From Pomphorhynchus laevis (taxonomy: Eukaryota; Acanthocephala; Palaeacanthocephala; Echinorhynchida; Pomphorhynchidae), in contig WNNJ02001187.1 of assembly GCA_012934845.2 (NCBI GenBank), positions 124,001 through 188,000 of the forward strand: a DNA stretch of 64,000 nt, in the 5' to 3' direction. The position numbers and the translations under genes were made by a program. Position 1 is the stretch's first letter, and each line of letters begins with the position of its first letter. Below, piece after piece: positions 1-64,000 of the stretch. The notes beneath the pieces are model-generated. The model made no database searches. It worked only from the letters and a program-made list of their open reading frames with translations, and was not told the DNA's origin.

Positions 1-85
1 AGTCAATACTTATATTGACTATATAGTCAATACTTATTGACTATATAGTCAATTGACTATATAGTCAATACTAATATAGTCAATA
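1..85. repeat. Tandem/palindromic AT-rich repeat
   Basis: Reiterated AGTCAATACTTATATTGACT-type words, in which the 16-base palindrome TTGACTATATAGTCAA occurs more than once. It abuts a perfect hairpin at 86-128 and marks the broken end of the D0 element. No coding content is seen. Confidence 0.7.
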
Positions 86-128
86 CTTATCGTCTTAGTC
101 CAATTCATTATTGGACTAAGACGATAAG
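86..128. repeat. Perfect fold-back palindrome at D0 breakpoint
   Basis: The arms at 86-104 and 110-128 are perfect 19-base inverse complements with a 5-base loop. The right arm belongs to the D element: it matches the D1 sequence near 21410-21430. The left arm is an inverted copy of it, so homology to the element ends in a snap-back. Confidence 0.85.
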
Positions 129-1182
129 AATGCTTAGGAGGGAGATTGACTAGCATAGAAGACGGAGAAAGAGTGACGAAAAGCCATCGGATTTTTGGCC
201 TCGTATATACGACGTGATAATATCCGTTCATTTGACGATCTCGTTAGCATGACTCGCCATTTGTTTCACATCGTTGTTTCTCAATTTCTCAACGTTTGGA
301 GAGTGCAAAAGAGGCTAGTGAACTGTGTCGGAAAACGATTTTTAGAAGTGGAAGACTTCGTTGATTAGATTTAGTGGATTTGTTTAAACGGATAAAATAT
401 AAAGAAGCGATATTATTGAAGAGAAACATATTCGGAAAGATTTAAGTTAGATATGATAATACAGTGATTTCGCGAAGGAAAACGATTACGTTGAAGTGGT
501 GGACGGCATAGCTTGTAGGAGTAGAGACAGAAAAACAGGTAGAAGTGAGAATGACAGGAGTGTTCAATGAAAAATTAAGATAGATTGGATCATGTGTTGT
601 GACAGCAGTAGAGTGTTGAATCGATGATCAGAGATGTTACTGGAAATGATTTTGACGAAAGGATGTAAATTATTGAGAAGTGATACGAGGGAGATGGAGT
701 AAGGAGTACGTGAATAGAAGAAAGAAGTATGAGATATATTTAGATGGAGGTGGAATAGGAAATAGGAAGTACTATATGAACAGCTTTACAGTTTGCATTG
801 TTAGGATGATGAATTTGAATAAAGGTTTTATCCGGAGTTGAACGAAGAGTTTGTGTGATAAGGTTCAAGAATGGTATTATACTATGCGAAGTCAGGTGTT
901 GAGTCGATGGAAACGTAAAAACAGTATCAGTCTGAGTAGTCGTATGTGAGACAGAAGTGAGTAATCAGGACAGCTGTAAAAGCTTTACTGATGTACAAAA
1001 GCACATTAAACGGTTTAATTTGATACACCGAGCGGTCGGATATATTTAACACGAACAAGTGTCCATACATCACAATCTTTGGAATCGCATCCAACTTCAA
1101 AACTGGTATAAGCATCATTGCATTCCGATGTGGAAGATGCTTGATCAGGAACAGGGATCTGAGATCGCGCTTTTTTAGGCAT
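110..1182 (-). pseudogene. D0: ORF1 remnant of CR1/L2-like element
   Basis: Reading the minus strand from an ATG at 1180-1182, the protein begins MPKKARSQIP and soon shows the ORF1 zinc-finger signature CDSKDCDVWTLVRVK. This is the same N-terminal finger as D1 and D5. Downstream, the nucleotide sequence tracks D1 ORF1 (21490-22740) with many small indels, ending in the KIRW motif region and the first bases of ORF2 near 110-190. The frame is broken repeatedly and ORF2 is missing. ORF1 proteins of this kind are RNA-binding chaperones of LINE particles, as known for the class. This copy is dead. Confidence 0.75.
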
Positions 1183-1227
1183 GGCCTTTTATCGATAGAT
1201 TGAGCTCAATCCGCGAGCGTAGCGAGT

Positions 1228-1367
1228 GGAACTGACAGGAATAATCTGGAACTGACAGGAAAAATCTGTATGTGACAGGAAAAATCAGTATGTGACAGGA
1301 AAAATCTGGAACTGGCAGCAAAAATCTGGAATTGACGGGAAAAATCTGGAACTGACAGGAAAAATCT
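1228..1367 (-). repeat. D0 5' monomer array, 20 bp x 7
   Basis: Seven degenerate copies of a 20-base unit (plus strand GGAACTGACAGGAAAAATCT). It lies directly upstream of the D0 ORF1 start in element sense and matches the array 5' of D1 at 22751-22930. It is probably the element's 5' UTR or promoter monomer. Confidence 0.85.
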
Positions 1368-1531
1368 AGCATGTAATTAGACTGGACAATTATAACTTTT
1401 ACTTGTTTTAATCCAACGAACAATACAAGCATCTAAGTTAACAGCCTATAATTTATCGATGAGAAAATCGTGTGAAACAGAATGGAATGCCTCAATACAT
1501 CTACGAAAGTACATTCATCAAAACTAATAGA

Positions 1532-1735
1532 TTAGTTATTACGAGTGTATAGTAGATTGGAAATCGTGGAGTGACATTTGCAAAAATCATATTTAGCGGA
1601 ATTAAAATATCTTTGCATCTTTCGGAGAATTATGTGTTCAAGAAGCTTACAACATGAGAGGTTAAACTGATAGGTCGAAAATTCTCGGGATGAGTATATG
1701 ATCATGATTTTAAAGAGTAATTGACAAACGATCAT
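1532..1735 (-). pseudogene. RT finger fragment (non-LTR)
   Basis: The minus-strand peptide around STYQFNLSCCKLLEHIIL resembles the RT segment YRPISLTSxxxKLLERII followed by a degraded QHGF/TNLL region. It is a short orphan with no YADD box. The remainder of 1370-2140 shows nothing else I can name; the other ORFs there are AT-rich noise. Confidence 0.4.
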
Positions 1736-2141
1736 AAGGACAGGATGAATTTCGACATATTAGACGTAAGAGTTAAGAAAGAACTTCACTTGGAGAGCAG
1801 AAACCAGAGGGTAGACTTACAATTTATTTCTGAATATGGTGGAGATGTGGATTGTGAACAATATAATTTTTTATAGTGGAGACCGAAAATCTCCGCGATT
1901 TATCTCACATCATAAGTAATTACACCATCTGAGATCATCACACTTTAATTGGATTATCACACTTTATTAATGGCATATAGTGACAAGCCATAAGCAAAAA
2001 AACAACTTGAAATGAAGTGCTTCTCGAAAAGAAATCTTTTGCAACGCTTGAGCAAAGTGACGTGATTCCTAACAGTTCGATACCTAAAAAAATTTTGGTT
2101 TCTTATAAACATACAATAAATTAAATAATTACGATTAATTA

Positions 2142-2215
2142 CAATCAATCCAGTTCCTGATCAATCCGGGATTACTTACAATCAATCCAGTTCCTGATCA
2201 ATCCAGGATTACTTA
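2142..2215 (+). repeat. A1 5' monomers, 37 bp x 2
   Basis: Two nearly identical units (2142-2178 and 2179-2215) containing CAATCCAGTTCCTGATCAAT and GATTACTTA. The CAATCCAGTTCC core is the same as the 16-base monomer upstream of D5 ORF1 (52557-52652), although A and D have different ORFs. Confidence 0.85.
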
Positions 2216-2364
2216 AACGGAACAATATAATAACATACAAGCGTATACCTCGTTGTCTCACGATTACAAAGACCAAAAAATATAAGAAGGGCAGAATCAA
2301 TAACTCATTATCTGACGACTGTTACACTCAGTTAGAAGTAGGCTGCGATGCGCCAAACTGTGAT

Positions 2365-3486
2365 GTGTGGAGCATTGTCAAAGTCAAGAGTAAAGATCAG
2401 GCGATATATCACTTGCGATCATTCATGTGCGGCTTTTGCAGTGCTGTTATACGAAGGGCTACAAGGAGTGAGCAAAACAAACCTACCGATGATAATGATA
2501 ATAACCAATGTACCAATTCATGTACAGACACCACAAAACAAGCCGATCAACTAGAGATCTCCCCTCACGTCCAGAGTAAAACACAACATGATAATAGCCT
2601 TTCTGTGGCTTCAACGCCAACTCGAGTGTGGAAAAGGGGACATGAGAGGTCATATACGATTACTAAGATAGTTTCTGATGACGATTCGCACATCATTTCA
2701 TCTACGCTAGAAAATTACTTGCCTCCTAAATCAGTAGTAAATGCCACAAGTTCCAACATTGAAGTTGAGCCTCAATGCCGGATTGGCGACAGTGTTTTAC
2801 GGACTTCATTGAATTCAAAGCATGCTCTTATAAATGTTGCACCATGTGATAAGCCAATTATCGACAACAATGACACCAGTGTCCAAGCAAATTCGTCGTC
2901 CAGCTTGTGCACGTCTTCAGACAACAGATCCCCAACCCATATAGCATCGAACTTTTCCCCTACAGAAAATAGTGAAGTTCGACATGCGAAGTCGGTTGAG
3001 ATAACTCGGCATCATTATGACAGGTCATATAGCGTGTTATTCAGCGAACTTACTGAGTCTAATTCCGCAAACTCACAGGAACATATGGACCATGACGTGT
3101 CTATTTTGCGTAAGGTATTATCCCATCTATTGCATGAAGGTGATGAAGAGTTAGCATCGTCTATACACGTGAAGAAGCTATTTCGGCTTGGTAAAAGAAC
3201 ACAGGAGAAACCAAGACTGTTGAAGGTGATATTGTCCTCTAGTGATCATGTGCGCATGTTGTTATCACGTGGATATCGTCTTAGGGGGTTGCCATTTCGT
3301 ATCCTTCGTGACCTTTCGCCAGATGAGCGATTACAATTACGAAAAGCAAACATCGAATTGAGACACCGGCTTTCTCAAGGTGAGGCTAATATATGCATAC
3401 GGGATTTTCGGGTTGTCAAGTGGCGTCCTGTCGTACGTTGGAAACAGTTGGCTCCTTTAACTGTCGGGACCCCTGTTTCCATGTAA
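2365..3486 (+). CDS. A1 ORF1 (zinc-finger RNA-binding protein), start lost
   Basis: 373 residues from the first in-frame ATG, but the frame is open upstream and encodes the expected N-terminal finger (VGCDAPNCDVWSIVKVK, then FMCGFC). The ATG at 2365 is therefore internal and would destroy the finger. Relatives begin MTKKT, MTRKT or MKKAN; the equivalent codons here start at about 2260 with ACG ATT ACA AAG, suggesting ATG changed to ACG (inference). A Ser/Thr-rich linker follows, then a C-terminal RNA-binding-like block (LFRLGKRTQEKPRLLKVIL) and the terminal motif VVKWRPVVRWK. The 3' end overlaps ORF2 by 94 bases in the -1 frame. Confidence 0.8.
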   Translation: MWSIVKVKSKDQAIYHLRSFMCGFCSAVIRRATRSEQNKPTDDNDNNQCTNSCTDTTKQADQLEISPHVQSKTQHDNSLSVASTPTRVWKRGHERSYTITKIVSDDDSHIISSTLENYLPPKSVVNATSSNIEVEPQCRIGDSVLRTSLNSKHALINVAPCDKPIIDNNDTSVQANSSSSLCTSSDNRSPTHIASNFSPTENSEVRHAKSVEITRHHYDRSYSVLFSELTESNSANSQEHMDHDVSILRKVLSHLLHEGDEELASSIHVKKLFRLGKRTQEKPRLLKVILSSSDHVRMLLSRGYRLRGLPFRILRDLSPDERLQLRKANIELRHRLSQGEANICIRDFRVVKWRPVVRWKQLAPLTVGTPVSM

Positions 3487-6377
3487 ATTCAGAGAACACT
3501 GACCATTCCTTAGGGTATCTGATTGTATTTGATAGACCGTGCCTTAGTAAAACCAAAAAGGATTCCAATGCAACTCGTTGCTATTTATCGGTAGGTTATT
3601 CAAATTTACGAAGTCTTCCTGCACAACTTGTAGAGCTTCGATACCATGTTGAGGTTAATGCGTATGATATATTCTGTGTTAGTGAGTCATGGCTACATGA
3701 ACACATCTTGGATGCCACTGTAAATATTCCAGGTTATCGTCTACTTCGAGGGGACAGGAGGTCCAGTATGCGAGGGGGCGGTGTTGCAGTGTACGTTCGA
3801 GACCATTTGCTAATTTCTGACATCGATCAAGTTTGTGATCCGCAAGGCTCGTTCGAGAGTATTACCTTTCATATTGGGTATGATCGTGTTGGTATCAGTC
3901 TCTGCGTTGTATATCGCTCACCTTCTATGATCACTGATTGTAATCTTCTGAAGTCAGTATTGCGATCGATAAGTATCAGTTCTCATTTCCTTCTTCTAGG
4001 AGACTTCAACCTACCTAGATCAGATTGGCGGCAAACAATATTTGATGATGGCACCGTCGTAGAAAGAGAAATATCCCACTTCCTCGCTGATGAACTCTGA
4101 CTAGTACAACACATTCAAGAGCCCACACGATTTTCTTCCCATAATAATGATACTATACTTGACTTGGTTTTTTCCAAACGTCTTGAAGACATAGCTCGAG
4201 TGGATTATCTTCCACCGATAGGTAACTCTGACCACTGCGTGCTATCACTACAGGTCACCCCAAACTTTAAATTCCGCAATTTTACGGCTCCCATCGTAAA
4301 ACGGGTTTGGTCAAAAGTGCTTGATGAGCAAATTTTATCTTTCTGTCAACGTCGTCCACTATCTTTAACAAATACTAAAGAAGTCTCACTAAAAGTGATT
4401 GGGGATTACCTTTTAGGTATTTCTGACGTGTTTGCACCAAAGCGTATCATCTCGCCAAATACTAAATATCCTGTTTGGTTCGATAAGGACCTGAGATTGA
4501 TGTTGCGAGTACGAAATCGTCTTTGGAAGTTATCTCGTTCGCTTCCGTATTACGCCAACATTTATAGGTATCTTAGGAACGTCTGTACTCGTATGAAAAC
4601 GTTAAAACGTGATAAATTCGAATCTACAATCATCAAGGAAGTTAATCGCAACCCCAAGCTATTTTGGTCATATGCTCGGCAAAACGGAACGCTCAACTCT
4701 GCAATCAAGCATGTGCACTCTGAATGTGGCTTGGTTACAAATGAAACTGATATAGCTGAGACCTTCGCATCCTCGTTCTCTTTATCCACTTTACCACATT
4801 GCGATTCTCATATGATATGGTACGGGTGCTCTATCCCTCCGCGTAATGAATCCCGGCCAATTTGCGTTACTGAAATTCAAGATTATCTCAATAATATTCG
4901 TCCTTTTAGCGCAGCTGGCCCCGATGACATCTCCCCATACCTGCTCAAAGCTTTATCGAGTTACCTGGCACCATTCCTGACTATTATCTTTGATAAAATT
5001 CTGGCCACTGGCAGTGTCCCAGAAGATTGGAAAACTGCAACCGTTGTTCCTATTCCCAAAAAAAATTTTGCATCATCCTGTGGTGATTATAGGCCAATAA
5101 GCTTAACCTCTTCTCTGTGCAAAGTTCTCGAACGCGCCATCAGCACTAGAGTCTACGATCATCTTGTCTCTCTTGGTATACTATCGTCCGCTCAACATGG
5201 TTTTCGTCACTCCCGTTCTTGTTTGACGAACTTGCTTACCGCGCGCGAAACTTGGACCCAGTCGTTAAGTTTTGGTAGCTCACTCGATATAATCTTTATT
5301 GATTTTTCGAAAGCCTTCGATCGCGTCCCTCATGATGGGATGATTAGGTTGTTAGCACACTACGGAGTATCCTCCATGTTATGCAATTGGATTCGTGATT
5401 TTTTGGACGGGAGATCATTTCAGGTGAGGGTTGGCAATAGCATGTCTTCTACTAGGTTAGTTAAATCCGGAGTTCCGCAAGGTACAGTCCTTGGTCCCTT
5501 GCTTTTTATTATATTTCTCAATGATCTTCTGTTACGCATAAACAGTCCCTGCCTGGCATTCGCAGACGATGTGAAAGTGTGGTGCGATAGCATCTCAGAT
5601 CCTGATGGCCGGCATCTACAACATGATCTCCAGACAATCTACGACTGGAGCAGTGCTACCGGTATGACCATAAATGTAGATAAGTGCGTTCATATGAAAC
5701 TCGGCAAATGTAAATCTGATCATGAATTCTATTTAGGATGTTATAAGCTTCACAACATTTCTGTTCATAGAGACCTAGGGATTATTTTGAATAACGACCT
5801 TAAAACACGACCGAATACCGATTATATCTACGGTAAAGCCATGAAGGCCTTGTATTGTATTAAGAACACATTTAGTAAGCTGCATCCAAAATTATTTAAG
5901 CATCTCTACTGTGCGTTAGTCCGTCCGCATGTGGAATACTGCATCCCATCAACTTTTCCATCCACCAAGGCTGAGATGAAAAAGACCGAGTCGATTTTAC
6001 GTAGAGGAACCAAACTTTGCATTACATCTCTTTATTCTTACAATGAGCGCCTAGCTTGCTTAAAAATGCCTTCAACGGCCCAGAGGCTACTATATTTAGA
6101 TCTTGTAGCGATGTGGCATTTGGTTCGTGGAAAAGAGGGGTTCCCATCCAATTCGATAAAATTGAGAAATTCGCGTCGCAGAGGTCACTCCCTTACGTTA
6201 TTTAAATTCCCCCATGGCAAAATAAGGAGTGTGAGTAGGCTTTCCCACCGCGCATTGAATGTTTGGAATTCGCTGCCTGAAGACGTCGTCAATGCTACTA
6301 GCAATAGACACTTCAAGAAGATGCTGCTGAAGTGGATTGTGAACTCTAATTTGGATTCGTGGATGTATTTTAATTGA
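3393..6377 (+). pseudogene. A1 ORF2: APE endonuclease-reverse transcriptase with one stop
   Basis: One continuous frame broken only by TGA at 4098-4100, right after the endonuclease motif LLGDFNLPRSDW. N-terminal APE-type endonuclease motifs: YSNLRSLPAQ, SESWLHE, VVYRSPS, GDFNLP and, after the stop, SDHCVLSL. RT motifs: VVPIPKK, DYRPISLTSSLCKVLER, QHGFRHSRS, IFIDFSKAFDRVPH, GVPQGTVLGPLLF and FADDVKVW. The FADD box replaces YADD. The C-terminal region ends RGHSLTLFKFPHGK as in CR1-like elements, with no RNase H. It would nick target DNA and prime reverse transcription. One nonsense codon separates the endonuclease tail from RT. Confidence 0.9.
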
Positions 6378-6456
6378 TATTTTAAAATGTAATTTGTGAA
6401 CAGTTGAAACAGCCATTTGCGGATAGTAACTTGTACACTATAATAATAATAATATT

Positions 6457-6902
6457 TACAATAAGTATCTATACCACATTTAAACTTATTTAATGATATA
6501 TAATTTTTTTAGTACTAAGATTTTATTAACAAACATTTAAAATCGTACAATTATGGTTCCAGCAAATGAGCCTCTATTCATTAAATATTTGCAATATTGA
6601 AATCATTATTGGATTATCTTAATTCCCGGTGAATTTATCGACGACCGAGAACCCATTGAAATCATGTTCTTTGTTGTGGTACAAAGGAGCGTTTGTTTAG
6701 CTTTACATCAGACAAATTCTTGAAACATCTTGCAAAAGTACAATCAGTAAAACAAAAAGTACCTTATTGCGACATGATTACTCACTTACGGACAGGAATT
6801 TCGGTGGAACTTGCAAAATGCTCCAGTTTGGCGATTAGACGAACAGCTATACGGCCGTTGATTAATATTCATGATATATATTTTAACAACAATATTTATT
6901 AG
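6457..6902 (+). pseudogene. E-family C-terminal fragment (plus)
   Basis: From about 6600, plus-strand peptides in two frames match the end of the E polyprotein: DKFLKHLAKVQ, then a Y-x-E/D-x2-T-x-LR block and LAKCSSLAIRR, as in 7734-7961. It lacks the RT. It faces a second, oppositely oriented E tail at 6973-7545. The bases between the A1 tail and 6600 show nothing recognisable. Confidence 0.6.
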
Positions 6903-6972
6903 AATAAATTTTACACATGTGTAGGTTCCTTCAAATAGGCCTTAACCAAGTTTTCATTTCAAAGCATTTGGA

Positions 6973-7545
6973 TTAATGTAGGTTTGGCGAATCATTGAGT
7001 GGATTCGCTTGACTGTTGAGGTTTCGTATGGATCGTCGAATCGCCAACGACACACATTTTGTGAAGATGAATGAGATATTTCTAAGGTAAGTGATGCATT
7101 CATGATAGGATGTAGTGTATTTAACCGCCTGTTGGCTTGCGGTCTGTCGTAATACTCTGTCTGCGTTAAGACCTATGTTTCCGAGCGCATAAAACGTGAG
7201 AGGGTGAAATCTGGAGCACTCAATTTTTGCCACTCGTTCAGCATATGTGGCTCGTTTTCTATTATCATGATAATTATGCGTATCGATCATCTGTTGGGAA
7301 TAGGATGAGGCAAGCGGGTTGAAAAAACTAACGTCCATGAAGGACCGCTCCATCGTTGTTCCGAATAGGTTATTGCATGCTATGTCTATTCGAGCCGATC
7401 TTTCTGAGGTTGTACTGATGTTATCAAATAGCATTAAATATGGAACTGGAATGAGTGACGGCTTAATAACAACATTGGCACACACATTACGAAGTGCTAA
7501 CGCGATTTTGTCTCTTATTGTGTTATGTCATATGAAAGGTATTCC
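6973..7545 (-). pseudogene. E-family C-terminal domain, second copy
   Basis: The minus-strand 170-residue frame carries RIDIACNN followed about 10 residues later by ERSFMDVSFFNPLASSY, then YAERVAKIECSRFHPL and a run ending CVSLAIRR. The D-x(10-15)-D-V arrangement resembles the PD-D core of restriction-like endonucleases in early-branching LINEs (inference). The RT is absent. Upstream at 7567-7601 is a perfect hairpin, so the fragment begins at a fold-back. Confidence 0.65.
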
Positions 7546-7566
7546 ACCAACTTGACATAAGAGTGC

Positions 7567-7601
7567 GTGTGCAATGTTGAAGTTATGTCAACATTGCACA
7601 C
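7567..7601. repeat. Perfect palindrome, 14-base arms
   Basis: The arms GTGTGCAATGTTGA (7567-7580) and its complement (7588-7601) have a 7-base loop. It sits at the 5' edge of the truncated E fragment. Confidence 0.85.
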
Positions 7602-7733
7602 ATTATATAATTTTTTAAAGGAAATATTTTTTAAATAGATTTACATTTGGAGTTCCCGCAAATGGGCTTTAACACAAAACGTATTACACATACAATATAT
7701 TACGATAGATCAAGTTAGTTAAAGGTTACAATA

Positions 7734-8300
7734 TTAAGATTGTAGATAATGTTCATCAATTTGTCTGACCGAAGACCGACGTAATGCTAGGGACGAGCAT
7801 CTTGCAAAGGCGAAAGAAACGTCTGCTCGCAGAAAGGTTACGCACTCGCTGTATGCCAAACTATGTTTTCGGGCTTGCTTGCGATGATCGTCGACATATG
7901 TTTGGCAGATGGGCCTATGCTTCCTACAGTAGAGAAAGTGAGAGGAATTAATCCGGCGCATTCGAGTTTTGTAACTCTCTCCATGTACTTGCTCCGTTTC
8001 CTGTTTTCATTATAGGTATTGAACTCTGCATATTCAAAGCGTAAGACTGAGCAAGTGGATTGAAAACACAGACGTCCATGAAGGACCGCTCCGTTAAATC
8101 GCCAAAAATACCATTACATAAGATGGTGTAAGACATGGTTCTGTTAATACGTTATAGAATACATTCTTTAGAGTTGAGCCAATTACATCGCGCATAATAT
8201 TATTTCGAATTATGGGGATTCCTCTTATTTTACAAGATTGGGCGTGAGAGATATTACTTTTTTCGCCACAAGTGCATTTGTCGGGAATATCGTTTTGACT
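7734..8300 (-). pseudogene. E1 zinc knuckle and restriction-like endonuclease tail
   Basis: At about 8295-8220 the minus strand reads IPDKCTCGEKSNISHAQSCK, a CxC-x(10)-H-x3-C knuckle. It is followed by LTERSFMDVCVFNPLAQSY (within 8136-7948) and the terminal YSECVTFLRADVSFAFARCSS (7961-7734). Knuckle plus D-x-D-V matches the knuckle-then-REL layout of R2-type elements in general form only. Two frameshifts separate the pieces. Confidence 0.65.
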
Positions 8301-8428
8301 CCATCCGAAACGTGTCCGAGTGCGTCTTGGAATTGCTGTCGTGATAGGATGCGTTTATATTAGATGGAAGGAAAACTGCTTAACCACAGTGAAGATCCGG
8401 GAGAATCGGCGATGTGTTTAATTAAATT

Positions 8429-9806
8429 CTACTGTGTCAAATTTGAGCTGCTTATAGCCGTACGTGCTTCCACTTTTTGTGCTACCTTTTTCTCTTGTTT
8501 AATTTCGCAGGATATGTGTGGCCGTTCATCATCCCATAGGGCTGCATCGACATTTAAGAAAGTAACACATATACGTTTAAAGTTTTCATACTCTGTTATT
8601 GTATTTACACTAGGTTTCATTATGCCAAGTCCATATAGTCCAATCGGTAGTTGCATAATTGATTCCCACTGTAGATTAAGATTGATCTTACCAGTTATAG
8701 CAGGTACAATATTATTAAAAAGTGCGGTTTCCAGTGGGAAGAGACATTCTGGGTTTAGTAAACAGGTGCGTTTTAGGTGCGTCCATCGGAATTGCAGGCC
8801 TTTAGTAGGTATTGTGAAAGCGACTTGACTGTCTATCAAGGCCAATTCTCTCAGTATTTCGATTTAAACAACCCACTTTTCAGTCATTGTCTCAACGTTT
8901 TCCCTTATGTAGTCTAATTCTCATATAAAACTGCCTAGTAGCTTAACACCGCGAGTTGACACTTGTACTCCTCTTTGTTTGAAACATTCGCCTTCCTTGA
9001 TGTATTAAGATGGTACATTTTAATGGATTTAAATTGAATCCGTATCTTGGACTTATATCGTAGATATAGTCCCACAGCGATAACAAATTTTCATAGCGCC
9101 CTACGCATACTCTGTCGTCTGCGTACCATCGATGAACAATACCAGAAAATTTAGTTCTGAGGTCATGAATTAGCGGCAGTGAAGCAGCTGCGTATGCACA
9201 CATTGCAATTGGATCACCTTGGGTGAACCCTTCCTCTGAGAGAATTATATCTTTGTGTACAGATGATGTAGAAGGAGAGGAATAACAATTTGCAAGAATT
9301 ATCGACAGACTTGGACATACTTTGATCATATTCTCGAGTGCAATTGATCTGTTGATGCTATTAAATGCGTTTTCAGCGTCCAGCATTAAAATATTGTTCA
9401 TCAGACCTCTCATATTCATTTCTTATAGTGTATTCCTAACTAAGTGCCGCAGTGTTGATCTGCACATAGCTGTGTTTTGTCTGAAACTGTTATTACTTGT
9501 TTGCGAATACGGCTTGAAATTATTCTACCGGCGATGCGACGAAGGACTTGACCAATCCCTCAAGGTCGAACCCTTATACACTTGACTATTATGATGATGT
9601 CCAATTTCGCATTGGACGTAATCTATTATGTCAGTTGCAATGCGAATTGCAAATTCCGCTACCTGATCTGCAAGATTTCTGGATTCAGGTTCGTATTGAG
9701 TCAGCATTGACCTCCAATTGTTTGCATCCAGTCCGGAAGGACCTGCACATCCGTTGGTTTTTTTATAGGCTCTTTGAACATAATCTGCATTAATGTTCCG
9801 AAACAT
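8429..9806 (-). pseudogene. E1 reverse transcriptase core
   Basis: Pieces in order: AGPSGLDANNWRSM (9806-9525), then LDAENAFNSINRS, EEGFTQGDPIAM and HRWYADDRVCVG (9419-8943), then a post-RT region IVPAITGKINLN and LPIGLYGLGIMKPS (8845-8429). The catalytic acidic residues (LDAENAF, YADD) are present, and a QGDP box replaces the PQG box of CR1-type RTs. This RT type is common in uncharacterised invertebrate proteins with a GPSGLD signature. I cannot assign it to a named clade. Frames are interrupted near 9420-9520 and 8850-8940. Confidence 0.75.
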
Positions 9807-10040
9807 TACATCGCTAAACTGAGGACATCCTTCAATATTTGAATGAAGAAGACATTTAACGTCTAATGGGGATGGTTACGGATGCAGACTTTTTAGCTTC
9901 TCAAATACCGTTATATCCTGACATTTATCGGATAACTGCAATATCCTTGAATTCTCCCCGTCACTGCTCAATAGACGCATCACCGCTTTAAATTTTCCGT
10001 TGTGTTAGTTTTATGATATTCTGCAAAATTTTATCTGTTC

Positions 10041-10664
10041 CTATCTGTGTCCGTCGTTGGCAAGGGCTGTATTTTGTTGAAGAAAACGTGCTTTGATAAG
10101 AAGTGTTTTTATATCGCCATATTTCCACATCCTTATCCTTCGTTCAAGGATTTTTCTCAGGACACTGACCTTGCCGGATGAAATTCTCTGGAGAATCAAT
10201 TGTGGCAAAATCATCATTATTTTAAATGAGATGTTTGCCTTAGCCATGTTGTTGAAAATAACAAGATGAGACGTCATTAATTCGATAAATGTCTTTGTGA
10301 GGTTGCATTTATGTAAGTTGAATAAATTCGGTCTCCCGTGTATTACTTCGTAGTAAATGGCATTTATTCTTACTGATAATTCATCGAGTTGTGAAAAATT
10401 TGAGTTTAGTGTGGATACAGTGTTTCTAGCTGTATTAACTGTTAAATTGCTCGCAGAATTAATTGTTGGATAGCTTGCAGTAACAGTTGTTGGGATAATT
10501 TCGGCTTCGTTTTTATCACAAGATGTTGTTTGATTGCGACAATTCGGGGCCTGACGGTCGACACAATGTTTGGAATCTTTTGCACATCGGCAACGTTTAC
10601 ATGCAGCTGCGAAACCATTACAGTCGCAACACCTTGTTGTGTTTGACGGCTTCCCGCGTGTCAT
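10041..10664 (-). CDS. E1 N-terminal protein with CXC (tesmin/TSO1-like) domain
   Basis: 207 residues. Residues about 12-47 contain CCDCNGFAAACKRCRCAKDS and further Cys (HCVDRQAPNCRNQ), the spacing of one CXC unit as in tesmin/TSO1 zinc-binding DNA-recognition domains. The middle is low-complexity Ser/Thr/Asn. The C-terminus (LPQLILQRISSGKVSVLRK) recurs in E4 and E5. It precedes the RT segments on the same strand and is probably the N-terminus of one polyprotein. Its likely role is nucleic-acid or target binding (inference). Confidence 0.7.
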   Translation of the reverse strand: MTRGKPSNTTRCCDCNGFAAACKRCRCAKDSKHCVDRQAPNCRNQTTSCDKNEAEIIPTTVTASYPTINSASNLTVNTARNTVSTLNSNFSQLDELSVRINAIYYEVIHGRPNLFNLHKCNLTKTFIELMTSHLVIFNNMAKANISFKIMMILPQLILQRISSGKVSVLRKILERRIRMWKYGDIKTLLIKARFLQQNTALANDGHR

Positions 10665-10678
10665 TGTTCTTTATTATA

Positions 10679-10774
10679 GCTTCGTGAATGCGCTCTCGGG
10701 CGGCTTTGTGAATGCGCTCTCAGACGGCTTCGTAAATGCGCTCCCGGGCGGCTTCATGAATACGCTCCTAGGCG
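10679..10774 (-). repeat. E1 5' monomers, 24 bp x 4
   Basis: Four units of GCTTCGTGAATGCGCTCTCG plus GGCG, starting at 10679, 10703, 10727 and 10751. Two related shorter units precede the E5 CXC ORF at about 44618-44657. Confidence 0.9.
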
Positions 10775-10805
10775 GTGTATGTTTATTATTTCTCAAATGT
10801 GTGTT

Positions 10806-10975
10806 TAAGCTTGTAAGTAGTTAGTAATCAAGAATTTTAAATGTAAGTAGTTAGTTATCAAGAATGTTTAAACTCTAAACTGAGGACATCCATCAATATC
10901 TGAATAAAGAAGACATTTAACGTCTAATGGGGATGGTTTCGGATGCAGACTTTTAATCTTCTCAAATACCGTGAT
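10806..10975 (-). repeat. Leader motif repeats plus E scrap
   Basis: Two units of TGTAAGTAGTTAGT(A/T)ATCAAGAA (about 10811 and 10841), reading ACTACTTACA in element sense. They are followed at 10874-10975 by a roughly 100-base near-duplicate of 9818-9920 (the E1 segment between the CXC ORF and RT), so part of another E copy abuts the E1 5' end. Confidence 0.7.
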
Positions 10976-11039
10976 AGCCCCATATTATTATATAATAATC
11001 TGAGACAATTTTTTTAAAATAATAACCCTCTGCCGCAAT

Positions 11040-12905
11040 GGGCGATGAGGGGGATCAACATCAAGTGTTATTAAAACACTTTAACGTTAATAGGCAAACA
11101 TCTACCAAATTAATAGTGTTTAATAGGGATAGTGTTTTCAAATAAATGCAAGTTCTAGCATGCAAGGGCTGTTGACACATACATAAACAGTATTTACAAA
11201 TATAGGCGGATACTCGTGTATGGCACATAATTCTATTTAAGCAAAACTTTCCATTAAAACCGTCAAGAGAAAATCTTATTATACATGCTCGCTTTCTTTG
11301 ACCACCAAACTTCCAAATGTTCGGGAATTCAACGGCAGGCGTAAACTGGATATCACTATCCAGTAAGAGTTGCTTCGAATTCCAATTCGATACACGCGAA
11401 CAAAACGCCGCCGTCTCTATTAAGGAGAAACGTCTTTGAAGGATAAACGTCAAGGGTTGCTCTCTTCGAAGACGAAACCTAGCGGGACAAGCAAAAGAAG
11501 AATTTAAGGAAATTCAATTTTATTCTATCAATTTGCTCAAAATTTTGAATAGATAAATCTTGTCAAATAGCCGATAACCCTTATGTAATCCTTGGAAGAA
11601 ACATCATTTGAAAATATTTCATGGCTGTAGTATAGTTTGTTGAACGTAAAAGATTGACCGTACTCATACAAGAAGCAACCTTATAAGTAATTATATCAAA
11701 ATGATTATTAAAACTCCACCTAGAGGACAGATTAAAGCCAAGATAATAGAATTGCGTACACATTTGCAAATTTATACCGTCATAGGTAAAACATCATTTC
11801 GTGATAACCTACTACCCGCTGTGAATTTTAACACTTCTGTTTTCACTAGGCTAACCTGCAAACTATTCGCCATACAATACAGGTTAAGCCTAGCCAATGC
11901 TGAACTCACATCACCTATTTTTGACAATTATACAACCAGATCATCTGCATATAAAAGACAATAAGAGTTAGTTTCACTTATCCATGCTGGCAGATCATAT
12001 ACAAAAAGACTGAAAAAAAGTGGGCTAAGAGGGTCACCCCGAGGAACGTCCTTAATTTGTTGAAAGTAATCTGAATATATTATTCCATCAAAGACTCGGA
12101 CAATGTGAGGAGAGAGAACTTGATGTAGTACATGTATGATATAGCACTTTAGGCTAAGTGCAGTTATTAATTTTCGGAGAAGCAAGTCTCTGTCAATGTA
12201 ATTGAATGCCTTTGTAAAATCTACGAAAACAGCGTACAAGTGAAGCTTATTTCAACGAGCTTCTTGAACAGCGTTTCTTAAGATGGAGACAGCACTTGTG
12301 ATAGAGAAACCTGGTCGAAAACCATGTTGCTAGATTGTGAGAAAGTTTGATGTATAGACTGCAAGTCTACGGCCTATAATGGTATCAAATAACTTATATG
12401 ATTGACTTAACATTGCGATACCTCTGTAATTATTTAGATTTCGAGGATCATTACCACCTTTAAAGAGTATTTTTAGAATCACCTTCTTCCACGATACGGG
12501 GAAAATCTCCTATCAAGACCCGATTAAATAGCATAACAAGAAAATAAATTGAGACTGACAAAATACCTTTAATATGCTCATCGGCTATATCATCATTGCC
12601 GACACTCTTTCTATCAAACATGTGTTGTAAAAAGAATTCGATTTCATCGACTGTAAAATATGCGTTCAAGTGGCTTAGCTATCCTAGAGACCTCAACGAC
12701 CTACTAAAATAACTACACTGCTTTTCATCTCCAATATTGGAATCATATAAATTACTAAAATGTTGTTCCCTTTGAGAAATTGGTACACTGACAATAGTAC
12801 TCACTGAACGACGACGAGGATCTAACTTCCACGGTATCAAACGTGCGTTTTCTAGTATTCTGTTATTATTGTGTGCATTTACAAACATTATAAGCGTTCG
12901 TATTT
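11040..12905 (-). pseudogene. F element: RT and C-terminal half
   Basis: Minus-strand pieces: ISQREQHFSNLYDS (12939-12679); FLQHMFDRKSVGNDDIADEH, the fingers before RT (12669-12460); YAVFVDFTKAFNYIDRDLLL, VPRGDPLSPLFFSLFVYDLP and LLYADDLVV (12239-11928); FYYLGFNLSSRWSF (11769-11581). A tail with CKYC and further Cys/His residues (11453-11061) could be a C-terminal zinc knuckle. Catalytic D and YADD are present but frames break at least four times. The endonuclease half lies 4.4 kb away at 17310-18500 on the same strand, separated by the inserted A2 element. Confidence 0.65.
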
Positions 12906-13153
12906 TCATGTTATTATTAATATTACAAGTTATAGCCAAATGGCTGTTTCAACTGATCACATAGGAAAATATGAAAAAAAGTAAAGAAAAAAAGTAAATA
13001 GCGGTTACATAATATAAGCGGATATAATATAATATAAGCGGACATAATATAATAGCGGATACATCCGGAATGCCTTGATCGTTAATCCACTGACGAAGTT
13101 GAACTTTAAATTGAGAGAAGTCCTTGGTACATGCTATTTCTCCTGGCAACGTG

Positions 13154-16079
13154 TTAAAGGCGTTTAATGCTCGATAAAGAGAGCCTAGCCAAACTCACTA
13201 CTTTACCGTGGGGAAACTTAAATAGTTTCAACGGGTGGCCACGACGCGTCTGAGAACAATTTTTAACATAGCACGAGGGAAACCCATCTATTCCATTAAC
13301 CATTCGCCATAATGCAACAAGGTCTAGGTAATATAGCCTCTGACCCAAAGATGGTATCTTTAGAAATTCAAGCCGCTCACGATATGAATACGATCCATCC
13401 ATACACATTCGAGAACCTCTACGAAGGATTGACTCTAGTCTATTGAACTCTTTCTTAGTGTATGGAAAAACTGCTTGCACGCAGTACTCTATATGCGGAC
13501 GAACAACAGCGCAGTAAAGCCGTTTGAAGACGTATGGATTAATACGATTAAATGCATTTTTGACGCAGTACATAGCTCGCAAAGCCTTGCTATAGGCAAA
13601 CTCTGTATTTGATCGGGATTTTAATCTCCTATGCACCATGACACCCAGATCCCTATACTCCATGACGACATTAAGAATTGAAGTTCCTAGGCGAAAACGA
13701 CGATAATCGCAACGCCTTCCTAATTTCATGTGGCCGTATTTGTCAACATTGATCTTCATACCAGTAGCCTCACTCCATTTGTATATTTCATTAAGGTCTT
13801 CCTGCAGGGAAATGCCAAGCGGATCAATATCATCTACAGACCATAGTTTGAGGTCGTCAGCAAAAGCAAGACAGGGACTCTGAATCCGCAGCAACAAATC
13901 GTTAAGGAACACAATAAACAGCAGAGGTCCTAGTACGGTACCCTGCAGAACACCACAGTAAACGCGTCTGGAAGTGGAAAGATAGGTGCCAATTTTCACC
14001 CTAAAGAATCGATTACGTAGGAAATATTGAATCCACTTACACAACATTACAGGAATGCCGTAGTTAAATAGTAAGGCTACCAAGCTCTCATGCGGCACCC
14101 GATCGAATGCTCTTGAAAAGTCAATGAATAACACATTTATTGATTGCCGCGACTGACCGCCTCAACCCACATTTCGCGTGAAGTCAATAAGTTAGTTAAG
14201 CGGGAACGACCAGGAAGGAAACCGTGTTGAGAAGACGACATTATTCCGAGTTCCCTCAAGTAATGCCTGATCCGGGTGGCGATCAACTTTTCAAGCACTT
14301 TGCATAGAGAACTAGTCAGGCTGATTGGTCTATAGTCATTACAAGCCGTTGCAATGGTATTCTTTGGGATCGGAACTACGATGGCAGTTTTCCAGACTTC
14401 AGGAACACATCCACTGGTCAAACTTTTCTCAAAAATAGCAAGAAGGGAAGGAGCCAAATATCTAGATAAATTCTTCAAGAGAAACGGAGAAATGTCATCA
14501 GGGCCAGTAGAGCTAAATGGGTCAAGCTGATCAAGCTGACTTACAATCTCACTAATCGTTACTGGAAGAAAACGCGAAGATTGCTCTAATGCTACACCAT
14601 GCGAAGTGATAGAAGCTCTATGTGAATTATTTGTCGGTAGCGAAAAAGACGTAGCAAGGCATTCCACAATACCACTCTGAGAAGTTATCATACATCCCTC
14701 CGCATTAAGGACATACTTGATTTCTGTGTTAAGGGTTCTGTTGCGGTGAACATAAGCCCAGAATAGTTTTGGATTTCGTGTTACATTATTAGCGATAGAC
14801 GATTCGAATGCACATCGTTTGGTTGCTTTCACTCTAGTACAAAGATTTCGAACATATTTATATCTGTCAGAGAAACTAGAGTCAGAACGCTGAAGCTTCC
14901 ATAAAGAATTTCTTGAACTTATTAGTTGTCTGACGTTGGAATCTATCCATGCAGGTGACTTAGCAGCATAAGAGGATTCGCGCATAGGGGCAAGAATATC
15001 AGATAATTTATGTAGGTAATCAGTGATCATATTCAATGATAGCTTGTCCGTGTTCATGAAAGTACATGGGAATTGGTTGTAAACTCTTAAAACATCTTCT
15101 CTTCTCACTTTCGACCAATGACGTTTGGAAGTTTTTAAGCAAGGTGGACAGAATCTGAAATAAGGGACAGCCGTCAAGGAGAGCAAGCAGTGGTCACTAC
15201 TTCCTAGAGGGAGATGATCAACTTTGATTATATCTCCTACATATCTGGAAAACACTAGATCAAGTACCGAATCCGATCTTGAAGTAAGCAAGTTGGTTCT
15301 TGTACGTGCTGAATCAGCATGAGTTCCTCAGCTAGGAACTCAGATATTTCCCTTTCCGTGGAACTACCATCAGAAAAGACATAGTCTGACCATCTAGATC
15401 GTGGAAGATTAAAATCGCCCAAAAGAATAAAGTGAGGGGAGGAACATACTGATTGTAAAATAAGTTTTAGTTGATCAGTGTCTGCAATTACTGACGGAGA
15501 TCGATACACGACGCAAAAATTCATACTGGTCGCTGAGTGATCAATACGGAAGCATAGAGTCTCAAACGACCCACAAGGGTCACAAATATTCAACACCTCA
15601 GATACGAGGAAATTTTCTCTGACATATGCGGCGACTCCGCCACCTCGCCTACCTGATATCCTGTCGCTTCGTAGAAGGCGAAATCCAGGAATGTTCACAG
15701 TGGAATCGACAATATATTGATGCAACCAGGATTCAGCAACGCAGAAAATGTCATACGAATGAGAAAGCATGTGATACTTCAACTCAACTATTTGAGCAGG
15801 CAAACTACGAAGATTCGAATACCCAATCGATAAATAGCGTGTGGGTTGTGGTAAGGGATTACTAGGAACGGTGAATAATTTGTTGAATGAAACTAAGTGT
15901 CCCAGATCAGAATTGAAACTAACGCTATCCAAGAGTTGCGATAAATGACTGTTAAAACTACCTTTTCCAGACGAACTAGCAAGATTTGAACTGGATACTG
16001 CTAAGTGACGCTGTTGATCGTTATGGGATTCCAACGAACTACTGGGCGCCACCTGACAACCTGAAAATTTCGTATGCAT
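13154..16079 (-). pseudogene. A2 ORF2: APE endonuclease-RT with frameshifts
   Basis: Segments 16079-15255 (endonuclease: YSNLRSLPAQIVEL, AESWLHQ, VVYRSPSV, LLGDFNLPRSRW), 15291-14137 (SDHCLLSL, VVPIPKN, DYRPISLTSSLCKVLEK, QHGFLPGRS) and 14134-13154 (FIDFSRAFDRVPH, GVLQGTVLGPLLF, FADDLKLW, RRGHPLKLFKFPHGK). A further shift places the last residues at 13149-12949. Frameshifts fall near 15290, 14135 and 13160. Motif order and the FADD box match A1, so A1 and A2 are one family. The start ATG (16079) overlaps ORF1 by 79 bases in the -1 frame. Confidence 0.85.
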
Positions 16080-17179
16080 AAGTTCGTTTCACCTTCAGAT
16101 AGCCAGTTTCGTAATTCTGTTTTTGCTTCTTTCAACTTTAAACGATCTTCGAGACTCAGATCCTTAAGAATACGATGTGAATAATCTTTAAGCCGAAAAC
16201 CACGTTTGAGCAAAAGGTCTGCATGTGTTGCGGAAGATAATACAACTTTCAACAATCTTGGTTTCTTCACCACCCTTTTTCCAAGTCGAAACAACTTTGT
16301 AACCTTTAGAGTAGAAGCTAGCTTATCATCACCTTCTAAGAGTAACTGACAGAACACAGTACGGAGGCTGGATACATCGACGTGTTTGTGAGTTACTGGC
16401 ATTTGATTAAAAGATACCACTAAATAGGATATTGCAAGACCTATCTGGATGCGGACTGTAGTTTGTGGAAGGAGCGTTGTCCAAAGAAATGTTCTGATCA
16501 TTGGAAGGTAAATAATTTCCTGATTTATTCTTATTTTTGGCCTTCTGTTTTCTATCGATGGCCACACTCGAATCGTTCACCCAATTGATGGTCTGTCGAT
16601 CCAGCGTTTCGTGTAGGTTGCAATAGGGAGTCGCGCCATACCCTTCCTTTGTTTACAGCTGGTGTAGTTTGTTCAACATGAATGACCGATTTTTCTTTGT
16701 ACTGAAAGGATGACAGCATTTGAAGTTCGGCATTTGAAGTATTATCGTGCTGATGCGTAGATGACAGTGAAAGTAATTCAATCCGCGATTCACATAGGTC
16801 AGGAGTTGAACTGTCATATAATGACAGCTTAACGACAGGATTAACAGTACATGTGTTTTATCGAAGTTTGATGGTCCGTACGGTCTTGAAAGACACGAAC
16901 GTCATTTAAGTTGATAGGTAACGATATATTACAACAATTCACATCACAAACCATATCTTGCACTAGTTTCATTTGGAGGGCCGAAATCATTGTAGCAGAA
17001 CAAAAGCCGCAATAAAAGTCCTTGCTCTTGAGTGACGACTCGGTATTTAAAGGAATGTCGACAATAGACCACACTTCACAGCCTTTATTGCAGCATTCGA
17101 CCTCTAGCCGCTTATACGCATTACGATGTTGCGTGATATGTATAGTGTTTGACGCTCTCTTCGAATTTGCTTTCTTCAT
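16001..17179 (-). pseudogene. A2 ORF1 (zinc-finger RNA-binding protein)
   Basis: Starts MKKANSKRASNT at 17179. Finger: VECCNKGCEVWSIVDIP, then FYCGFCSATM. After a frame break near 16840 the C-terminal half (16567-16001) has KVTKLFRLGKRVVKKPRLLK, LKDLSLEDRLKLKEA and VVRWRPVVRWN. The CxxxC..W..FxCGFC pattern resembles a PHD/RING-like finger seen in CR1 ORF1 proteins. Not functional as read. Confidence 0.75.
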
Positions 17180-17309
17180 TGTTGTATGTATATTAGATTG
17201 TATGTTATTTTATTGTAAGAACTTTAATAACCAATGATTAGTCACTATTTTTCTGGTAAATTGTGTATATTAATCTTGTAATTTGTGTAAGAACTTTAAT
17301 AACCAATAC

Positions 17310-18500
17310 TTGTTTTAACGTATGTTGTATTCGTTCTTTAATTTAACATAAAGACGCTGGTATGATTCATCTCGCCTTAACAAACTACGATAATGTAGTA
17401 AGTTTACCTTTTTCTCGCGCAACTATGGGTTTCTTAAAATCGGAGAATCTCTTCTACAAATACTCTTGATTGAACAAGCCTTTTAAATTATTTCACACCA
17501 CATGTGAAACCCACTATTAACATCGCCAGAAAATACTAAATTATAAGCCTTGGCCATATAATTTACATCGATTGCTTAGACATTTAACTTCCTACTTCCA
17601 GGAATTAGTGCAGGTGCTAAAAATCTGTTCTGAAACACATATTTCAATTCCTACTGGCTGATGCTTTCTGAATGTCGTCCAAATGTCATCTAACGGTGGT
17701 TCTATTGCAATGTCATTAAAGTTAGCAAAGATGAAATCGATGGTACTGCTACCTGTCGATCAAATGTAAGTGGGGAAAGATAGAACGCTTATTAAGAAAC
17801 TATATGAAGACAAAAATTCGTAAATTAGTCCTAATTTTGTATGGAGAGGAAAATCATACGTAGAATTGAAACCTCCGGCAATAGTTACTGATTTTGTCGT
17901 GCCAAGAAAATCCGAGACTAAATCAAATTCGCTTAATTTATCAGCAGCCGACATTGAGGAGGGAAAGTAACAACCAATATTCGTAAGATTCGGCGTATCG
18001 ACTTAAACCATTGTATCACTAAGCCTATGCTGAAACCAACTAAATTTCGCATTTAAACAAACTAATATCCCGCTTACCGGTAGACCCGTCATGCGCATCT
18101 CCTCTGAAGATTCAACAATATAAAAATTTTGCAACGAATTTGAATGAGTAGAAAACGTTTCTAGTAAGATTATGATATGGAACTTATCGAAAAAACTTTA
18201 TATACCTAAATTCAACAAATAAGACAAATTCTCAACATTGTATATCAATGCACGACAGTGAAAAGATGAATTAGTAGCTGCGGATGTGGAGCATTCTGCA
18301 CTTACCGACTGAAGCAATCAGTAGATTGAAAATCGACTGAAGCTCCAGTGCTATTTAAAACTTTAAAGCCGTAAGACGAGGAATATAGGTGGTAACTACA
18401 CCCGAAGTAGTATTCGGGCTTTCAAAACGAATAATCTTACTATTTCTTATGTAAAACAAATCATTCGGACTAATTTTTCGCACTCCCAAAGTTTCTGTCT
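17310..18500 (-). pseudogene. F element: endonuclease half
   Basis: The minus strand shows APE-endonuclease traces: FHIIILLETFSTHSNS (near 18180-18130), a short Gly/Leu block and SVTIAGGFNSTYDFP (17954-17760). The latter is the GDFN box, with the catalytic Asp replaced by Gly in this copy. Downstream are SLLRRDESYQRLYVKLKNEY-type residues of the linker before RT. Frames are broken. It is continuous with 11040-12905 once A2 is set aside. Confidence 0.55.
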
Positions 18501-18564
18501 AAGTATCCACTTGTATTGCCTTTCAGGTTTTAATAATAATACAAATATATTTAATGTAGCAAAT

Positions 18565-18581
18565 GCGTACAAGCTGTACGC
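18565..18581 (-). other. D1 3' UTR hairpin
   Basis: GCGTAC-AAGCT-GTACGC. Other D copies have GCGTGC/GCACGC at the same place, so one stem pair has changed on both sides. It lies at the 3' end next to the conserved CGCATTTGC word and is probably the RT recognition structure. Confidence 0.6.
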
Positions 18582-18700
18582 TTACAAGTCCACAAACAAA
18601 AATGAAAAAGTCAAGCAGATAAATTGTTTAAATGGGATCGGATTTGTCGTTTGAAGCACTGCAGAGAAGTTGATTGGCGTATATGAATGAGCAGATGGTT

Positions 18701-21482
18701 CTACGATAGAGGAGCAGCCACCAGGAAGGAGCGGAGTCCAAAGGAGGTAGAGTAGTTTGAGACATGTAAAAGGGAATTACAGGAACGCAAGGAACAGTAA
18801 ACAGAAAGATAATTATCAAGAAAAGGAAGGTTGAGAAATGAAGGGGTATGAAAAGTTACAAGGCGGAAAGCAACGATAAGAAGACGAATTTGAACATGAC
18901 AATAAATTGTAGGCAAATAGAGAGAAGCAAGATGGTAGGATGTATGATCAAAACGACGAAGACGGAGGAGAATTCGGACAGCTGCGTTGACGATGCGTTG
19001 TAGGGGAAGAAGAGTGGATTTAGGTGAGTTGGAAAATAGACTAAGACAATAATCGAGACTAGAAAAATCAGAGAAGATATGAGATTCATACAAGAAGGGA
19101 AATCGATCAATCTACGAACTTGACGGAGGTTGTGGAGTATCAAGGTAGATGAGCGTACTTTATCTCTAACGAAAGGTTTAAGTGAAAGTCGGTTGTCAAA
19201 ATGGAAGCCTAGGAAAACGAGATTATCAACGATAGGAAGAATTGTAGAATTTAATGATACGGAGGGAGGTTCGAAGCCGAGGCGTCGAGGTAGGATCCAC
19301 ATAATTTTGGATTTATCAGGATTCAGAGAAAGGCGAAGGGAAGAAATATGATTGGAAATTGAGACAAGACAGTCCGAAGCGGAAACAGTAAGATCGTGAA
19401 TACGATAAACAGGTACATGAGCATAGATGAGAATGTCATCAGCATATTGCATAACATGGAAGTTAAATTTATGAGAAATCGAAGACAAATCACCAAGAAG
19501 AAGAGAGAAAAGTATAGGGCCTAATACGGAGCCTTGTGGAACACCGGACGGAATGGACGAAGGATGGGAGAGAAGAGTTAGAATATACGCGAAATGTACG
19601 GTTTGATATATATGAAGAAAACCATGATACAGTGGGTAAAGATAAGCCATAATCATGACGAAGGCGATGGAGAAGAATCGAGTGATCGACGATGTCAAAA
19701 GCAGACGATAGATCAAGAGAAACTATGACACTACATAATTTATGATCGTGCGATATGAGTAAGTCGTTATAAACTTTAAAACATGCAATTTCGGTAGAGT
19801 AATTAGAGCGAAAAGCGGCTTGGAAGGGAGGAAATAAGTTAGAGGAATAGAGATATGTATTAACTTGCTTAAGAACGAGACGCTCAAGGAGTTTAGAGAG
19901 GGTTGGGAGAAGTGAAATAGGACGGTACGAAGATGGTAGTGAGGAGTCGAGAGATTGCTTTTTGATGATAGGACGAACAGTGGCGCATTTCCAGATGGAA
20001 GGAAATGTACGGCTACGGATGGACGAGTTGAACAATGTGGTTAGGAAGGGTAAGATAAAGGAGCAGATATTTTTAAGCAAGTGAGTGGGAATTGGGTCAG
20101 AAGGAGAGGTTTTATTAGGTAATGACAGCGGAACCGAAGAAACTTCATCAGACGAAAACGGGAAGAAGGTGGAATAGTTCTGGGAGGGAAGTATTTAAAG
20201 ATAAGAGTAGGTACAAGGGGGCTATTTGTAGATAAGAAGAAAATTCATCAGGATTTATATTACAAGGGGTAGATGATCGTGAAAGAATTGAGTTTAAGAT
20301 TTTCCAATGAGATTTAGAGTTAGAAGATGACTCGAGTTGATTTCGCCAAAAGAGAGTACGCTTAGTACGTATAAGAATAAGATGTGAACGGCGTTGAGAA
20401 AAGTAGGAATCACGAAGATTTGGAGGGAGTGAGTTGGGTGAACGTTTAAGAAAGCGTTTATACATACGAAAAGAGTGACGGAGTCGACGCTTAGAAAGAC
20501 TACAGTCAGAATCGAACCAGGGAGCATGGCGCAAGCGCTGGGAACGTCGAAGTCGACTAGGCAGAAGGTTATTGAGGATCGACGTAAGTTCAGAATCAAA
20601 CAGAATGCAGAGATCATCGGGAGAGAGATAGTTAAGAGGAAGTGAAAAGAGTGAAGAATTGAGTAAGGCTGTGCAGAGAACAGGGATATCGAGAAGCTTT
20701 CAGGGTCGATTTGGTGTAGATAATGGTAAAGGCGGAGAAGGAGGATGGGGACGAGTAAGAGTAAGAGTGACAAGGAAATGATCGGACAAACCAGGATCAG
20801 TAATTGACAAGGAGGTATAGTCATTGAAGCAGTTAGGAACATCAATGATGTCGAGAGTACCGCCGAGAATATGAGTTGGGCTTGTTAAGGGTAATTTATA
20901 GTTAAAATCAGAAAAAAGATTAGTTATAGTGATAGTGTCAGAGTCAGACGGGCGATCAAGACGAATGTTAAAGTCACCGAGAACAAAAGAAGGAGTATAA
21001 GACAATGAACAGTGAGACATTATATCTGCAAGGTCGTTAAAGAAGATACGTGATGGGGCAACTGAACCTGGACGGTATACAATCACAAGCTCCAGAGGGA
21101 AAGGCGTTGATAATCTGCAAATGAGTAATTCGAACGAAGTGTAACGGATGTAAACGTTGATTTTACGTAAAGACATTGGGTGACGAGCAATGGCAACAAT
21201 ACCGCCATGGTTAAACGCAGTAGATGTATGAGATGTAATTTGACGAGCTGATTCAACTAGAGAACAACCAGAGCGACATAGACGACGAATAGCAAGATCG
21301 TCGGAGTCAGAGTGCCAGGATTCGGTAATGCAGAGAATATCGATAGATAATTGATCGAAGATATCGAGAAGCATATCAGCTTTATGAAGAATGGAGCGAG
21401 TATTGAATAGACTAAGACGAAAAGTATGCTTAGGAGCGAGATCGACTAGCGAAGAAGACAAGGGGGAGAGATGGGACGCCAT
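18701..21482 (-). pseudogene. D1 ORF2: APE endonuclease-RT
   Basis: Endonuclease (21482-20700): SLFNTRSILHKADML, CITESWHSDSDDL, VIVYRPGS, VLGDFNIRLD, SDHFLVTL. A TGA at 20700-20702 interrupts the frame, which continues to RHAPWFDSDCSLSKRRLRH (20534-20148). After a frameshift comes RT: CATVRPIIKKQS, SYRPISLLPTLSKLLERLVL, FRSNYSTEIACFKVYNDLL, VSLDLSSAFDIVDHSI. A second shift precedes GVPQGSVLGPILFSLLLGDL, YADDILIYAH, LRLSLNPDKSKIMW and DYCLSLFSNSPKS. All catalytic motifs are recognisable. RT shifts lie near 20140 and 19560, the latter shared with D2. Confidence 0.85.
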
Positions 21483-22760
21483 CGAATTTTTGGCCTTGTG
21501 TGAAGAACGTGAAAATTTCCGTTGATTTTACGTATAGATAAGGATGATTCGCCGTTTGTTTCACGTCGATGTTTTTCAATGCGAGCTAAATTGAGCTGGG
21601 CAATATCAGAAGGGGAGCGGTCAGGAAAGATACGGCAAGTAGATGAAGTGGTAAGAAGTTTAAAACGTTGGGAGAGTACCGAAGAGGCATGTGAACTATG
21701 TCGGAAAACGATTTTTAAGAGTGGAGGACTGAGATGATTGGATTTAGTGGATTTGTTTAAACGAATAAAGGATACAGGAGCGATATTATTGAAGAGTGAT
21801 GGGTTATCATCAGGAAGTATGGTTGCTAGGATAGACCTGATAGCAGATACATCATCATCGAGGCGAGATTGTGGAGAAGCAGATTCGTAAAGCTTTAAGT
21901 TTGATATGATTATACAGCGATCGCGCGAAGGAAAACGATTTCGTGGAAGTGGTGGACGGACAGAGCTGGTAGGAGTCGAGGTAGATGAGCAGATAGAAGT
22001 GGAAATGACAGGGGTGCTTGATAAAGAATTAATATTGGTTGGAGCAAGTGTGACAGGAGCGGGGTGTTGAATCGGTTGATCAGAGATGTGACTGGATATG
22101 ATTTTAAATGAAGGATGTAAATTATTTGGAAGTGTTACGTGGGAGGTAGAGTAAGGAGAATTAAGATAGGTTGGGGTCATGAGTGGCAGGAATGGAGTGT
22201 TGAATCAGTTGATCGGAAATGTTGCTGGAAATGATTTTGATGGAAGGGTGTAAATTATTTAGAAGTGATACGGGGGAGGTCGAGTAAGAAGTACGTGAAG
22301 AGAATAAAGAAGTTTGAGATTTATTTAGATTGGGGGAGGAATACGAAAGAGGAGGTACGAGATGAAAAGCTTTACCGTTAGCATTGTTAGAATGAGAAAG
22401 ATTAATGGAAGTTTGGTACGTAGTTGAACGAGGAGTGTGTGAGAGAGTAGGTTCAATAATGGGATTATATGATGCGAAGTCAGGTGTTGATGCGAGGGAA
22501 ACATCTAAAACAGCATTGGTCTGAGTGGTCGTGTGTGATACAGGAGTAGAGGAGCAGGATAGCTGTAGTAGTCGTACTAATGTACAAAAACCGCATGTGA
22601 ACTGTTTACGTTTATACATCGAGTGGTCGGATATTTTAACACGAACAAGTGTCCATACATCACAATCTTTGGAATCGCATCCAACTTCGAAGCTGGTATA
22701 ACCATCATTGCATTCCGATGTGGAAGATTCTTGATCAGGAACAGGGATCTGGAACTGACA
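21446..22760 (-). pseudogene. D1 ORF1 (zinc-finger RNA-binding protein)
   Basis: The N-terminal finger FEVGCDSKDCDVWTLVRVK and KQFTCGFCTL is readable from about 22715 to 22560. The ATG seen in D0 is missing because the monomer array runs directly into the coding part. A Ser/Thr/Pro-rich linker follows with a frameshift near 22170. The C-terminal half has FPSRDRCIIISNLKLYES, RLDDDVSAIRSILATILPDD, SFIRLNKSTKSNHLSPPLLK and VLHTRPKIRWRP. The end overlaps ORF2 by 37 bases in the -1 frame. Confidence 0.75.
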
Positions 22761-22930
22761 GGAATAATCTGGAACTGACAGGAATAATCTGGAACTGACA
22801 GGAATAATCTGGAACTGACAGGAATAATCTGGAATTGACAGAAATAATCTGGAACTGACAGGAATAATCTGGAACTGATAGTTATAATCTGGAACTGACA
22901 GGAATAATCTGGAACTGACAGGAATAATTG
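22751..22930 (-). repeat. D1 5' monomer array, 20 bp x 9
   Basis: Nine units of GGAACTGACAGGAATAATCT, with only a few substitutions. It is followed by TTGTAAGTAGTTG, which in element sense is the CTACTTACAA leader word. Confidence 0.95.
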
Positions 22931-23025
22931 TAAGTAGTTGTTAGTTAGCAGCTAAGAATTTCAATTGTATGTTTATCAGAAACCAAATTTTTTTAAGGTA
23001 AACCAAAAATTTTTAAGGTCAATTT

Positions 23026-23057
23026 TTTATCCTTCCTGACAAGTCAGGAAGGATAAA
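23026..23057. repeat. Perfect palindrome, 15-base arms
   Basis: TTTATCCTTCCTGAC / GTCAGGAAGGATAAA with a 2-base loop. It lies at the 3' end of the broken E2 ORF. Confidence 0.9.
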
Positions 23058-23311
23058 GACATAAAAATAAGGATATAAAGACATAAGATATAAATAATCG
23101 GAAGATTTCAATTTGCTTTTAACTTTAATGATACTTTGTACATGATATTCATTTAACCTTACTTTTACCCATGGATGACGGTCTTGTTTTTGTGAAGTTA
23201 GGCGTACGATTCGCTTGATATCAGAATACGTTAAAGTAATCCCTATAGTATTCAAAATCTTAGCAATGTTTTCTGATTTTACACAATCAGTTGGAAAGTT
23301 AGTAAAAATTA

Positions 23312-23338
23312 AATTAGAGGCCCTGAAGGCCTCTAATT
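23312..23338. repeat. Palindrome interrupting an ORF, 11-base arms
   Basis: AATTAGAGGCC / GGCCTCTAATT, 5-base loop. It falls exactly where the 23955-23338 frame ends and before the same protein resumes in another frame. Confidence 0.85.
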
Positions 23339-23955
23339 CAACAAATACCTAATAGTTCATCAATAGTTTTCGATATTCCCTCGGCAGACATTTTATCGGA
23401 GCACCCATTTACCGTTGCAATCAACGTTTTTCCGACCTGCTCACGTGCTAGCCGTTTAAGAAGTGATCTCGCTATATCCGCCCAGGAGTTTGTGAAGCCA
23501 GGCTTCGAATTTATTTGATCATGAGTATTCAACTTGGAAGCGCTATTCATCCTATCTTCAAGTGAAGCAATCTTCGACTGCAAAGTTGTCTTGGCTGAAA
23601 TAGAGCACATATTTAAATGAGTACAATACGGACAAAATATTTTGCAGGTAAGACAATCCTTAGGAAGTACTCGGGGTAGCCAAATTTTAATATTTACGGG
23701 GCAATCATTGTTTGAACAAGCAATTAACTTTTCCAAACCTGGTATATGTTCAGACAACGAAGTTTGAGAGCTGGAAGTTTGATCCCTATTTAAGCAACCA
23801 ACAGCACTACATGCAGCGCATAACCTGTCTGCTTTAACACATACACAGCCCTTGCACTTGGCAAAAGAACCATTGCATCTGCAACACTTCTCAGTCTGTG
23901 ATGATGACTCAAGTTGAGGTCCGCTCAAAACAGGAATATCTTCATTAACATCCAT

Positions 23956-24200
23956 TCAGTGTATTAGTTTTCGTTGTCGTTAAAACTCGTTGTTGCAGAT
24001 TTCCGAAGCTCGTTGATCGATTAAAAAATAAGCTTGTTGAATTTTGATAATCCTCGTTGTATTAGTTTTCGTTGTTGTATGTTATGATCTTGTAAGTAGT
24101 TAGTAATCAAGTAGTTAGTTTTCGTTGTCGCCGAAACTCGTTGCTGCAGATTTTGTAAGTAGTTATTATCAAGATCATTTGAACTTGCGTGTTTAAGCTC
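23956..24200 (-). promoter_or_regulatory. E2 5' leader with two ACTACTTACAA motifs
   Basis: Plus-strand TTGTAAGTAGTTA(GTAATC) occurs at about 24089 and 24154. Between and around them are reiterated TCGTTGTCG and CTCGTTG(T/C)TGCAGAT words. The same GAAATCTGCAACAACGAG-type text reappears on the plus strand at 26930-26990. Confidence 0.5.
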
Positions 24201-24329
24201 TTAAAACATGTTTGTTCTTAAAATAATAATATTTTTTGCCGTTTTTTGCAAAAAAAAAAAAACAAAATTTAAATCTTATCGATTATGACCATGCTCAGCG
24301 GGTCATTTTGACATAGGGTGAAAAGCCCT

Positions 24330-24560
24330 GGCAAAAGCGCTACTCCTGTCTGGACGATCTCAGGTCGAACGATGTCCCCTGATGCACATCGATGCAACTC
24401 GACATAGGACAATCCCAATTACTCGTTTCAAGCGACATATGCATTCGGCGTAAGTTTTGTCTTCTGATTTCGTGGTTTGCAACCTCGCGATTTGTTGAAG
24501 TACCCGTCGTGCAACCATACCAATGCCGCCCGAGGTGGAATAACTTATTTTCATCTGTCT
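24330..24560 (-). pseudogene. E-family C-terminal fragment
   Basis: The minus frame 24554-24360 has STSGGIGMVARRVLQQIARL, then a YAECICRLKR block and CRVASMCIRG. This is the same tail as 45663-45959 (STTGGIGKAVMQL) and 7734-7961. No RT or endonuclease core is attached. Confidence 0.6.
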
Positions 24561-24634
24561 TGAATTATTGCTCGACAGTATCCTATCTCGTTAGTAATGA
24601 GGAAGAGCTATGAATTGAACAGATATTAAGATGT

Positions 24635-24850
24635 TCGTCTAAACGGGTTCCGGCCCTCTATAATCTAACCTATGAAGAGAGATTAAGTCGTCTTTATATG
24701 CAACCATGACCTTCACTCAGGGCACTAAACGACCTCAAGACAATTGAGTGTGAAATACATAATGATCGTGATCCGATACGGTGCCAATTCCGAATTCGCG
24801 AAGACTCAAGATTACATGGACAATCATTGATTCTGAGATGTATAAAATAA
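24635..24850 (+). pseudogene. CR1-like RT C-terminal scrap
   Basis: The plus-strand reading PLYNLTYEERLSRLYMQP, then HGQSLILRC, resembles the LPYEDRLRSLGLET and RGHSLTIRR region at the end of CR1-type ORF2. One stop codon. 24850-25160 is AT-rich with nothing recognised; it is the 3' side of the CNPase gene. Confidence 0.45.
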
Positions 24851-25166
24851 ATATCATTTCATTTATTTTTTATTATTCTACTTTTTTGTAATTTGTAAAG
24901 GTGTCTTCTGAGCTATGCTCTCTGATATTCGAGTAATAATATCGGCTGATAACTTTAAAATCATGCGGATCATTATCTATAAAGGTTAAATTAGTCACCT
25001 TATTCTAGGAAATGGTTGTAATTTGACAATTAAATAGCTATGTTTAAATATAATAGTCAAACATTTGATATTTACTAAATTCATATTTACAGTAAATTAT
25101 TGCGATATTCATTCTTCATTTCCAATATACATTATCTGATCTAGGTAATTAACATTGAGTATGCTT

Positions 25167-26381
25167 TTAAACAGCTGGACCTAAAATTCCACTAATTGTT
25201 AACGGGTTCTCAAAGTAGATAGCAACTGTGCTTCGCTCTTGTATAATTTGAACTGGCATATGTGTTAATTTGTCATTCCATTTAGTTATCAGTACGCTTT
25301 CGTATATTTGTCCAAATTTATTGTCACACTCAAGCCTTATTAGGTTAATCATGGCACTTCCAGTGCAAACATTGCTTATACCATAATCTGTCCATAGAGT
25401 AATATGTGCGTAACCTGTATCATCACAAGTCGGATGACAGTATGTATTTCCTTTGCACCTACCATTTTTATTGAAATAACTAGTGTTAAACCATAAATCG
25501 TTTAATCTGTGTTCAACAGGTACTTTCACGCGTGCCGACCAGCATTTATCAGTAAACAACAATCCCACAATAAGCAAGTCGTAAATGCGACCCTGGTTTT
25601 CGAAGAATCGATCCTTGTAACAATTCCATTTATCACCTAAATCTGGTATAAAGCATAGGGTACAATGAAGAATCAATCTTTCAGCTTTAGCTTGATTTGT
25701 GCCACTGACGTTGTTATTATTCAGTTGCTTTTTAAATGCAACAGACATTACAGCAAATTGATTAGCAATTTGATTAAGTGAACTGCATTGCTTTTCATTG
25801 AAGAACAATGCCCAATACTTGTATCTTATCGGACAGAACCATTTTAGAAATTGTGTAATGCAACTTTGACTCACGTTGTGCATGTTGCGAGTAGCAAGAT
25901 GAATGGGACAAAATGCCCATGGTGTTGTAGTTTCAGCAAAAATAATATAATATCCGTATTTACGTGCTAGTTGAACATATGGTTCAATTTCCCTTGACCA
26001 GCGAATGTTAGTATTGTCAATTATTATTGTTCTTACGTTTAGGTTCATAGCAGTTTCGACATCTTGTTGGCACATCATATGCGCATATTTGAGTTCGCTC
26101 TTATTAAACTTATATTGTGGCATTGATGATCCAGGGCAGTAACGAAGAAAGTAATGATCAGCACTAGCCAAAACATGAACCGGATATAGTCGACATATTT
26201 TTTCGGCAAGTGTAGATTTTCCACTACCTGGTAGACCTCTCAGGATAATTAACACACGGGTTTGCAAAAGGTATTCTAAACTATCGGCTTTATTCATATA
26301 CCAGTAATCTTCATTTTTAATCAGATTAGATGGTCGAGTATCTTCTTTACATCGACATTGGTTACGTCTTTTAATAGACAT
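25167..26381 (-). CDS. CNP: 2',3'-cyclic-nucleotide 3'-phosphodiesterase-like protein (CNPase)
   Basis: 404 residues, one uninterrupted frame. Residues 44-180 form a polynucleotide-kinase-like P-loop domain: LRGLPGSGKSTLA at 47-59 (Walker A K55/S56), ASADHYF near 72-78 and IIDNTNI at 120-126. Residues 237-400 match the 2H phosphoesterase half of CNPase with both HxT motifs, LHCTL (H239/T241) and AHITLW (H326/T328). Family knowledge: CNPase converts 2',3'-cyclic nucleotides to 2'-nucleotides and is related to RNA-repair enzymes. The middle segment (FLKWFCPIRYKYWALFFNEK) aligns in order with the vertebrate linker. The P-loop domain alone resembles N4BP2-like kinases; the second HxT half argues for CNPase. 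No intron is visible. Confidence 0.85.
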   Translation of the reverse strand: MSIKRRNQCRCKEDTRPSNLIKNEDYWYMNKADSLEYLLQTRVLIILRGLPGSGKSTLAEKICRLYPVHVLASADHYFLRYCPGSSMPQYKFNKSELKYAHMMCQQDVETAMNLNVRTIIIDNTNIRWSREIEPYVQLARKYGYYIIFAETTTPWAFCPIHLATRNMHNVSQSCITQFLKWFCPIRYKYWALFFNEKQCSSLNQIANQFAVMSVAFKKQLNNNNVSGTNQAKAERLILHCTLCFIPDLGDKWNCYKDRFFENQGRIYDLLIVGLLFTDKCWSARVKVPVEHRLNDLWFNTSYFNKNGRCKGNTYCHPTCDDTGYAHITLWTDYGISNVCTGSAMINLIRLECDNKFGQIYESVLITKWNDKLTHMPVQIIQERSTVAIYFENPLTISGILGPAV

Positions 26382-26800
26382 TGCGACTCTTTAAATCAAC
26401 AGATAACAGTTAAATCTAAAAGTAGAGTTCGAATTGAACTTTACATTTAAACTAGAGATTATCATTCTGTATTGCCACTAAATTATGTGGTTAACAGACA
26501 GTTATTAAGCTATAATGCCTTAATTATATAATTAAGACAATATAATTATAATACAATTATATATTCTGACCATATTTTAATAAAGATTAAAGTTCTGGTC
26601 ATATTTTTATAGGGATTACTAACCATATTTTAATGGAATACCTTTATACTTAATTTTTGTAACTTGTTGACCTCGATATAATTGTCTACAGTGTCAATGA
26701 GAAATTAACAAAGCCATTTTTTTCACAAAGTTATATTAAGTTAACACTAGTTAACTTAGTTACATTTAGTTAATACTGTTATTTTAGCACAGGTTAAAAT
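26382..26800. other. AT-rich intergenic upstream of CNPase
   Basis: Very AT-rich, with short repeated words such as ATATTTTAAT and GTTAACTTAGTT. It probably includes the CNPase promoter, which reads leftward, but no specific site can be supported. Confidence 0.4.
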
Positions 26801-27000
26801 AACTGTCTTGGTGATTATAAATACTTACAATTATAACTATTTACAACTGGACAAAAAAGTTTTCGTGAATATAAATACACTTTAGCACACACAGAAGAGC
26901 TCATTTAAGCCCTCAACGAGCTTCTTTTTATCGCTCAAAGAGCTTCAGAAATCTTCAGCAACAAGTTTCAACAACGAACTGCTTAAAAGTTTCGGATCAT
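26800..27000 (+). repeat. E-family 5' leader fragment
   Basis: Contains GATTATAAATACTTACAATT and AACTATTTACAAC, then AGAGCTTCAGAAATCTTCAG and CAACAAGTTTCAACAACGAA. The latter match the E2 leader read in element sense (24000-24060). No coding part follows; D2 begins at about 27040. Confidence 0.5.
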
Positions 27001-27039
27001 GTAATATATCCCCACTTGAGGTAGAATAATTTATTAAAC

Positions 27040-28465
27040 GTGGCAAATGCGTGCCAGCTGCACGATTACAAGTCCACTAACAAAAAAATGAAAAAAGTCA
27101 AGCAGATAAATCGTTTAAATGGGAGCGGATTTGGCGTTTGAAGCACGGCTGGGAAAGTGATTGGCGTATATGAATAGGCAGATGATTTCACGATAGAGGA
27201 GCAGCCACCAGGAAGGAGCGGAGTCCAAAGGAGGTAGAGTAGTTTTGGACATGTAAAAGAAGGGAATTACAGGAACGCAAGGAACAGTAAACAGGACGAG
27301 AATTGTCGAGAAAAGGAAGGTTGAGAAATGAAGGGGTATGAAGAGTTACAAGGCGGAAAGCAACGATAGGAAGACGAATTTGAACACGACAATAAATTGT
27401 AGGCAAATAGAGAGAAGCAAGATGGTAGGATGTATGATCAAAACGACGAAGACGGAGGAGAATTCGGACAGCTGCGTTGACGATGTGTTGTAGGGGAAGA
27501 AGAGTGGATTTAGGTGAGTTGGAAAATAGACTAAGACAATAATCGAGTCTAGAAAAAAGGAGAGAAGATATGAGAGTCATACAAGAAGGGAAATCGATCA
27601 ATCTACGAACTTGACGGAGGTTGCGGAGTATCAAGGTAGATGAGCGTACTTTATCTCTAACGAAAGGTTTAAGTGAAAGTCGGTTGTCAAAATAGAAGCC
27701 ATAGAAAACGAGATTGTCAACGATAGGAAGAATTGTAGAATTTAATGATACGGAGAAAGGTTCGAAACCGAGGCGTTGAGGTAGGATCCACATAATTTTG
27801 GATTTATCAGGATTCAGAGAAAGGCGAAGGTAAGAAAGATGATTGGAAATTGAGACAAGACAGTCGGAAGCAGAAACACTAAGATCGTGAATACGATAAA
27901 CAGTTGCATGAGCATAAATGAGAATGTCATCAGCATATTGCATAACATGGAAGTTAAATTTATGAGAAATCGAAGACAAATCACCAAGAAGAAGAGAGAA
28001 AAGTATAGGGCCTAATACGGAGCCTTGTGGAACACCGGACGGAATGGACGAAGGATGGGAGAGAAGAGTTAGAATATACGCGAAATGTACGGTTTGATAG
28101 ATATGAAGAAAACCATGATACAGTGGATAAAGATAAGCCATAATCATGACGAAGGCGATGGAGAAGAATCGAGTGATCGACGATGTCAAAAGCAGACGAT
28201 AGATCAAGAGAAACTATGACACTACATAATTTATGATCGCGCGATATGATTAAGTCCTTATAAACTTTAAGACATGCGATTTCGGTAGAGTAATTAGAGC
28301 GAAAAGCGGCTTGGAAGGGAGGAAATAAGTTAGAGGAATAGAGATATGTATTAACTTGCTTAAGAACGAGACGCTCAAGGAGTTTAGAGAGGGTTGGGAG
28401 AAGTGAAATAGGACGGTACAAAGATGGCAGTGAGGAGTCGAGATATTGCTTTTTGATGAGAGTAC
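27040..28465 (-). pseudogene. D2: 5'-truncated D element (RT half)
   Basis: Carries SYRPISLLPTLSKLLER (here LYRPISLL), FRSNYSTEIACLKVYKDL, LDLSSAFDIVDHSI, then in another frame GVPQGSVLGPILFSLLLGDL, YADDILIYAH and DYCLSLFSNSPKS (339-residue frame 28207-27188). It is 5'-truncated inside RT near 28465 and ends at the conserved 3' hairpin (27050-27064). It is nearly the same as D1 over 18565-19990, including the frameshift before GVPQGS, but has different flanks. It was therefore copied from an already defective source or mobilised in trans. Confidence 0.85.
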
Positions 28466-28634
28466 TTGATGCAAACAACCGTCTCAATTCCAACGTGAAC
28501 ATTGCATTTTTAATATAATTTACAAGGTAAGGGCCCATTTGAGGGTAACCAATTCTTTGTATGTTGGTAATAAAATATCTTCTGTGAAAAAATAAATAAA
28601 ATAAATAAAATAAAATAAATTTACACCAGAGTGT

Positions 28635-28875
28635 AAAAAATTAAAATTAAAAAATTAAATTATTAGTTTAGCTAATTCAACTAGCTAAAATGGTCTTGAT
28701 TATAAAAAACTCTTACACGTTGAAGCACTAGTTGGGGAATAACTACAGCCAGAGTTTAAAAAATTAAAATTAAAAAATTAAATTATTAGTTTAGCTAATT
28801 TAACTAGCTAAAATTGTCTCGATTATAAAAAAACTCTTACACGTTGAAGCACTAGTTTGGGAAGAACTACAGCCA
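28635..28875 (+). repeat. E4 5' direct repeat, about 119 bp x 2
   Basis: Two near-identical units each containing ATTATTAGTTTAGCTAATT, TTGATTATAAAAAACTCTTA-type and ACACGTTGAAGCACTAGTT words. It lies upstream of the CXC ORF at 29000. Before it, 28466-28634 is an AT-rich join with (AAATA)n and nothing else recognised. Confidence 0.8.
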
Positions 28876-28999
28876 GCATTAGAGATCAACTTCAAAAAAT
28901 ATTTACAGCTTAAGCATACAATAAATAACATACAATTAAAACACTCTATCGGCATTCAGCACAACAACTACAATCTAAACAACCACACCGATAATATTT

Positions 29000-29155
29000 A
29001 TGGTGCGAGGCAAACCGTCAAGCCAGCATCTGTGTTGTACATGCAATAGATCGGCAGCAGTTTGCAAAGGATGTAAATGCGCAAAAGCAGGTCGTTCATG
29101 CACCAACTGCAGATCAACAAATTGTCGCATTATGCATAACCTGGCACCGCCTTAA
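29000..29155 (+). CDS. E4 CXC mini-ORF (51 aa)
   Basis: The ATG at 29000 opens MVRGKPSSQHLCCTCNRSAA, followed by VCKGCKCAKAGRSCTNCRST and NCRIMH, then stops at 29153-29155. The start and spacing match the E1 protein (MTRGKPSNTTRCCDCN) and E5 (MPREIPSSSIKCCNCN). The stop truncates a protein that is 207 residues in E1. Coding traces continue to 29753 in other frames (SFVHPKCIRKTCEILKRK). Zinc-binding by the CXC unit is inferred. Confidence 0.7.
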   Translation: MVRGKPSSQHLCCTCNRSAAVCKGCKCAKAGRSCTNCRSTNCRIMHNLAPP

Positions 29156-29745
29156 CTTTCACATGAATCAGTGCTTGGTGAAAACATCAATCCATATTTG
29201 GCACATACAAATTCGTTGAAACCGAGCACGAGTAACCAAGATATCTTGACGGTCCCGCAAAGAATTCTCCGATCTCGAACAATGTCACAGCATTGAGCAG
29301 GCCCATAATCAACGATCCAACCAATATAAACCCGTAAATGCAAACAGATCAACACCGATCGATCAAATTGACAAATCCTACGACATTCAACAACTAAACC
29401 CCCAAGAATGCTTGCTCACACATCGCTCAGCAAACGGCTTAGGGTATCGACGAAATATACAACAAGGTCATTCAATGGACACCAAATCTCTTTTGCTCCC
29501 CCTGTTTGTACGGCCAGTCACAAATTTGTAGCTATTCTGGCGTCACTGTACTCACAAGCAACTGTTGAGCGCGATCACGATTACCCTGTCTAATGAAGGC
29601 CGTGGTATTTCCGCAGCTAATCTTACAGCGCATCCAATCTGCCAAAGTTTCGTACATCCGAAATGTATTAGAAAGACGTGTGAAATTCTGAAACGAAAAA
29701 CAATACAGTATTCTATACGGCGAGGCTCACTACTACCAATGCCAA

Positions 29746-30783
29746 TTGACTAGTAGACGCTCACTTCAGCCCAAGGAATTGATTAACCGCTACCAACAAC
29801 TTCTCACAGCAGGAAAAGTTACGGCGTTCACATCTGTCTTGGAGGAAAATTCGTCAGCAGTAGTACTACGTCCGGATGAAGTCGTGAACGGTAGATCAGT
29901 CAAATCACAACTTCAAGATCTTCACCCACTTGCGAAAACTCCCCCTAAAGAAGCATTACTTACATCCTTTCACCCTAATTCAAAAGTACATCACTCATGT
30001 CGTTTTTACACAATCGACAAAAATAGTATTATCACGGCTAGTGGACGAACAAAAGGTGGCGCTGGGCCGTCTGGCCTCGACTCAGCTTCCTGGCCTATCA
30101 TGCTAATTCGCTTCGAATACCACCATCGTCTACATGCTGACCAGCTACCGTCACCAGACATAAAGATATTTTATGACGGAATGAGGGTGCTTAGATCTGC
30201 AGTCGGTATACCCGAATATGAAGCAGCGGAACTCAGCCAACGTGTGGATGCATGGGCAACATTACTAAGCCGTCTAGGCGAGGTCGCAAAAATCGACTCA
30301 CACGTAGCCTATGCAGGACTAACACACGTCATACAAGCAAAGTGGATTTATACCATAAGAACAATGAAGTGCGACAATGATCTTTTAAAAGGCATATCCG
30401 AGCAATTGAATAAAGAGCTCCTGAACAACATAACAGAATTGCCAATCGAAAATGGATGGGAAACCATCGTGACATCCCCTCTAGGTATGGGTGGTCTAGG
30501 AGTTCACGACCCCTCCCTAACCGCTCGTCCAAACTACGATCTCTCACAATCAATTAGCAACACCCACGAGTTGGAAATTACCGGACAGACTTTGCGCGAC
30601 ATGCAATTAAAACAAATCAAACAGCTAGCAACATGTCGTGATAATATACAAAACAAACAGTTGTCAGATGCCCTTCTTAAAATGAATATAGTTGCCCAAA
30701 CCGATGATGACACGGCTGCCCATGTCATCATCAAGTCTGATATTAATAGAGACTTTTCTATTGATGTAACACCTAGCAAGTGA
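29746..30783 (+). pseudogene. E4 RT protein lacking its catalytic core
   Basis: A 345-residue open frame. Residues about 101-117 have TKGGAGPSGLDSASWPI, the RT entry motif, but the sequence then jumps near 30117 straight to the post-RT region (MRVLRSAVGIPEYEAAELSQ, SHVAYAGLTHVIQAKWIYTI, SPLGMGGLGVHDPSLTA). The LDAENAF, QGDP and YADD boxes of E1 are absent, so an in-frame internal deletion has removed the active site while leaving the frame open. The last 15-20 codons read into the antisense C element. Not an active RT. Confidence 0.75.
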
Positions 30784-32475
30784 ATTCTACTTTCAAATGG
30801 TAAGCCTATTATCGAGTGAACCAAATGCGTTGCTTTGTGTAGCACCTTTTCAATATTCGTATTCTCAGTTTTTGATTGAGGATGCATGGTTTGCGATGCA
30901 TATAACACTTGACTCAGAATCAACGATTCGTTAAGTGGTTTAAATGACGGAATGTCGACTCTGCGAATAGTTCTGCGTAGCATAGCAAGAATTTGTAAGA
31001 ACTCAGTTTTGACTACAGCTGAGTTGATATTTGTTTTTAGGTCATGTGTTATTATTTACTTAGGTCCTTGTAAGAGTTACCACGTTTATTTGCCTTTCGC
31101 TTACTTCATAGTTTGCAATATGTCGCCTGCGCCCAATGTGCATATGATCACATTTTTCTGGGTTTATAGTCAGATTCATTGCACCTGCCCAATGCTGCAG
31201 GTTCGATATGTCCAATTGTAGGATGTGCACGTCGTTGTCGTTTTTGATGGCCCGACAAATTTTAATATCATCCGCATATAAAATACAGTCAGAAGCTATA
31301 AGTGGTGTTACGCTATTGATGTATATATTAAAGAGCGTTGGGGTAAGAATTGAACCTTGTGGAACGCCAGAGTGTAGTTGAATGTTAGATGAAAACGAGT
31401 CCTATTTTAACCGTAAATGAGCGGCTGTATAAGTCAGAAATCCAATAGAGGATGCAAGTGTGCACTTCAATGTCATATAATTTACCGATAAGGATTGAAT
31501 GGTCTACTCGATCAAATGCTCGCGATAAATCAAAAAAGACAATGTCAACGTCGTTTCCGGCATCTATCGAAGAGGCCCAGCTGTGTCTCGCGGTGAGTAA
31601 GTTTGTCGTAGTGGATCTTAATTTACGGAAACCATGTTGTTGATTATTCATGATTCCCTTCCTGTTGAAGAGTGTCTCCAATTCAGCAAGCACTGTTCGC
31701 TCCAAGAGTTTGCAAGATATGCATGTAAGGCTGATTGAACGGTAGTTCGATAAACGTGATTTATTTCCTTTCTTATAGATCGGGTACACTATTGCAGTTC
31801 TCCAGTCATCAAGTAAGGTCGATGTATATAACGAGGCGACAAATAAGCGATGAAGAGGTGTACACACAGTGGTAGCGAGTTCACGTAGGGCAATTGACGG
31901 TCTGGCCCAGAAGAATTAGTTCTTGGTAGTCTTCTTAGTTTCGAGAATACATTATTCAGTTGAACGATTTTTAGGAATTCGTCAAGATTAGCTGAGGTAT
32001 TATTCCTTTCGAAACGTCCAAACGTTACCTTCTTACTGAATGATGACGGGTTCGCCATTGCAAATTCGTTTGCAAATAAATCAGAAATCGATTTTTGGTC
32101 GCATACCAAGTTATCCGCATCGTCCAATACGCATTGTAGTTAAGCGTGTCTTGATTTGCTCTGCTTGGTTACAAACGAATAGAATCGCTTTGGGTCAGAT
32201 CGAATTTGGGAACATAGATTATTCAGGAATGCCCGTTGCTCATTACGTTTAATTGACGTCGCGTAGTTTCGAGCTTTTCTGTAAACCTCGAAAGTGCCGT
32301 GCCCAGTTCTGTATTTGTGAAAATCCAAGTTGCGTTTTTTGATTGCCTGTCTTACAGAGTGTACGAGTCACTGAGTTGCTTGCCTCGGTTTCGTTTTTAC
32401 GCTCATGGTCGTAAATATACACGACCCGTGAATAACATGAAAATTTTGAATAAACGAGAAAATTGAATAACAACT
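30720..32475 (-). pseudogene. C element: RT half of a CR1-like element
   Basis: Minus-strand pieces: YRKARNYATSIKRNEQRAFL and RSDPKRFYSFVTKQSKSR (32328-32140); NVFSKLRRLPRTNSSGPDRQ (32127-31789); AIVYPIYKKGNKSRLSNYRS, QHGFRKLRST, FFDLSRAFDRVDHSI (31867-31385); GVPQGSILTPTLFNIYINS and LYADDIK (about 31370-31255); LHKATHLVHSIIGLPFESRI (30983-30800). The endonuclease is missing and there are several frameshifts. It differs from A, B and D in its TNSSGPD and TPTLFN boxes. Its 3' end meets the E4 ORF tail to tail. Confidence 0.75.
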
Positions 32476-32650
32476 CTTATCTTGACAGGTATAGCTAATA
32501 AGTTAAATTCGGATCTATTATCTATAATATTGTTTTTATTCATTAAGATACTTTTAATTAATTTCCAAAAATATTTCTCAAACGTGAATATTGGTGATTC
32601 TTGACATTCTCTACAAATTTACTTTTATCTAATAGTTGTGTCATGAATGC

Positions 32651-32708
32651 ATTGTTAACATCTTAACAACGATGTTAACAATTATAGGAACCTGGGGAAG
32701 GTTCCTAT
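32651..32708. repeat. Two adjacent palindromes
   Basis: ATTGTTAACATC / GATGTTAACAAT (32651-32662, 32671-32682; 8-base loop), then ATAGGAACCT / AGGTTCCTAT (32684-32693, 32699-32708; 5-base loop). They lie between the C remnant and D3. The rest of 32476-32740 is AT-rich and unrecognised. Confidence 0.85.
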
Positions 32709-32742
32709 TTTCTAAGGAGATCTGTTTAAAAAAATATTTATT

Positions 32743-33380
32743 TTAGCGTGGCAAATGCGTGCCAGCGCATGCTTACATGACCACAACAAAACAAAAATAT
32801 AAATCATGTGTCGAGAAGGTGTGAACGAAGGTGGTGTTTGAATGTGATAAAGGAGGGTGCGCGCCGGACGTCGAGAGGGAGTTGATTCCAGGCGAGTAGG
32901 GCGGCGACTGGAAAGATCGAAGACCGTAGTTGTTAGAGTAATTGGGATGTGGAATAGGAGGGTATGACGGAAACGCAGCGATAGCGAGGTGGGGCAAGTG
33001 TCGTCTAAGAAAGGAAGGTTGATGAACGATGGGAGCCGACAGCGATGAGACGAACAGTTACGAGAAGAAAACGGAGTTTGATGCGGATGTGGATGGTGGG
33101 CCAGGAGAGTTGGGCAAAATATGTGAATGTGTAATCAAAGCGACGGAGACGAAAGAGCACTCGAACGGCGGAGTTGATTATTCGTTGTAGGCGTAGGATG
33201 ATGGATTTTGAATAATTGGCAAAAATGCTAAGGCAGTAATCGATTTTAGGGAAAAGAAGCGATAAAGAAGAGATATACAAGAACGGAAGTTGATAAGAAG
33301 GCGGATACAGCGGATGTCACGGAGAATTAAGTTAGACAAGCGGACCTTGTCACGGACGAATGGTTTAAGGGAAAGGTTAT
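32743..33380 (-). pseudogene. D3: 3' D fragment, inverted partner of D4
   Basis: The minus strand reads NLSLKPFVRDKVRLSNLILR (33465-33178) then PKIDYCLSIFANYSKSIILR (33280-33005), ending in the D 3' hairpin word near 32754-32772. It is head-to-head with D4; the arms 32743-33380 and about 33740-34385 are inverted repeats with small differences. RT catalytic boxes are missing. Confidence 0.8.
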
Positions 33381-33384
33381 CTGA

Positions 33385-34390
33385 ACCTTGCGGGGTCCCA
33401 CAAGGTTCAGTCCTAGGTCCCCTGCTGTTCTCTCTTCTGCTTGGCGATCTCTCTTCGTTTATCAAACCTTACTCTTATTACGTCATGCAATACGCCGATC
33501 ACATCCTCATCTATGCTTATGTACCCGCACATCGCATACACGATATCGGCATTTCTGCATCCAACTGTCTTTCTTCTATCTACAAACGTCTCTCCAATCT
33601 CCATCTAGTTCTAAACCCCGGCAAGTCTAAAATAATGTGGATCCTCCCCCGTAAACCAAACATATCTCCTCCCACTGTATATTTTGCCTCATCGATCATC
33701 TCCATAGTCCACAATCTCACTTTCTTAGGCTTCCATTTCGATAATCACCTTTCCCTTAAACCCTTCGTCCGTGACAAGGTCCGCTCGTCTAACTTAATTC
33801 TCCGTGACATCCGCCGTATCCGCTTCCTTATCAACTTCCGTTCTTGTATGTCTCTTATTTCATCGCTTATTTTCCCTAAAATCGATTACTGCCTTAGCCT
33901 TTTCGCCAATTCTCCAAAATCCATCATCCTACCACTACAACGAATAATCAACACCGCCGTTCGAGTGCTCTTTCGTCTCCGTCGCTTCGACCACACATCC
34001 ACATATTTTGCCCAACTCTCCTGGTCCACCATCCACATCCGCATCAAACTCCGCCTTCTCGTAACTTTTCGTCTCATCGCTGTTAGCTCTCCATCGTTCA
34101 TCAACCTTCCTTTCTTAGACAACACTCGCCCCACCTCGCTATCGCTGCGTTCCCGTCATACCCTCTTACTATACGTTCCAAATTACTCAAACAACTAAGT
34201 CTCTGATCCTTCCTCGTCGCCGCCTTACTTGCCTTCAATCAGATCTCTCTCGACGTCCGCCGCACTCCCTACTTTATTGCATTCAAATGCTGCCTCCGTA
34301 CCCACCTCCTCTATCTATGATTAAGATTTTTTGTTGTGGTCATGTAAGCGTGCGCCGACACGCATTTGACACGTAAAAATAAATTCCTTT
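33385..34390 (+). pseudogene. D4: 5'-truncated D element (RT half)
   Basis: The 302-residue frame 33290-34198 begins inside D3 antisense and enters D coding at EPCGVPQGSVLGPLLFSLL, then a YADH box (the second catalytic Asp of YADD is His), LHLVLNPGKSKIMWILPRK, LSLKPFVRDKVRSSNLILR and PKIDYCLSLFANSPKSIILP. It ends at the 3' word GTCATGTAAGCGTGC...ACGCATTTG (about 34341-34372). The same YADH occurs in D5, so this subfamily may descend from a catalytically dead source. Confidence 0.8.
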
Positions 34391-34563
34391 TTCGCTTATT
34401 ATACAGGATGCTTATTATATTAAAAAATGACGTGATGTCTAATAATAAAGCAGATTTTGTTTTAGAAGAATCTTATTAAATTTATTGTTTTATATTTTTA
34501 TAGTTAATTAAACATAAATTGTTTGTTTGATTTGTTTCAGTTTTCTGTGGCTAGAAGATAAAA
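34391..34563. other. Short AT-rich spacer
   Basis: Low-complexity T/A-rich sequence between D4 and the RTE-like fragment. Nothing recognised. Confidence 0.4.
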
Positions 34564-35204
34564 ATGAAATTAATTTTATGGATGTTAAAATTATTAATCA
34601 CACTGCACCGAACAACTGCGTTTAAATACCTTGGCTCCACCATAGCGGCAGATGGTATCCTACGCGCAGAGGTCTCTTCTCGAATAAATGCAGCCTGGAT
34701 GAAATGGCGGTCAGCTACAGATATTCTCTGCGATCCAAAAATAAAAGACCGACTGAAGTCGAAAATTTACAAAACTTTAATACAACCGGTGGTCCTTTAT
34801 GGCGCTGAATGCTGGGCGATATCAAAATATGAGGAACGCAAAGTTGCCGCAATGGAGACAAAGATGCTTCGATGGACAGCAGGAAAAATTTAAAAGATCA
34901 TGTCCGGATCGAAGAAATCAGGGATCGTTTTGGCGTAGTGCCAATAATAGAGAAACTTCGCAAAAAACGACTACAATGGTACGGCCACGTTATCCGTGCA
35001 AGCGAACACCAACCATCAAATAGGTACGTCGCCGTGACAGTGGATGGAAAGCGTCTAATAGGAAGGCCAAAATTGCGATGGATGGACGTCATACGTCATG
35101 ATTTGATAAGTGTTGGACTAGAAACCAAAGACGCCATAAATAGAACCAAGTGGAGGCAACTTTCAAAAGCAGCGGACCCCGTACCTACACGGGGAAGACG
35201 CTAA
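34564..35204 (+). pseudogene. RTE-type RT C-terminal fragment
   Basis: Frame 1 (34564-34893): TAFKYLGSTIAADGILRAEV, MKWRSATDILCDPKIKDRLK, VVLYGAECWAISKYEERKVA, METKMLRWTAGK. Frame 2 (34872-35204): VRIEEIRDRFGVVPIIEKLR, LQWYGHVIRAS, IGRPKLRWMD. Together these are the common C-terminus of endonuclease-RT elements with the YLGS...GAECW...MLRW...GHV series. One frameshift near 34890. RT core missing. It is one of the better-conserved fragments. Confidence 0.8.
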
Positions 35205-35869
35205 ATAAAAAGAAGAAGATGTGAAAATTATTAGAAACATTAAACTGGAAACCAAAGTTTATCGTAAAGATGTACCAACAGTTCTACCTAATTTGAAAAC
35301 TGCTACACCAATTAAAAAAATATTTATTTAACATGGCAATTAAATCATTTTTTACCAATTGCATGGATAATTTCATTTACAAGGTCATATTATCTCAGAG
35401 CTTTTAATATTTGCTCTAATAGAAATCCACTTACAATTAAGATAAGGACGTCCGAGCTCAAATACGGATAACGCGGAATGCTATGTCGATAACCTCAAGA
35501 GTTATTTAAATCATTGACATATCAATTGCGAAATTTAGCTGTTTTTAATGAGTGTTGCTCGCTAGGAGACGTTTGTAACATTGTATTTTGATTTTTGCTT
35601 TTACTAATAACTATCTTCTCTCTTAAAAAATATATAATATAGGTATTGTTTTATTATCTTATTCAATTTTTATACCCTTTTTATCCATTATAGAACAGTG
35701 ACTTGTAATAATTGTTTATAAACTTAAATCACTACATTCATATGTTGGATTTACATTTAAATCATTAGAATTAACTTCTTTTATCAGTATATAAAGTTTC
35801 TCACACGAAAAAATTAAGATAAGGACCATCAATTCAATACCAATAAATGCTAATTATCCACTTTGCCTT
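35205..35869. other. AT-rich spacer
   Basis: No ORF with family resemblance, and no clear repeat beyond poly-A/T runs. Confidence 0.4.
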
Positions 35870-36088
35870 ATGTTGAGAGCCTTTCACCGCGCCAAAAGAA
35901 TTTCTTCCAATGTAAAAACAAAGAGTAGTAATGAGAATATATATGTAAAGATTCCATATATAAATGAAACAACTAATGCCATATACACAGAAATTTATTC
36001 AAAATCGAAAGGAAGAAAAAGGACTGGCCCGTTTACTCGAGAACAACCAAAATTATCAAAAAGTTTAAGATTAAGCCCAACAGAATAA
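35870..36088 (+). pseudogene. Possible Penelope-like element C-terminal scrap
   Basis: The 72-residue frame contains IYVKIPYINETTNAIYTEIY, reminiscent of the Y-x-IPY-x-N-x2 segment between RT and GIY-YIG domains of Penelope-like elements. Weak alone; supported by an RT fragment of that class on the opposite strand 120 bases away. Confidence 0.3.
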
Positions 36089-36204
36089 GCTAAGACGCAT
36101 CTACACATTTAAATAAGAAACTTGTTCATTACATCATGTAGGACAAATTGTGTAGGGCAAAAGAACATAATACAACGATTAAGTATTAAACAAATTTAAG
36201 CAAA

Positions 36205-36445
36205 TCCAATATCGGACAAAGATGGGCCCCATAACAACGAAAGCAGTTTGAAGATACCTTTTATTGTTGAATAGGAAATGACTTTTCTTCGTACAAAATG
36301 ATAACAAGGAATACCACTTGGATTGAGTCATATTCCACGAATTGTGACTATTCGACAATAGTGTGTAGCAAGATACAAAGTCTCCTCAAGTGGAACATTA
36401 GTGAAAAGGGACGATATATCAGCAGTTGCTAATTTGTACTTAGGA
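36205..36445 (-). pseudogene. Penelope-like RT fragment
   Basis: The minus strand reads STKYKLATADISSLFTNVPL followed by EETLYL (about 36445-36370), the SxDVxSLFTNVPLEET signature of Penelope RT. After a frameshift it reads FLFNNKRYLQTAFVVMGP (near 36290-36215), which corresponds to the FxFNGKxYxQxxGVAMGSP box with damage. Too short to be functional. Confidence 0.6.
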
Positions 36446-36868
36446 TTCATTTATTATATTTTATTTGCAAAATCATATCCACTAGCGATGTATGACCTAT
36501 TGGTGCTGCACAACGTTTTTAGCATACAATTGAATCGCTAAGAAGCTTGTTTTTGAAGCTGTCATATCATGCAATCAAAAGTCGTACATATCTCAGCTCT
36601 TTGTGAATTTTGTGTAAAGATTTTTCTCTTTCTTTATGCTACTTTTAATTGTTTTCTATTTTAAGATTGAATAATTCTTGATAATGGTGTACGAACGTGC
36701 CACTTAAATATCGGATCAAAATTGTATAATAAATAATTGTCTTTTCGTCTTATTTACAATATAATGACAATTAAAGACAAAAAATGTCTTTAATTAAATG
36801 TCCTTAAATTAAAGACATATCATCTTAAATATCGGATCATAATACAACGTTTGAACACTAGTTTGAAC
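36446..36868. other. AT-rich spacer with a palindrome
   Basis: Contains AATTAAAGACA / TGTCTTTAATT (36769-36779, 36785-36795), repeated again imperfectly to 36820. No coding content. Confidence 0.5.
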
Positions 36869-36916
36869 TTTCTTGGCTGATTAATAAACTACTTACAATA
36901 AAATAACATTATAAAA

Positions 36917-37206
36917 GAACGATTATAGAAGAACGATTATAGAAGAACGATTATAGAAGAACGATTATAGAAGAACGATTATAGAAGAACGATTATAGAA
37001 GAACGATTATAGAAGAACGATTATAGAAGAACGGTTATAGAAGAACGATTATAGAAGAACGATTATAGAAGAACGATTATAGAAGAACGATTATAGAAGA
37101 ACGATTATAGAAGAACGATTATAGAAGAACGATTATAGAAGAACGATTATAGAAGAACGATTATAGAAGAACGATTATAGAAGAACGATTATAGAAGAAC
37201 GATTAT
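36917..37206 (+). repeat. B1 5' monomer array, 14 bp x 21
   Basis: Head-to-tail GAACGATTATAGAA, starting at 36917 with one visible variant (GAACGGTTAT). It lies in the ORF1 leader, about 140 bases before the ATG. The homogeneity implies recent expansion. Confidence 0.97.
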
Positions 37207-37349
37207 CAAGAAGAAGTTATAAGTGTTCAAGATAATTTCTAAACAACTTAAACAAAAAGAACAACTAGAACAAAAAATTTAAACAGCTTAAACACACAAT
37301 ATATAAACATACATTTACAAAACAACTTGCCAGCGGAACAAAACACATA

Positions 37350-38813
37350 ATGACACGAAAAACATCGAAGCTTAAAGCTAAGAAGTCAAATGTAAACACC
37401 GTATCTCTAAACGCAAGCATAATTGATGAGTGTACATCTGTCCAAGTCCAGTGTTCGAACGATTTGTGTGACACCTGGACCACTATTTGTATGAGCAAGT
37501 TAAAAAAGAATTCCGATGATGCTTATTTATGTGGCTTTTGTGCTGTGAAGGAGCTTAATATTTTGAGAAGACGTTTGGTCGAATTTGAAGAAGCACATAA
37601 TCAATCTCTAAGTCGAACCGTTCTCATGGACGATAAAATATCCTCTTCCAAAGCTCAACATCCTTTTAAAAATGTAGTTCCTGTGGATGCGCGGGTTGGT
37701 GATGATACGACTGCCTGCGTTATTCCCCTTGATGAGAATACAAGCGATCGCAAATTGCAACAAATTGCTGATAATACAGTCCCTAAAGTATCACAGACTA
37801 CGAACGATATGACTACATGCGTTGTCGTTGATCGTCCTTCTGCCGATCTTTCTTTACATATTGACAACCGAACTCGGACAACTGGAGCTTATGTAGGCAG
37901 CAATGGACCTGTAGCATCCCGTATTTGGAAGCGGGGATATTTGCGTTCTTCCTATTCAACTCCAAATTCAGTGTCAAGACAGTATGACGAAGTCTCGAAA
38001 TATATTCTGTCTGATGAAGCGATTTCACAAAGTGATACACCGAAGATGCCGAATGCTCACAATGCGACATTTCGTAATATCTCAAACAAAGATGGTCAGG
38101 GCGTTTCCTCGGGCAACGCACACGTCACCTTGATGTCACCATCAAGTTCTTTAGAGTCTCATGATTCACATACCCAGACAGACTTATCTAGCTTGCGGAA
38201 TATTGTTAAAACGGATACTCAAATACCCAGCTTACGTGCATGTACAGATACACAATCTGCTGTGTCCTGTGATGGTCTCGATAGGGTGATCTCAAATAAG
38301 CGGATATATAATAGAGGTTGCTCAGTTATTCTAGCTAATGTGCCCGAGTCTATCTTCGAGAATGCGCAAGCACGACTGAATGACGACATTCAGAGTTTGA
38401 GGTCTATTCTGGCACATGTACTTGGCTCCTGTGACATCGAGACAGTCCAAAAAGTTAAACTTATCGCTCTTTTCCGTCTAGGTAAGCGTAATGCTTTAAA
38501 TAATAAACCCCGACTACTCAAAGCTGTCTTCCATAACCAACTTCATGCTACCTTAATGTTGAGAAACTCGTTCCGTCTCAAAGGGTCTAATATTCGACTG
38601 CTGAAAGATCTTGATGTATCAGAACGAAAAAAATTATCGAAGGTTAAAAAAGAACTATCATCTCGTGTTGCTAAAGGAGAAACAAATCTCTATGTGAAAA
38701 ATTTTCAGATTGTGAAGCGACGCACTTGGCTGAGTTGGAGCCCACTAGTCATGTCGCCTCGCGTGCATTCTGTAATCGAAACGGGCTCGTCTACTCTGCC
38801 TATCAGAGTCTAA
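37350..38813 (+). CDS. B1 ORF1: zinc-finger RNA-binding protein
   Basis: 487 residues from MTRKTSKLKAKKSNV; this start agrees with J (MTKKTNKQ) and has a basic N-terminus. Residues about 33-66 form a finger: VQVQCSNDLCDTWTTICMSK and AYLCGFCAVKE, i.e. CxxxxCxxxW...CxxC, PHD/RING-like. A Ser/Thr-rich linker follows. Residues about 320-470 form the conserved C-terminal block: CSVILANVPESIFENAQARL, LIALFRLGKRNALNNKPRLL, NIRLLKDLDVSERKKLSKVK and ETNLYVKNFQIVKRRTWLSW. Expected to coat element RNA. The end overlaps ORF2 by 88 bases in the -1 frame. Confidence 0.85.
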   Translation: MTRKTSKLKAKKSNVNTVSLNASIIDECTSVQVQCSNDLCDTWTTICMSKLKKNSDDAYLCGFCAVKELNILRRRLVEFEEAHNQSLSRTVLMDDKISSSKAQHPFKNVVPVDARVGDDTTACVIPLDENTSDRKLQQIADNTVPKVSQTTNDMTTCVVVDRPSADLSLHIDNRTRTTGAYVGSNGPVASRIWKRGYLRSSYSTPNSVSRQYDEVSKYILSDEAISQSDTPKMPNAHNATFRNISNKDGQGVSSGNAHVTLMSPSSSLESHDSHTQTDLSSLRNIVKTDTQIPSLRACTDTQSAVSCDGLDRVISNKRIYNRGCSVILANVPESIFENAQARLNDDIQSLRSILAHVLGSCDIETVQKVKLIALFRLGKRNALNNKPRLLKAVFHNQLHATLMLRNSFRLKGSNIRLLKDLDVSERKKLSKVKKELSSRVAKGETNLYVKNFQIVKRRTWLSWSPLVMSPRVHSVIETGSSTLPIRV

Positions 38814-41692
38814 ATGGTTTAGCGTCCGGGTTATTTGGATGTGTAAGGGGTGATAGGAATACTCCCAGAAGTATGTTGGGGCATTGTGAAATACTCCATG
38901 GTAATGTTCGCAGTCTTATATCGAAGATAGATGAACTGAGATATAGAGTTCAGTTAATTCGTCCTAAATTACTCGCTATCACAGAATCATGGCTATATAG
39001 TGATATTATTGATAATGAAGTCTCCATCCCTGGTTATCGGGTTTTCCGCAGTGATCGTAAAAGTGGAAGAGGTGGAGGTGTTATTCTTTATGTGAGCAAC
39101 GATGTGAAAGTAACTATTCTTAGCACTTCTTCTTCTAATAAAGTCGAAAGTTTGTGGTGTCGGGTAAAATTCATGCATACCGCTCCGCTTGTTCTGGGGG
39201 TAGTATATCGTTCACCCTTGGCCGCCACAGATAAACTGATTGGGGAAGTAGAACTTTATTCTAAAGGTACCTCCAATGTTTTAATACTTGGTGACTTGAA
39301 TATGCCTTCGGTTGATTGGAATTCGTATACGGCTTTTCCTACTTGTGACCATGCTTCCTATGACCTTCTGGAGTGTATCATCTATTGTGGTTTAACTCAG
39401 CATGTTCAAAATTTCACTCGTTTTGCTAGTGACAGTAGATCTCTATTAGATGTATGTTTATCTTCGAACAGTGAGATTATTAACGCTATCCGTTATGATG
39501 CCCCGATCGGTATGTCTGATCATTGCGTATTGATCATTAGGTTAAGGTTTCAAGAAGATACTCGAGGTCCGCGTGAAAATCAAGTGGTTAATGCTTTCAA
39601 AACCAACACAGGTGCAATTAAGTCAATACTTTCAACAGTTACCTGGCCAGATCCCGCTGTTGTTGGAGTACACGGCGCGTGGAATTACTTTCAGAGAACC
39701 TTAGAGTCGCTGCTTATTTTATTCTCTCCACTTAGAAGCAGGACACGTCGAAAAGATTCTCCCTGGTTCGATTCTGAGTTACGTTCAGCATTGAGGACTC
39801 GTAATTTGATCTTCAATCGCTACAAAGTTGGGGAGTGTAGTTATGATGTTTTTAAACAGGCAAGAAATTTATTCAATTCATTGAAGAGAAAGAAGCGGTG
39901 TGCATTTGAGAATGCATTAGCTAACAAGTGTAAATACGATTTAAAGGTCCTTTTTCAGTACCTATCAAGCAGGGGAGCTGTTGATTCTTCGATTTGTCAC
40001 TACTTCTATGACATTTCTGCGAATGACCTAGCTGAAGAGTTTGCGGCACACTATTGCACTTCAGTAGAGCCCGCAAATGAACATCAAACTTTTTGTATGG
40101 AAGCTAGTGTGCTGAACACTTACTCTGACACGTGTCTTGAGTTGGACCTTGACAATTTGATAACGCCAGCTAAAGTCTATTCCGAATTACGCCGTCTAAA
40201 AGCAAATAATTCAAGAGGTTGTGACTTACTACCTTCTGTTTATCTGCGCAGATTAGCAGGCTCAATTTGCGTTCCTCTCTGTGCAATTTTTCGCCAGTCA
40301 ATCTTGGAAAGATCTCTTCCTAATGTGTGGAAGCAGTCAATTGTTCTTCCCTACTTCAAGAAGGGAGATCGCTCTTCCGTCGAGAATTATAGGCCGGTGA
40401 GCATTACCTGCATTTGCTGTAGAGTGTTGGAGAGGTTTGTGCATCGCTACATGGTTGAGTTTTTTCGTGTAGGAAAAATTTTAGTCCCTAATCAGCACGG
40501 ATTTCGGGAGGGTTATTCAACTGTTTCAAATTTGCTTGATGCTCATCTTGATTGGACAGCGAATAAGACACATTATATCGATACAGACATTATATTCTTC
40601 GACTTTTCTAAAGCTTTTGATAGAGTAGATCATGGTCTACTTCTTCAGAAACTTGTCAATACTGGACTCCCAAACATAATAGTTGATTGGATTAGAGAAT
40701 TTCTTCGTGATCGTTGCTTTCGAGTACTTGTCGATTGGTCATTGTCTGTGTCTAGAGAATGTCATATTGGAGTACCTCAAGGTTCAGTTTTGGGTCCGCT
40801 TTTATTCAGCATTTATGTTAACGATTTGCCTGGGTGCATTCGCTCTCGATCATGTTTGTATGCAGATGACTTAAAAATATGGCGGCCCATTCATTCATGT
40901 GAGGATGTTGATAATTTGCAAACTGACATAGATAATTTGGAGTTGTGGGCGGCGTTAAACAAGCTTGTGATAAATGTTTCGAAATGCAAACACATGCGTA
41001 TTATTGGTAATGCTCGCAAGCAACTAACATCAGCTTGTTACACATATAAGGACTGTATTGTGGAAAGTGTCGATAGTTACAAAGATTTAGGAGTATGGGT
41101 TACCTCTAATTTATCAACCAAAAAGCACACTGATCAAGCTTGTGCCAACTCCAATAAAATGATAGGTATGATTCGACGCGCGTTTGTTCGCGTTAATCCG
41201 ACTGCTCTTCGGCCTCTGATTTTAGCACATGTATTGAGTAGACTTTTATATGCAGCTCCGGTTGTATACCCACGTACTGTGCATGAACATAAGAAATCAG
41301 AGAGGGTACTTCGCAGGGCAACAAAGCTAGCACCAAAGTTGGCGTCGCTGCCTTATGAAGACAGACTGAGATCATTAGGACTTGAGACCGTCACATGGAC
41401 CCGTCGGTACATGGATATGTGCCTTGTTTGGCATTTATTCCAACGTCCTCATCACCCTCTTCGGAGTAGGGTTCAACTACGTTGTTCAAATGTTCTTCGC
41501 GGTCATTCTTTAACTATTCGAAGAAACAGAGTACAGAAATTGGGCGCGATGCAATTTGATAGAAGAATTGTTGAGCTGTGGAACAACCTTGATGCAGACA
41601 CCGTTGGATGCAGTTCACTTAGTGCTTTTAAAAGAAGACTACGAATGGATCAAGCAATGTTTCGTGTTGCATTTCCTTATTTTAAAAACTAA
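38726..41692 (+). CDS. B1 ORF2: APE endonuclease-reverse transcriptase
   Basis: 988 residues, no stops. APE endonuclease, residues 55-275: GNVRSLISKIDEL (N60), AITESWL (E87), VVYRSPL, LILGDLNMPSVDW (D190, N192), SLLDV (D242), SDHCVL (D265/H266). Linker 290-480. RT, residues 535-820: SIVLPYFKKGDRSSVENYRP, QHGFREGYSTVSNLL, IIFFDFSKAFDRVDH (D626), IGVPQGSVLGPLLFSIYVND, YADD at 712-715. C-terminal region: RRATKLAPKLASLPYEDRLR and RGHSLTIRRNRVQK. It nicks DNA and primes cDNA synthesis at the target. All catalytic residues are present, and ORF length matches intact CR1-group ORF2. Start chosen by overlap with ORF1, as in A1 and A2. Confidence 0.92.
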   Translation: MAELEPTSHVASRAFCNRNGLVYSAYQSLNGLASGLFGCVRGDRNTPRSMLGHCEILHGNVRSLISKIDELRYRVQLIRPKLLAITESWLYSDIIDNEVSIPGYRVFRSDRKSGRGGGVILYVSNDVKVTILSTSSSNKVESLWCRVKFMHTAPLVLGVVYRSPLAATDKLIGEVELYSKGTSNVLILGDLNMPSVDWNSYTAFPTCDHASYDLLECIIYCGLTQHVQNFTRFASDSRSLLDVCLSSNSEIINAIRYDAPIGMSDHCVLIIRLRFQEDTRGPRENQVVNAFKTNTGAIKSILSTVTWPDPAVVGVHGAWNYFQRTLESLLILFSPLRSRTRRKDSPWFDSELRSALRTRNLIFNRYKVGECSYDVFKQARNLFNSLKRKKRCAFENALANKCKYDLKVLFQYLSSRGAVDSSICHYFYDISANDLAEEFAAHYCTSVEPANEHQTFCMEASVLNTYSDTCLELDLDNLITPAKVYSELRRLKANNSRGCDLLPSVYLRRLAGSICVPLCAIFRQSILERSLPNVWKQSIVLPYFKKGDRSSVENYRPVSITCICCRVLERFVHRYMVEFFRVGKILVPNQHGFREGYSTVSNLLDAHLDWTANKTHYIDTDIIFFDFSKAFDRVDHGLLLQKLVNTGLPNIIVDWIREFLRDRCFRVLVDWSLSVSRECHIGVPQGSVLGPLLFSIYVNDLPGCIRSRSCLYADDLKIWRPIHSCEDVDNLQTDIDNLELWAALNKLVINVSKCKHMRIIGNARKQLTSACYTYKDCIVESVDSYKDLGVWVTSNLSTKKHTDQACANSNKMIGMIRRAFVRVNPTALRPLILAHVLSRLLYAAPVVYPRTVHEHKKSERVLRRATKLAPKLASLPYEDRLRSLGLETVTWTRRYMDMCLVWHLFQRPHHPLRSRVQLRCSNVLRGHSLTIRRNRVQKLGAMQFDRRIVELWNNLDADTVGCSSLSAFKRRLRMDQAMFRVAFPYFKN

Positions 41693-41774
41693 TTAATTTA
41701 TTTACGAACTTATTGTGAGCCAGCTATTTGAGCTAATGCTCGTATGTTGTTGAATGTATAATAATAATAATAAT

Positions 41775-42140
41775 CTTGAATTAAAGAAATTAACGATAAT
41801 TACAATAATAATTATATACTTATAAATAATATAAATATTATAATATTATATTTATAAATTCACAATGCTTTCGTGATATTATCTTTGTGATTTGAATTGA
41901 TTAGCAGTAGTCTTAGATATATTGATTCAAACATATTAGTAATAAAATCTATAATCATCGTATTAGGTAATCAAATAATTTAAATTATTTTCAAAATCTT
42001 TATAGCGTTCAGCAAAGATAAATACAAAGAAACAAAAATATTGCCTTTAGATTGAGTAATTGTGCGATATATTGAGAAATCTAAGAAGTTCCATTAAGTT
42101 TTAAAGGGAACAACTAATAAACAAACAATAAATATTGTCT
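41775..42140. other. AT-rich spacer 3' of SERINC
   Basis: Low-complexity AT sequence between the B1 tail and the SERINC stop codon. It probably contains the SERINC 3' UTR (minus strand). Nothing else recognised. Confidence 0.4.
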
Positions 42141-43376
42141 TCAGTGAAACTCTCTAGATGTAAGTATACATGGAGCCACACACGTCCAAATGTAAATAAA
42201 CCAACATATCACTGAGGATGAGGCTTTTATCCAAACTGCACCTTGGTTTTGAACGAACGCATGTATGTCTGACGTCGACTTCAGCCAGCTAGTTAATGTC
42301 ATCGTAACGTAGAGAGATGCAAGTGCCAGCAATATATGTAAAGTGTGATAGCTGTATTCAGGTTGGTCGTCATCGACTACAATTCCATCTCCCAAATCTT
42401 TATCGCTTGTACCATGTACTCGTTTTGTAATAGTTATGGAAAAAACAGAATATACGACTGATAGAATAAATAAAACCAAGCTCGTGGCCAAAATAACGTT
42501 ACTGGATAATCCGCTTCCAAACGAGAAGTTGCTATTTGGATCAGATGAAATAGCGGTCCATGTTAGATAAGACACGTAAACAGAAACAAGACTGGATTGT
42601 AGAATACCGGATGTAGGTTGATACTCACGTACAATAGGCAGTATAGATACCACAGTGCCTATAATTGATAGTCCTATATTAATTGTGACAATAACAATAT
42701 GAAGGGTCAAATGGCCATAGTATATAAGAATCAATGTATATATTATTACTGATCCAATAATGGAACCGAATGATATAATGGCCTGTGCAAACATCCACAA
42801 TTGACTGCCACCGGCTTCGATACGTTCGAGCCATGATTCATTTAGAAGATGAGCAAAATCAACCACACAAATTAACTGGATAACTATGAATATCAAACCG
42901 CCTGAAAATCCTGCTAGACGCATAAAAACAAGCAATCCATTAGTTGTGGGTGTCGCGTAGCCGGCAATTATAAAAGCACTCAGCATTAATAGCTTTATAC
43001 CATGAACACTATTGTGAAACTTTGCTCGAATTGATTGCTTACTTTTTATGCCAATGCTCAATATAGTCATCAGTAGTGAAAATAGAAAATAGCTGAAACC
43101 AATTTTATACGAACTTAAATATCCAGCCATTAATTGGCAAGACTCTGTAGTTATATTATTCGGGCATATGCGAGGAATACGGACTAAGAATGATGCAACA
43201 CTTGGAACCATACTTATAGTTTGTAAAATTGCAGTAAACATTAGCATCAAAGCGTATGCTATTCTTGTTCCAATTGGACCATCCATTTTCGGACAGCACG
43301 AACATAAGAATTGACCAAATATGGAACCAAAGCAAGATGTGACAAATGAAACTGGAGCACTGATAATGGCACCCAT
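42141..43376 (-). CDS. SERINC: Serine incorporator family membrane protein (SERINC/TDE1)
   Basis: 411 residues, single frame, slightly short for the family (about 420-470). About ten hydrophobic segments. Family signatures in order: Cys-rich N-terminus (FLCSCCPK, 23-30), DFAHLLNESWLER (173-185), QPTSGILQSSLVSVYVSYLT (253-272), an acidic loop DDDQPEYSYHTLHILLALAS (335-354) and VWIKASSSVICWFIYIWTCV (381-400). SERINCs are multipass proteins linked to serine-lipid metabolism and lipid scrambling, and some vertebrate members restrict retroviruses. No intron is seen, unusual for the family. It could be a host gene in an intron-poor genome or a retrocopy; the intact frame favours a working gene. Paralogue unassigned. 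Confidence 0.92.
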   Translation of the reverse strand: MGAIISAPVSFVTSCFGSIFGQFLCSCCPKMDGPIGTRIAYALMLMFTAILQTISMVPSVASFLVRIPRICPNNITTESCQLMAGYLSSYKIGFSYFLFSLLMTILSIGIKSKQSIRAKFHNSVHGIKLLMLSAFIIAGYATPTTNGLLVFMRLAGFSGGLIFIVIQLICVVDFAHLLNESWLERIEAGGSQLWMFAQAIISFGSIIGSVIIYTLILIYYGHLTLHIVIVTINIGLSIIGTVVSILPIVREYQPTSGILQSSLVSVYVSYLTWTAISSDPNSNFSFGSGLSSNVILATSLVLFILSVVYSVFSITITKRVHGTSDKDLGDGIVVDDDQPEYSYHTLHILLALASLYVTMTLTSWLKSTSDIHAFVQNQGAVWIKASSSVICWFIYIWTCVAPCILTSREFH

Positions 43377-43531
43377 AATTTAATTGCGTTTGTATAATTA
43401 TATAAATCTAGGAAACATTTAAATATATGGTATACAATTATATTCTATATCAAGAAACTAAACGGATAAAAATAAAATATTTACAATATTAAACGAATAT
43501 GATAAAATTACATTAGTATGCCAACTTATGC

Positions 43532-43619
43532 TAGTTTTAAATGACATTTTACCCATACGAGAACATCAATAATTTATTTATCGAAAATTATCGTGTGGGT
43601 AAAATGTCATTTAAAACTA
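43532..43619. repeat. Inverted repeat, 24-base perfect arms
   Basis: 43532-43555 (TAGTTTTAAATGACATTTTA plus CCCA) pairs with 43596-43619. With one mismatch the arms extend to 43560 and 43591, around a 30-base loop. MITE-like hairpin in the space upstream of SERINC. Confidence 0.9.
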
Positions 43620-43633
43620 ACATATTAAACGAT

Positions 43634-43713
43634 TAATTATTTTTGTATCTAAATGCCATTCCCAGAAAAAAAAGAAATTTTCTGGGAATGGCATTTAGAT
43701 ACAAAAATAATTA
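43634..43713. repeat. Perfect 36-base-arm palindrome
   Basis: 43634-43669 and 43678-43713 are exact inverse complements separated by 8 bases. It is the strongest hairpin in the window. Any transcript through it would form a 36-bp stem. Confidence 0.95.
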
Positions 43714-43814
43714 TTCCCCCCAGAATGTCTCATTCCGTTTCAAACTATTTAAACGATTAATGTTTTTATTTGTACAGAAAGACTTAAAAGTAAAGTGTAT
43801 TGCTTGCTAGCTTT

Positions 43815-44157
43815 ATTTGTTCACTGATTTGTGAACAAATACAAACATGGAATAATTTCATAGTTGATTGAATGGCATACATTAAGCTATGAAATTTTAT
43901 TTAAATTGTTTGTTATATTTCGCTAGCGAAATATACTGATCAAATCAAAGTACAATCGAATTTTGTTATCCGGGTGAAAAAGAATTAATACTTGTATATA
44001 ATGAGGAAGAAATACTATATACTTAGAAATAATTATTAAGATACTAACCTCTTTTGGCCTAATTTAACCACTTAAACTCCATCTTATCCTTTTTACACCC
44101 TTGCCTTTTAATGCTCAATCTAGAAATTATATTTTTCAATAATTTATTGAAAAATAT
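43815..44157. repeat. Run of four further palindromes
   Basis: ATTTGTTCAC/GTGAACAAAT (43815-43824, 43831-43840); AATTTCATAG/CTATGAAATT (43854-43863, 43887-43896); the uninterrupted 22-base palindrome 43914-43935 centred on GCTAGC; and 44129-44142 with 44144-44157 (14-base arms). No ORF here; 44160-44600 is otherwise unremarkable AT-rich DNA. Confidence 0.85.
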
Positions 44158-44734
44158 TGCAGGGCATTCATAGTAGATAAAGTCTAACGAGTCACGCGTG
44201 GGAGTACCATGTCATATGTGTACCATTTGTGTTAATCTTGAATGTCAAAAATTTTACAATATCATTATTCCCAAAATGGTTATGTTCTTATCAAAACCTT
44301 GGGCAGAGTATACGTTTCAATTTTTAAAAGTACATTAAATAAAATCCTTAAATTCAAAAGACAGAACGGGCGAGATATTTGTAATCAAATAAATTTTTAC
44401 ATTTAGTAAATAAAAGTGTATTTAAGTAAAAATTCCTTTATTAGAAATTAGAACTGAAAGAATTATTATTAATGTTTCAACAGCTTATAAATTTTCTTCT
44501 TTTTTGAAGAAAATTTATGTGTTCAAGCAAATTACATTTGAGATATAATATACATACAATTGATATATACAAACATATCATCCAGGAAAAAACACAAGAG
44601 AATATAATACATATTATCGAAGCCGCCTGACAGCGCACGAAACCGTCTGTGAGCGCACGAAGAAAAGTTTGATATAAATAAAATACAATCAATGTAATAT
44701 AACTGGTTTATATAATATTACATTATATAACTGG

Positions 44735-45010
44735 ATGCCACGTGAGATACCCTCATCTTCAATCAAGTGTTGTAATTGCAACACCGCCGCGGCAAAGTGT
44801 ATAAGATACAAATGCGCAAAAAGCAAGAAAGCATGTGTCAACTGTTCTGCTCCAAACTGCTGTCGTAATCCTGGATGTTCACACGAAACTCAAAATGTCA
44901 CTGACCGGAACATAAATTTTATTCAAGAAACATTCAATCCAGAAACATATCGGCAAATAGCGTGTGTGAAAACTTTGCTTCATACCCTCCAATTACTCTC
45001 AGATATGTGA
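44735..45010 (+). CDS. E5 CXC-domain protein, truncated
   Basis: 91 residues: MPREIPSSSIKCCNCNTAAA, then KCIRYKCAKSKKACVNCSAP and NCCRNPGC, the CXC unit shared with E1 and E4. The frame ends inside a tandem duplication (44957-45067) whose junction is an inverted copy of the repeat end. Related coding continues in another frame from 44962 and from 45212 (LILQRVDTRISFIRKTLERR). Zinc/DNA binding is inferred from the Cys spacing. Confidence 0.65.
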   Translation: MPREIPSSSIKCCNCNTAAAKCIRYKCAKSKKACVNCSAPNCCRNPGCSHETQNVTDRNINFIQETFNPETYRQIACVKTLLHTLQLLSDM

Positions 45011-45067
45011 GAGTAATAGCGTGTGTGAAAACTTTGCTTCATACCCTCCAATTACTCTCAGATATGT
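44957..45067 (+). repeat. 59-bp-period duplication joined by a fold-back
   Basis: 44957-45008 is repeated exactly at 45016-45067. The join contains ATTACTCTCA (44992-45001) and its inverse complement TGAGAGTAAT (45008-45017), so the linker is an inverted copy of the repeat's own end. Confidence 0.9.
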
Positions 45068-45662
45068 ACCAACATACTTGTCAATGGCGACCAAATTCAT
45101 TAACTCTACCTGTTTGCTCGGTAAGTCACAAATTCATTGAGATCCTAGCTGACATACGCTGACTGTGCCTGCTCACGACAAGGATCAATATACTCTCTCA
45201 AGATAGCGTATGTGTTTTCCCAGTTGATTCTACAGCGCGTCGACACGAGAATCTCATTTATTCGAAAAACACTGGAACGTCGCTTAACGATGTGGGCAGA
45301 AAAACGCTACGTAGAACTATATGGCGATGCTCTCTACTTACAGCAAAATTTCAAGCAAAAATCAAATAACAAGAAAGCTAATTGGAAGCGAGACTTTATA
45401 AGATTAATGAAGTCTGGCAAGCTTTGATCAGCATCTGCGATTTGATGCGGTCAGTCTCCTGAAGAGACACTGTCACATGATTCAATTGTGGAAGGCAAGC
45501 AAGTGAAGCAAATGTTGATGGAATTGCACCCCAATGCTTCGATAGCTAATTCGGATGCACTGATTCATAAACCATTGAACCCAAATTTGAAGCATCAATA
45601 GATTCAATTTTTATCATTAAACGAAGATCAGATAATCAATACTAGCAAAATAATTCACGGTA

Positions 45663-45959
45663 ATGCTGGTCCATCAGAAGTTGATTCGTTGTTATGGGGG
45701 AAATGCTCAGCAAATTTGGAATATTTTCTCTACTACCGGTGGAATCGGCAAAGCGGTCATGCAACTCATCCAGCTTGGCGCGATCAAACAGGCGAAGCAT
45801 AATCGTCAGCCTTATTCAGACAATCTCAGCCATTTGAAGAGGCGAATTGGCTTTGCCATAGCACGTGCTGCATCAGCATGCATGAGGAGTCCCAGGTCTT
45901 CGAAAAACAAGATGGTGTATGACGATAATAGCGTTTACTCGGCAATGGAACGTGACTGA
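45663..45959 (+). pseudogene. E5 C-terminal tail
   Basis: 98 residues: IFSTTGGIGKAVMQLIQLGA, IKQAKHNRQPYSDNLSHLKR, IGFAIARAASACMRSP. The same GG-x-G, Y-x-(E/D) and LR/CMR order is found at 24360-24554 and 7734-7961. No upstream catalytic D-x-DV block remains. Confidence 0.6.
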
Positions 45960-46029
45960 ATTGATGACTGAAATATTCATGGGCCGATTTGTGTGAACTC
46001 ATATTTGTGTATATTTTGTAAAAATAATA

Positions 46030-47340
46030 GTTACATTTAAAAAATGTTTCAACAGCACATAAAAGCATAGCTTAATTGGCTGGTTCACTGCAGAAAAAAA
46101 AGAAAATATAATAAAAGTATAACAAATACGGAAAAGCAGCTTTCCTCATGGCATCCTCCATCAGTAATTTCTTCTTAAATTCGTTGATATTGCTACTGCA
46201 CACTGTTGACTCTCCAAGCCTATTCCACAGAGATACAACTCGCCGAATAAATTGGACAGCTCGTGATTTTCTCATCCTTTCACGTCGCAGGGTTAAACTA
46301 TGGCCTCGGAGGATATTGGATGAGCGCAAATGAAGACAATCTCCGAAGTGGATGATCCAAATCATTAAGAATTTGCCAGACCATACTCATATCGATATAC
46401 CGGCGGGTCCACGTGACAGTCTCAAGTCTAAGTGCTTTTAATCGATCAGGGTACGACAAAAATTTCAGTTGCGGTGCTAGCTTGGTAGCTCTATAAAGTA
46501 CCCTCTCTGAACTTATATGTTCTTTTGAATTTTGGGGATACACACACGGCGCAGCATATAGAAGACTGCTCAACACATGAGCAAAGATTAGCGGACGTAG
46601 TGCAAATTGATTCAGTGTAATGAAAGTGCGTCAAAGTAGACCAATTATCCTCAACGTATTTGAACAAGCATGTTCAGTATGTGTGACGGTACTCAAGTCA
46701 CTGTTTATCCACACTCCCAAGTCCTTATATTTGTTCACTCGTTCTATATCACTGCTTTGAAAGCTATAATTAGCTGAAGATTGAGCATTTCCGCCACAAA
46801 CATGTAAATGTTTACATTTCGATATATTGACAATCAACCTATTGAGCAGAGACCAATTTTCGACTTCATCGATATCCCATTGCAGTAAAACTATATCACT
46901 GGGTGAACGAATTGCCCTCAAGATTTTCAAATCGTCTGCATATAAAAGCATCCGAGAATCAATAAATTCCTGGAGATAGTTGATGTAGACATTAAATAAC
47001 AATAAACCCAATACTGAACCTTGAGGCACCCCTATATTACATAGCCGCGTTTAAGAGTCAAAATTATCTACATGCACACAATAACTAAGATTGCTTAAAA
47101 ACGATACAATCCATCTAACAAGCAAAAATGGAATGCCCCTTTTCTCTTGTTTATTTAGGAGTCTGTGGTCTACTCTGTTAAATGCCTTATAGAAATCAAA
47201 GAATATAATGTCAGTAGCAATGTATACGGCTTTATTAGCTGATCAATCAAGATGGGCTGAAAGTAGATTGGTAACTGTCGAATATCCCTTACGGAAACCA
47301 TGTTGCTCAGAACATGGTTTTGTAATTGTCTATTGAGGAT
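46030..47340 (-). pseudogene. B2: RT remnant of a B-like element
   Basis: Minus-strand pieces: QHGFR near 47304-47290; IIFFDFYKAFNRVDHRLLNK (about 47210-47150; the second catalytic-region Asp of SKAFD is Asn here); IGVPQGSVLGLLLFNVYINY, LLYADDLKILRAI, ISKCKHLHVCGGNAQ (47029-46631); VLYRATKLAPQLKFLSYPDR (46576-46298); RGHSLTLRRERMRKSRAVQF (46365-46072). Frameshifted. Its 3' UTR GAACCAGCCAATTAAG parallels B1 GAGCCAGCTATTTGAG. It is cut at a palindrome (47295-47320) inside the QHGFR codons. Confidence 0.75.
47295..47320. repeat. Palindrome at B2 breakpoint
   Basis: AAACCATGTT / AACATGGTTT, 6-base loop. The left arm is element coding (QHGF) and the right arm is its inverted copy. 47340-47660 beyond is AT-rich and unrecognised. 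Confidence 0.8.
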
Positions 47341-48003
47341 CTATCACCCTTTTTGAAGATGGGGTGAATGATCGATTGTTTCAACTCTTTTGGAAGAGTC
47401 AACTCGATCCATATGTGATCCAGTACTTAATACTTTATCAAAAATAAAGATAAATAATAAATAATTATAAGATTTTATACAATTTATATTTATATCAAGT
47501 CAAAATTTAAAATTAAAAATAAAAGTCAGTTTTATGAATTGACAAATAAATAACAGACGATGTATAAGAATATGGATTAGAGGTAATCAAAAGGAACTAA
47601 TATGCTATCAGGTTTCAGCACATATTCCTAGACCAAACATAGCAGCGATGCCGAATACATGTTAATGACGTTGAGGAGGCATAAACACCAGAAGAAAGCA
47701 ATATTATCACTAATACAAGCGATCATAGCCCCCTGGTCTCGGCCTTCGTGGGGCGACCTCTGCGCCTGTTCCTGAAGAGCTGAAACCCTCCCCCACTCTA
47801 AGAAGAGGGGGCATCCGCAAGAACAGTCCCACCGCCTAAAGTCGGCAAGATGCTGAAAGATAGAATGACTGTTAGTTCCTCAATGGGAAATGAAGATATT
47901 GCCCTGGGGGTTCCGGCTCTGGGTGGAGCTAGTGGCGGGAGGGGCAACCCTCCTGCACCTAGCTCTGTCTAGGTTGGCATCTCCGTTAAACTAATCTGCC
48001 ACA

Positions 48004-50560
48004 ATGGTGAGTAAACCTGAGCCTTTTTCACTGAATATCCTTCAGTGGAATTCGAGAGGTGCTTCTGCTTTGAGCCTTTTATATGGTAGAGATGCAGATG
48101 TTATAGTCCTTCAGGAGACGCGGTCTATCCGTATCCCTCAGGACATTACTCGATTTATCCCTCAGCATGTATGCACCCACTTCACTCCGTATATAACCCC
48201 TCTTCACTCATCTTCATCTCAAGGTCTTTTAACCTTAGTTAAATGCTCCTTAAGATCTTCTCTCCTTCTTAACTATTCTTGTCTTGTCCTATCTTGTTTA
48301 GCTATATCACTTCGTAAGAAATGTAAACGCATCAGCATAGTCAATATTTATATACGGCCAGGAGAAATTTAAAAGAATTCTGACCTCCTGGATCGTATAT
48401 TGGGTAGTGGCTATGACATGTTACTTGGTGTCTTCAACGACAGAACTGGTCGTTGGATAAATGTAGCAAACCGAGAATCCAAGAACGAGTATCTTATTCA
48501 CAAACCATCATCCCCCACCTTTCATTGCTCAACAACTACATATTACTGCTACATAAGAAGTGGTTGTTGAAACCTTTCTGTACTAAGCGGTCGCGCCAAC
48601 AACATACCACATCTCATGACCTAATTCGTTGGCGGTTAGAGTAAGATACGTTGCGGAGAAGAAGGTTACACTCTCAACCCATCCGTGTGACCTTCTTTCA
48701 GGCAGCTATCCAACATTTCCCCCGAATTGGAATGAGAGTTTGACCGAATTTAATAACTACCTTTCTTCGCAGGCTACCGCGATACTATCGACTACCTATA
48801 AAGGTCGTATATACAATCCCACTCCAACAAAACTCAAGGTCCTAGCTAAAATGCTACACCTTCCATATCTCTCTGTTTCCGCCAGGCATGCCCTCTCGAA
48901 TGAATACTGGAGCACTAGATATAGGTTTAAGCTGAGCAGGGATAAGGCAAGCATTTCTCGCCTAAGCCCTTCTCAGTCTTCCTTCTGGAAGATATTCAAG
49001 AATGAGAAGTTTTTCTGTTGGAAGGATAGAGCATTAGGTTGGATTGGTAGAATAGGCCTTGATAAAGTTTTGGAGGAGTCACTATCCCTACACAATTATG
49101 GAGCCACTCAATCACCCCAACCACTCCCGCCTTGGTGTGACTTCAGGAGTAGGGACTTATCTGTTACAGATATCCTTAACTCCTTGGGACCACTACCTGG
49201 CACCTCCAGTACCCTTGCGCATCTCTCCACTCGTGTCTGTCAGTTTTTGACTGACAGTCAGAAGAAGGATGTCGCCATAACAATGCTATTAGCCTCCCCG
49301 TCCGACATTGTTAACATTAATATTAGCCGTCGCGTATTTTTCCCTATAAAGAAGTCGATTACATGTCCAAAAGATCTGCGGCCTATTTCTATTCAAAACT
49401 CACTCATCTCCATTTACGAAAAGGCGCTTGCGCGTAAAATCCGCGACCTTCTAAGTAGGTGAAATTTAATCCCACCAGGTTTTCATGGATACGTAAAAGA
49501 TCGCTCGGTCCATTCAGCAATAGGTGAAGTGCAACAGTTTTGTCAAGATAAAAGTCATCAGCTTGCTGTGGCTGTCTTTTTTGACTTTTCGGCTGCATTT
49601 GACCGCATTTCCATTCCTTTTGTTATCACTTCTCTCAGGTCCCTCGGGTTGCATGTGAGAATTGTTAACAGGGTGGAAATTTTGCTGTACAGCAAGCGAT
49701 TCTTCTATGAAGACGACCCTGATGTACGTCAGTTCTACCCTATTACAGGTGTGCCTCAAGGCTCTCCACTTTTTCCAAAAAATTCAATATCTTGCTGCCT
49801 CCAAAAAATTCAAAAAATTCAAACGCGATCAACATCTTGTGGTATATGCTGATGATAATACAGCCCTATTCTCTGGACGCAGGTGCAAAGATGTAGTCTC
49901 TGACATCAGCCGTTTCTTTAAAAGATTAAAAGATCAGCTGCCCATTTCAAACATTGTTTTAAACTGCTCCAAATCGCAGGTGGTTGTCTTTCATGGCGCA
50001 CCTGTAACAAGGAAAAAACTCAAGAGATTAGCACTCTCAGCTCTATCTTCCATCCTGACTAATCAACCACTCCCTACCTTCACAAATCGAATAAAATACC
50101 TGGGTTCAACATTACGTTGAACTGGTCAGCGAAAGCTGACCCGGATAGACTTAAACGTATTCTGAAGAGAGCTAGATGGGCCCTGAAACGAGCCCTACAT
50201 CTGTCATTGAAAGAGAAAACCCAGGTACGCCTTTGGAGTACCTGGGCTATCTCGGGATTTGTCTTTTTTCCAAGAGGACGTCCCTTCTTGGAAAAAATCG
50301 AGTAAAATACCTGGGGTTCAACATTACGGTGAGCTGGTCAGCGAAAGCTGACCCGGATAGACTTAAACGTATCCTGAAGAGAGCTAGATGGGCCCTAGCT
50401 CTCTTCAGGAACCTGAAGGTTCCTTCAGGAACCTTCAGACTAAGGTTCCTAAAGCTCCTTGTCTCTAGTTTACCCAGCATAGTCCGCTTCGATTGGATCA
50501 TTCAGGAGGTGAAAGACCCTGGGTGGTTCAGTCGGAGAGCGGCGTGTTGGATTGGTTAGC
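48004..50560 (+). pseudogene. G ORF: APE endonuclease-RT, multiply broken
   Basis: Start MVSKPEPFSLNILQWNSRGA (48004), endonuclease motif VIVLQETRSI. The GDFN region is damaged (LLGVFNDRTGRW near 48420). Then NEYWSTRYRFKLSRDKASIS, VFFPIKKSITCPKDLRPISI (49300-49390), GFHGYVKDRSVHSAIGE, AVFFDFSAAFDRISIPFVIT, GVPQGSPL (49750-49770), VVYADDNTALFS (49840-49875), IKYLGSTLR, and RARWALALFRNLKVP at the end. RT boxes are complete but spread over several frames. The GC-rich leader and RPISI box suggest a Jockey/R1-side LINE (low confidence). Confidence 0.7.
50094..50438 (+). repeat. Tandem duplication with three fold-backs inside G
   Basis: About 85 bases (AAATACCTGGG...GGGCCCT) at 50094-50180 recur at 50306-50397. 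The insert between them has palindromes 50220-50228/50238-50246 and 50264-50275/50286-50297. A further one, 50413-50424/50427-50438, follows the second copy. Confidence 0.85.
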
Positions 50561-50820
50561 GGGCTCAGATCTCCATGGATTCGAGGCCATAATTCTTGAA
50601 GAAGACGGGCTGCAGTTGAAGAATGGCAATCATCTATGAAGAAGATTTGATGAATATTTAGACTGTAACTGTCTTCTTGTATTTATTCTATTTATCCTGC
50701 ATGTTTATTTATTTATTAATAAATCTATTATTATTAATTTGTTGCTACATATGCACTGGGACACCCAATGGTGTACTCATAAATAAATCACTATGTTTTC
50801 CTATGAAGAGGCATAAACAC

Positions 50821-51195
50821 CAGACAGCATTCTACATATCCTCATCAGACCAAGAAATATAACCGAATTATTCTAATATTCAAAGTCGCTAAGTATGCCC
50901 AGTCATCCTATGTGTGACGACAAACTTTAACAACGTTAAACGCGTTTCGCTCTAACGAAGCTCATCAGTATCGTGACTTAGATAATCATCCATACGCACC
51001 TTAACACACGCTTAAACAGTGTTTAAAGCTCGAAAAGCAGAACTACCCCTAATCTGAATCATAAAGTGGAATTTATCTTATGCTCTGTGCATGGCAATGC
51101 GTATTGCAGTTTAACCATGTATCATGCACTAAATTCTTTTTAATAGAAATGCTGTTTTACAGAGACACTTTCAAGTGTACAAATATATAAAATAT
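50821..51195. other. Unassigned spacer
   Basis: No family resemblance seen; moderate AT content, no ORF of note. Confidence 0.35.
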
Positions 51196-51285
51196 AATTT
51201 GTTGTTACACCTGCTCTGGGTTACCCAATGGTGTACTCGTAAATAAATCACTATGTTTTCCTCATGAGGAGGCATAAATGAATAA
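51196..51285 (+). repeat. Second G 3' tail
   Basis: Matches 50737-50820 (TTGTTRYTACAY, ACCCAATGGTGTACTC, AAATAAATCACTATGTTTTC, GAGGCATAAA). It is a truncated G copy in the same orientation. 51286-51880 has nothing recognised. Confidence 0.75.
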
Positions 51286-51879
51286 TATCATTTTAATATT
51301 TTTCGAATTATTTATATTTTGAAAACATTTTAACAATAGTTTCTGATTTTGGAAAACATATTCTAATTGATTGTTTAGTTTAATAAAAATATTAATATAT
51401 TAAATAATGAAGAATAATGTGACGGATTGGGGTATTTAAAAAATTGATCAGCCTACTTAAATTAGCCATTAAGACACTTACTACATTAAGTTAATGATAA
51501 TTATAAAACGATTACATCAATATAGCCAGTGGTGTTTACTTCGACATGAAACCAATTTTGAATTAGATAGGATTAACATATGAAAAACGAGCATAATAAT
51601 TTTAAGTGGATTTAGCATACACTACCGACGATATCAAACTATAAAAAGGGTTAAAGTTTTTATAATTAGGTTTTCTCTTCGTTTTTCGATTTGTTCGTCG
51701 TTCAGTGATTCGCCTTCATTTATTCTGTCAACTTTATCGTATAGCGTTTCTTCATCAACATATTTGAGTAGGTAATTCGGATAATACCTCTAAATTCAAA
51801 ATACCTCACATTCAAAATAATTGTGATAAGCTACACAATGTATTCGGTGTAAATTCAATTACACTAATAATTCTACTAT

Positions 51880-52400
51880 TTATCTAAAATAGTGGCTCGA
51901 GTCCCGTGTATTACATCTGAATAATAAAAAAGCACTAAAATTATGGCGTTTTGAAGCTTTTAATCTAGAACAAAGATTTCTGACATATCTAAAGCTTGCA
52001 ATGAGTTCAGGATGTGAACTCATTGCAAGAAGTTGAGTTGAACTTATTGCAGGAAGTTGAGTTACTTGAGAGGTCGCACGCATTGTAGCAATTATATCAG
52101 ATAATTTCAAAAGGCAATCGTAAAAAGGTTCCCAGTGATACTTTATCTGTTGTCGAAAACGAGAGCGAATATCGCTGGCAGAAAGTTAAAACATGTTCTT
52201 TATTCACCCTTGACCAATGACGCTCAAACTTTTTTGTTGCTGATGACAACATTTGAAGTTTGGTGCTACCCGCAAGGAAAGTACGCAATGACCACTTCCA
52301 CCTACAGGAGGAAGATAATCGACACTGACAATATCATAGCACGTCTGGTAAACACCAAATCAAGCACACAACCTACTCACGATGAATAACAAGTCGTCTG
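51880..52400 (-). pseudogene. A4: ORF2 linker fragment
   Basis: Minus strand: ATKKFERHWSRVNKEHVLTF, CQRYSLSFSTTDKVSL (52288-52097), then FRYVRNLCSRLKASKRHNFS (52110-51900). These match A2 KTSKRHWSKVRREDVLRVYN and YKYVRNLCTRVKATKRCAFE. Internal deletions are present. Inside lies the palindrome 51995-52009/52015-52029, in the codons before FRYVRN. Confidence 0.7.
51995..52029. repeat. Perfect palindrome, 15-base arms
   Basis: CTTGCAATGAGTTCA / TGAACTCATTGCAAG with a 5-base loop, inside the A4 coding remnant. Confidence 0.9.
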
Positions 52401-52484
52401 CTGAACGTGTTGGATTAGTAGAAACTCAACAGAATAGTCAATAATAGTCAATTATTAATCAATAATTGAACTTTCATGACTACT

Positions 52485-52507
52485 ATTATTGTTCATTGAA
52501 CAATAAT
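52485..52507. repeat. Palindrome, 10-base arms
   Basis: ATTATTGTTC / GAACAATAAT with a 3-base loop, just before the D5 leader TTGATTACTTAATTAACTAC. Confidence 0.75.
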
Positions 52508-52556
52508 CAATTTAAACTTTCTTGATTACTTAATTAACTACTTACATTCCTGACCA

Positions 52557-52652
52557 ATCCAGTTCCAGGTCAATCCAGTTCCAGATCAATCCAGTTCCAG
52601 ATCAATCCAGTTCTAGATCAATCCAGTTCTAGATCAATCCAGTTCCAGATCA
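52557..52652 (+). repeat. D5 5' monomers, 16 bp x 6
   Basis: CAATCCAGTTCCAGAT with minor variants. The CAATCCAGTTCC core equals that of A1 (2142-2215) and differs from the 20-base D0/D1 unit. Confidence 0.92.
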
Positions 52653-52690
52653 ATTCATCAAATAACACAGTTTTAACAACAACGACGTCG

Positions 52691-53705
52691 ATGGGAGGAA
52701 GTAAGAAGACAGCTGTGACCGACACCAACTGTGCTCAACAACAAGTACAGTGCTTGACACACGACTGCAGCGTCTGGACTACAATCGCATGCGACAGCAG
52801 TAAGTCTAAAGAAGACTTCCTATGCAGCTTTTGTGCCAACAAACTCATACGCGACCTCTCCCATAATGACATATCGACCTCCAACGTGTCAACTCAAACC
52901 ACTACAGTCGTTTATGATGTCCTTCGTCAACCCACTGATTCTGTAATCACATGCACTTCTAATCATATGTCTACACTTCCCGACAGCCCCTGTATCTTCC
53001 CTTCTGTCTCGTTTCTCAATAACCTACATCCCTCAATCAAAATAACCTCTACAAACCTCCACAATCTTTCCACCCATAATCTTTCCTCACATCGCTCACC
53101 ACCCTCTCTATTATCAAATCTTTGTCTTCCGCAGTGAAACCTACTCCCTTGATATCCTAAACCCTCAGCTCTCCTATCGTGATCTCACCAACTCACGTTA
53201 CTCGTCCTCCCTTACGGAAACGCTTTCCTTCCTGCGATCGTTGCGTCATCGTCACTAATATAACTCCTTTCACCTCTTTATCTCCACAAGTACGTCTCGA
53301 CCACGATGTTTCCGCATTCAGATCCATCCTCTCGTCTCTTGTTCCTGCGGATAAACCATCATTTTTTAACAACATATCTCCTGTCGCATTCATCCGCATA
53401 AACAAATCTTCTCAATCTAATGCTTCCCAGCCACCTCTCCTATAAATATTTTTCAAGCATTGCTCTCACGCGTCTTCTGTCCTCTTCCAACGATTCAAAC
53501 TCATGTCCTCTTCATCCACTCGCATTTTCCCCGATTGCACCCCCTCCGAAATCGCTCAACTCTCATCTGCCTGCATCGAAAAACGCCGTCGCGAGGAAAA
53601 CGGCGAAACATCTCTCTCCATCCGAAACATCCACGGAAATTTTCAAGTTGTCCACACCCGCCCAAAAATTCGATGGCGCTTCCATCTCCCCTATGTGTCT
53701 TCTCC
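52691..53705 (+). pseudogene. D5 ORF1 (zinc-finger RNA-binding protein)
   Basis: Starts MGGSKKTAVTDTNCAQQQVQ. Finger: VQCLTHDCSVWTTIACDSSK and DFLCSFCANKL. Stop at 53137. Later pieces: FPSCDRCVIVTNITPFTS, RLDHDVSAFRSILSSLVPAD and AFIRINKSSQS (53179-53445), then a frameshift to RIFPDCTPSEIAQLSSACIE and VVHTRPKIRWR (53503-53690). The last piece runs in frame into ORF2 without a stop, so the normal -1 overlap has become a fusion in this copy. Confidence 0.75.
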
Positions 53706-56567
53706 ACTAGCCCCTATCACCACCACACATGGTTTCCGCCTCGGCCTCCTCAACACTACATCTATTCTCAGTAAATCCGATCTCATCCTCAACCTATTCA
53801 CCAAGAAATCCATCGATCTCTTCTGCCTCACCGAATCCTGGCACTCCGATTCTGACGACCTCTCCATCCGCTGTTTGCTCTCTGCTAGTTGCTCACTAGT
53901 CGAATCCGCTTGCCCCCTCAGCAAATCCCCTTCTAAATTCTGCAATCATGGCGGCATTGTCGCATTCGCCCGTCACCCCGCGTCTCTTCGCAAAATCACT
54001 TCCCCTCTCAGTCCTTGCTCTTTCAAACTGCTTACTTGTCGTTCTTCTAACCCGATCACGCTAGATCTCGCCATTGTATACCGTCCTGGTTCATCAGCTC
54101 CTACATCCTTATTTTTTACAAAACTAGCTGACCTCCTGTCTCACTGTTCTTTGTCCTAAATTCCTTCAATCGTTCTTGGCGACTTCAACATCCGCCTCGA
54201 CCACCCCTCTTCCACCAAGTCCATCCAGTTCATCAACATTCTATCCAACTATAACTACAAACCCATCTCCACTGCCCCCACACATATCCTTGGTGGGGCA
54301 CTCAACATCATCGCTGTCCCCGATCATTTTGCTGCCTACACCTCACTGTCTATTTTCGATCGTGGTATATCCGATCACTTTCTCGTCACCTTTGATCTCA
54401 CTCAAACCACACCCCCTCACACACCTACAATCCTACGTCGCTATTAAAGTAATCTTGACATCTCCTTTTTCGTTCTGCCTTACTCAAATCGTCTCTATCC
54501 TATACCCACAATAACATATTCATCTCCTCACGATCTCGCCTTTCTTTTCGACTCTGAACTCACATCCACTCTCGATATTCTCTTGCCCTTCAAGTCTCAC
54601 CCACACCGTCGCTTGCACCGTGCCCCATGGTTTGACATCCAATGCCTACTCTCAAAGCGTCGACTCCGCCATGCTTTTCGAGTCTATCACCGCTCTCTCA
54701 GACGTGATTTCCGCTCGATCACTCCGTCTTTCCGTGATTCCTATCTTGCTCTTCGCCGGTCTCATCTCAACCTACTACGTACCAAATGCAACTCCTTCTG
54801 GCAGCATAAAATCATCACTTCATTCAACTCTAAGACTCTATGGCATACTTTTAACTCAATCCTTGCTCGCTCCTCTTCGCCGTGCAACATCAATGCTAAT
54901 GATTATTCGTCATTTCTCCAGACTAAAGTATCCACGCTGCTCTCTCACACCCCGGTCTCCATCCTATCCCACTCTGCCCAGTCTACACTCATCCTTCCGG
55001 AACTCTTTCATCTTCTCCCTGTATCACCTACAGAAGTATCATCTGTCCTCATGTCCTTGCCCAACAAAACCTCACCTGCCGATCCCCTGCCTACCCACAT
55101 ATTAAAATCTATATGCTCATCGATATCCCCATTTCTCACAACCTTGTTTAACTCGTCCATCCGCAGTCGTATCTTCCCTTCACACTGGAAATCCGCAATC
55201 GTTCGTCCCCTCCTTAAGAAACAATCGCTCGACCCCTCCCTTCCTTCTAGCTATCGCCCCATTTCACTACTCCCTACTCTTTCAAAGCTCTTAGAACGCC
55301 TCATCTTAATACAAATCAACGCTTATCTCTCCTCATCCAATCTGTACCCTCCTTTTCAATCCGCTTTCCGCTCTAATCACTCCACAGAAATCGCCTGCAT
55401 GAAAGTTTACAACGACTTACTCATTTCTCGAGACAAGGCTCTATATAGTGTTCTCATCTCCCTCGACCTCTCCTCCGCCTTCGACATTGTCGACCACTCC
55501 GTCCTCCTTTCTCGCCTTCGTTATGATTACGGCTTTTCTTCTTCCTCCGTAGCATGGTTTGCCTCATATCTATCCGACCGTTCCTTTCGCGTCTGTTCTA
55601 ATTCATCATCCTCCCCTCCCATCCCTATTTTTTGCGGGGTCCCACAAGGTTCAGTCCTAGGTCCCCTGCTTTTCTCTCTTCTGCTTGGCGATCTCTCTCC
55701 GTTTATCAAACCTTTCTCCTTTAACGTCATGCAATACGCCGATCACACCCTCATATATGCTTATGCATCCGCAATCGCATACACAATATCGGCATTCCTG
55801 CCTCGAACTGTCTTTCTTATATCTACGAACGTCTCTCCAATCTCCATCTAGTTCTGAACTCTGACAAGTCCAAAATACTGTGGATCCTTCCCCGTAAACC
55901 AAGCATATCTCCTCCCATTGTATCTTTTGCCTCATCGATCATCCCTATAGTCCACAATCTCACTTTCTTAGGCTTCCATTTCGATGATCACCTTTCCCTT
56001 AAACCCTTCGTCCGTGACAAGGTCCGCTCGTCTAACTTAATTCTTCGTGACATCCGCCGTATCCGCCCCCTTATCGACTTCCGTTCTTGTATGTCTCTTC
56101 TTTCATCGCTTCTTTTCCCTAAAATCGATTACTGCCTTAGCCTTTTCGCCAATTCTCCAAAATCCATCATCCTACCCCTACAACGAATAATCAACACCGC
56201 CGTTCGAGTGCTCTTTCGTCTCCGTCGCTTCGACCACACATCCACATATCTTGCCTTAACTCTCCTGGCCAACCATCCACATCCGCATCAAAATCCGCCT
56301 TCTTCTCGTAACTTTTCGTCTCATCGCTGTAGGCTTTCCATCGTTCATCAACCTTCCTTTCTTAGAAGACACTCGCCCCACCCGCTATCGCTGCGTTCCC
56401 GTCGTACCCTCTTACTCCACGTTCCTAATTACTCCAACAACTATGATCTTCGATCCTTCATCGTCGCCACCTCACTCGCCTGGAATCCACTCCCTCTCGA
56501 CGTCCGCCGCGCTTTCTCCTTTATCACATTCAAACACCTCCTCCGATCACAACTTCTCGACACATGA
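53691..56567 (+). pseudogene. D5 ORF2: APE endonuclease-RT
   Basis: Endonuclease: FRLGLLNTTSILSKSDLIL, CLTESWHSDSDDL, AIVYRPGSS; a TAA at 54158 interrupts just before VLGDFNIRLDHP. The frame then continues to SDHFLVTF and stops near 54445. RT (54583-55851): APWFDIQCLLSKRRLRHAFR, IVRPLLKKQS, SYRPISLLPTLSKLLERLIL, SLDLSSAFDIVDHSVLL, CGVPQGSVLGPLLFSLLLGD, and YADHTLIY, where the second Asp of YADD is His as in D4. The 56091-56567 piece has PKIDYCLSLFANSPKSIILP. The altered catalytic box means this copy's RT would be inactive even if repaired. Confidence 0.85.
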
Positions 56568-56689
56568 TTTAAATTTTTGTTTTGTTGTGGTCATGTAAGC
56601 GTGCACTGGCACGCATTTGCAACGTTAAAATTACAATTACAATTGGATTACAATTGGATTAAAATTTACACACATAGCTACAATTACAT

Positions 56690-58548
56690 ATGGGCGGAAA
56701 CAAGAAGTATACAGAAAAGAAGAAAAGAGAATGGATTCAACTCGAGGTGGTGTGTGATACTCCAGGTTGTGAGGTTTATAAATGTCAGGATAAACGAAGA
56801 GCTGCAATATAAGGATCGATCGTTTTTATGTGGTTTTCGTAATGCTGACTATCGTAAGACCAGTGCTGAGAATAAGTCGGATATAGCCTTGCTCAGTGAC
56901 AGTACAAATGCGGATCTAGTTCCTGCTTGTGAAGTGAATGCAGATCGTATTTCTCATGAGATTACCTCGAACGGACTAAACAATACGCCTCAGAATGGAA
57001 GTTCAGTTATTGTATGATCATTGACACTGACCCGTACTTGGAAAAGAGGATATAAAAAATCTATCACTATTACTAGACAGTTCTCAATAGAAAAGGCGCA
57101 AGATACCTGTTTTAAAACTACGCGTTCTCAAACGTCTCTTAACAAAATGCGAGTGGCGACCTGCGCCATTGTCATGCTAGCACAGTTGCGATACTGACGG
57201 ATTCATCGAATTCGAGGCATAATATAATTCACGATTCACCCTATAATGTGCAAATTGTTGACACCAATGATAATTACGGACATTTAATGACGTCCAGCTT
57301 GGTCGCATCTTCAAGCAACATATCTCCAGCTAGTAGTCATATAGCAACGAACTCTAGTCCTATCAAGCTTAGTGATTTTCTCAACGAAAAATCGGTTGAG
57401 CAGATTCGGCATCATTATGATAGGATATATAACATGGTATTCATTAAACTTCCTGAGTCCAATGTAGCAAATTCACAGAACCGTATAGATTATGACGTGT
57501 CTAATCTACGTAAGGCATTCTCGCACCTATTGCATGAAGGTGATGAAGAGTTAGCATCAGCTATCAACGTAAAGAAGCTATGTTGGCTTGGTAATGAGAA
57601 ACCAACGTGTCATCTCGCCAAATACAAAACATCATGCATAATTCGATCAGAATCTGAAACTGATGTTAAGTGTACGATATCGCTTGTGGAAGTTATTTCG
57701 CTCGCTCCGGCACATTACCAACGTTTATAGACATTTTAGAACCGTTTGTACTCACATGAAGATATCCAAACGCGAGAGATTCGTATCAGCAACCATCGAA
57801 AAAGTAAATTGCAGCTCCAAGCTATTTTGGTCCTATGCTCGGCGAACTAGAACTCTTAATACCGCAATCAAACGTGCACTCAGAGAACGACCTGGTTACA
57901 GCTGAAACTGATATAGCTGATACTCTCGCATCATCGTTCTCAATTACATTATCACATCTTACTTCTTACTTAAAATGGTACGGCTGCCCTATTCCTGAGC
58001 ATACTAATTTCCGGCCAATATACGCTACTGAAATTCAAGAGTATCTTGCCAATGTTCGTCCTTTTAATGCGGCTGGCCCCGACGACATTTTGTCATTCCT
58101 GCTCAAAGTATTGTCGAGTTACTTGACCTATCTTCTTGCTGAGATTTTTGCTAAAATTTTGGCCACTGGAAGTGTGCCAGAAGGATGGAAAACAGCGATT
58201 GTTGCTCCTATTCCCAAAAAATTCATTGCATTATTATGTAGTGATTACAGACCAACTCTCGTCCGCCCAGCACGGTTTTTGTCACGGTCGGTCGTGAAAT
58301 GTGGACCCAATCGTTGAGTGTTGGCAGCTCGGTCGATATAATCTTTATTGATTTCTCGAAAGCCTTCGACCGGGTCCCACATAAGAGCCTTATCAGCTTG
58401 TTAGCTCACTACGATGTTTCTACAACATTGCACAATTGGATTCGTGATTTTCTTTGCAACAGATCATTTCGAGTGAGGATTGGCAGTAGCATATCTTTTG
58501 CTATGCCTGTTAATTGTGGCGTTGTCCAAGGTAAAGTCCTTGGTCCCT
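56690..58548 (+). pseudogene. A3: A element with internal deletions
   Basis: ORF1 start MGGNKKYTEKKKREWIQLEV (56691) with VCDTPGCEVYKC, frameshifted; ORF1 middle IRHHYDRIYNMVFIKLPESN and HEGDEELASAINVKKLCWLG (57248-57600). At about 57610 it jumps directly to the ORF2 linker (LWKLFRSL, FVSATIEKVNCSSKLFWSYA), deleting roughly 1.2 kb compared with A1, including the whole endonuclease. RT: AGPDDILSFLLKVL, IFIDFSKAFDRVPHKSLISL and GVVQGKVLGP, where it ends abruptly. Further small deletions occur near 58250. Confidence 0.75.
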
Positions 58549-58740
58549 GGTGGGCTCAGATACCCCTGGACCTGAGGCCGTAAAGAAGAAGTGGATTGAA
58601 GAAGACTACTATGACGAATTTAAGATTATGCTTGATTTTCGACTTATTGACTTGTTTTGTTGTTAATTATGTCTTCATTTAACTCTTTTGTATTTTAAGA
58701 AAACCTTTATTTATAAATGGTTAAAAGAAATGTGTTCTCC
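58549..58740 (+). repeat. G-type 3' tail fused to A3
   Basis: Immediately after the A3 RT box GKVLGP, the sequence GGGCTCAGATACCCCTGGA, GAGGCCGTAAAG and AAGAAGAC follows the G 3' UTR at 50560-50620 (GGGCTCAGATCTCCATGGAT, GAGGCCATAA, GAAGAAGAC). An A 5' part and a G-like 3' part are thus joined. 58740-58930 has nothing recognised. Confidence 0.65.
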
Positions 58741-58980
58741 TAATATAAGCAACTAATGCATTGAATGCGGTAAACAGCCAACTATCTTAAGCAAATATCT
58801 CGAAACTGCACCCTGTCAGTTGTTTTATCTAGCACATAAAAAACAGCATCTTTACTTGTTGCCGTAAATTGCATTATATCCAAAGGATAGAATTCATAAA
58901 GTAATAAAATAAGTTTGAGAGATTAATATACACAAACGTCTAAATACAATCTAATATACATACATTCTTACAACGGATTT

Positions 58981-59451
58981 ATGCGAGTACAATGCTACGT
59001 ATGCTGCCGGAATTTTATGCCTGTGACAAGTAGACTCGTTCGGCAGCACGGTCGAGGCTCAACTTGCCCTGGCTCCGGCAAGCCTCCAACGATTCACAAA
59101 CTAAATACAGCAGCTGCCTACTCCAATGGCAATCCAAACGCTTTCCCAAGCCTCCAAAGTTCGTTATCGAGCATGGAACTACTTTGCGAGAACGTACGTC
59201 TGGTTCGGCGAATACAACGTGCAGCGAGGCCCACAATAGCAACCAAGCTTGTCGAACTAATAAATGCTGTCGACGCTTGCCCGCTAAACAATAATCCATG
59301 GATACAACTACTCGGATTCGCGAAATCAGTCTTGCGCGTGCCACTAACGAACAGGGGTAACACTACTGTGTCGCTAGGGTCGACGTTAAAGTCAGCATGC
59401 ATGTCGTACGGTCCAGGGGGTAATCACAACAACCAGTACACCAAGAACTAA
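58981..59451 (+). pseudogene. H N-terminal zinc-finger protein part
   Basis: 156 residues: MRVQCYVCCRNFMPVTSRLV and RQHGRGSTCPGSGKPP. Cys5/8, His23 and Cys29 with the CPGSG end are typical of the finger opening a class of invertebrate RT polyproteins. Then a linker (PTIATKLVELINAVDACPLN, WIQLLGFAKSVLRVP). The frame breaks near 59450 and RT follows. Confidence 0.6.
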
Positions 59452-59500
59452 ACCTGTATAACGCCGGGTAGATCAACTTCGAAACAAGGTTTATAAAAAG

Positions 59501-61110
59501 TTGGAGGATAGTGATATTCGTGGAGCGGTACGACTGCTTGCCGATAACAACCAGCTGTTGAGTGCGGACGAGCAGACTATCGAGCTTTTGCGTCGCAAAC
59601 ATCCAGAACGGCGGTTTCTTTATAATAAAAGCTGCGCACGTCCGCGGTCAAATCTCGATTTAGGTCCACTTATTTCGGGTCCTTCTGTCTTGTCGGCTCT
59701 CCAGTCATTTCCACCGTCTTCTGCTGGGGGCGCTGATGGCTTGAGTCCTTCTCATCTACGTGACCTGGTTCGAGTCGTTCGAGTGGTGTCGCAGGAGACA
59801 TACTACTGAAATCTATTTGTGAGCTAACAAGTAACATCCTTGCGGGTAAAGTGGCAACCTCGATCAGGCCTATATTATGCGGAGCAAGCTTCTGGTTTTC
59901 GTAAAAAGGTACGGTGGAGTCAGGCCTATACCTGTTGGGTGTACCTTCCGCAGGCTAGCTGCTAAGGCGGCTTGCAGATTTGCTACCGAGAGAGTGGTTG
60001 ACATGCTTCTTCCAAATCAACTTGGCGTCGGTGTGCCTGGTTGTGTCGAGGCCGCAATTCATGCAGCGAGATGTTTTGCAGAACACGGTTTGGTAGGCAA
60101 TTCAGCGATGGTAAAGTTAGACTTTGAAAATGCCTTTAACTCAATCAGCAGAGGCGCAGTCCTTCAAGTTGTGAAGAAGGAAATCCCGGGGATCCAGGAC
60201 TTCGTGGAAATGTGCTACGATTACCCAAGCACACTTCTCTTCGAGGACAATGTGACTGATTCAAAAGAGGGAGTACAACAAGGGGATCCTTTCGGTCCTC
60301 TCCTGTTCTCACTTACCATAAACAGTCTGACCCACAGCCTTTTGTCACCATTAGCTGTTTGGTATCTGGATGACCGCTGCATAGGGGAGAAGTTTCCACT
60401 CTAATCAATGATATCGAACACATTCAAACTCAAGGAGCAAAAATTGGATTGTTTTTACGACCAGACAAATGCTAAGTGATTTCTAAAAGCGGTACCTATA
60501 TTCAACCTCTACTTGATATAATGCCAAACGGAAAAGTCTGTGATGTGTCATCCGCGGACTTGCTAGGCGCTCCGCTTTGCGCCGGATTTCACCTCGATAT
60601 GTTCTTGGAATCTGCTATCACACAACTTCAGCAGGTAGGCCCAAAGCTCTTAAAACTTGCGAAGCACGACGCCTTTTTTATACTTCGACATTGTTTGACG
60701 CTGCCAAAGATCAACTTCCTTTTACGCTCCGCACCGTGTTACACAAGCGGCCTCGTGAAAGCCTTCGACGTGGAAGTTTGCAGTTCTCTGGAGGAAATCC
60801 TTAACCTCAGGCTCTCTGACATAGCCTGGCGTCAAGCCTCACTACCTGTTAAAATGAGTGGACTGAGTGTGTTGCGTGTGGGAGAGTTATCTATACCGGC
60901 CCTTGTTCATCTGTTTCGCGCACGAAAGACTTAAGTGCGCTATTAATCCCAGAGCATTTGGCAAATCGCTTAGGCACTAGTGACTTTAACTACCGAACGG
61001 CGTCAGAAAGTTGGACAACTAAATTCGACCTGACTGTTCCAACGGATACAACCTTGCAAAAACGTAGGACAGCCCCATTGTTTGAGAAGGAATTCCGACA
61101 CCTGCCAACT
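59501..61110 (+). pseudogene. H reverse transcriptase
   Basis: Pieces: FPPSSAGGADGLSPSHLRDL (59501-59809); GGVRPIPVGCTFRRLAAKAA, VKLDFENAFNSISRGAVLQV, EGVQQGDPFGPLLFSLTINS, VWYLDDRCIGE (59877-60404); PNGKVCDVSSADLLGAPLCA, LPVKMSGLSVLRVGELSIPA (60476-60934); and PTDTTLQKRRTAPLFEKEFR near 61100. Catalytic LDFENAF and YLDD are intact; QGDPFGPLLF is as in the family. Two frameshifts and one stop. The restriction-like endonuclease normally C-terminal in this type is absent. The RT is distantly similar to E. Confidence 0.7.
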
Positions 61111-61129
61111 TAACGATACTGAAATATCA

Positions 61130-61250
61130 CAAACTATACAATTTTTTTTCTGTAAAGTAATCTGAATATATTACTATATATAGTAATATATTATATATAG
61201 TAATATATTATATATTATATATTTAATATAATTTATAAGGTAATTCGTAT
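61130..61250. repeat. AT-rich TATATAGTAATATATTA repeat
   Basis: Short reiterations of TATATAGTAATATATTA after the H truncation. 61250-62280 is AT-rich with nothing recognised. Confidence 0.6.
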
Positions 61251-62340
61251 AATTCATATAATTCATTAATATACAATTCATAAAGCGAATCTATTAGCGA
61301 TGTATGCCTTTACCGCTGTTTCGCTTCCTCTAATTGAAATATCAGTGAAAAATGTTCAACGAATTCTGCGTAAGTGGCACGCCAATGACGTGATTTGTCA
61401 GAGAAAGTGAATACTTGTTGAAAGTTTGGAAGATGTTTTTGGTTAAAGGACTAAAATGTTGATTTTTTATCAGTGAATAAATGTAAATTGCTGTTAAACC
61501 ACAGTAACTTCTGCTAATCCCATAAGCATTTCGATAAATTCGGTATTCAAATAGTAGTCGATGGTGTTGAAGTACTTGGTAGTCCAGTTCGAACGATCTA
61601 CTTTACTGGACAGTTCGTAATGGAAAAATTAGCAAAGTAGACTTAAGTATCCACTATAGTATCCACTATTTTAATGCTTTAATTTATTCAATACAATACA
61701 GATGGATTTATTTTTAGATAACATACGAGTGTTAACCTTCATATTCAAACATTTGCATGATAAAATATTCGATTATAAATACTAAACCCACAATCTTCTT
61801 CCATTTCAAATATATAGTTATTACAGGAACGGAGAAGAAAATATCCTTTATTTGATAAAAATTCTATATTTCGATAGCTCCTGCTATCAGCATCAGGATT
61901 ACAAAAAAATGTTTCACAATTTGTTTCCCCCGTTGATTTTGAAAATGCTTATATTTTATCATTTGAAAGTAATTTGTTATTTCGCATTATTCTAGAAGCG
62001 TATTTTATTAAAAAGAACCTAATTTAATACTTAATAATAAATCCGATTACAACCTTAAATTAAATTATAATTTATTATTTCAATAAAATAAGACCTTAAA
62101 ATAAGTCTTGGGTATTGAAACTCTTACACAAATTACAATAACTTCTTTTAAAACACTTCATTTGGGAATGCTTACCGCAAACAAAACAGCGAAGTCACAA
62201 GTTACAAATACTAGTCAAACATTATAAACCTTGAGAAAGTTGTCAATCTAACACTTATCAGGAGTTTAAACTATCCTGATACCCATTAACTACTTACAAG
62301 TAGCATAATTTTGAGTTGCATTTCTTTGAATTCTTACAAA

Positions 62341-62415
62341 CTACGATTACTACGATTGCTACGATTACAACGTTTACAACGATTATATCGATTACAACGA
62401 TTACTTCAACGATTA
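62341..62415 (+). repeat. J 5' monomers, ACGATTAC type
   Basis: About eight degenerate copies of a 9-base (CT)ACGATTAC unit. They resemble the CGATTAT core of the B1 14-base monomer. Confidence 0.75.
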
Positions 62416-62609
62416 AAGAATTTAAAATTGTCTTGATTATATAAAGTTCTTACAATTTAAAACTCAAAATTGAAATTTAAATCAAATTCCATTGATACCG
62501 CAATAAACGAAATCTGTTGGTCGGATCCATTATTCAATAACGAATTTTCCGTTTGAAAAATTGATGGAAATTTGAATTCCAGTACTATATCACATTATAT
62601 GACAAAAAT

Positions 62610-63707
62610 ATGACAAAGAAGACCAACAAGCAAGCGAAACACAACAATACAACAAAATCGGTTAGGTACGCAGATAATGAAGTGGTATGTGACTCTCACG
62701 GCTGCACGATATGGACCAAAGTAAGCTTCCCCTCAGACAGTTCTCAAACAATGACGAGTCGCAATTTCTATTGTGGTTTCTGTGCAGCTCTTGCAATTGC
62801 AAATTTAAATAAGACTATTAACGATCTACGCTCACTAACCGAATACACTGATAAACCATTACGATCAGATATCCCTTATACATGTGAAGTATTCGAGCAA
62901 GATACAGTACCTTCACTAGACAATGAAATCGCTCCGATCAACATAACGGCAACATCTGATACTTCAACATTCCGGAAATCTACCCCTACTCGAGTTTGGA
63001 CACGAGGACATGCAAGATCGCGAATCGTAAAGGCAACAACCCTTGAAACTTCCTTATCTAACCTTAAATCCGATTTCCTGGATTCGTCAAATCTAGAGAA
63101 TTCCATCATTTCTCACAAGGATACACAGAAACAAACATTCCATATCACTCAGAAAACACATCCAAGGCCGGAAACAAACACAGAAGCACCACATCACACA
63201 GCACTCCCAACTTTTTATTGTCCTCAAACAACCCATAGTCTATATAAAATGGATGGAACACTAAAACAAATGATAAATCATACCAAATCCACTGTAAACA
63301 ACACTGATAACCCCAATATACCTATTCTATCTGAGCCTAAACGACATAAACGCCGAACATTCGATCGGGATAAATGTTTTATCATTGTAAATTTAAATGA
63401 ATCACCGAGTCCAAACAGTCTCATCCGGATTAAACATGATGTTGATTCAGTAAAGCAAGTTCTTTCAACTGTTCTCCCAACAGAAATATCAGTCGAACAA
63501 AATAGACAGGTAATACACCTCTTTCGCATTGGGAAGAAACAAGATGGTACCAAACCAAGGCTTTTGAAAGTTGTTGTTGATAGCCCCGAGACTAGTAAGC
63601 AAATCATCAAGAATTCCTTTAAGTTAAGGGGCTCCAGTATCAGACTTCTACCTGACCTCAGCACTGAAGATAGAAACAGATTGAAATCTGTAAGGAACGA
63701 GCTTTAA
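62610..63707 (+). CDS. J ORF1: zinc-finger RNA-binding protein
   Basis: 365 residues from MTKKTNKQAKHNNTTKSVRY, a start matching B1. Finger: EVVCDSHGCTIWTKVSFPSD and NFYCGFCAALA. Linker contains STPTRVWTRGHARSR (A1: STPTRVWKRGHERS). C-terminal block: RTFDRDKCFIIVNLNESPSP, RIKHDVDSVKQVLSTVLPTE, IHLFRIGKKQDGTKPRLLKV, RLLPDLSTEDRNRLKSVRNE. It ends at a TAA (63705-63707) after which the same frame still reads QRFQNGENI, so the natural protein was about 25-40 residues longer: a recent nonsense change. Confidence 0.75.
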   Translation: MTKKTNKQAKHNNTTKSVRYADNEVVCDSHGCTIWTKVSFPSDSSQTMTSRNFYCGFCAALAIANLNKTINDLRSLTEYTDKPLRSDIPYTCEVFEQDTVPSLDNEIAPINITATSDTSTFRKSTPTRVWTRGHARSRIVKATTLETSLSNLKSDFLDSSNLENSIISHKDTQKQTFHITQKTHPRPETNTEAPHHTALPTFYCPQTTHSLYKMDGTLKQMINHTKSTVNNTDNPNIPILSEPKRHKRRTFDRDKCFIIVNLNESPSPNSLIRIKHDVDSVKQVLSTVLPTEISVEQNRQVIHLFRIGKKQDGTKPRLLKVVVDSPETSKQIIKNSFKLRGSSIRLLPDLSTEDRNRLKSVRNEL

Positions 63708-64000
63708 CAAAGATTTCAAAACGGTGAAAATATCTAATTGTTAAAAAAATTTAAGTTGTGCGGCGAATGGTAAATACGCGATTCAGCCTCGGAATCCGTC
63801 TAACCGTTCCATCGATACTCTCCGCCGCACAGATTCGTGCATCCAACACGTAAACATCAATCCCATTTCAACACCAACAGCGACACCTCACCACTGCCGT
63901 TACTTTAAAAATAATATTTCCGTCATGTACTCTAACTGTTTAAGCATGTACAACAAATTCGACGAAATATCGTGTCTTTAATTCAATGAACCCAAACATC

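Follow-up and report, generated by a model that had tools for sequence, protein, structure and literature searches.

The window, a stretch of 64,000 nucleotides from the acanthocephalan Pomphorhynchus laevis (C200:124001-188000), carries LINE-type retroelements of several families, referred to here by the letters A, B, D, E, H, and J. B1 can serve as an example. Its 487-amino-acid ORF1 (37350..38813, plus strand), which by translation has a PHD-like zinc-finger pattern, is followed by a 939-amino-acid ORF2 (38873..41692, plus strand) containing both an APE endonuclease and a reverse transcriptase (Exo_endo_phos_2, 2.6e-12; RVT_1, 2.5e-30), which identifies B1 as a LINE. Pfam recognizes reverse transcriptase in ORFs of A1 and B1 and APE in B1, but gives no hit for the ORF1s of A1, B1, E1, and J, and a search for homologues of the B1 ORF1 at E values up to 0.001 found none. 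The labels PHD-like and CXC-like were coined in this analysis. As the original prediction held, the families are clearly different by pattern, ORF1 being of the zinc-finger type in A, B, D, H, and J and cysteine-rich in E. The window also includes two apparently single-exon host genes, encoding a SERINC-like protein (42141-43376, minus strand) and an AAA_33 protein (25167-26381, minus strand). A search with the SERINC-like protein gave seven other proteins, among them two close ones (63% and 54%) encoded on short contigs and two from plants at 26-28%.

What these elements were predicted to have in common is a pair of short words ahead of ORF1. The first, GATTACTAACTACTTACAA (word 1), has 98 exact copies in the genome (249.4 Mb in 3242 contigs were searched) versus none for the reversed control. 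Within three mismatches it occurs in the window at 10811, 10841, and 24090, all on the minus strand, where 0.02 places are expected. It had been placed upstream of ORF1 in A1, B1, D1, D5, E1, E2, and J, and at this tolerance E1 (10811/10841) and E2 (24090) do have it. At B1 36889, D1 22920, D5 52532, and J 62288, only an end like AACTACTTACA(A/T) is in place and the middle differs; the B1, D5, and J places instead match exons of other members of a small-RNA gene family (described below), while D1 22920 resembles two of these exons, SLd/SLe, by eye only. The A1 place at 2170 falls away, being by eye part of a local repeat and below the threshold for a leader copy; the leader copy of A1 is at 2081-2115 instead. 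The second word, AATAACATACAA (word 2), is found at five places within one mismatch, versus 0.95 expected, and none of 100 shuffles reaches five. The shared words are thus real, and the original observation holds in part. One exact copy of word 2 (28924-28935, plus strand) is outside the elements assigned here, and the nearest listed ORFs run on the other strand.

How far does the shared sequence extend? Removal of identical contexts reduces the 98 copies of word 1 to 93, and these form 41 clusters by downstream DNA, a crude clustering in which the largest cluster (n = 20) contains mixed families. With one context per cluster, the information outside the 19 searched letters drops to background directly past ..CTTACAA. 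In the other direction, conservation reaches back to about AGTTTAA, giving a module of some 33-36 nt with word 1 at its end. Downstream of it are LINEs with zinc-finger ORF1s, LINEs with cysteine-rich ORF1s, other LINE-like types, and short units. Regular expressions assign 16 of 102 word-1 loci to the zinc-finger class, 4 to the cysteine-rich class, 1 to another zinc-finger class, and 19 to a hammerhead-like class, counts that are lower bounds because 62 of the 102 loci were left unclassified.

Where might a module with so exact an end come from? One option in the original prediction was a host-derived leader resembling a spliced leader (SL), with a reverse complement that also looks like a splice donor. 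This reading was doubted at first, as word 1 followed by GTR is absent from the genome. It was revived because a donor search loosened to AACTACTTACAN{0,3}GTRNG (17 places in the genome versus 6 in the control, 11 of them fetched) found a gene family. The loci L140, L141, and L142 have two conserved regions in common, one 3' of TACA|GTAAGT and one upstream. L143, one of four AACTACTTACAGTAAG places, was set aside, being absent from the BLAST matches to the family intron. BLAST with one intron returns 13 places, all of which were fetched and 10 of which are distinct over -45..+58, and an intron pattern with up to three mismatches occurs at 15 places (control, 0), 13 of which were read, the other two being C3165:10182 and C2517:16357. 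The exon's TACA stands directly before GTAAGT in all 13 class-1 loci read. The upstream region of about 110 nt is conserved across the 10 aligned genes, and the exons vary among distinct genes.

A second class of genes, with TTTCTNATAAACATACA|GTAAGTTT at the exon-intron boundary, is found at 14 places within one mismatch (control, 0); one of these, L170, was read. The covariance model R1 recognizes two members there, one at 45.9 bits (E 1.8e-8) and the other at 27.0 bits (E 6.5e-4). SLk has GTAAGTTT on its donor side, and the second member, SLl, has an exon ending in AATAACATACA, which is word 2, before GC instead of GT. A variant of word 2, ATAAACATACA, is likewise an exon end of this second class. 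Since both sequences end exons of its members, word 2 and its variant can be assigned to the gene family as well. In total, 12 distinct genes were read, with an upstream region and intron in common and unlike exons that are cut at the donor. On C1549, C2736, and C82, some of the second-class genes lie at intervals of about 4,995 bp, suggesting an array of ~5-kb units. A weak match to the R1 model (20.0 bits, E 0.031) is present in the window itself at 7565-7640 (minus strand).

We regard these small genes as a candidate host family of SL RNA genes. They are called candidates because no canonical Sm site (RAU4-7GR) is conserved in the intron; GATTTG is present in 4 of 10 genes at +32, and isolated matches occur at +84, +146, and +149. 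For parasitic flatworms, a survey of SL RNA genes states that an exact canonical Sm motif has never been described (PMC12582326). The folds of three single SL RNAs are no better than those of shuffled sequences (z of 0.20, -1.57, and 0.02), and compensatory changes support 0 of 13 pairs in the consensus stems of 10 genes and 1 of 9 pairs in those of 12 genes. The exact word-1 exon (..CTTGATTACTAACTACTTACA) is joined to a GT donor at no place in the assembly. Its nearest gene is L153, and the commonest leader is thus without a known gene, because even this nearest exon differs by three mismatches. The option of a host-derived leader nonetheless gains its support from these candidate genes, whose exons are cut at GTAAGT.

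With the exons in hand, the 5' ends of the elements in the window can be read anew. The clearest case is B1, whose 41-nt leader (36857..36897, plus strand) equals the SLb exon in L141 (C179:8426-) at 41 of 41 nt. The identity stops at both ends of the exon, at the 3' end exactly at GTAAGT, where B1 continues with ATAAAATA instead. Around B1, the search for a target-site duplication gave no repeat longer than 10 bases, and the five repeats of 9-10 bases are A+T-rich and implausibly placed. As no duplication was found, it is the identity to the exon that places the start of B1 at the exon's first base. A1 has an SLk-type leader ending in TTTTGGTTTCTTATAAACATACA (2081..2115, plus strand), which differs from the L170 exon by one substitution in 20 nt; that gene was itself found by a pattern including this exon end. 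D1 has another SLk-type leader, TACCTTAAAAAAATTTGGTTTCTGATAAACATACA (22966..23000, minus strand; one substitution in 20 nt), and possibly an inner, SLd/SLe-like layer ending in AACTACTTACA (22929..22965, minus strand), which was seen by eye and is outside the thresholded matches. In E1, an outer layer known from the letters of the word-1 search (GAGTTTAAACATTCTTGATAACTAACTACTTACA; 10842..10875, minus strand) abuts an inner layer with a shorter 5' end (TTTAAAATTCTTGATTACTAACTACTTACA; 10812..10841, minus strand; three substitutions in 20 nt to L153). E2 has a word-1 copy at 24091..24112 (minus strand), also three substitutions in 20 nt from L153. H has two SLg/SLh-type leaders on the minus strand, each with two substitutions in 20 nt: one upstream of ORF1 at 17286..17305, compared with the L154 exon, and another at 17214..17233, followed by word 2 (17199-17213). 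The leader of D5, ending in CTTTCTTGATTACTTAATTAACTACTTACA (52510..52546, plus strand), is two substitutions in 20 nt from the L140 exon. J, finally, has an SLh-type leader upstream (62093..62128, plus strand; one substitution in 20 nt relative to the L155 exon, whose gene came from the intron search alone) and an SLc-type leader (62262..62298, plus strand) without any substitution in the last 20 nt relative to the L142 exon. Tandem monomers of 14-17 bp occupy the space between leader and ORF1 at 36898-37215, 52546-52655, and 22750-22928 of the window and in L017 and L018, and differ between the LINE families compared.

A comparison of the window with the 12 exons (20 nt, up to three substitutions) gives 10 places, whereas 200 shuffled sets average 0.195 and never exceed 2. 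The matches are not spread evenly over element and non-element DNA, as they would be if the original prediction were wrong. All 10 are in the sense orientation before one of eight LINE-type ORF1s, and the weight of this finding is in the ORF1 patterns, not in the ORF-length test, because 896 of 2000 random positions pass the latter. Host DNA gives the complementary result: in the 27 host-gene loci, all upstream regions (12,781 bases), neither the last 20 nor the last 26 nt of any of the 12 exons finds a match.

Is it only the exon that genes and elements share? The question was put to 129 sequences totaling 317,794 bases, which include the window and exclude the 13 SL loci and the 27 host-gene loci. 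The last 26 nt of the exon, with up to three substitutions, match there for 7 of 10 genes (15 matches). The segments -97..-72, -71..-46, +1..+26, and +27..+52 match for none of the 10 genes, and none of 1000 shuffled exons matches. Part of this is built in: the last 11-17 nt match by construction for L140-L142 and L170, because these were found with patterns containing the exon end. Among the genes found by intron alone (L151-L157, seven distinct exons), four of seven match; most loci in the target were fetched via word 1, and the exon of L153 is similar to word 1. That 3 of the 10 exons are without a match in the 129 sequences counts against the SL reading.

Taken together, these observations make it very probable that the words are the 3' ends of host SL exons, put on retroelement RNAs by trans-splicing and then reverse-transcribed. 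The host would have many small SL RNA genes, whose variable exons close with TACA at a GTAAGT donor. The RNAs of unrelated retroelements would receive an SL exon by trans-splicing, as host mRNAs would, and reverse transcription and insertion of the leader-bearing RNA would leave a genomic copy that has the leader as its 5' end. Such a succession of trans-splicing and reverse transcription accounts for copies of the exon only, a cut at the donor, a place near the 5' end, and sharing by unrelated elements. The case is built from genomic features, namely the gene family, the exon-only identity, the cut at the donor, the sense position before ORF1, a few stacked leaders, and the AG|ATG of host genes (described below); from these we infer that the genes are expressed, that their exons are spliced to element and host RNAs, and that events followed this order.

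The stacks deserve a closer look. In a further round of the cycle, a new leader would be placed ahead of the older one, itself cut at an AG close to its start, and repeated rounds would produce stacked, shortened leaders. One pattern finds three distinct tandem junctions at TACA|, in E1, L020, and L035. In E1, the outer layer's ..CTTACA is joined to TTTAAAATTC..CTTACA. Two of the three inner copies start where the AG would precede in AGTTTAA/AGCTTAA, and the third keeps the AG. Such stacked and shortened leaders suggest repeated cycles of trans-splicing and retrotransposition.

Leaders are also found on short units of several families, in which homology covers about 120 bp: the leader, a CTGANGA..GAAA core, and AATAAA, followed by unrelated flanks. 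Such units include L022, L023, L024, L030, L038, L045, L046, L054, L055, L069, L085, and L086, among others. We take CTGANGA..GAAA to be a hammerhead-like core motif. It is recognized by eye and pattern only; no Rfam hammerhead model matches any of 15 loci searched at the gathering threshold, or any of 6 loci searched with E values of up to 5. A Penelope-like reading of the units is likewise by eye only. In L055, a 12-bp duplication brackets the leader-bearing unit from outside, with ~60 nt of DNA between duplication and leader; in the other 27 of 28 units, any repeat is 10 bases or shorter. Near-perfect head-to-head palindromes are centered on the leader's 5' end in L038, L040, L069, L076, and L030, and in L040 one arm ends where the leader ends. 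The palindromes of L038, L040, and L069 point to fold-back or head-to-head events. In L137 and L015, the leader has local expansions of CTACTTACAA or ATTACTAACTACTTACA repeats. In eight extended loci, host retrogenes bearing a leader were not recognized in the translations by eye.

Could the leaders have arisen by other routes? Human L1 is known for template switching onto U6 RNA. A jump of the reverse transcriptase from element RNA onto SL RNA would likewise join exon copies directly to element 5' ends, and the head-to-head palindromes attest to odd events at those ends. An intact SL RNA would, however, contribute its 3' part, while the intron segments match for 0 of 10 genes and the matches stop at the donor, so that we consider such a jump very improbable. 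Insertion of unrelated elements at one preferred target containing the word, another option of the original prediction, would explain why many bodies adjoin the same word. It is scarcely credible given that the leader is identical to exons of SL-like genes elsewhere, that the L055 duplication (1 of 28 units) is outside the leader, and that all 10 copies in the window are in sense. Practically as poor are the chances that the small-RNA genes took their exons from elements. The exon sequences do occur in both, but there are 12 distinct genes with a common upstream region and intron and different exons cut at the donor, and for 3 of 10 exons the 129 sequences offer no element match.

The leader might also be a promoter or core-promoter module that LINEs trade among themselves, like Pr77 of trypanosomatids, where a common 5' promoter exists (PMC8190864). 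Leaders are near the 5' ends of many element families, and 5' blocks of 110-150 bp are common to different LINE bodies: L006, L014, L016, and L065 in one case and L010, L013, L017, L039, and L059 in another. A promoter module gives no reason for the leader to be identical to small-RNA gene exons, cut at the donor and without intron or upstream sequence, and it is an improbable source of the leader. It was on this exon-only identity that an earlier working idea, a core promoter made of an Inr and a downstream element, was dropped. The original prediction's template-switched promoter modules thus leave the leader unexplained, with SL intron segments at 0 of 10, but find an echo in the longer blocks. 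At the L006/L016 chimera, C666 and C2645 diverge from the query at the same position and continue alike. A breakpoint found at two places with the same sequence onward implies some exchange of longer 5' blocks, for which SL addition alone does not account. The L006/L016 junction was also considered as a donor, an idea dropped because L014 and L088 lack the GT.

If the leader is a spliced leader, then host genes should have acceptors for it. Of 27 Ras and UBC matches whose upstream regions were read, 23 remain after removal of three duplicates and of one region that lacks an in-frame ATG. In 10 of these 23 genes, an in-frame ATG has AG directly in front of it, which holds for 5 of the 143 other ATGs in these regions (p = 7e-7). 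The enrichment fits what trans-splice acceptors would give, though it could alternatively come from introns in the 5' UTR; short introns are present in this genome (matches ~40 bp apart).

How do these elements compare with known systems? SL-tagged retroelements are already known, as the flatworm (PMC12582326) and Hydra (PMC12220107) cases reported so far make plain. A survey of 24 flatworms describes 597 loci with a partial leader that are tied to mobile elements, mainly LTR and LINE, and were set aside; the partial leader is described as their sole SL-RNA feature, and they are read as possible retrotransposons that had been given an SL (PMC12582326). As in P. laevis, leader sequences sit on retroelement loci, but in the published account they are filtered out rather than dissected; here there are several SL variants and LINE classes, exact exon ends, layers, and hammerhead-like short units. 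In Hydra, SLs are reported on about 30% of Iso-Seq reads of transposable elements (PMC12220107), so that SL-bearing element transcripts are there seen in RNA and here as genomic 5' ends. DinoRL of dinoflagellates comes close in another respect: in retrocopies, the 5' leader is described as shortened by the next trans-splicing, and tandem relics as repeated cycles (PMC12014239). The layers of E1, L020, and L035 resemble these relic leaders, but DinoRL, as presented there, concerns host retrogenes and one 22-nt leader, in contrast to LINEs and short elements with many leaders of ~35-41 nt. Pr77 likewise gives autonomous and nonautonomous trypanosomatid elements (a LINE, SINE-like elements, and SIDER) a common 5' sequence and is described as activating transcription (PMC8190864, PMC4748587), whereas the leader here matches exons of SL-like RNAs. 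In chimeras of LINE-1 with first exons of mRNAs, a host exon is joined in sense at a splice junction before insertion, as here, but the reported chimeras involve 17 mRNAs rather than dedicated leader RNAs that are used repeatedly (PMC13174262). Searches of one open-access library found SL-tagged LINE loci only as the filtered set of PMC12582326 and did not turn up any of four leader strings. New here are the many SL variants, the exact exon ends, and the layering over several LINE classes.

Trans-splicing might even be a working part of the LINE life cycle. An element with no promoter of its own would have its read-through RNA freed and capped by the SL, the internal AG of the relic would serve as the next acceptor, and the 5' ends would be a layered record of SL variants. 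We put this forward as a speculation that is tempting but doubtful. The SL reading itself, if true, implies small RNAs of ~100 nt ending near ..GAGGACAAC. It would account for the common 5' sequences of unrelated retrotransposons without promoter exchange, and the 5' ends of elements would document both SL use and rounds of retrotransposition. It leaves a question for the biology of these elements: how would a LINE go on being transcribed if its 5' end is, in each round, a leader of the host?
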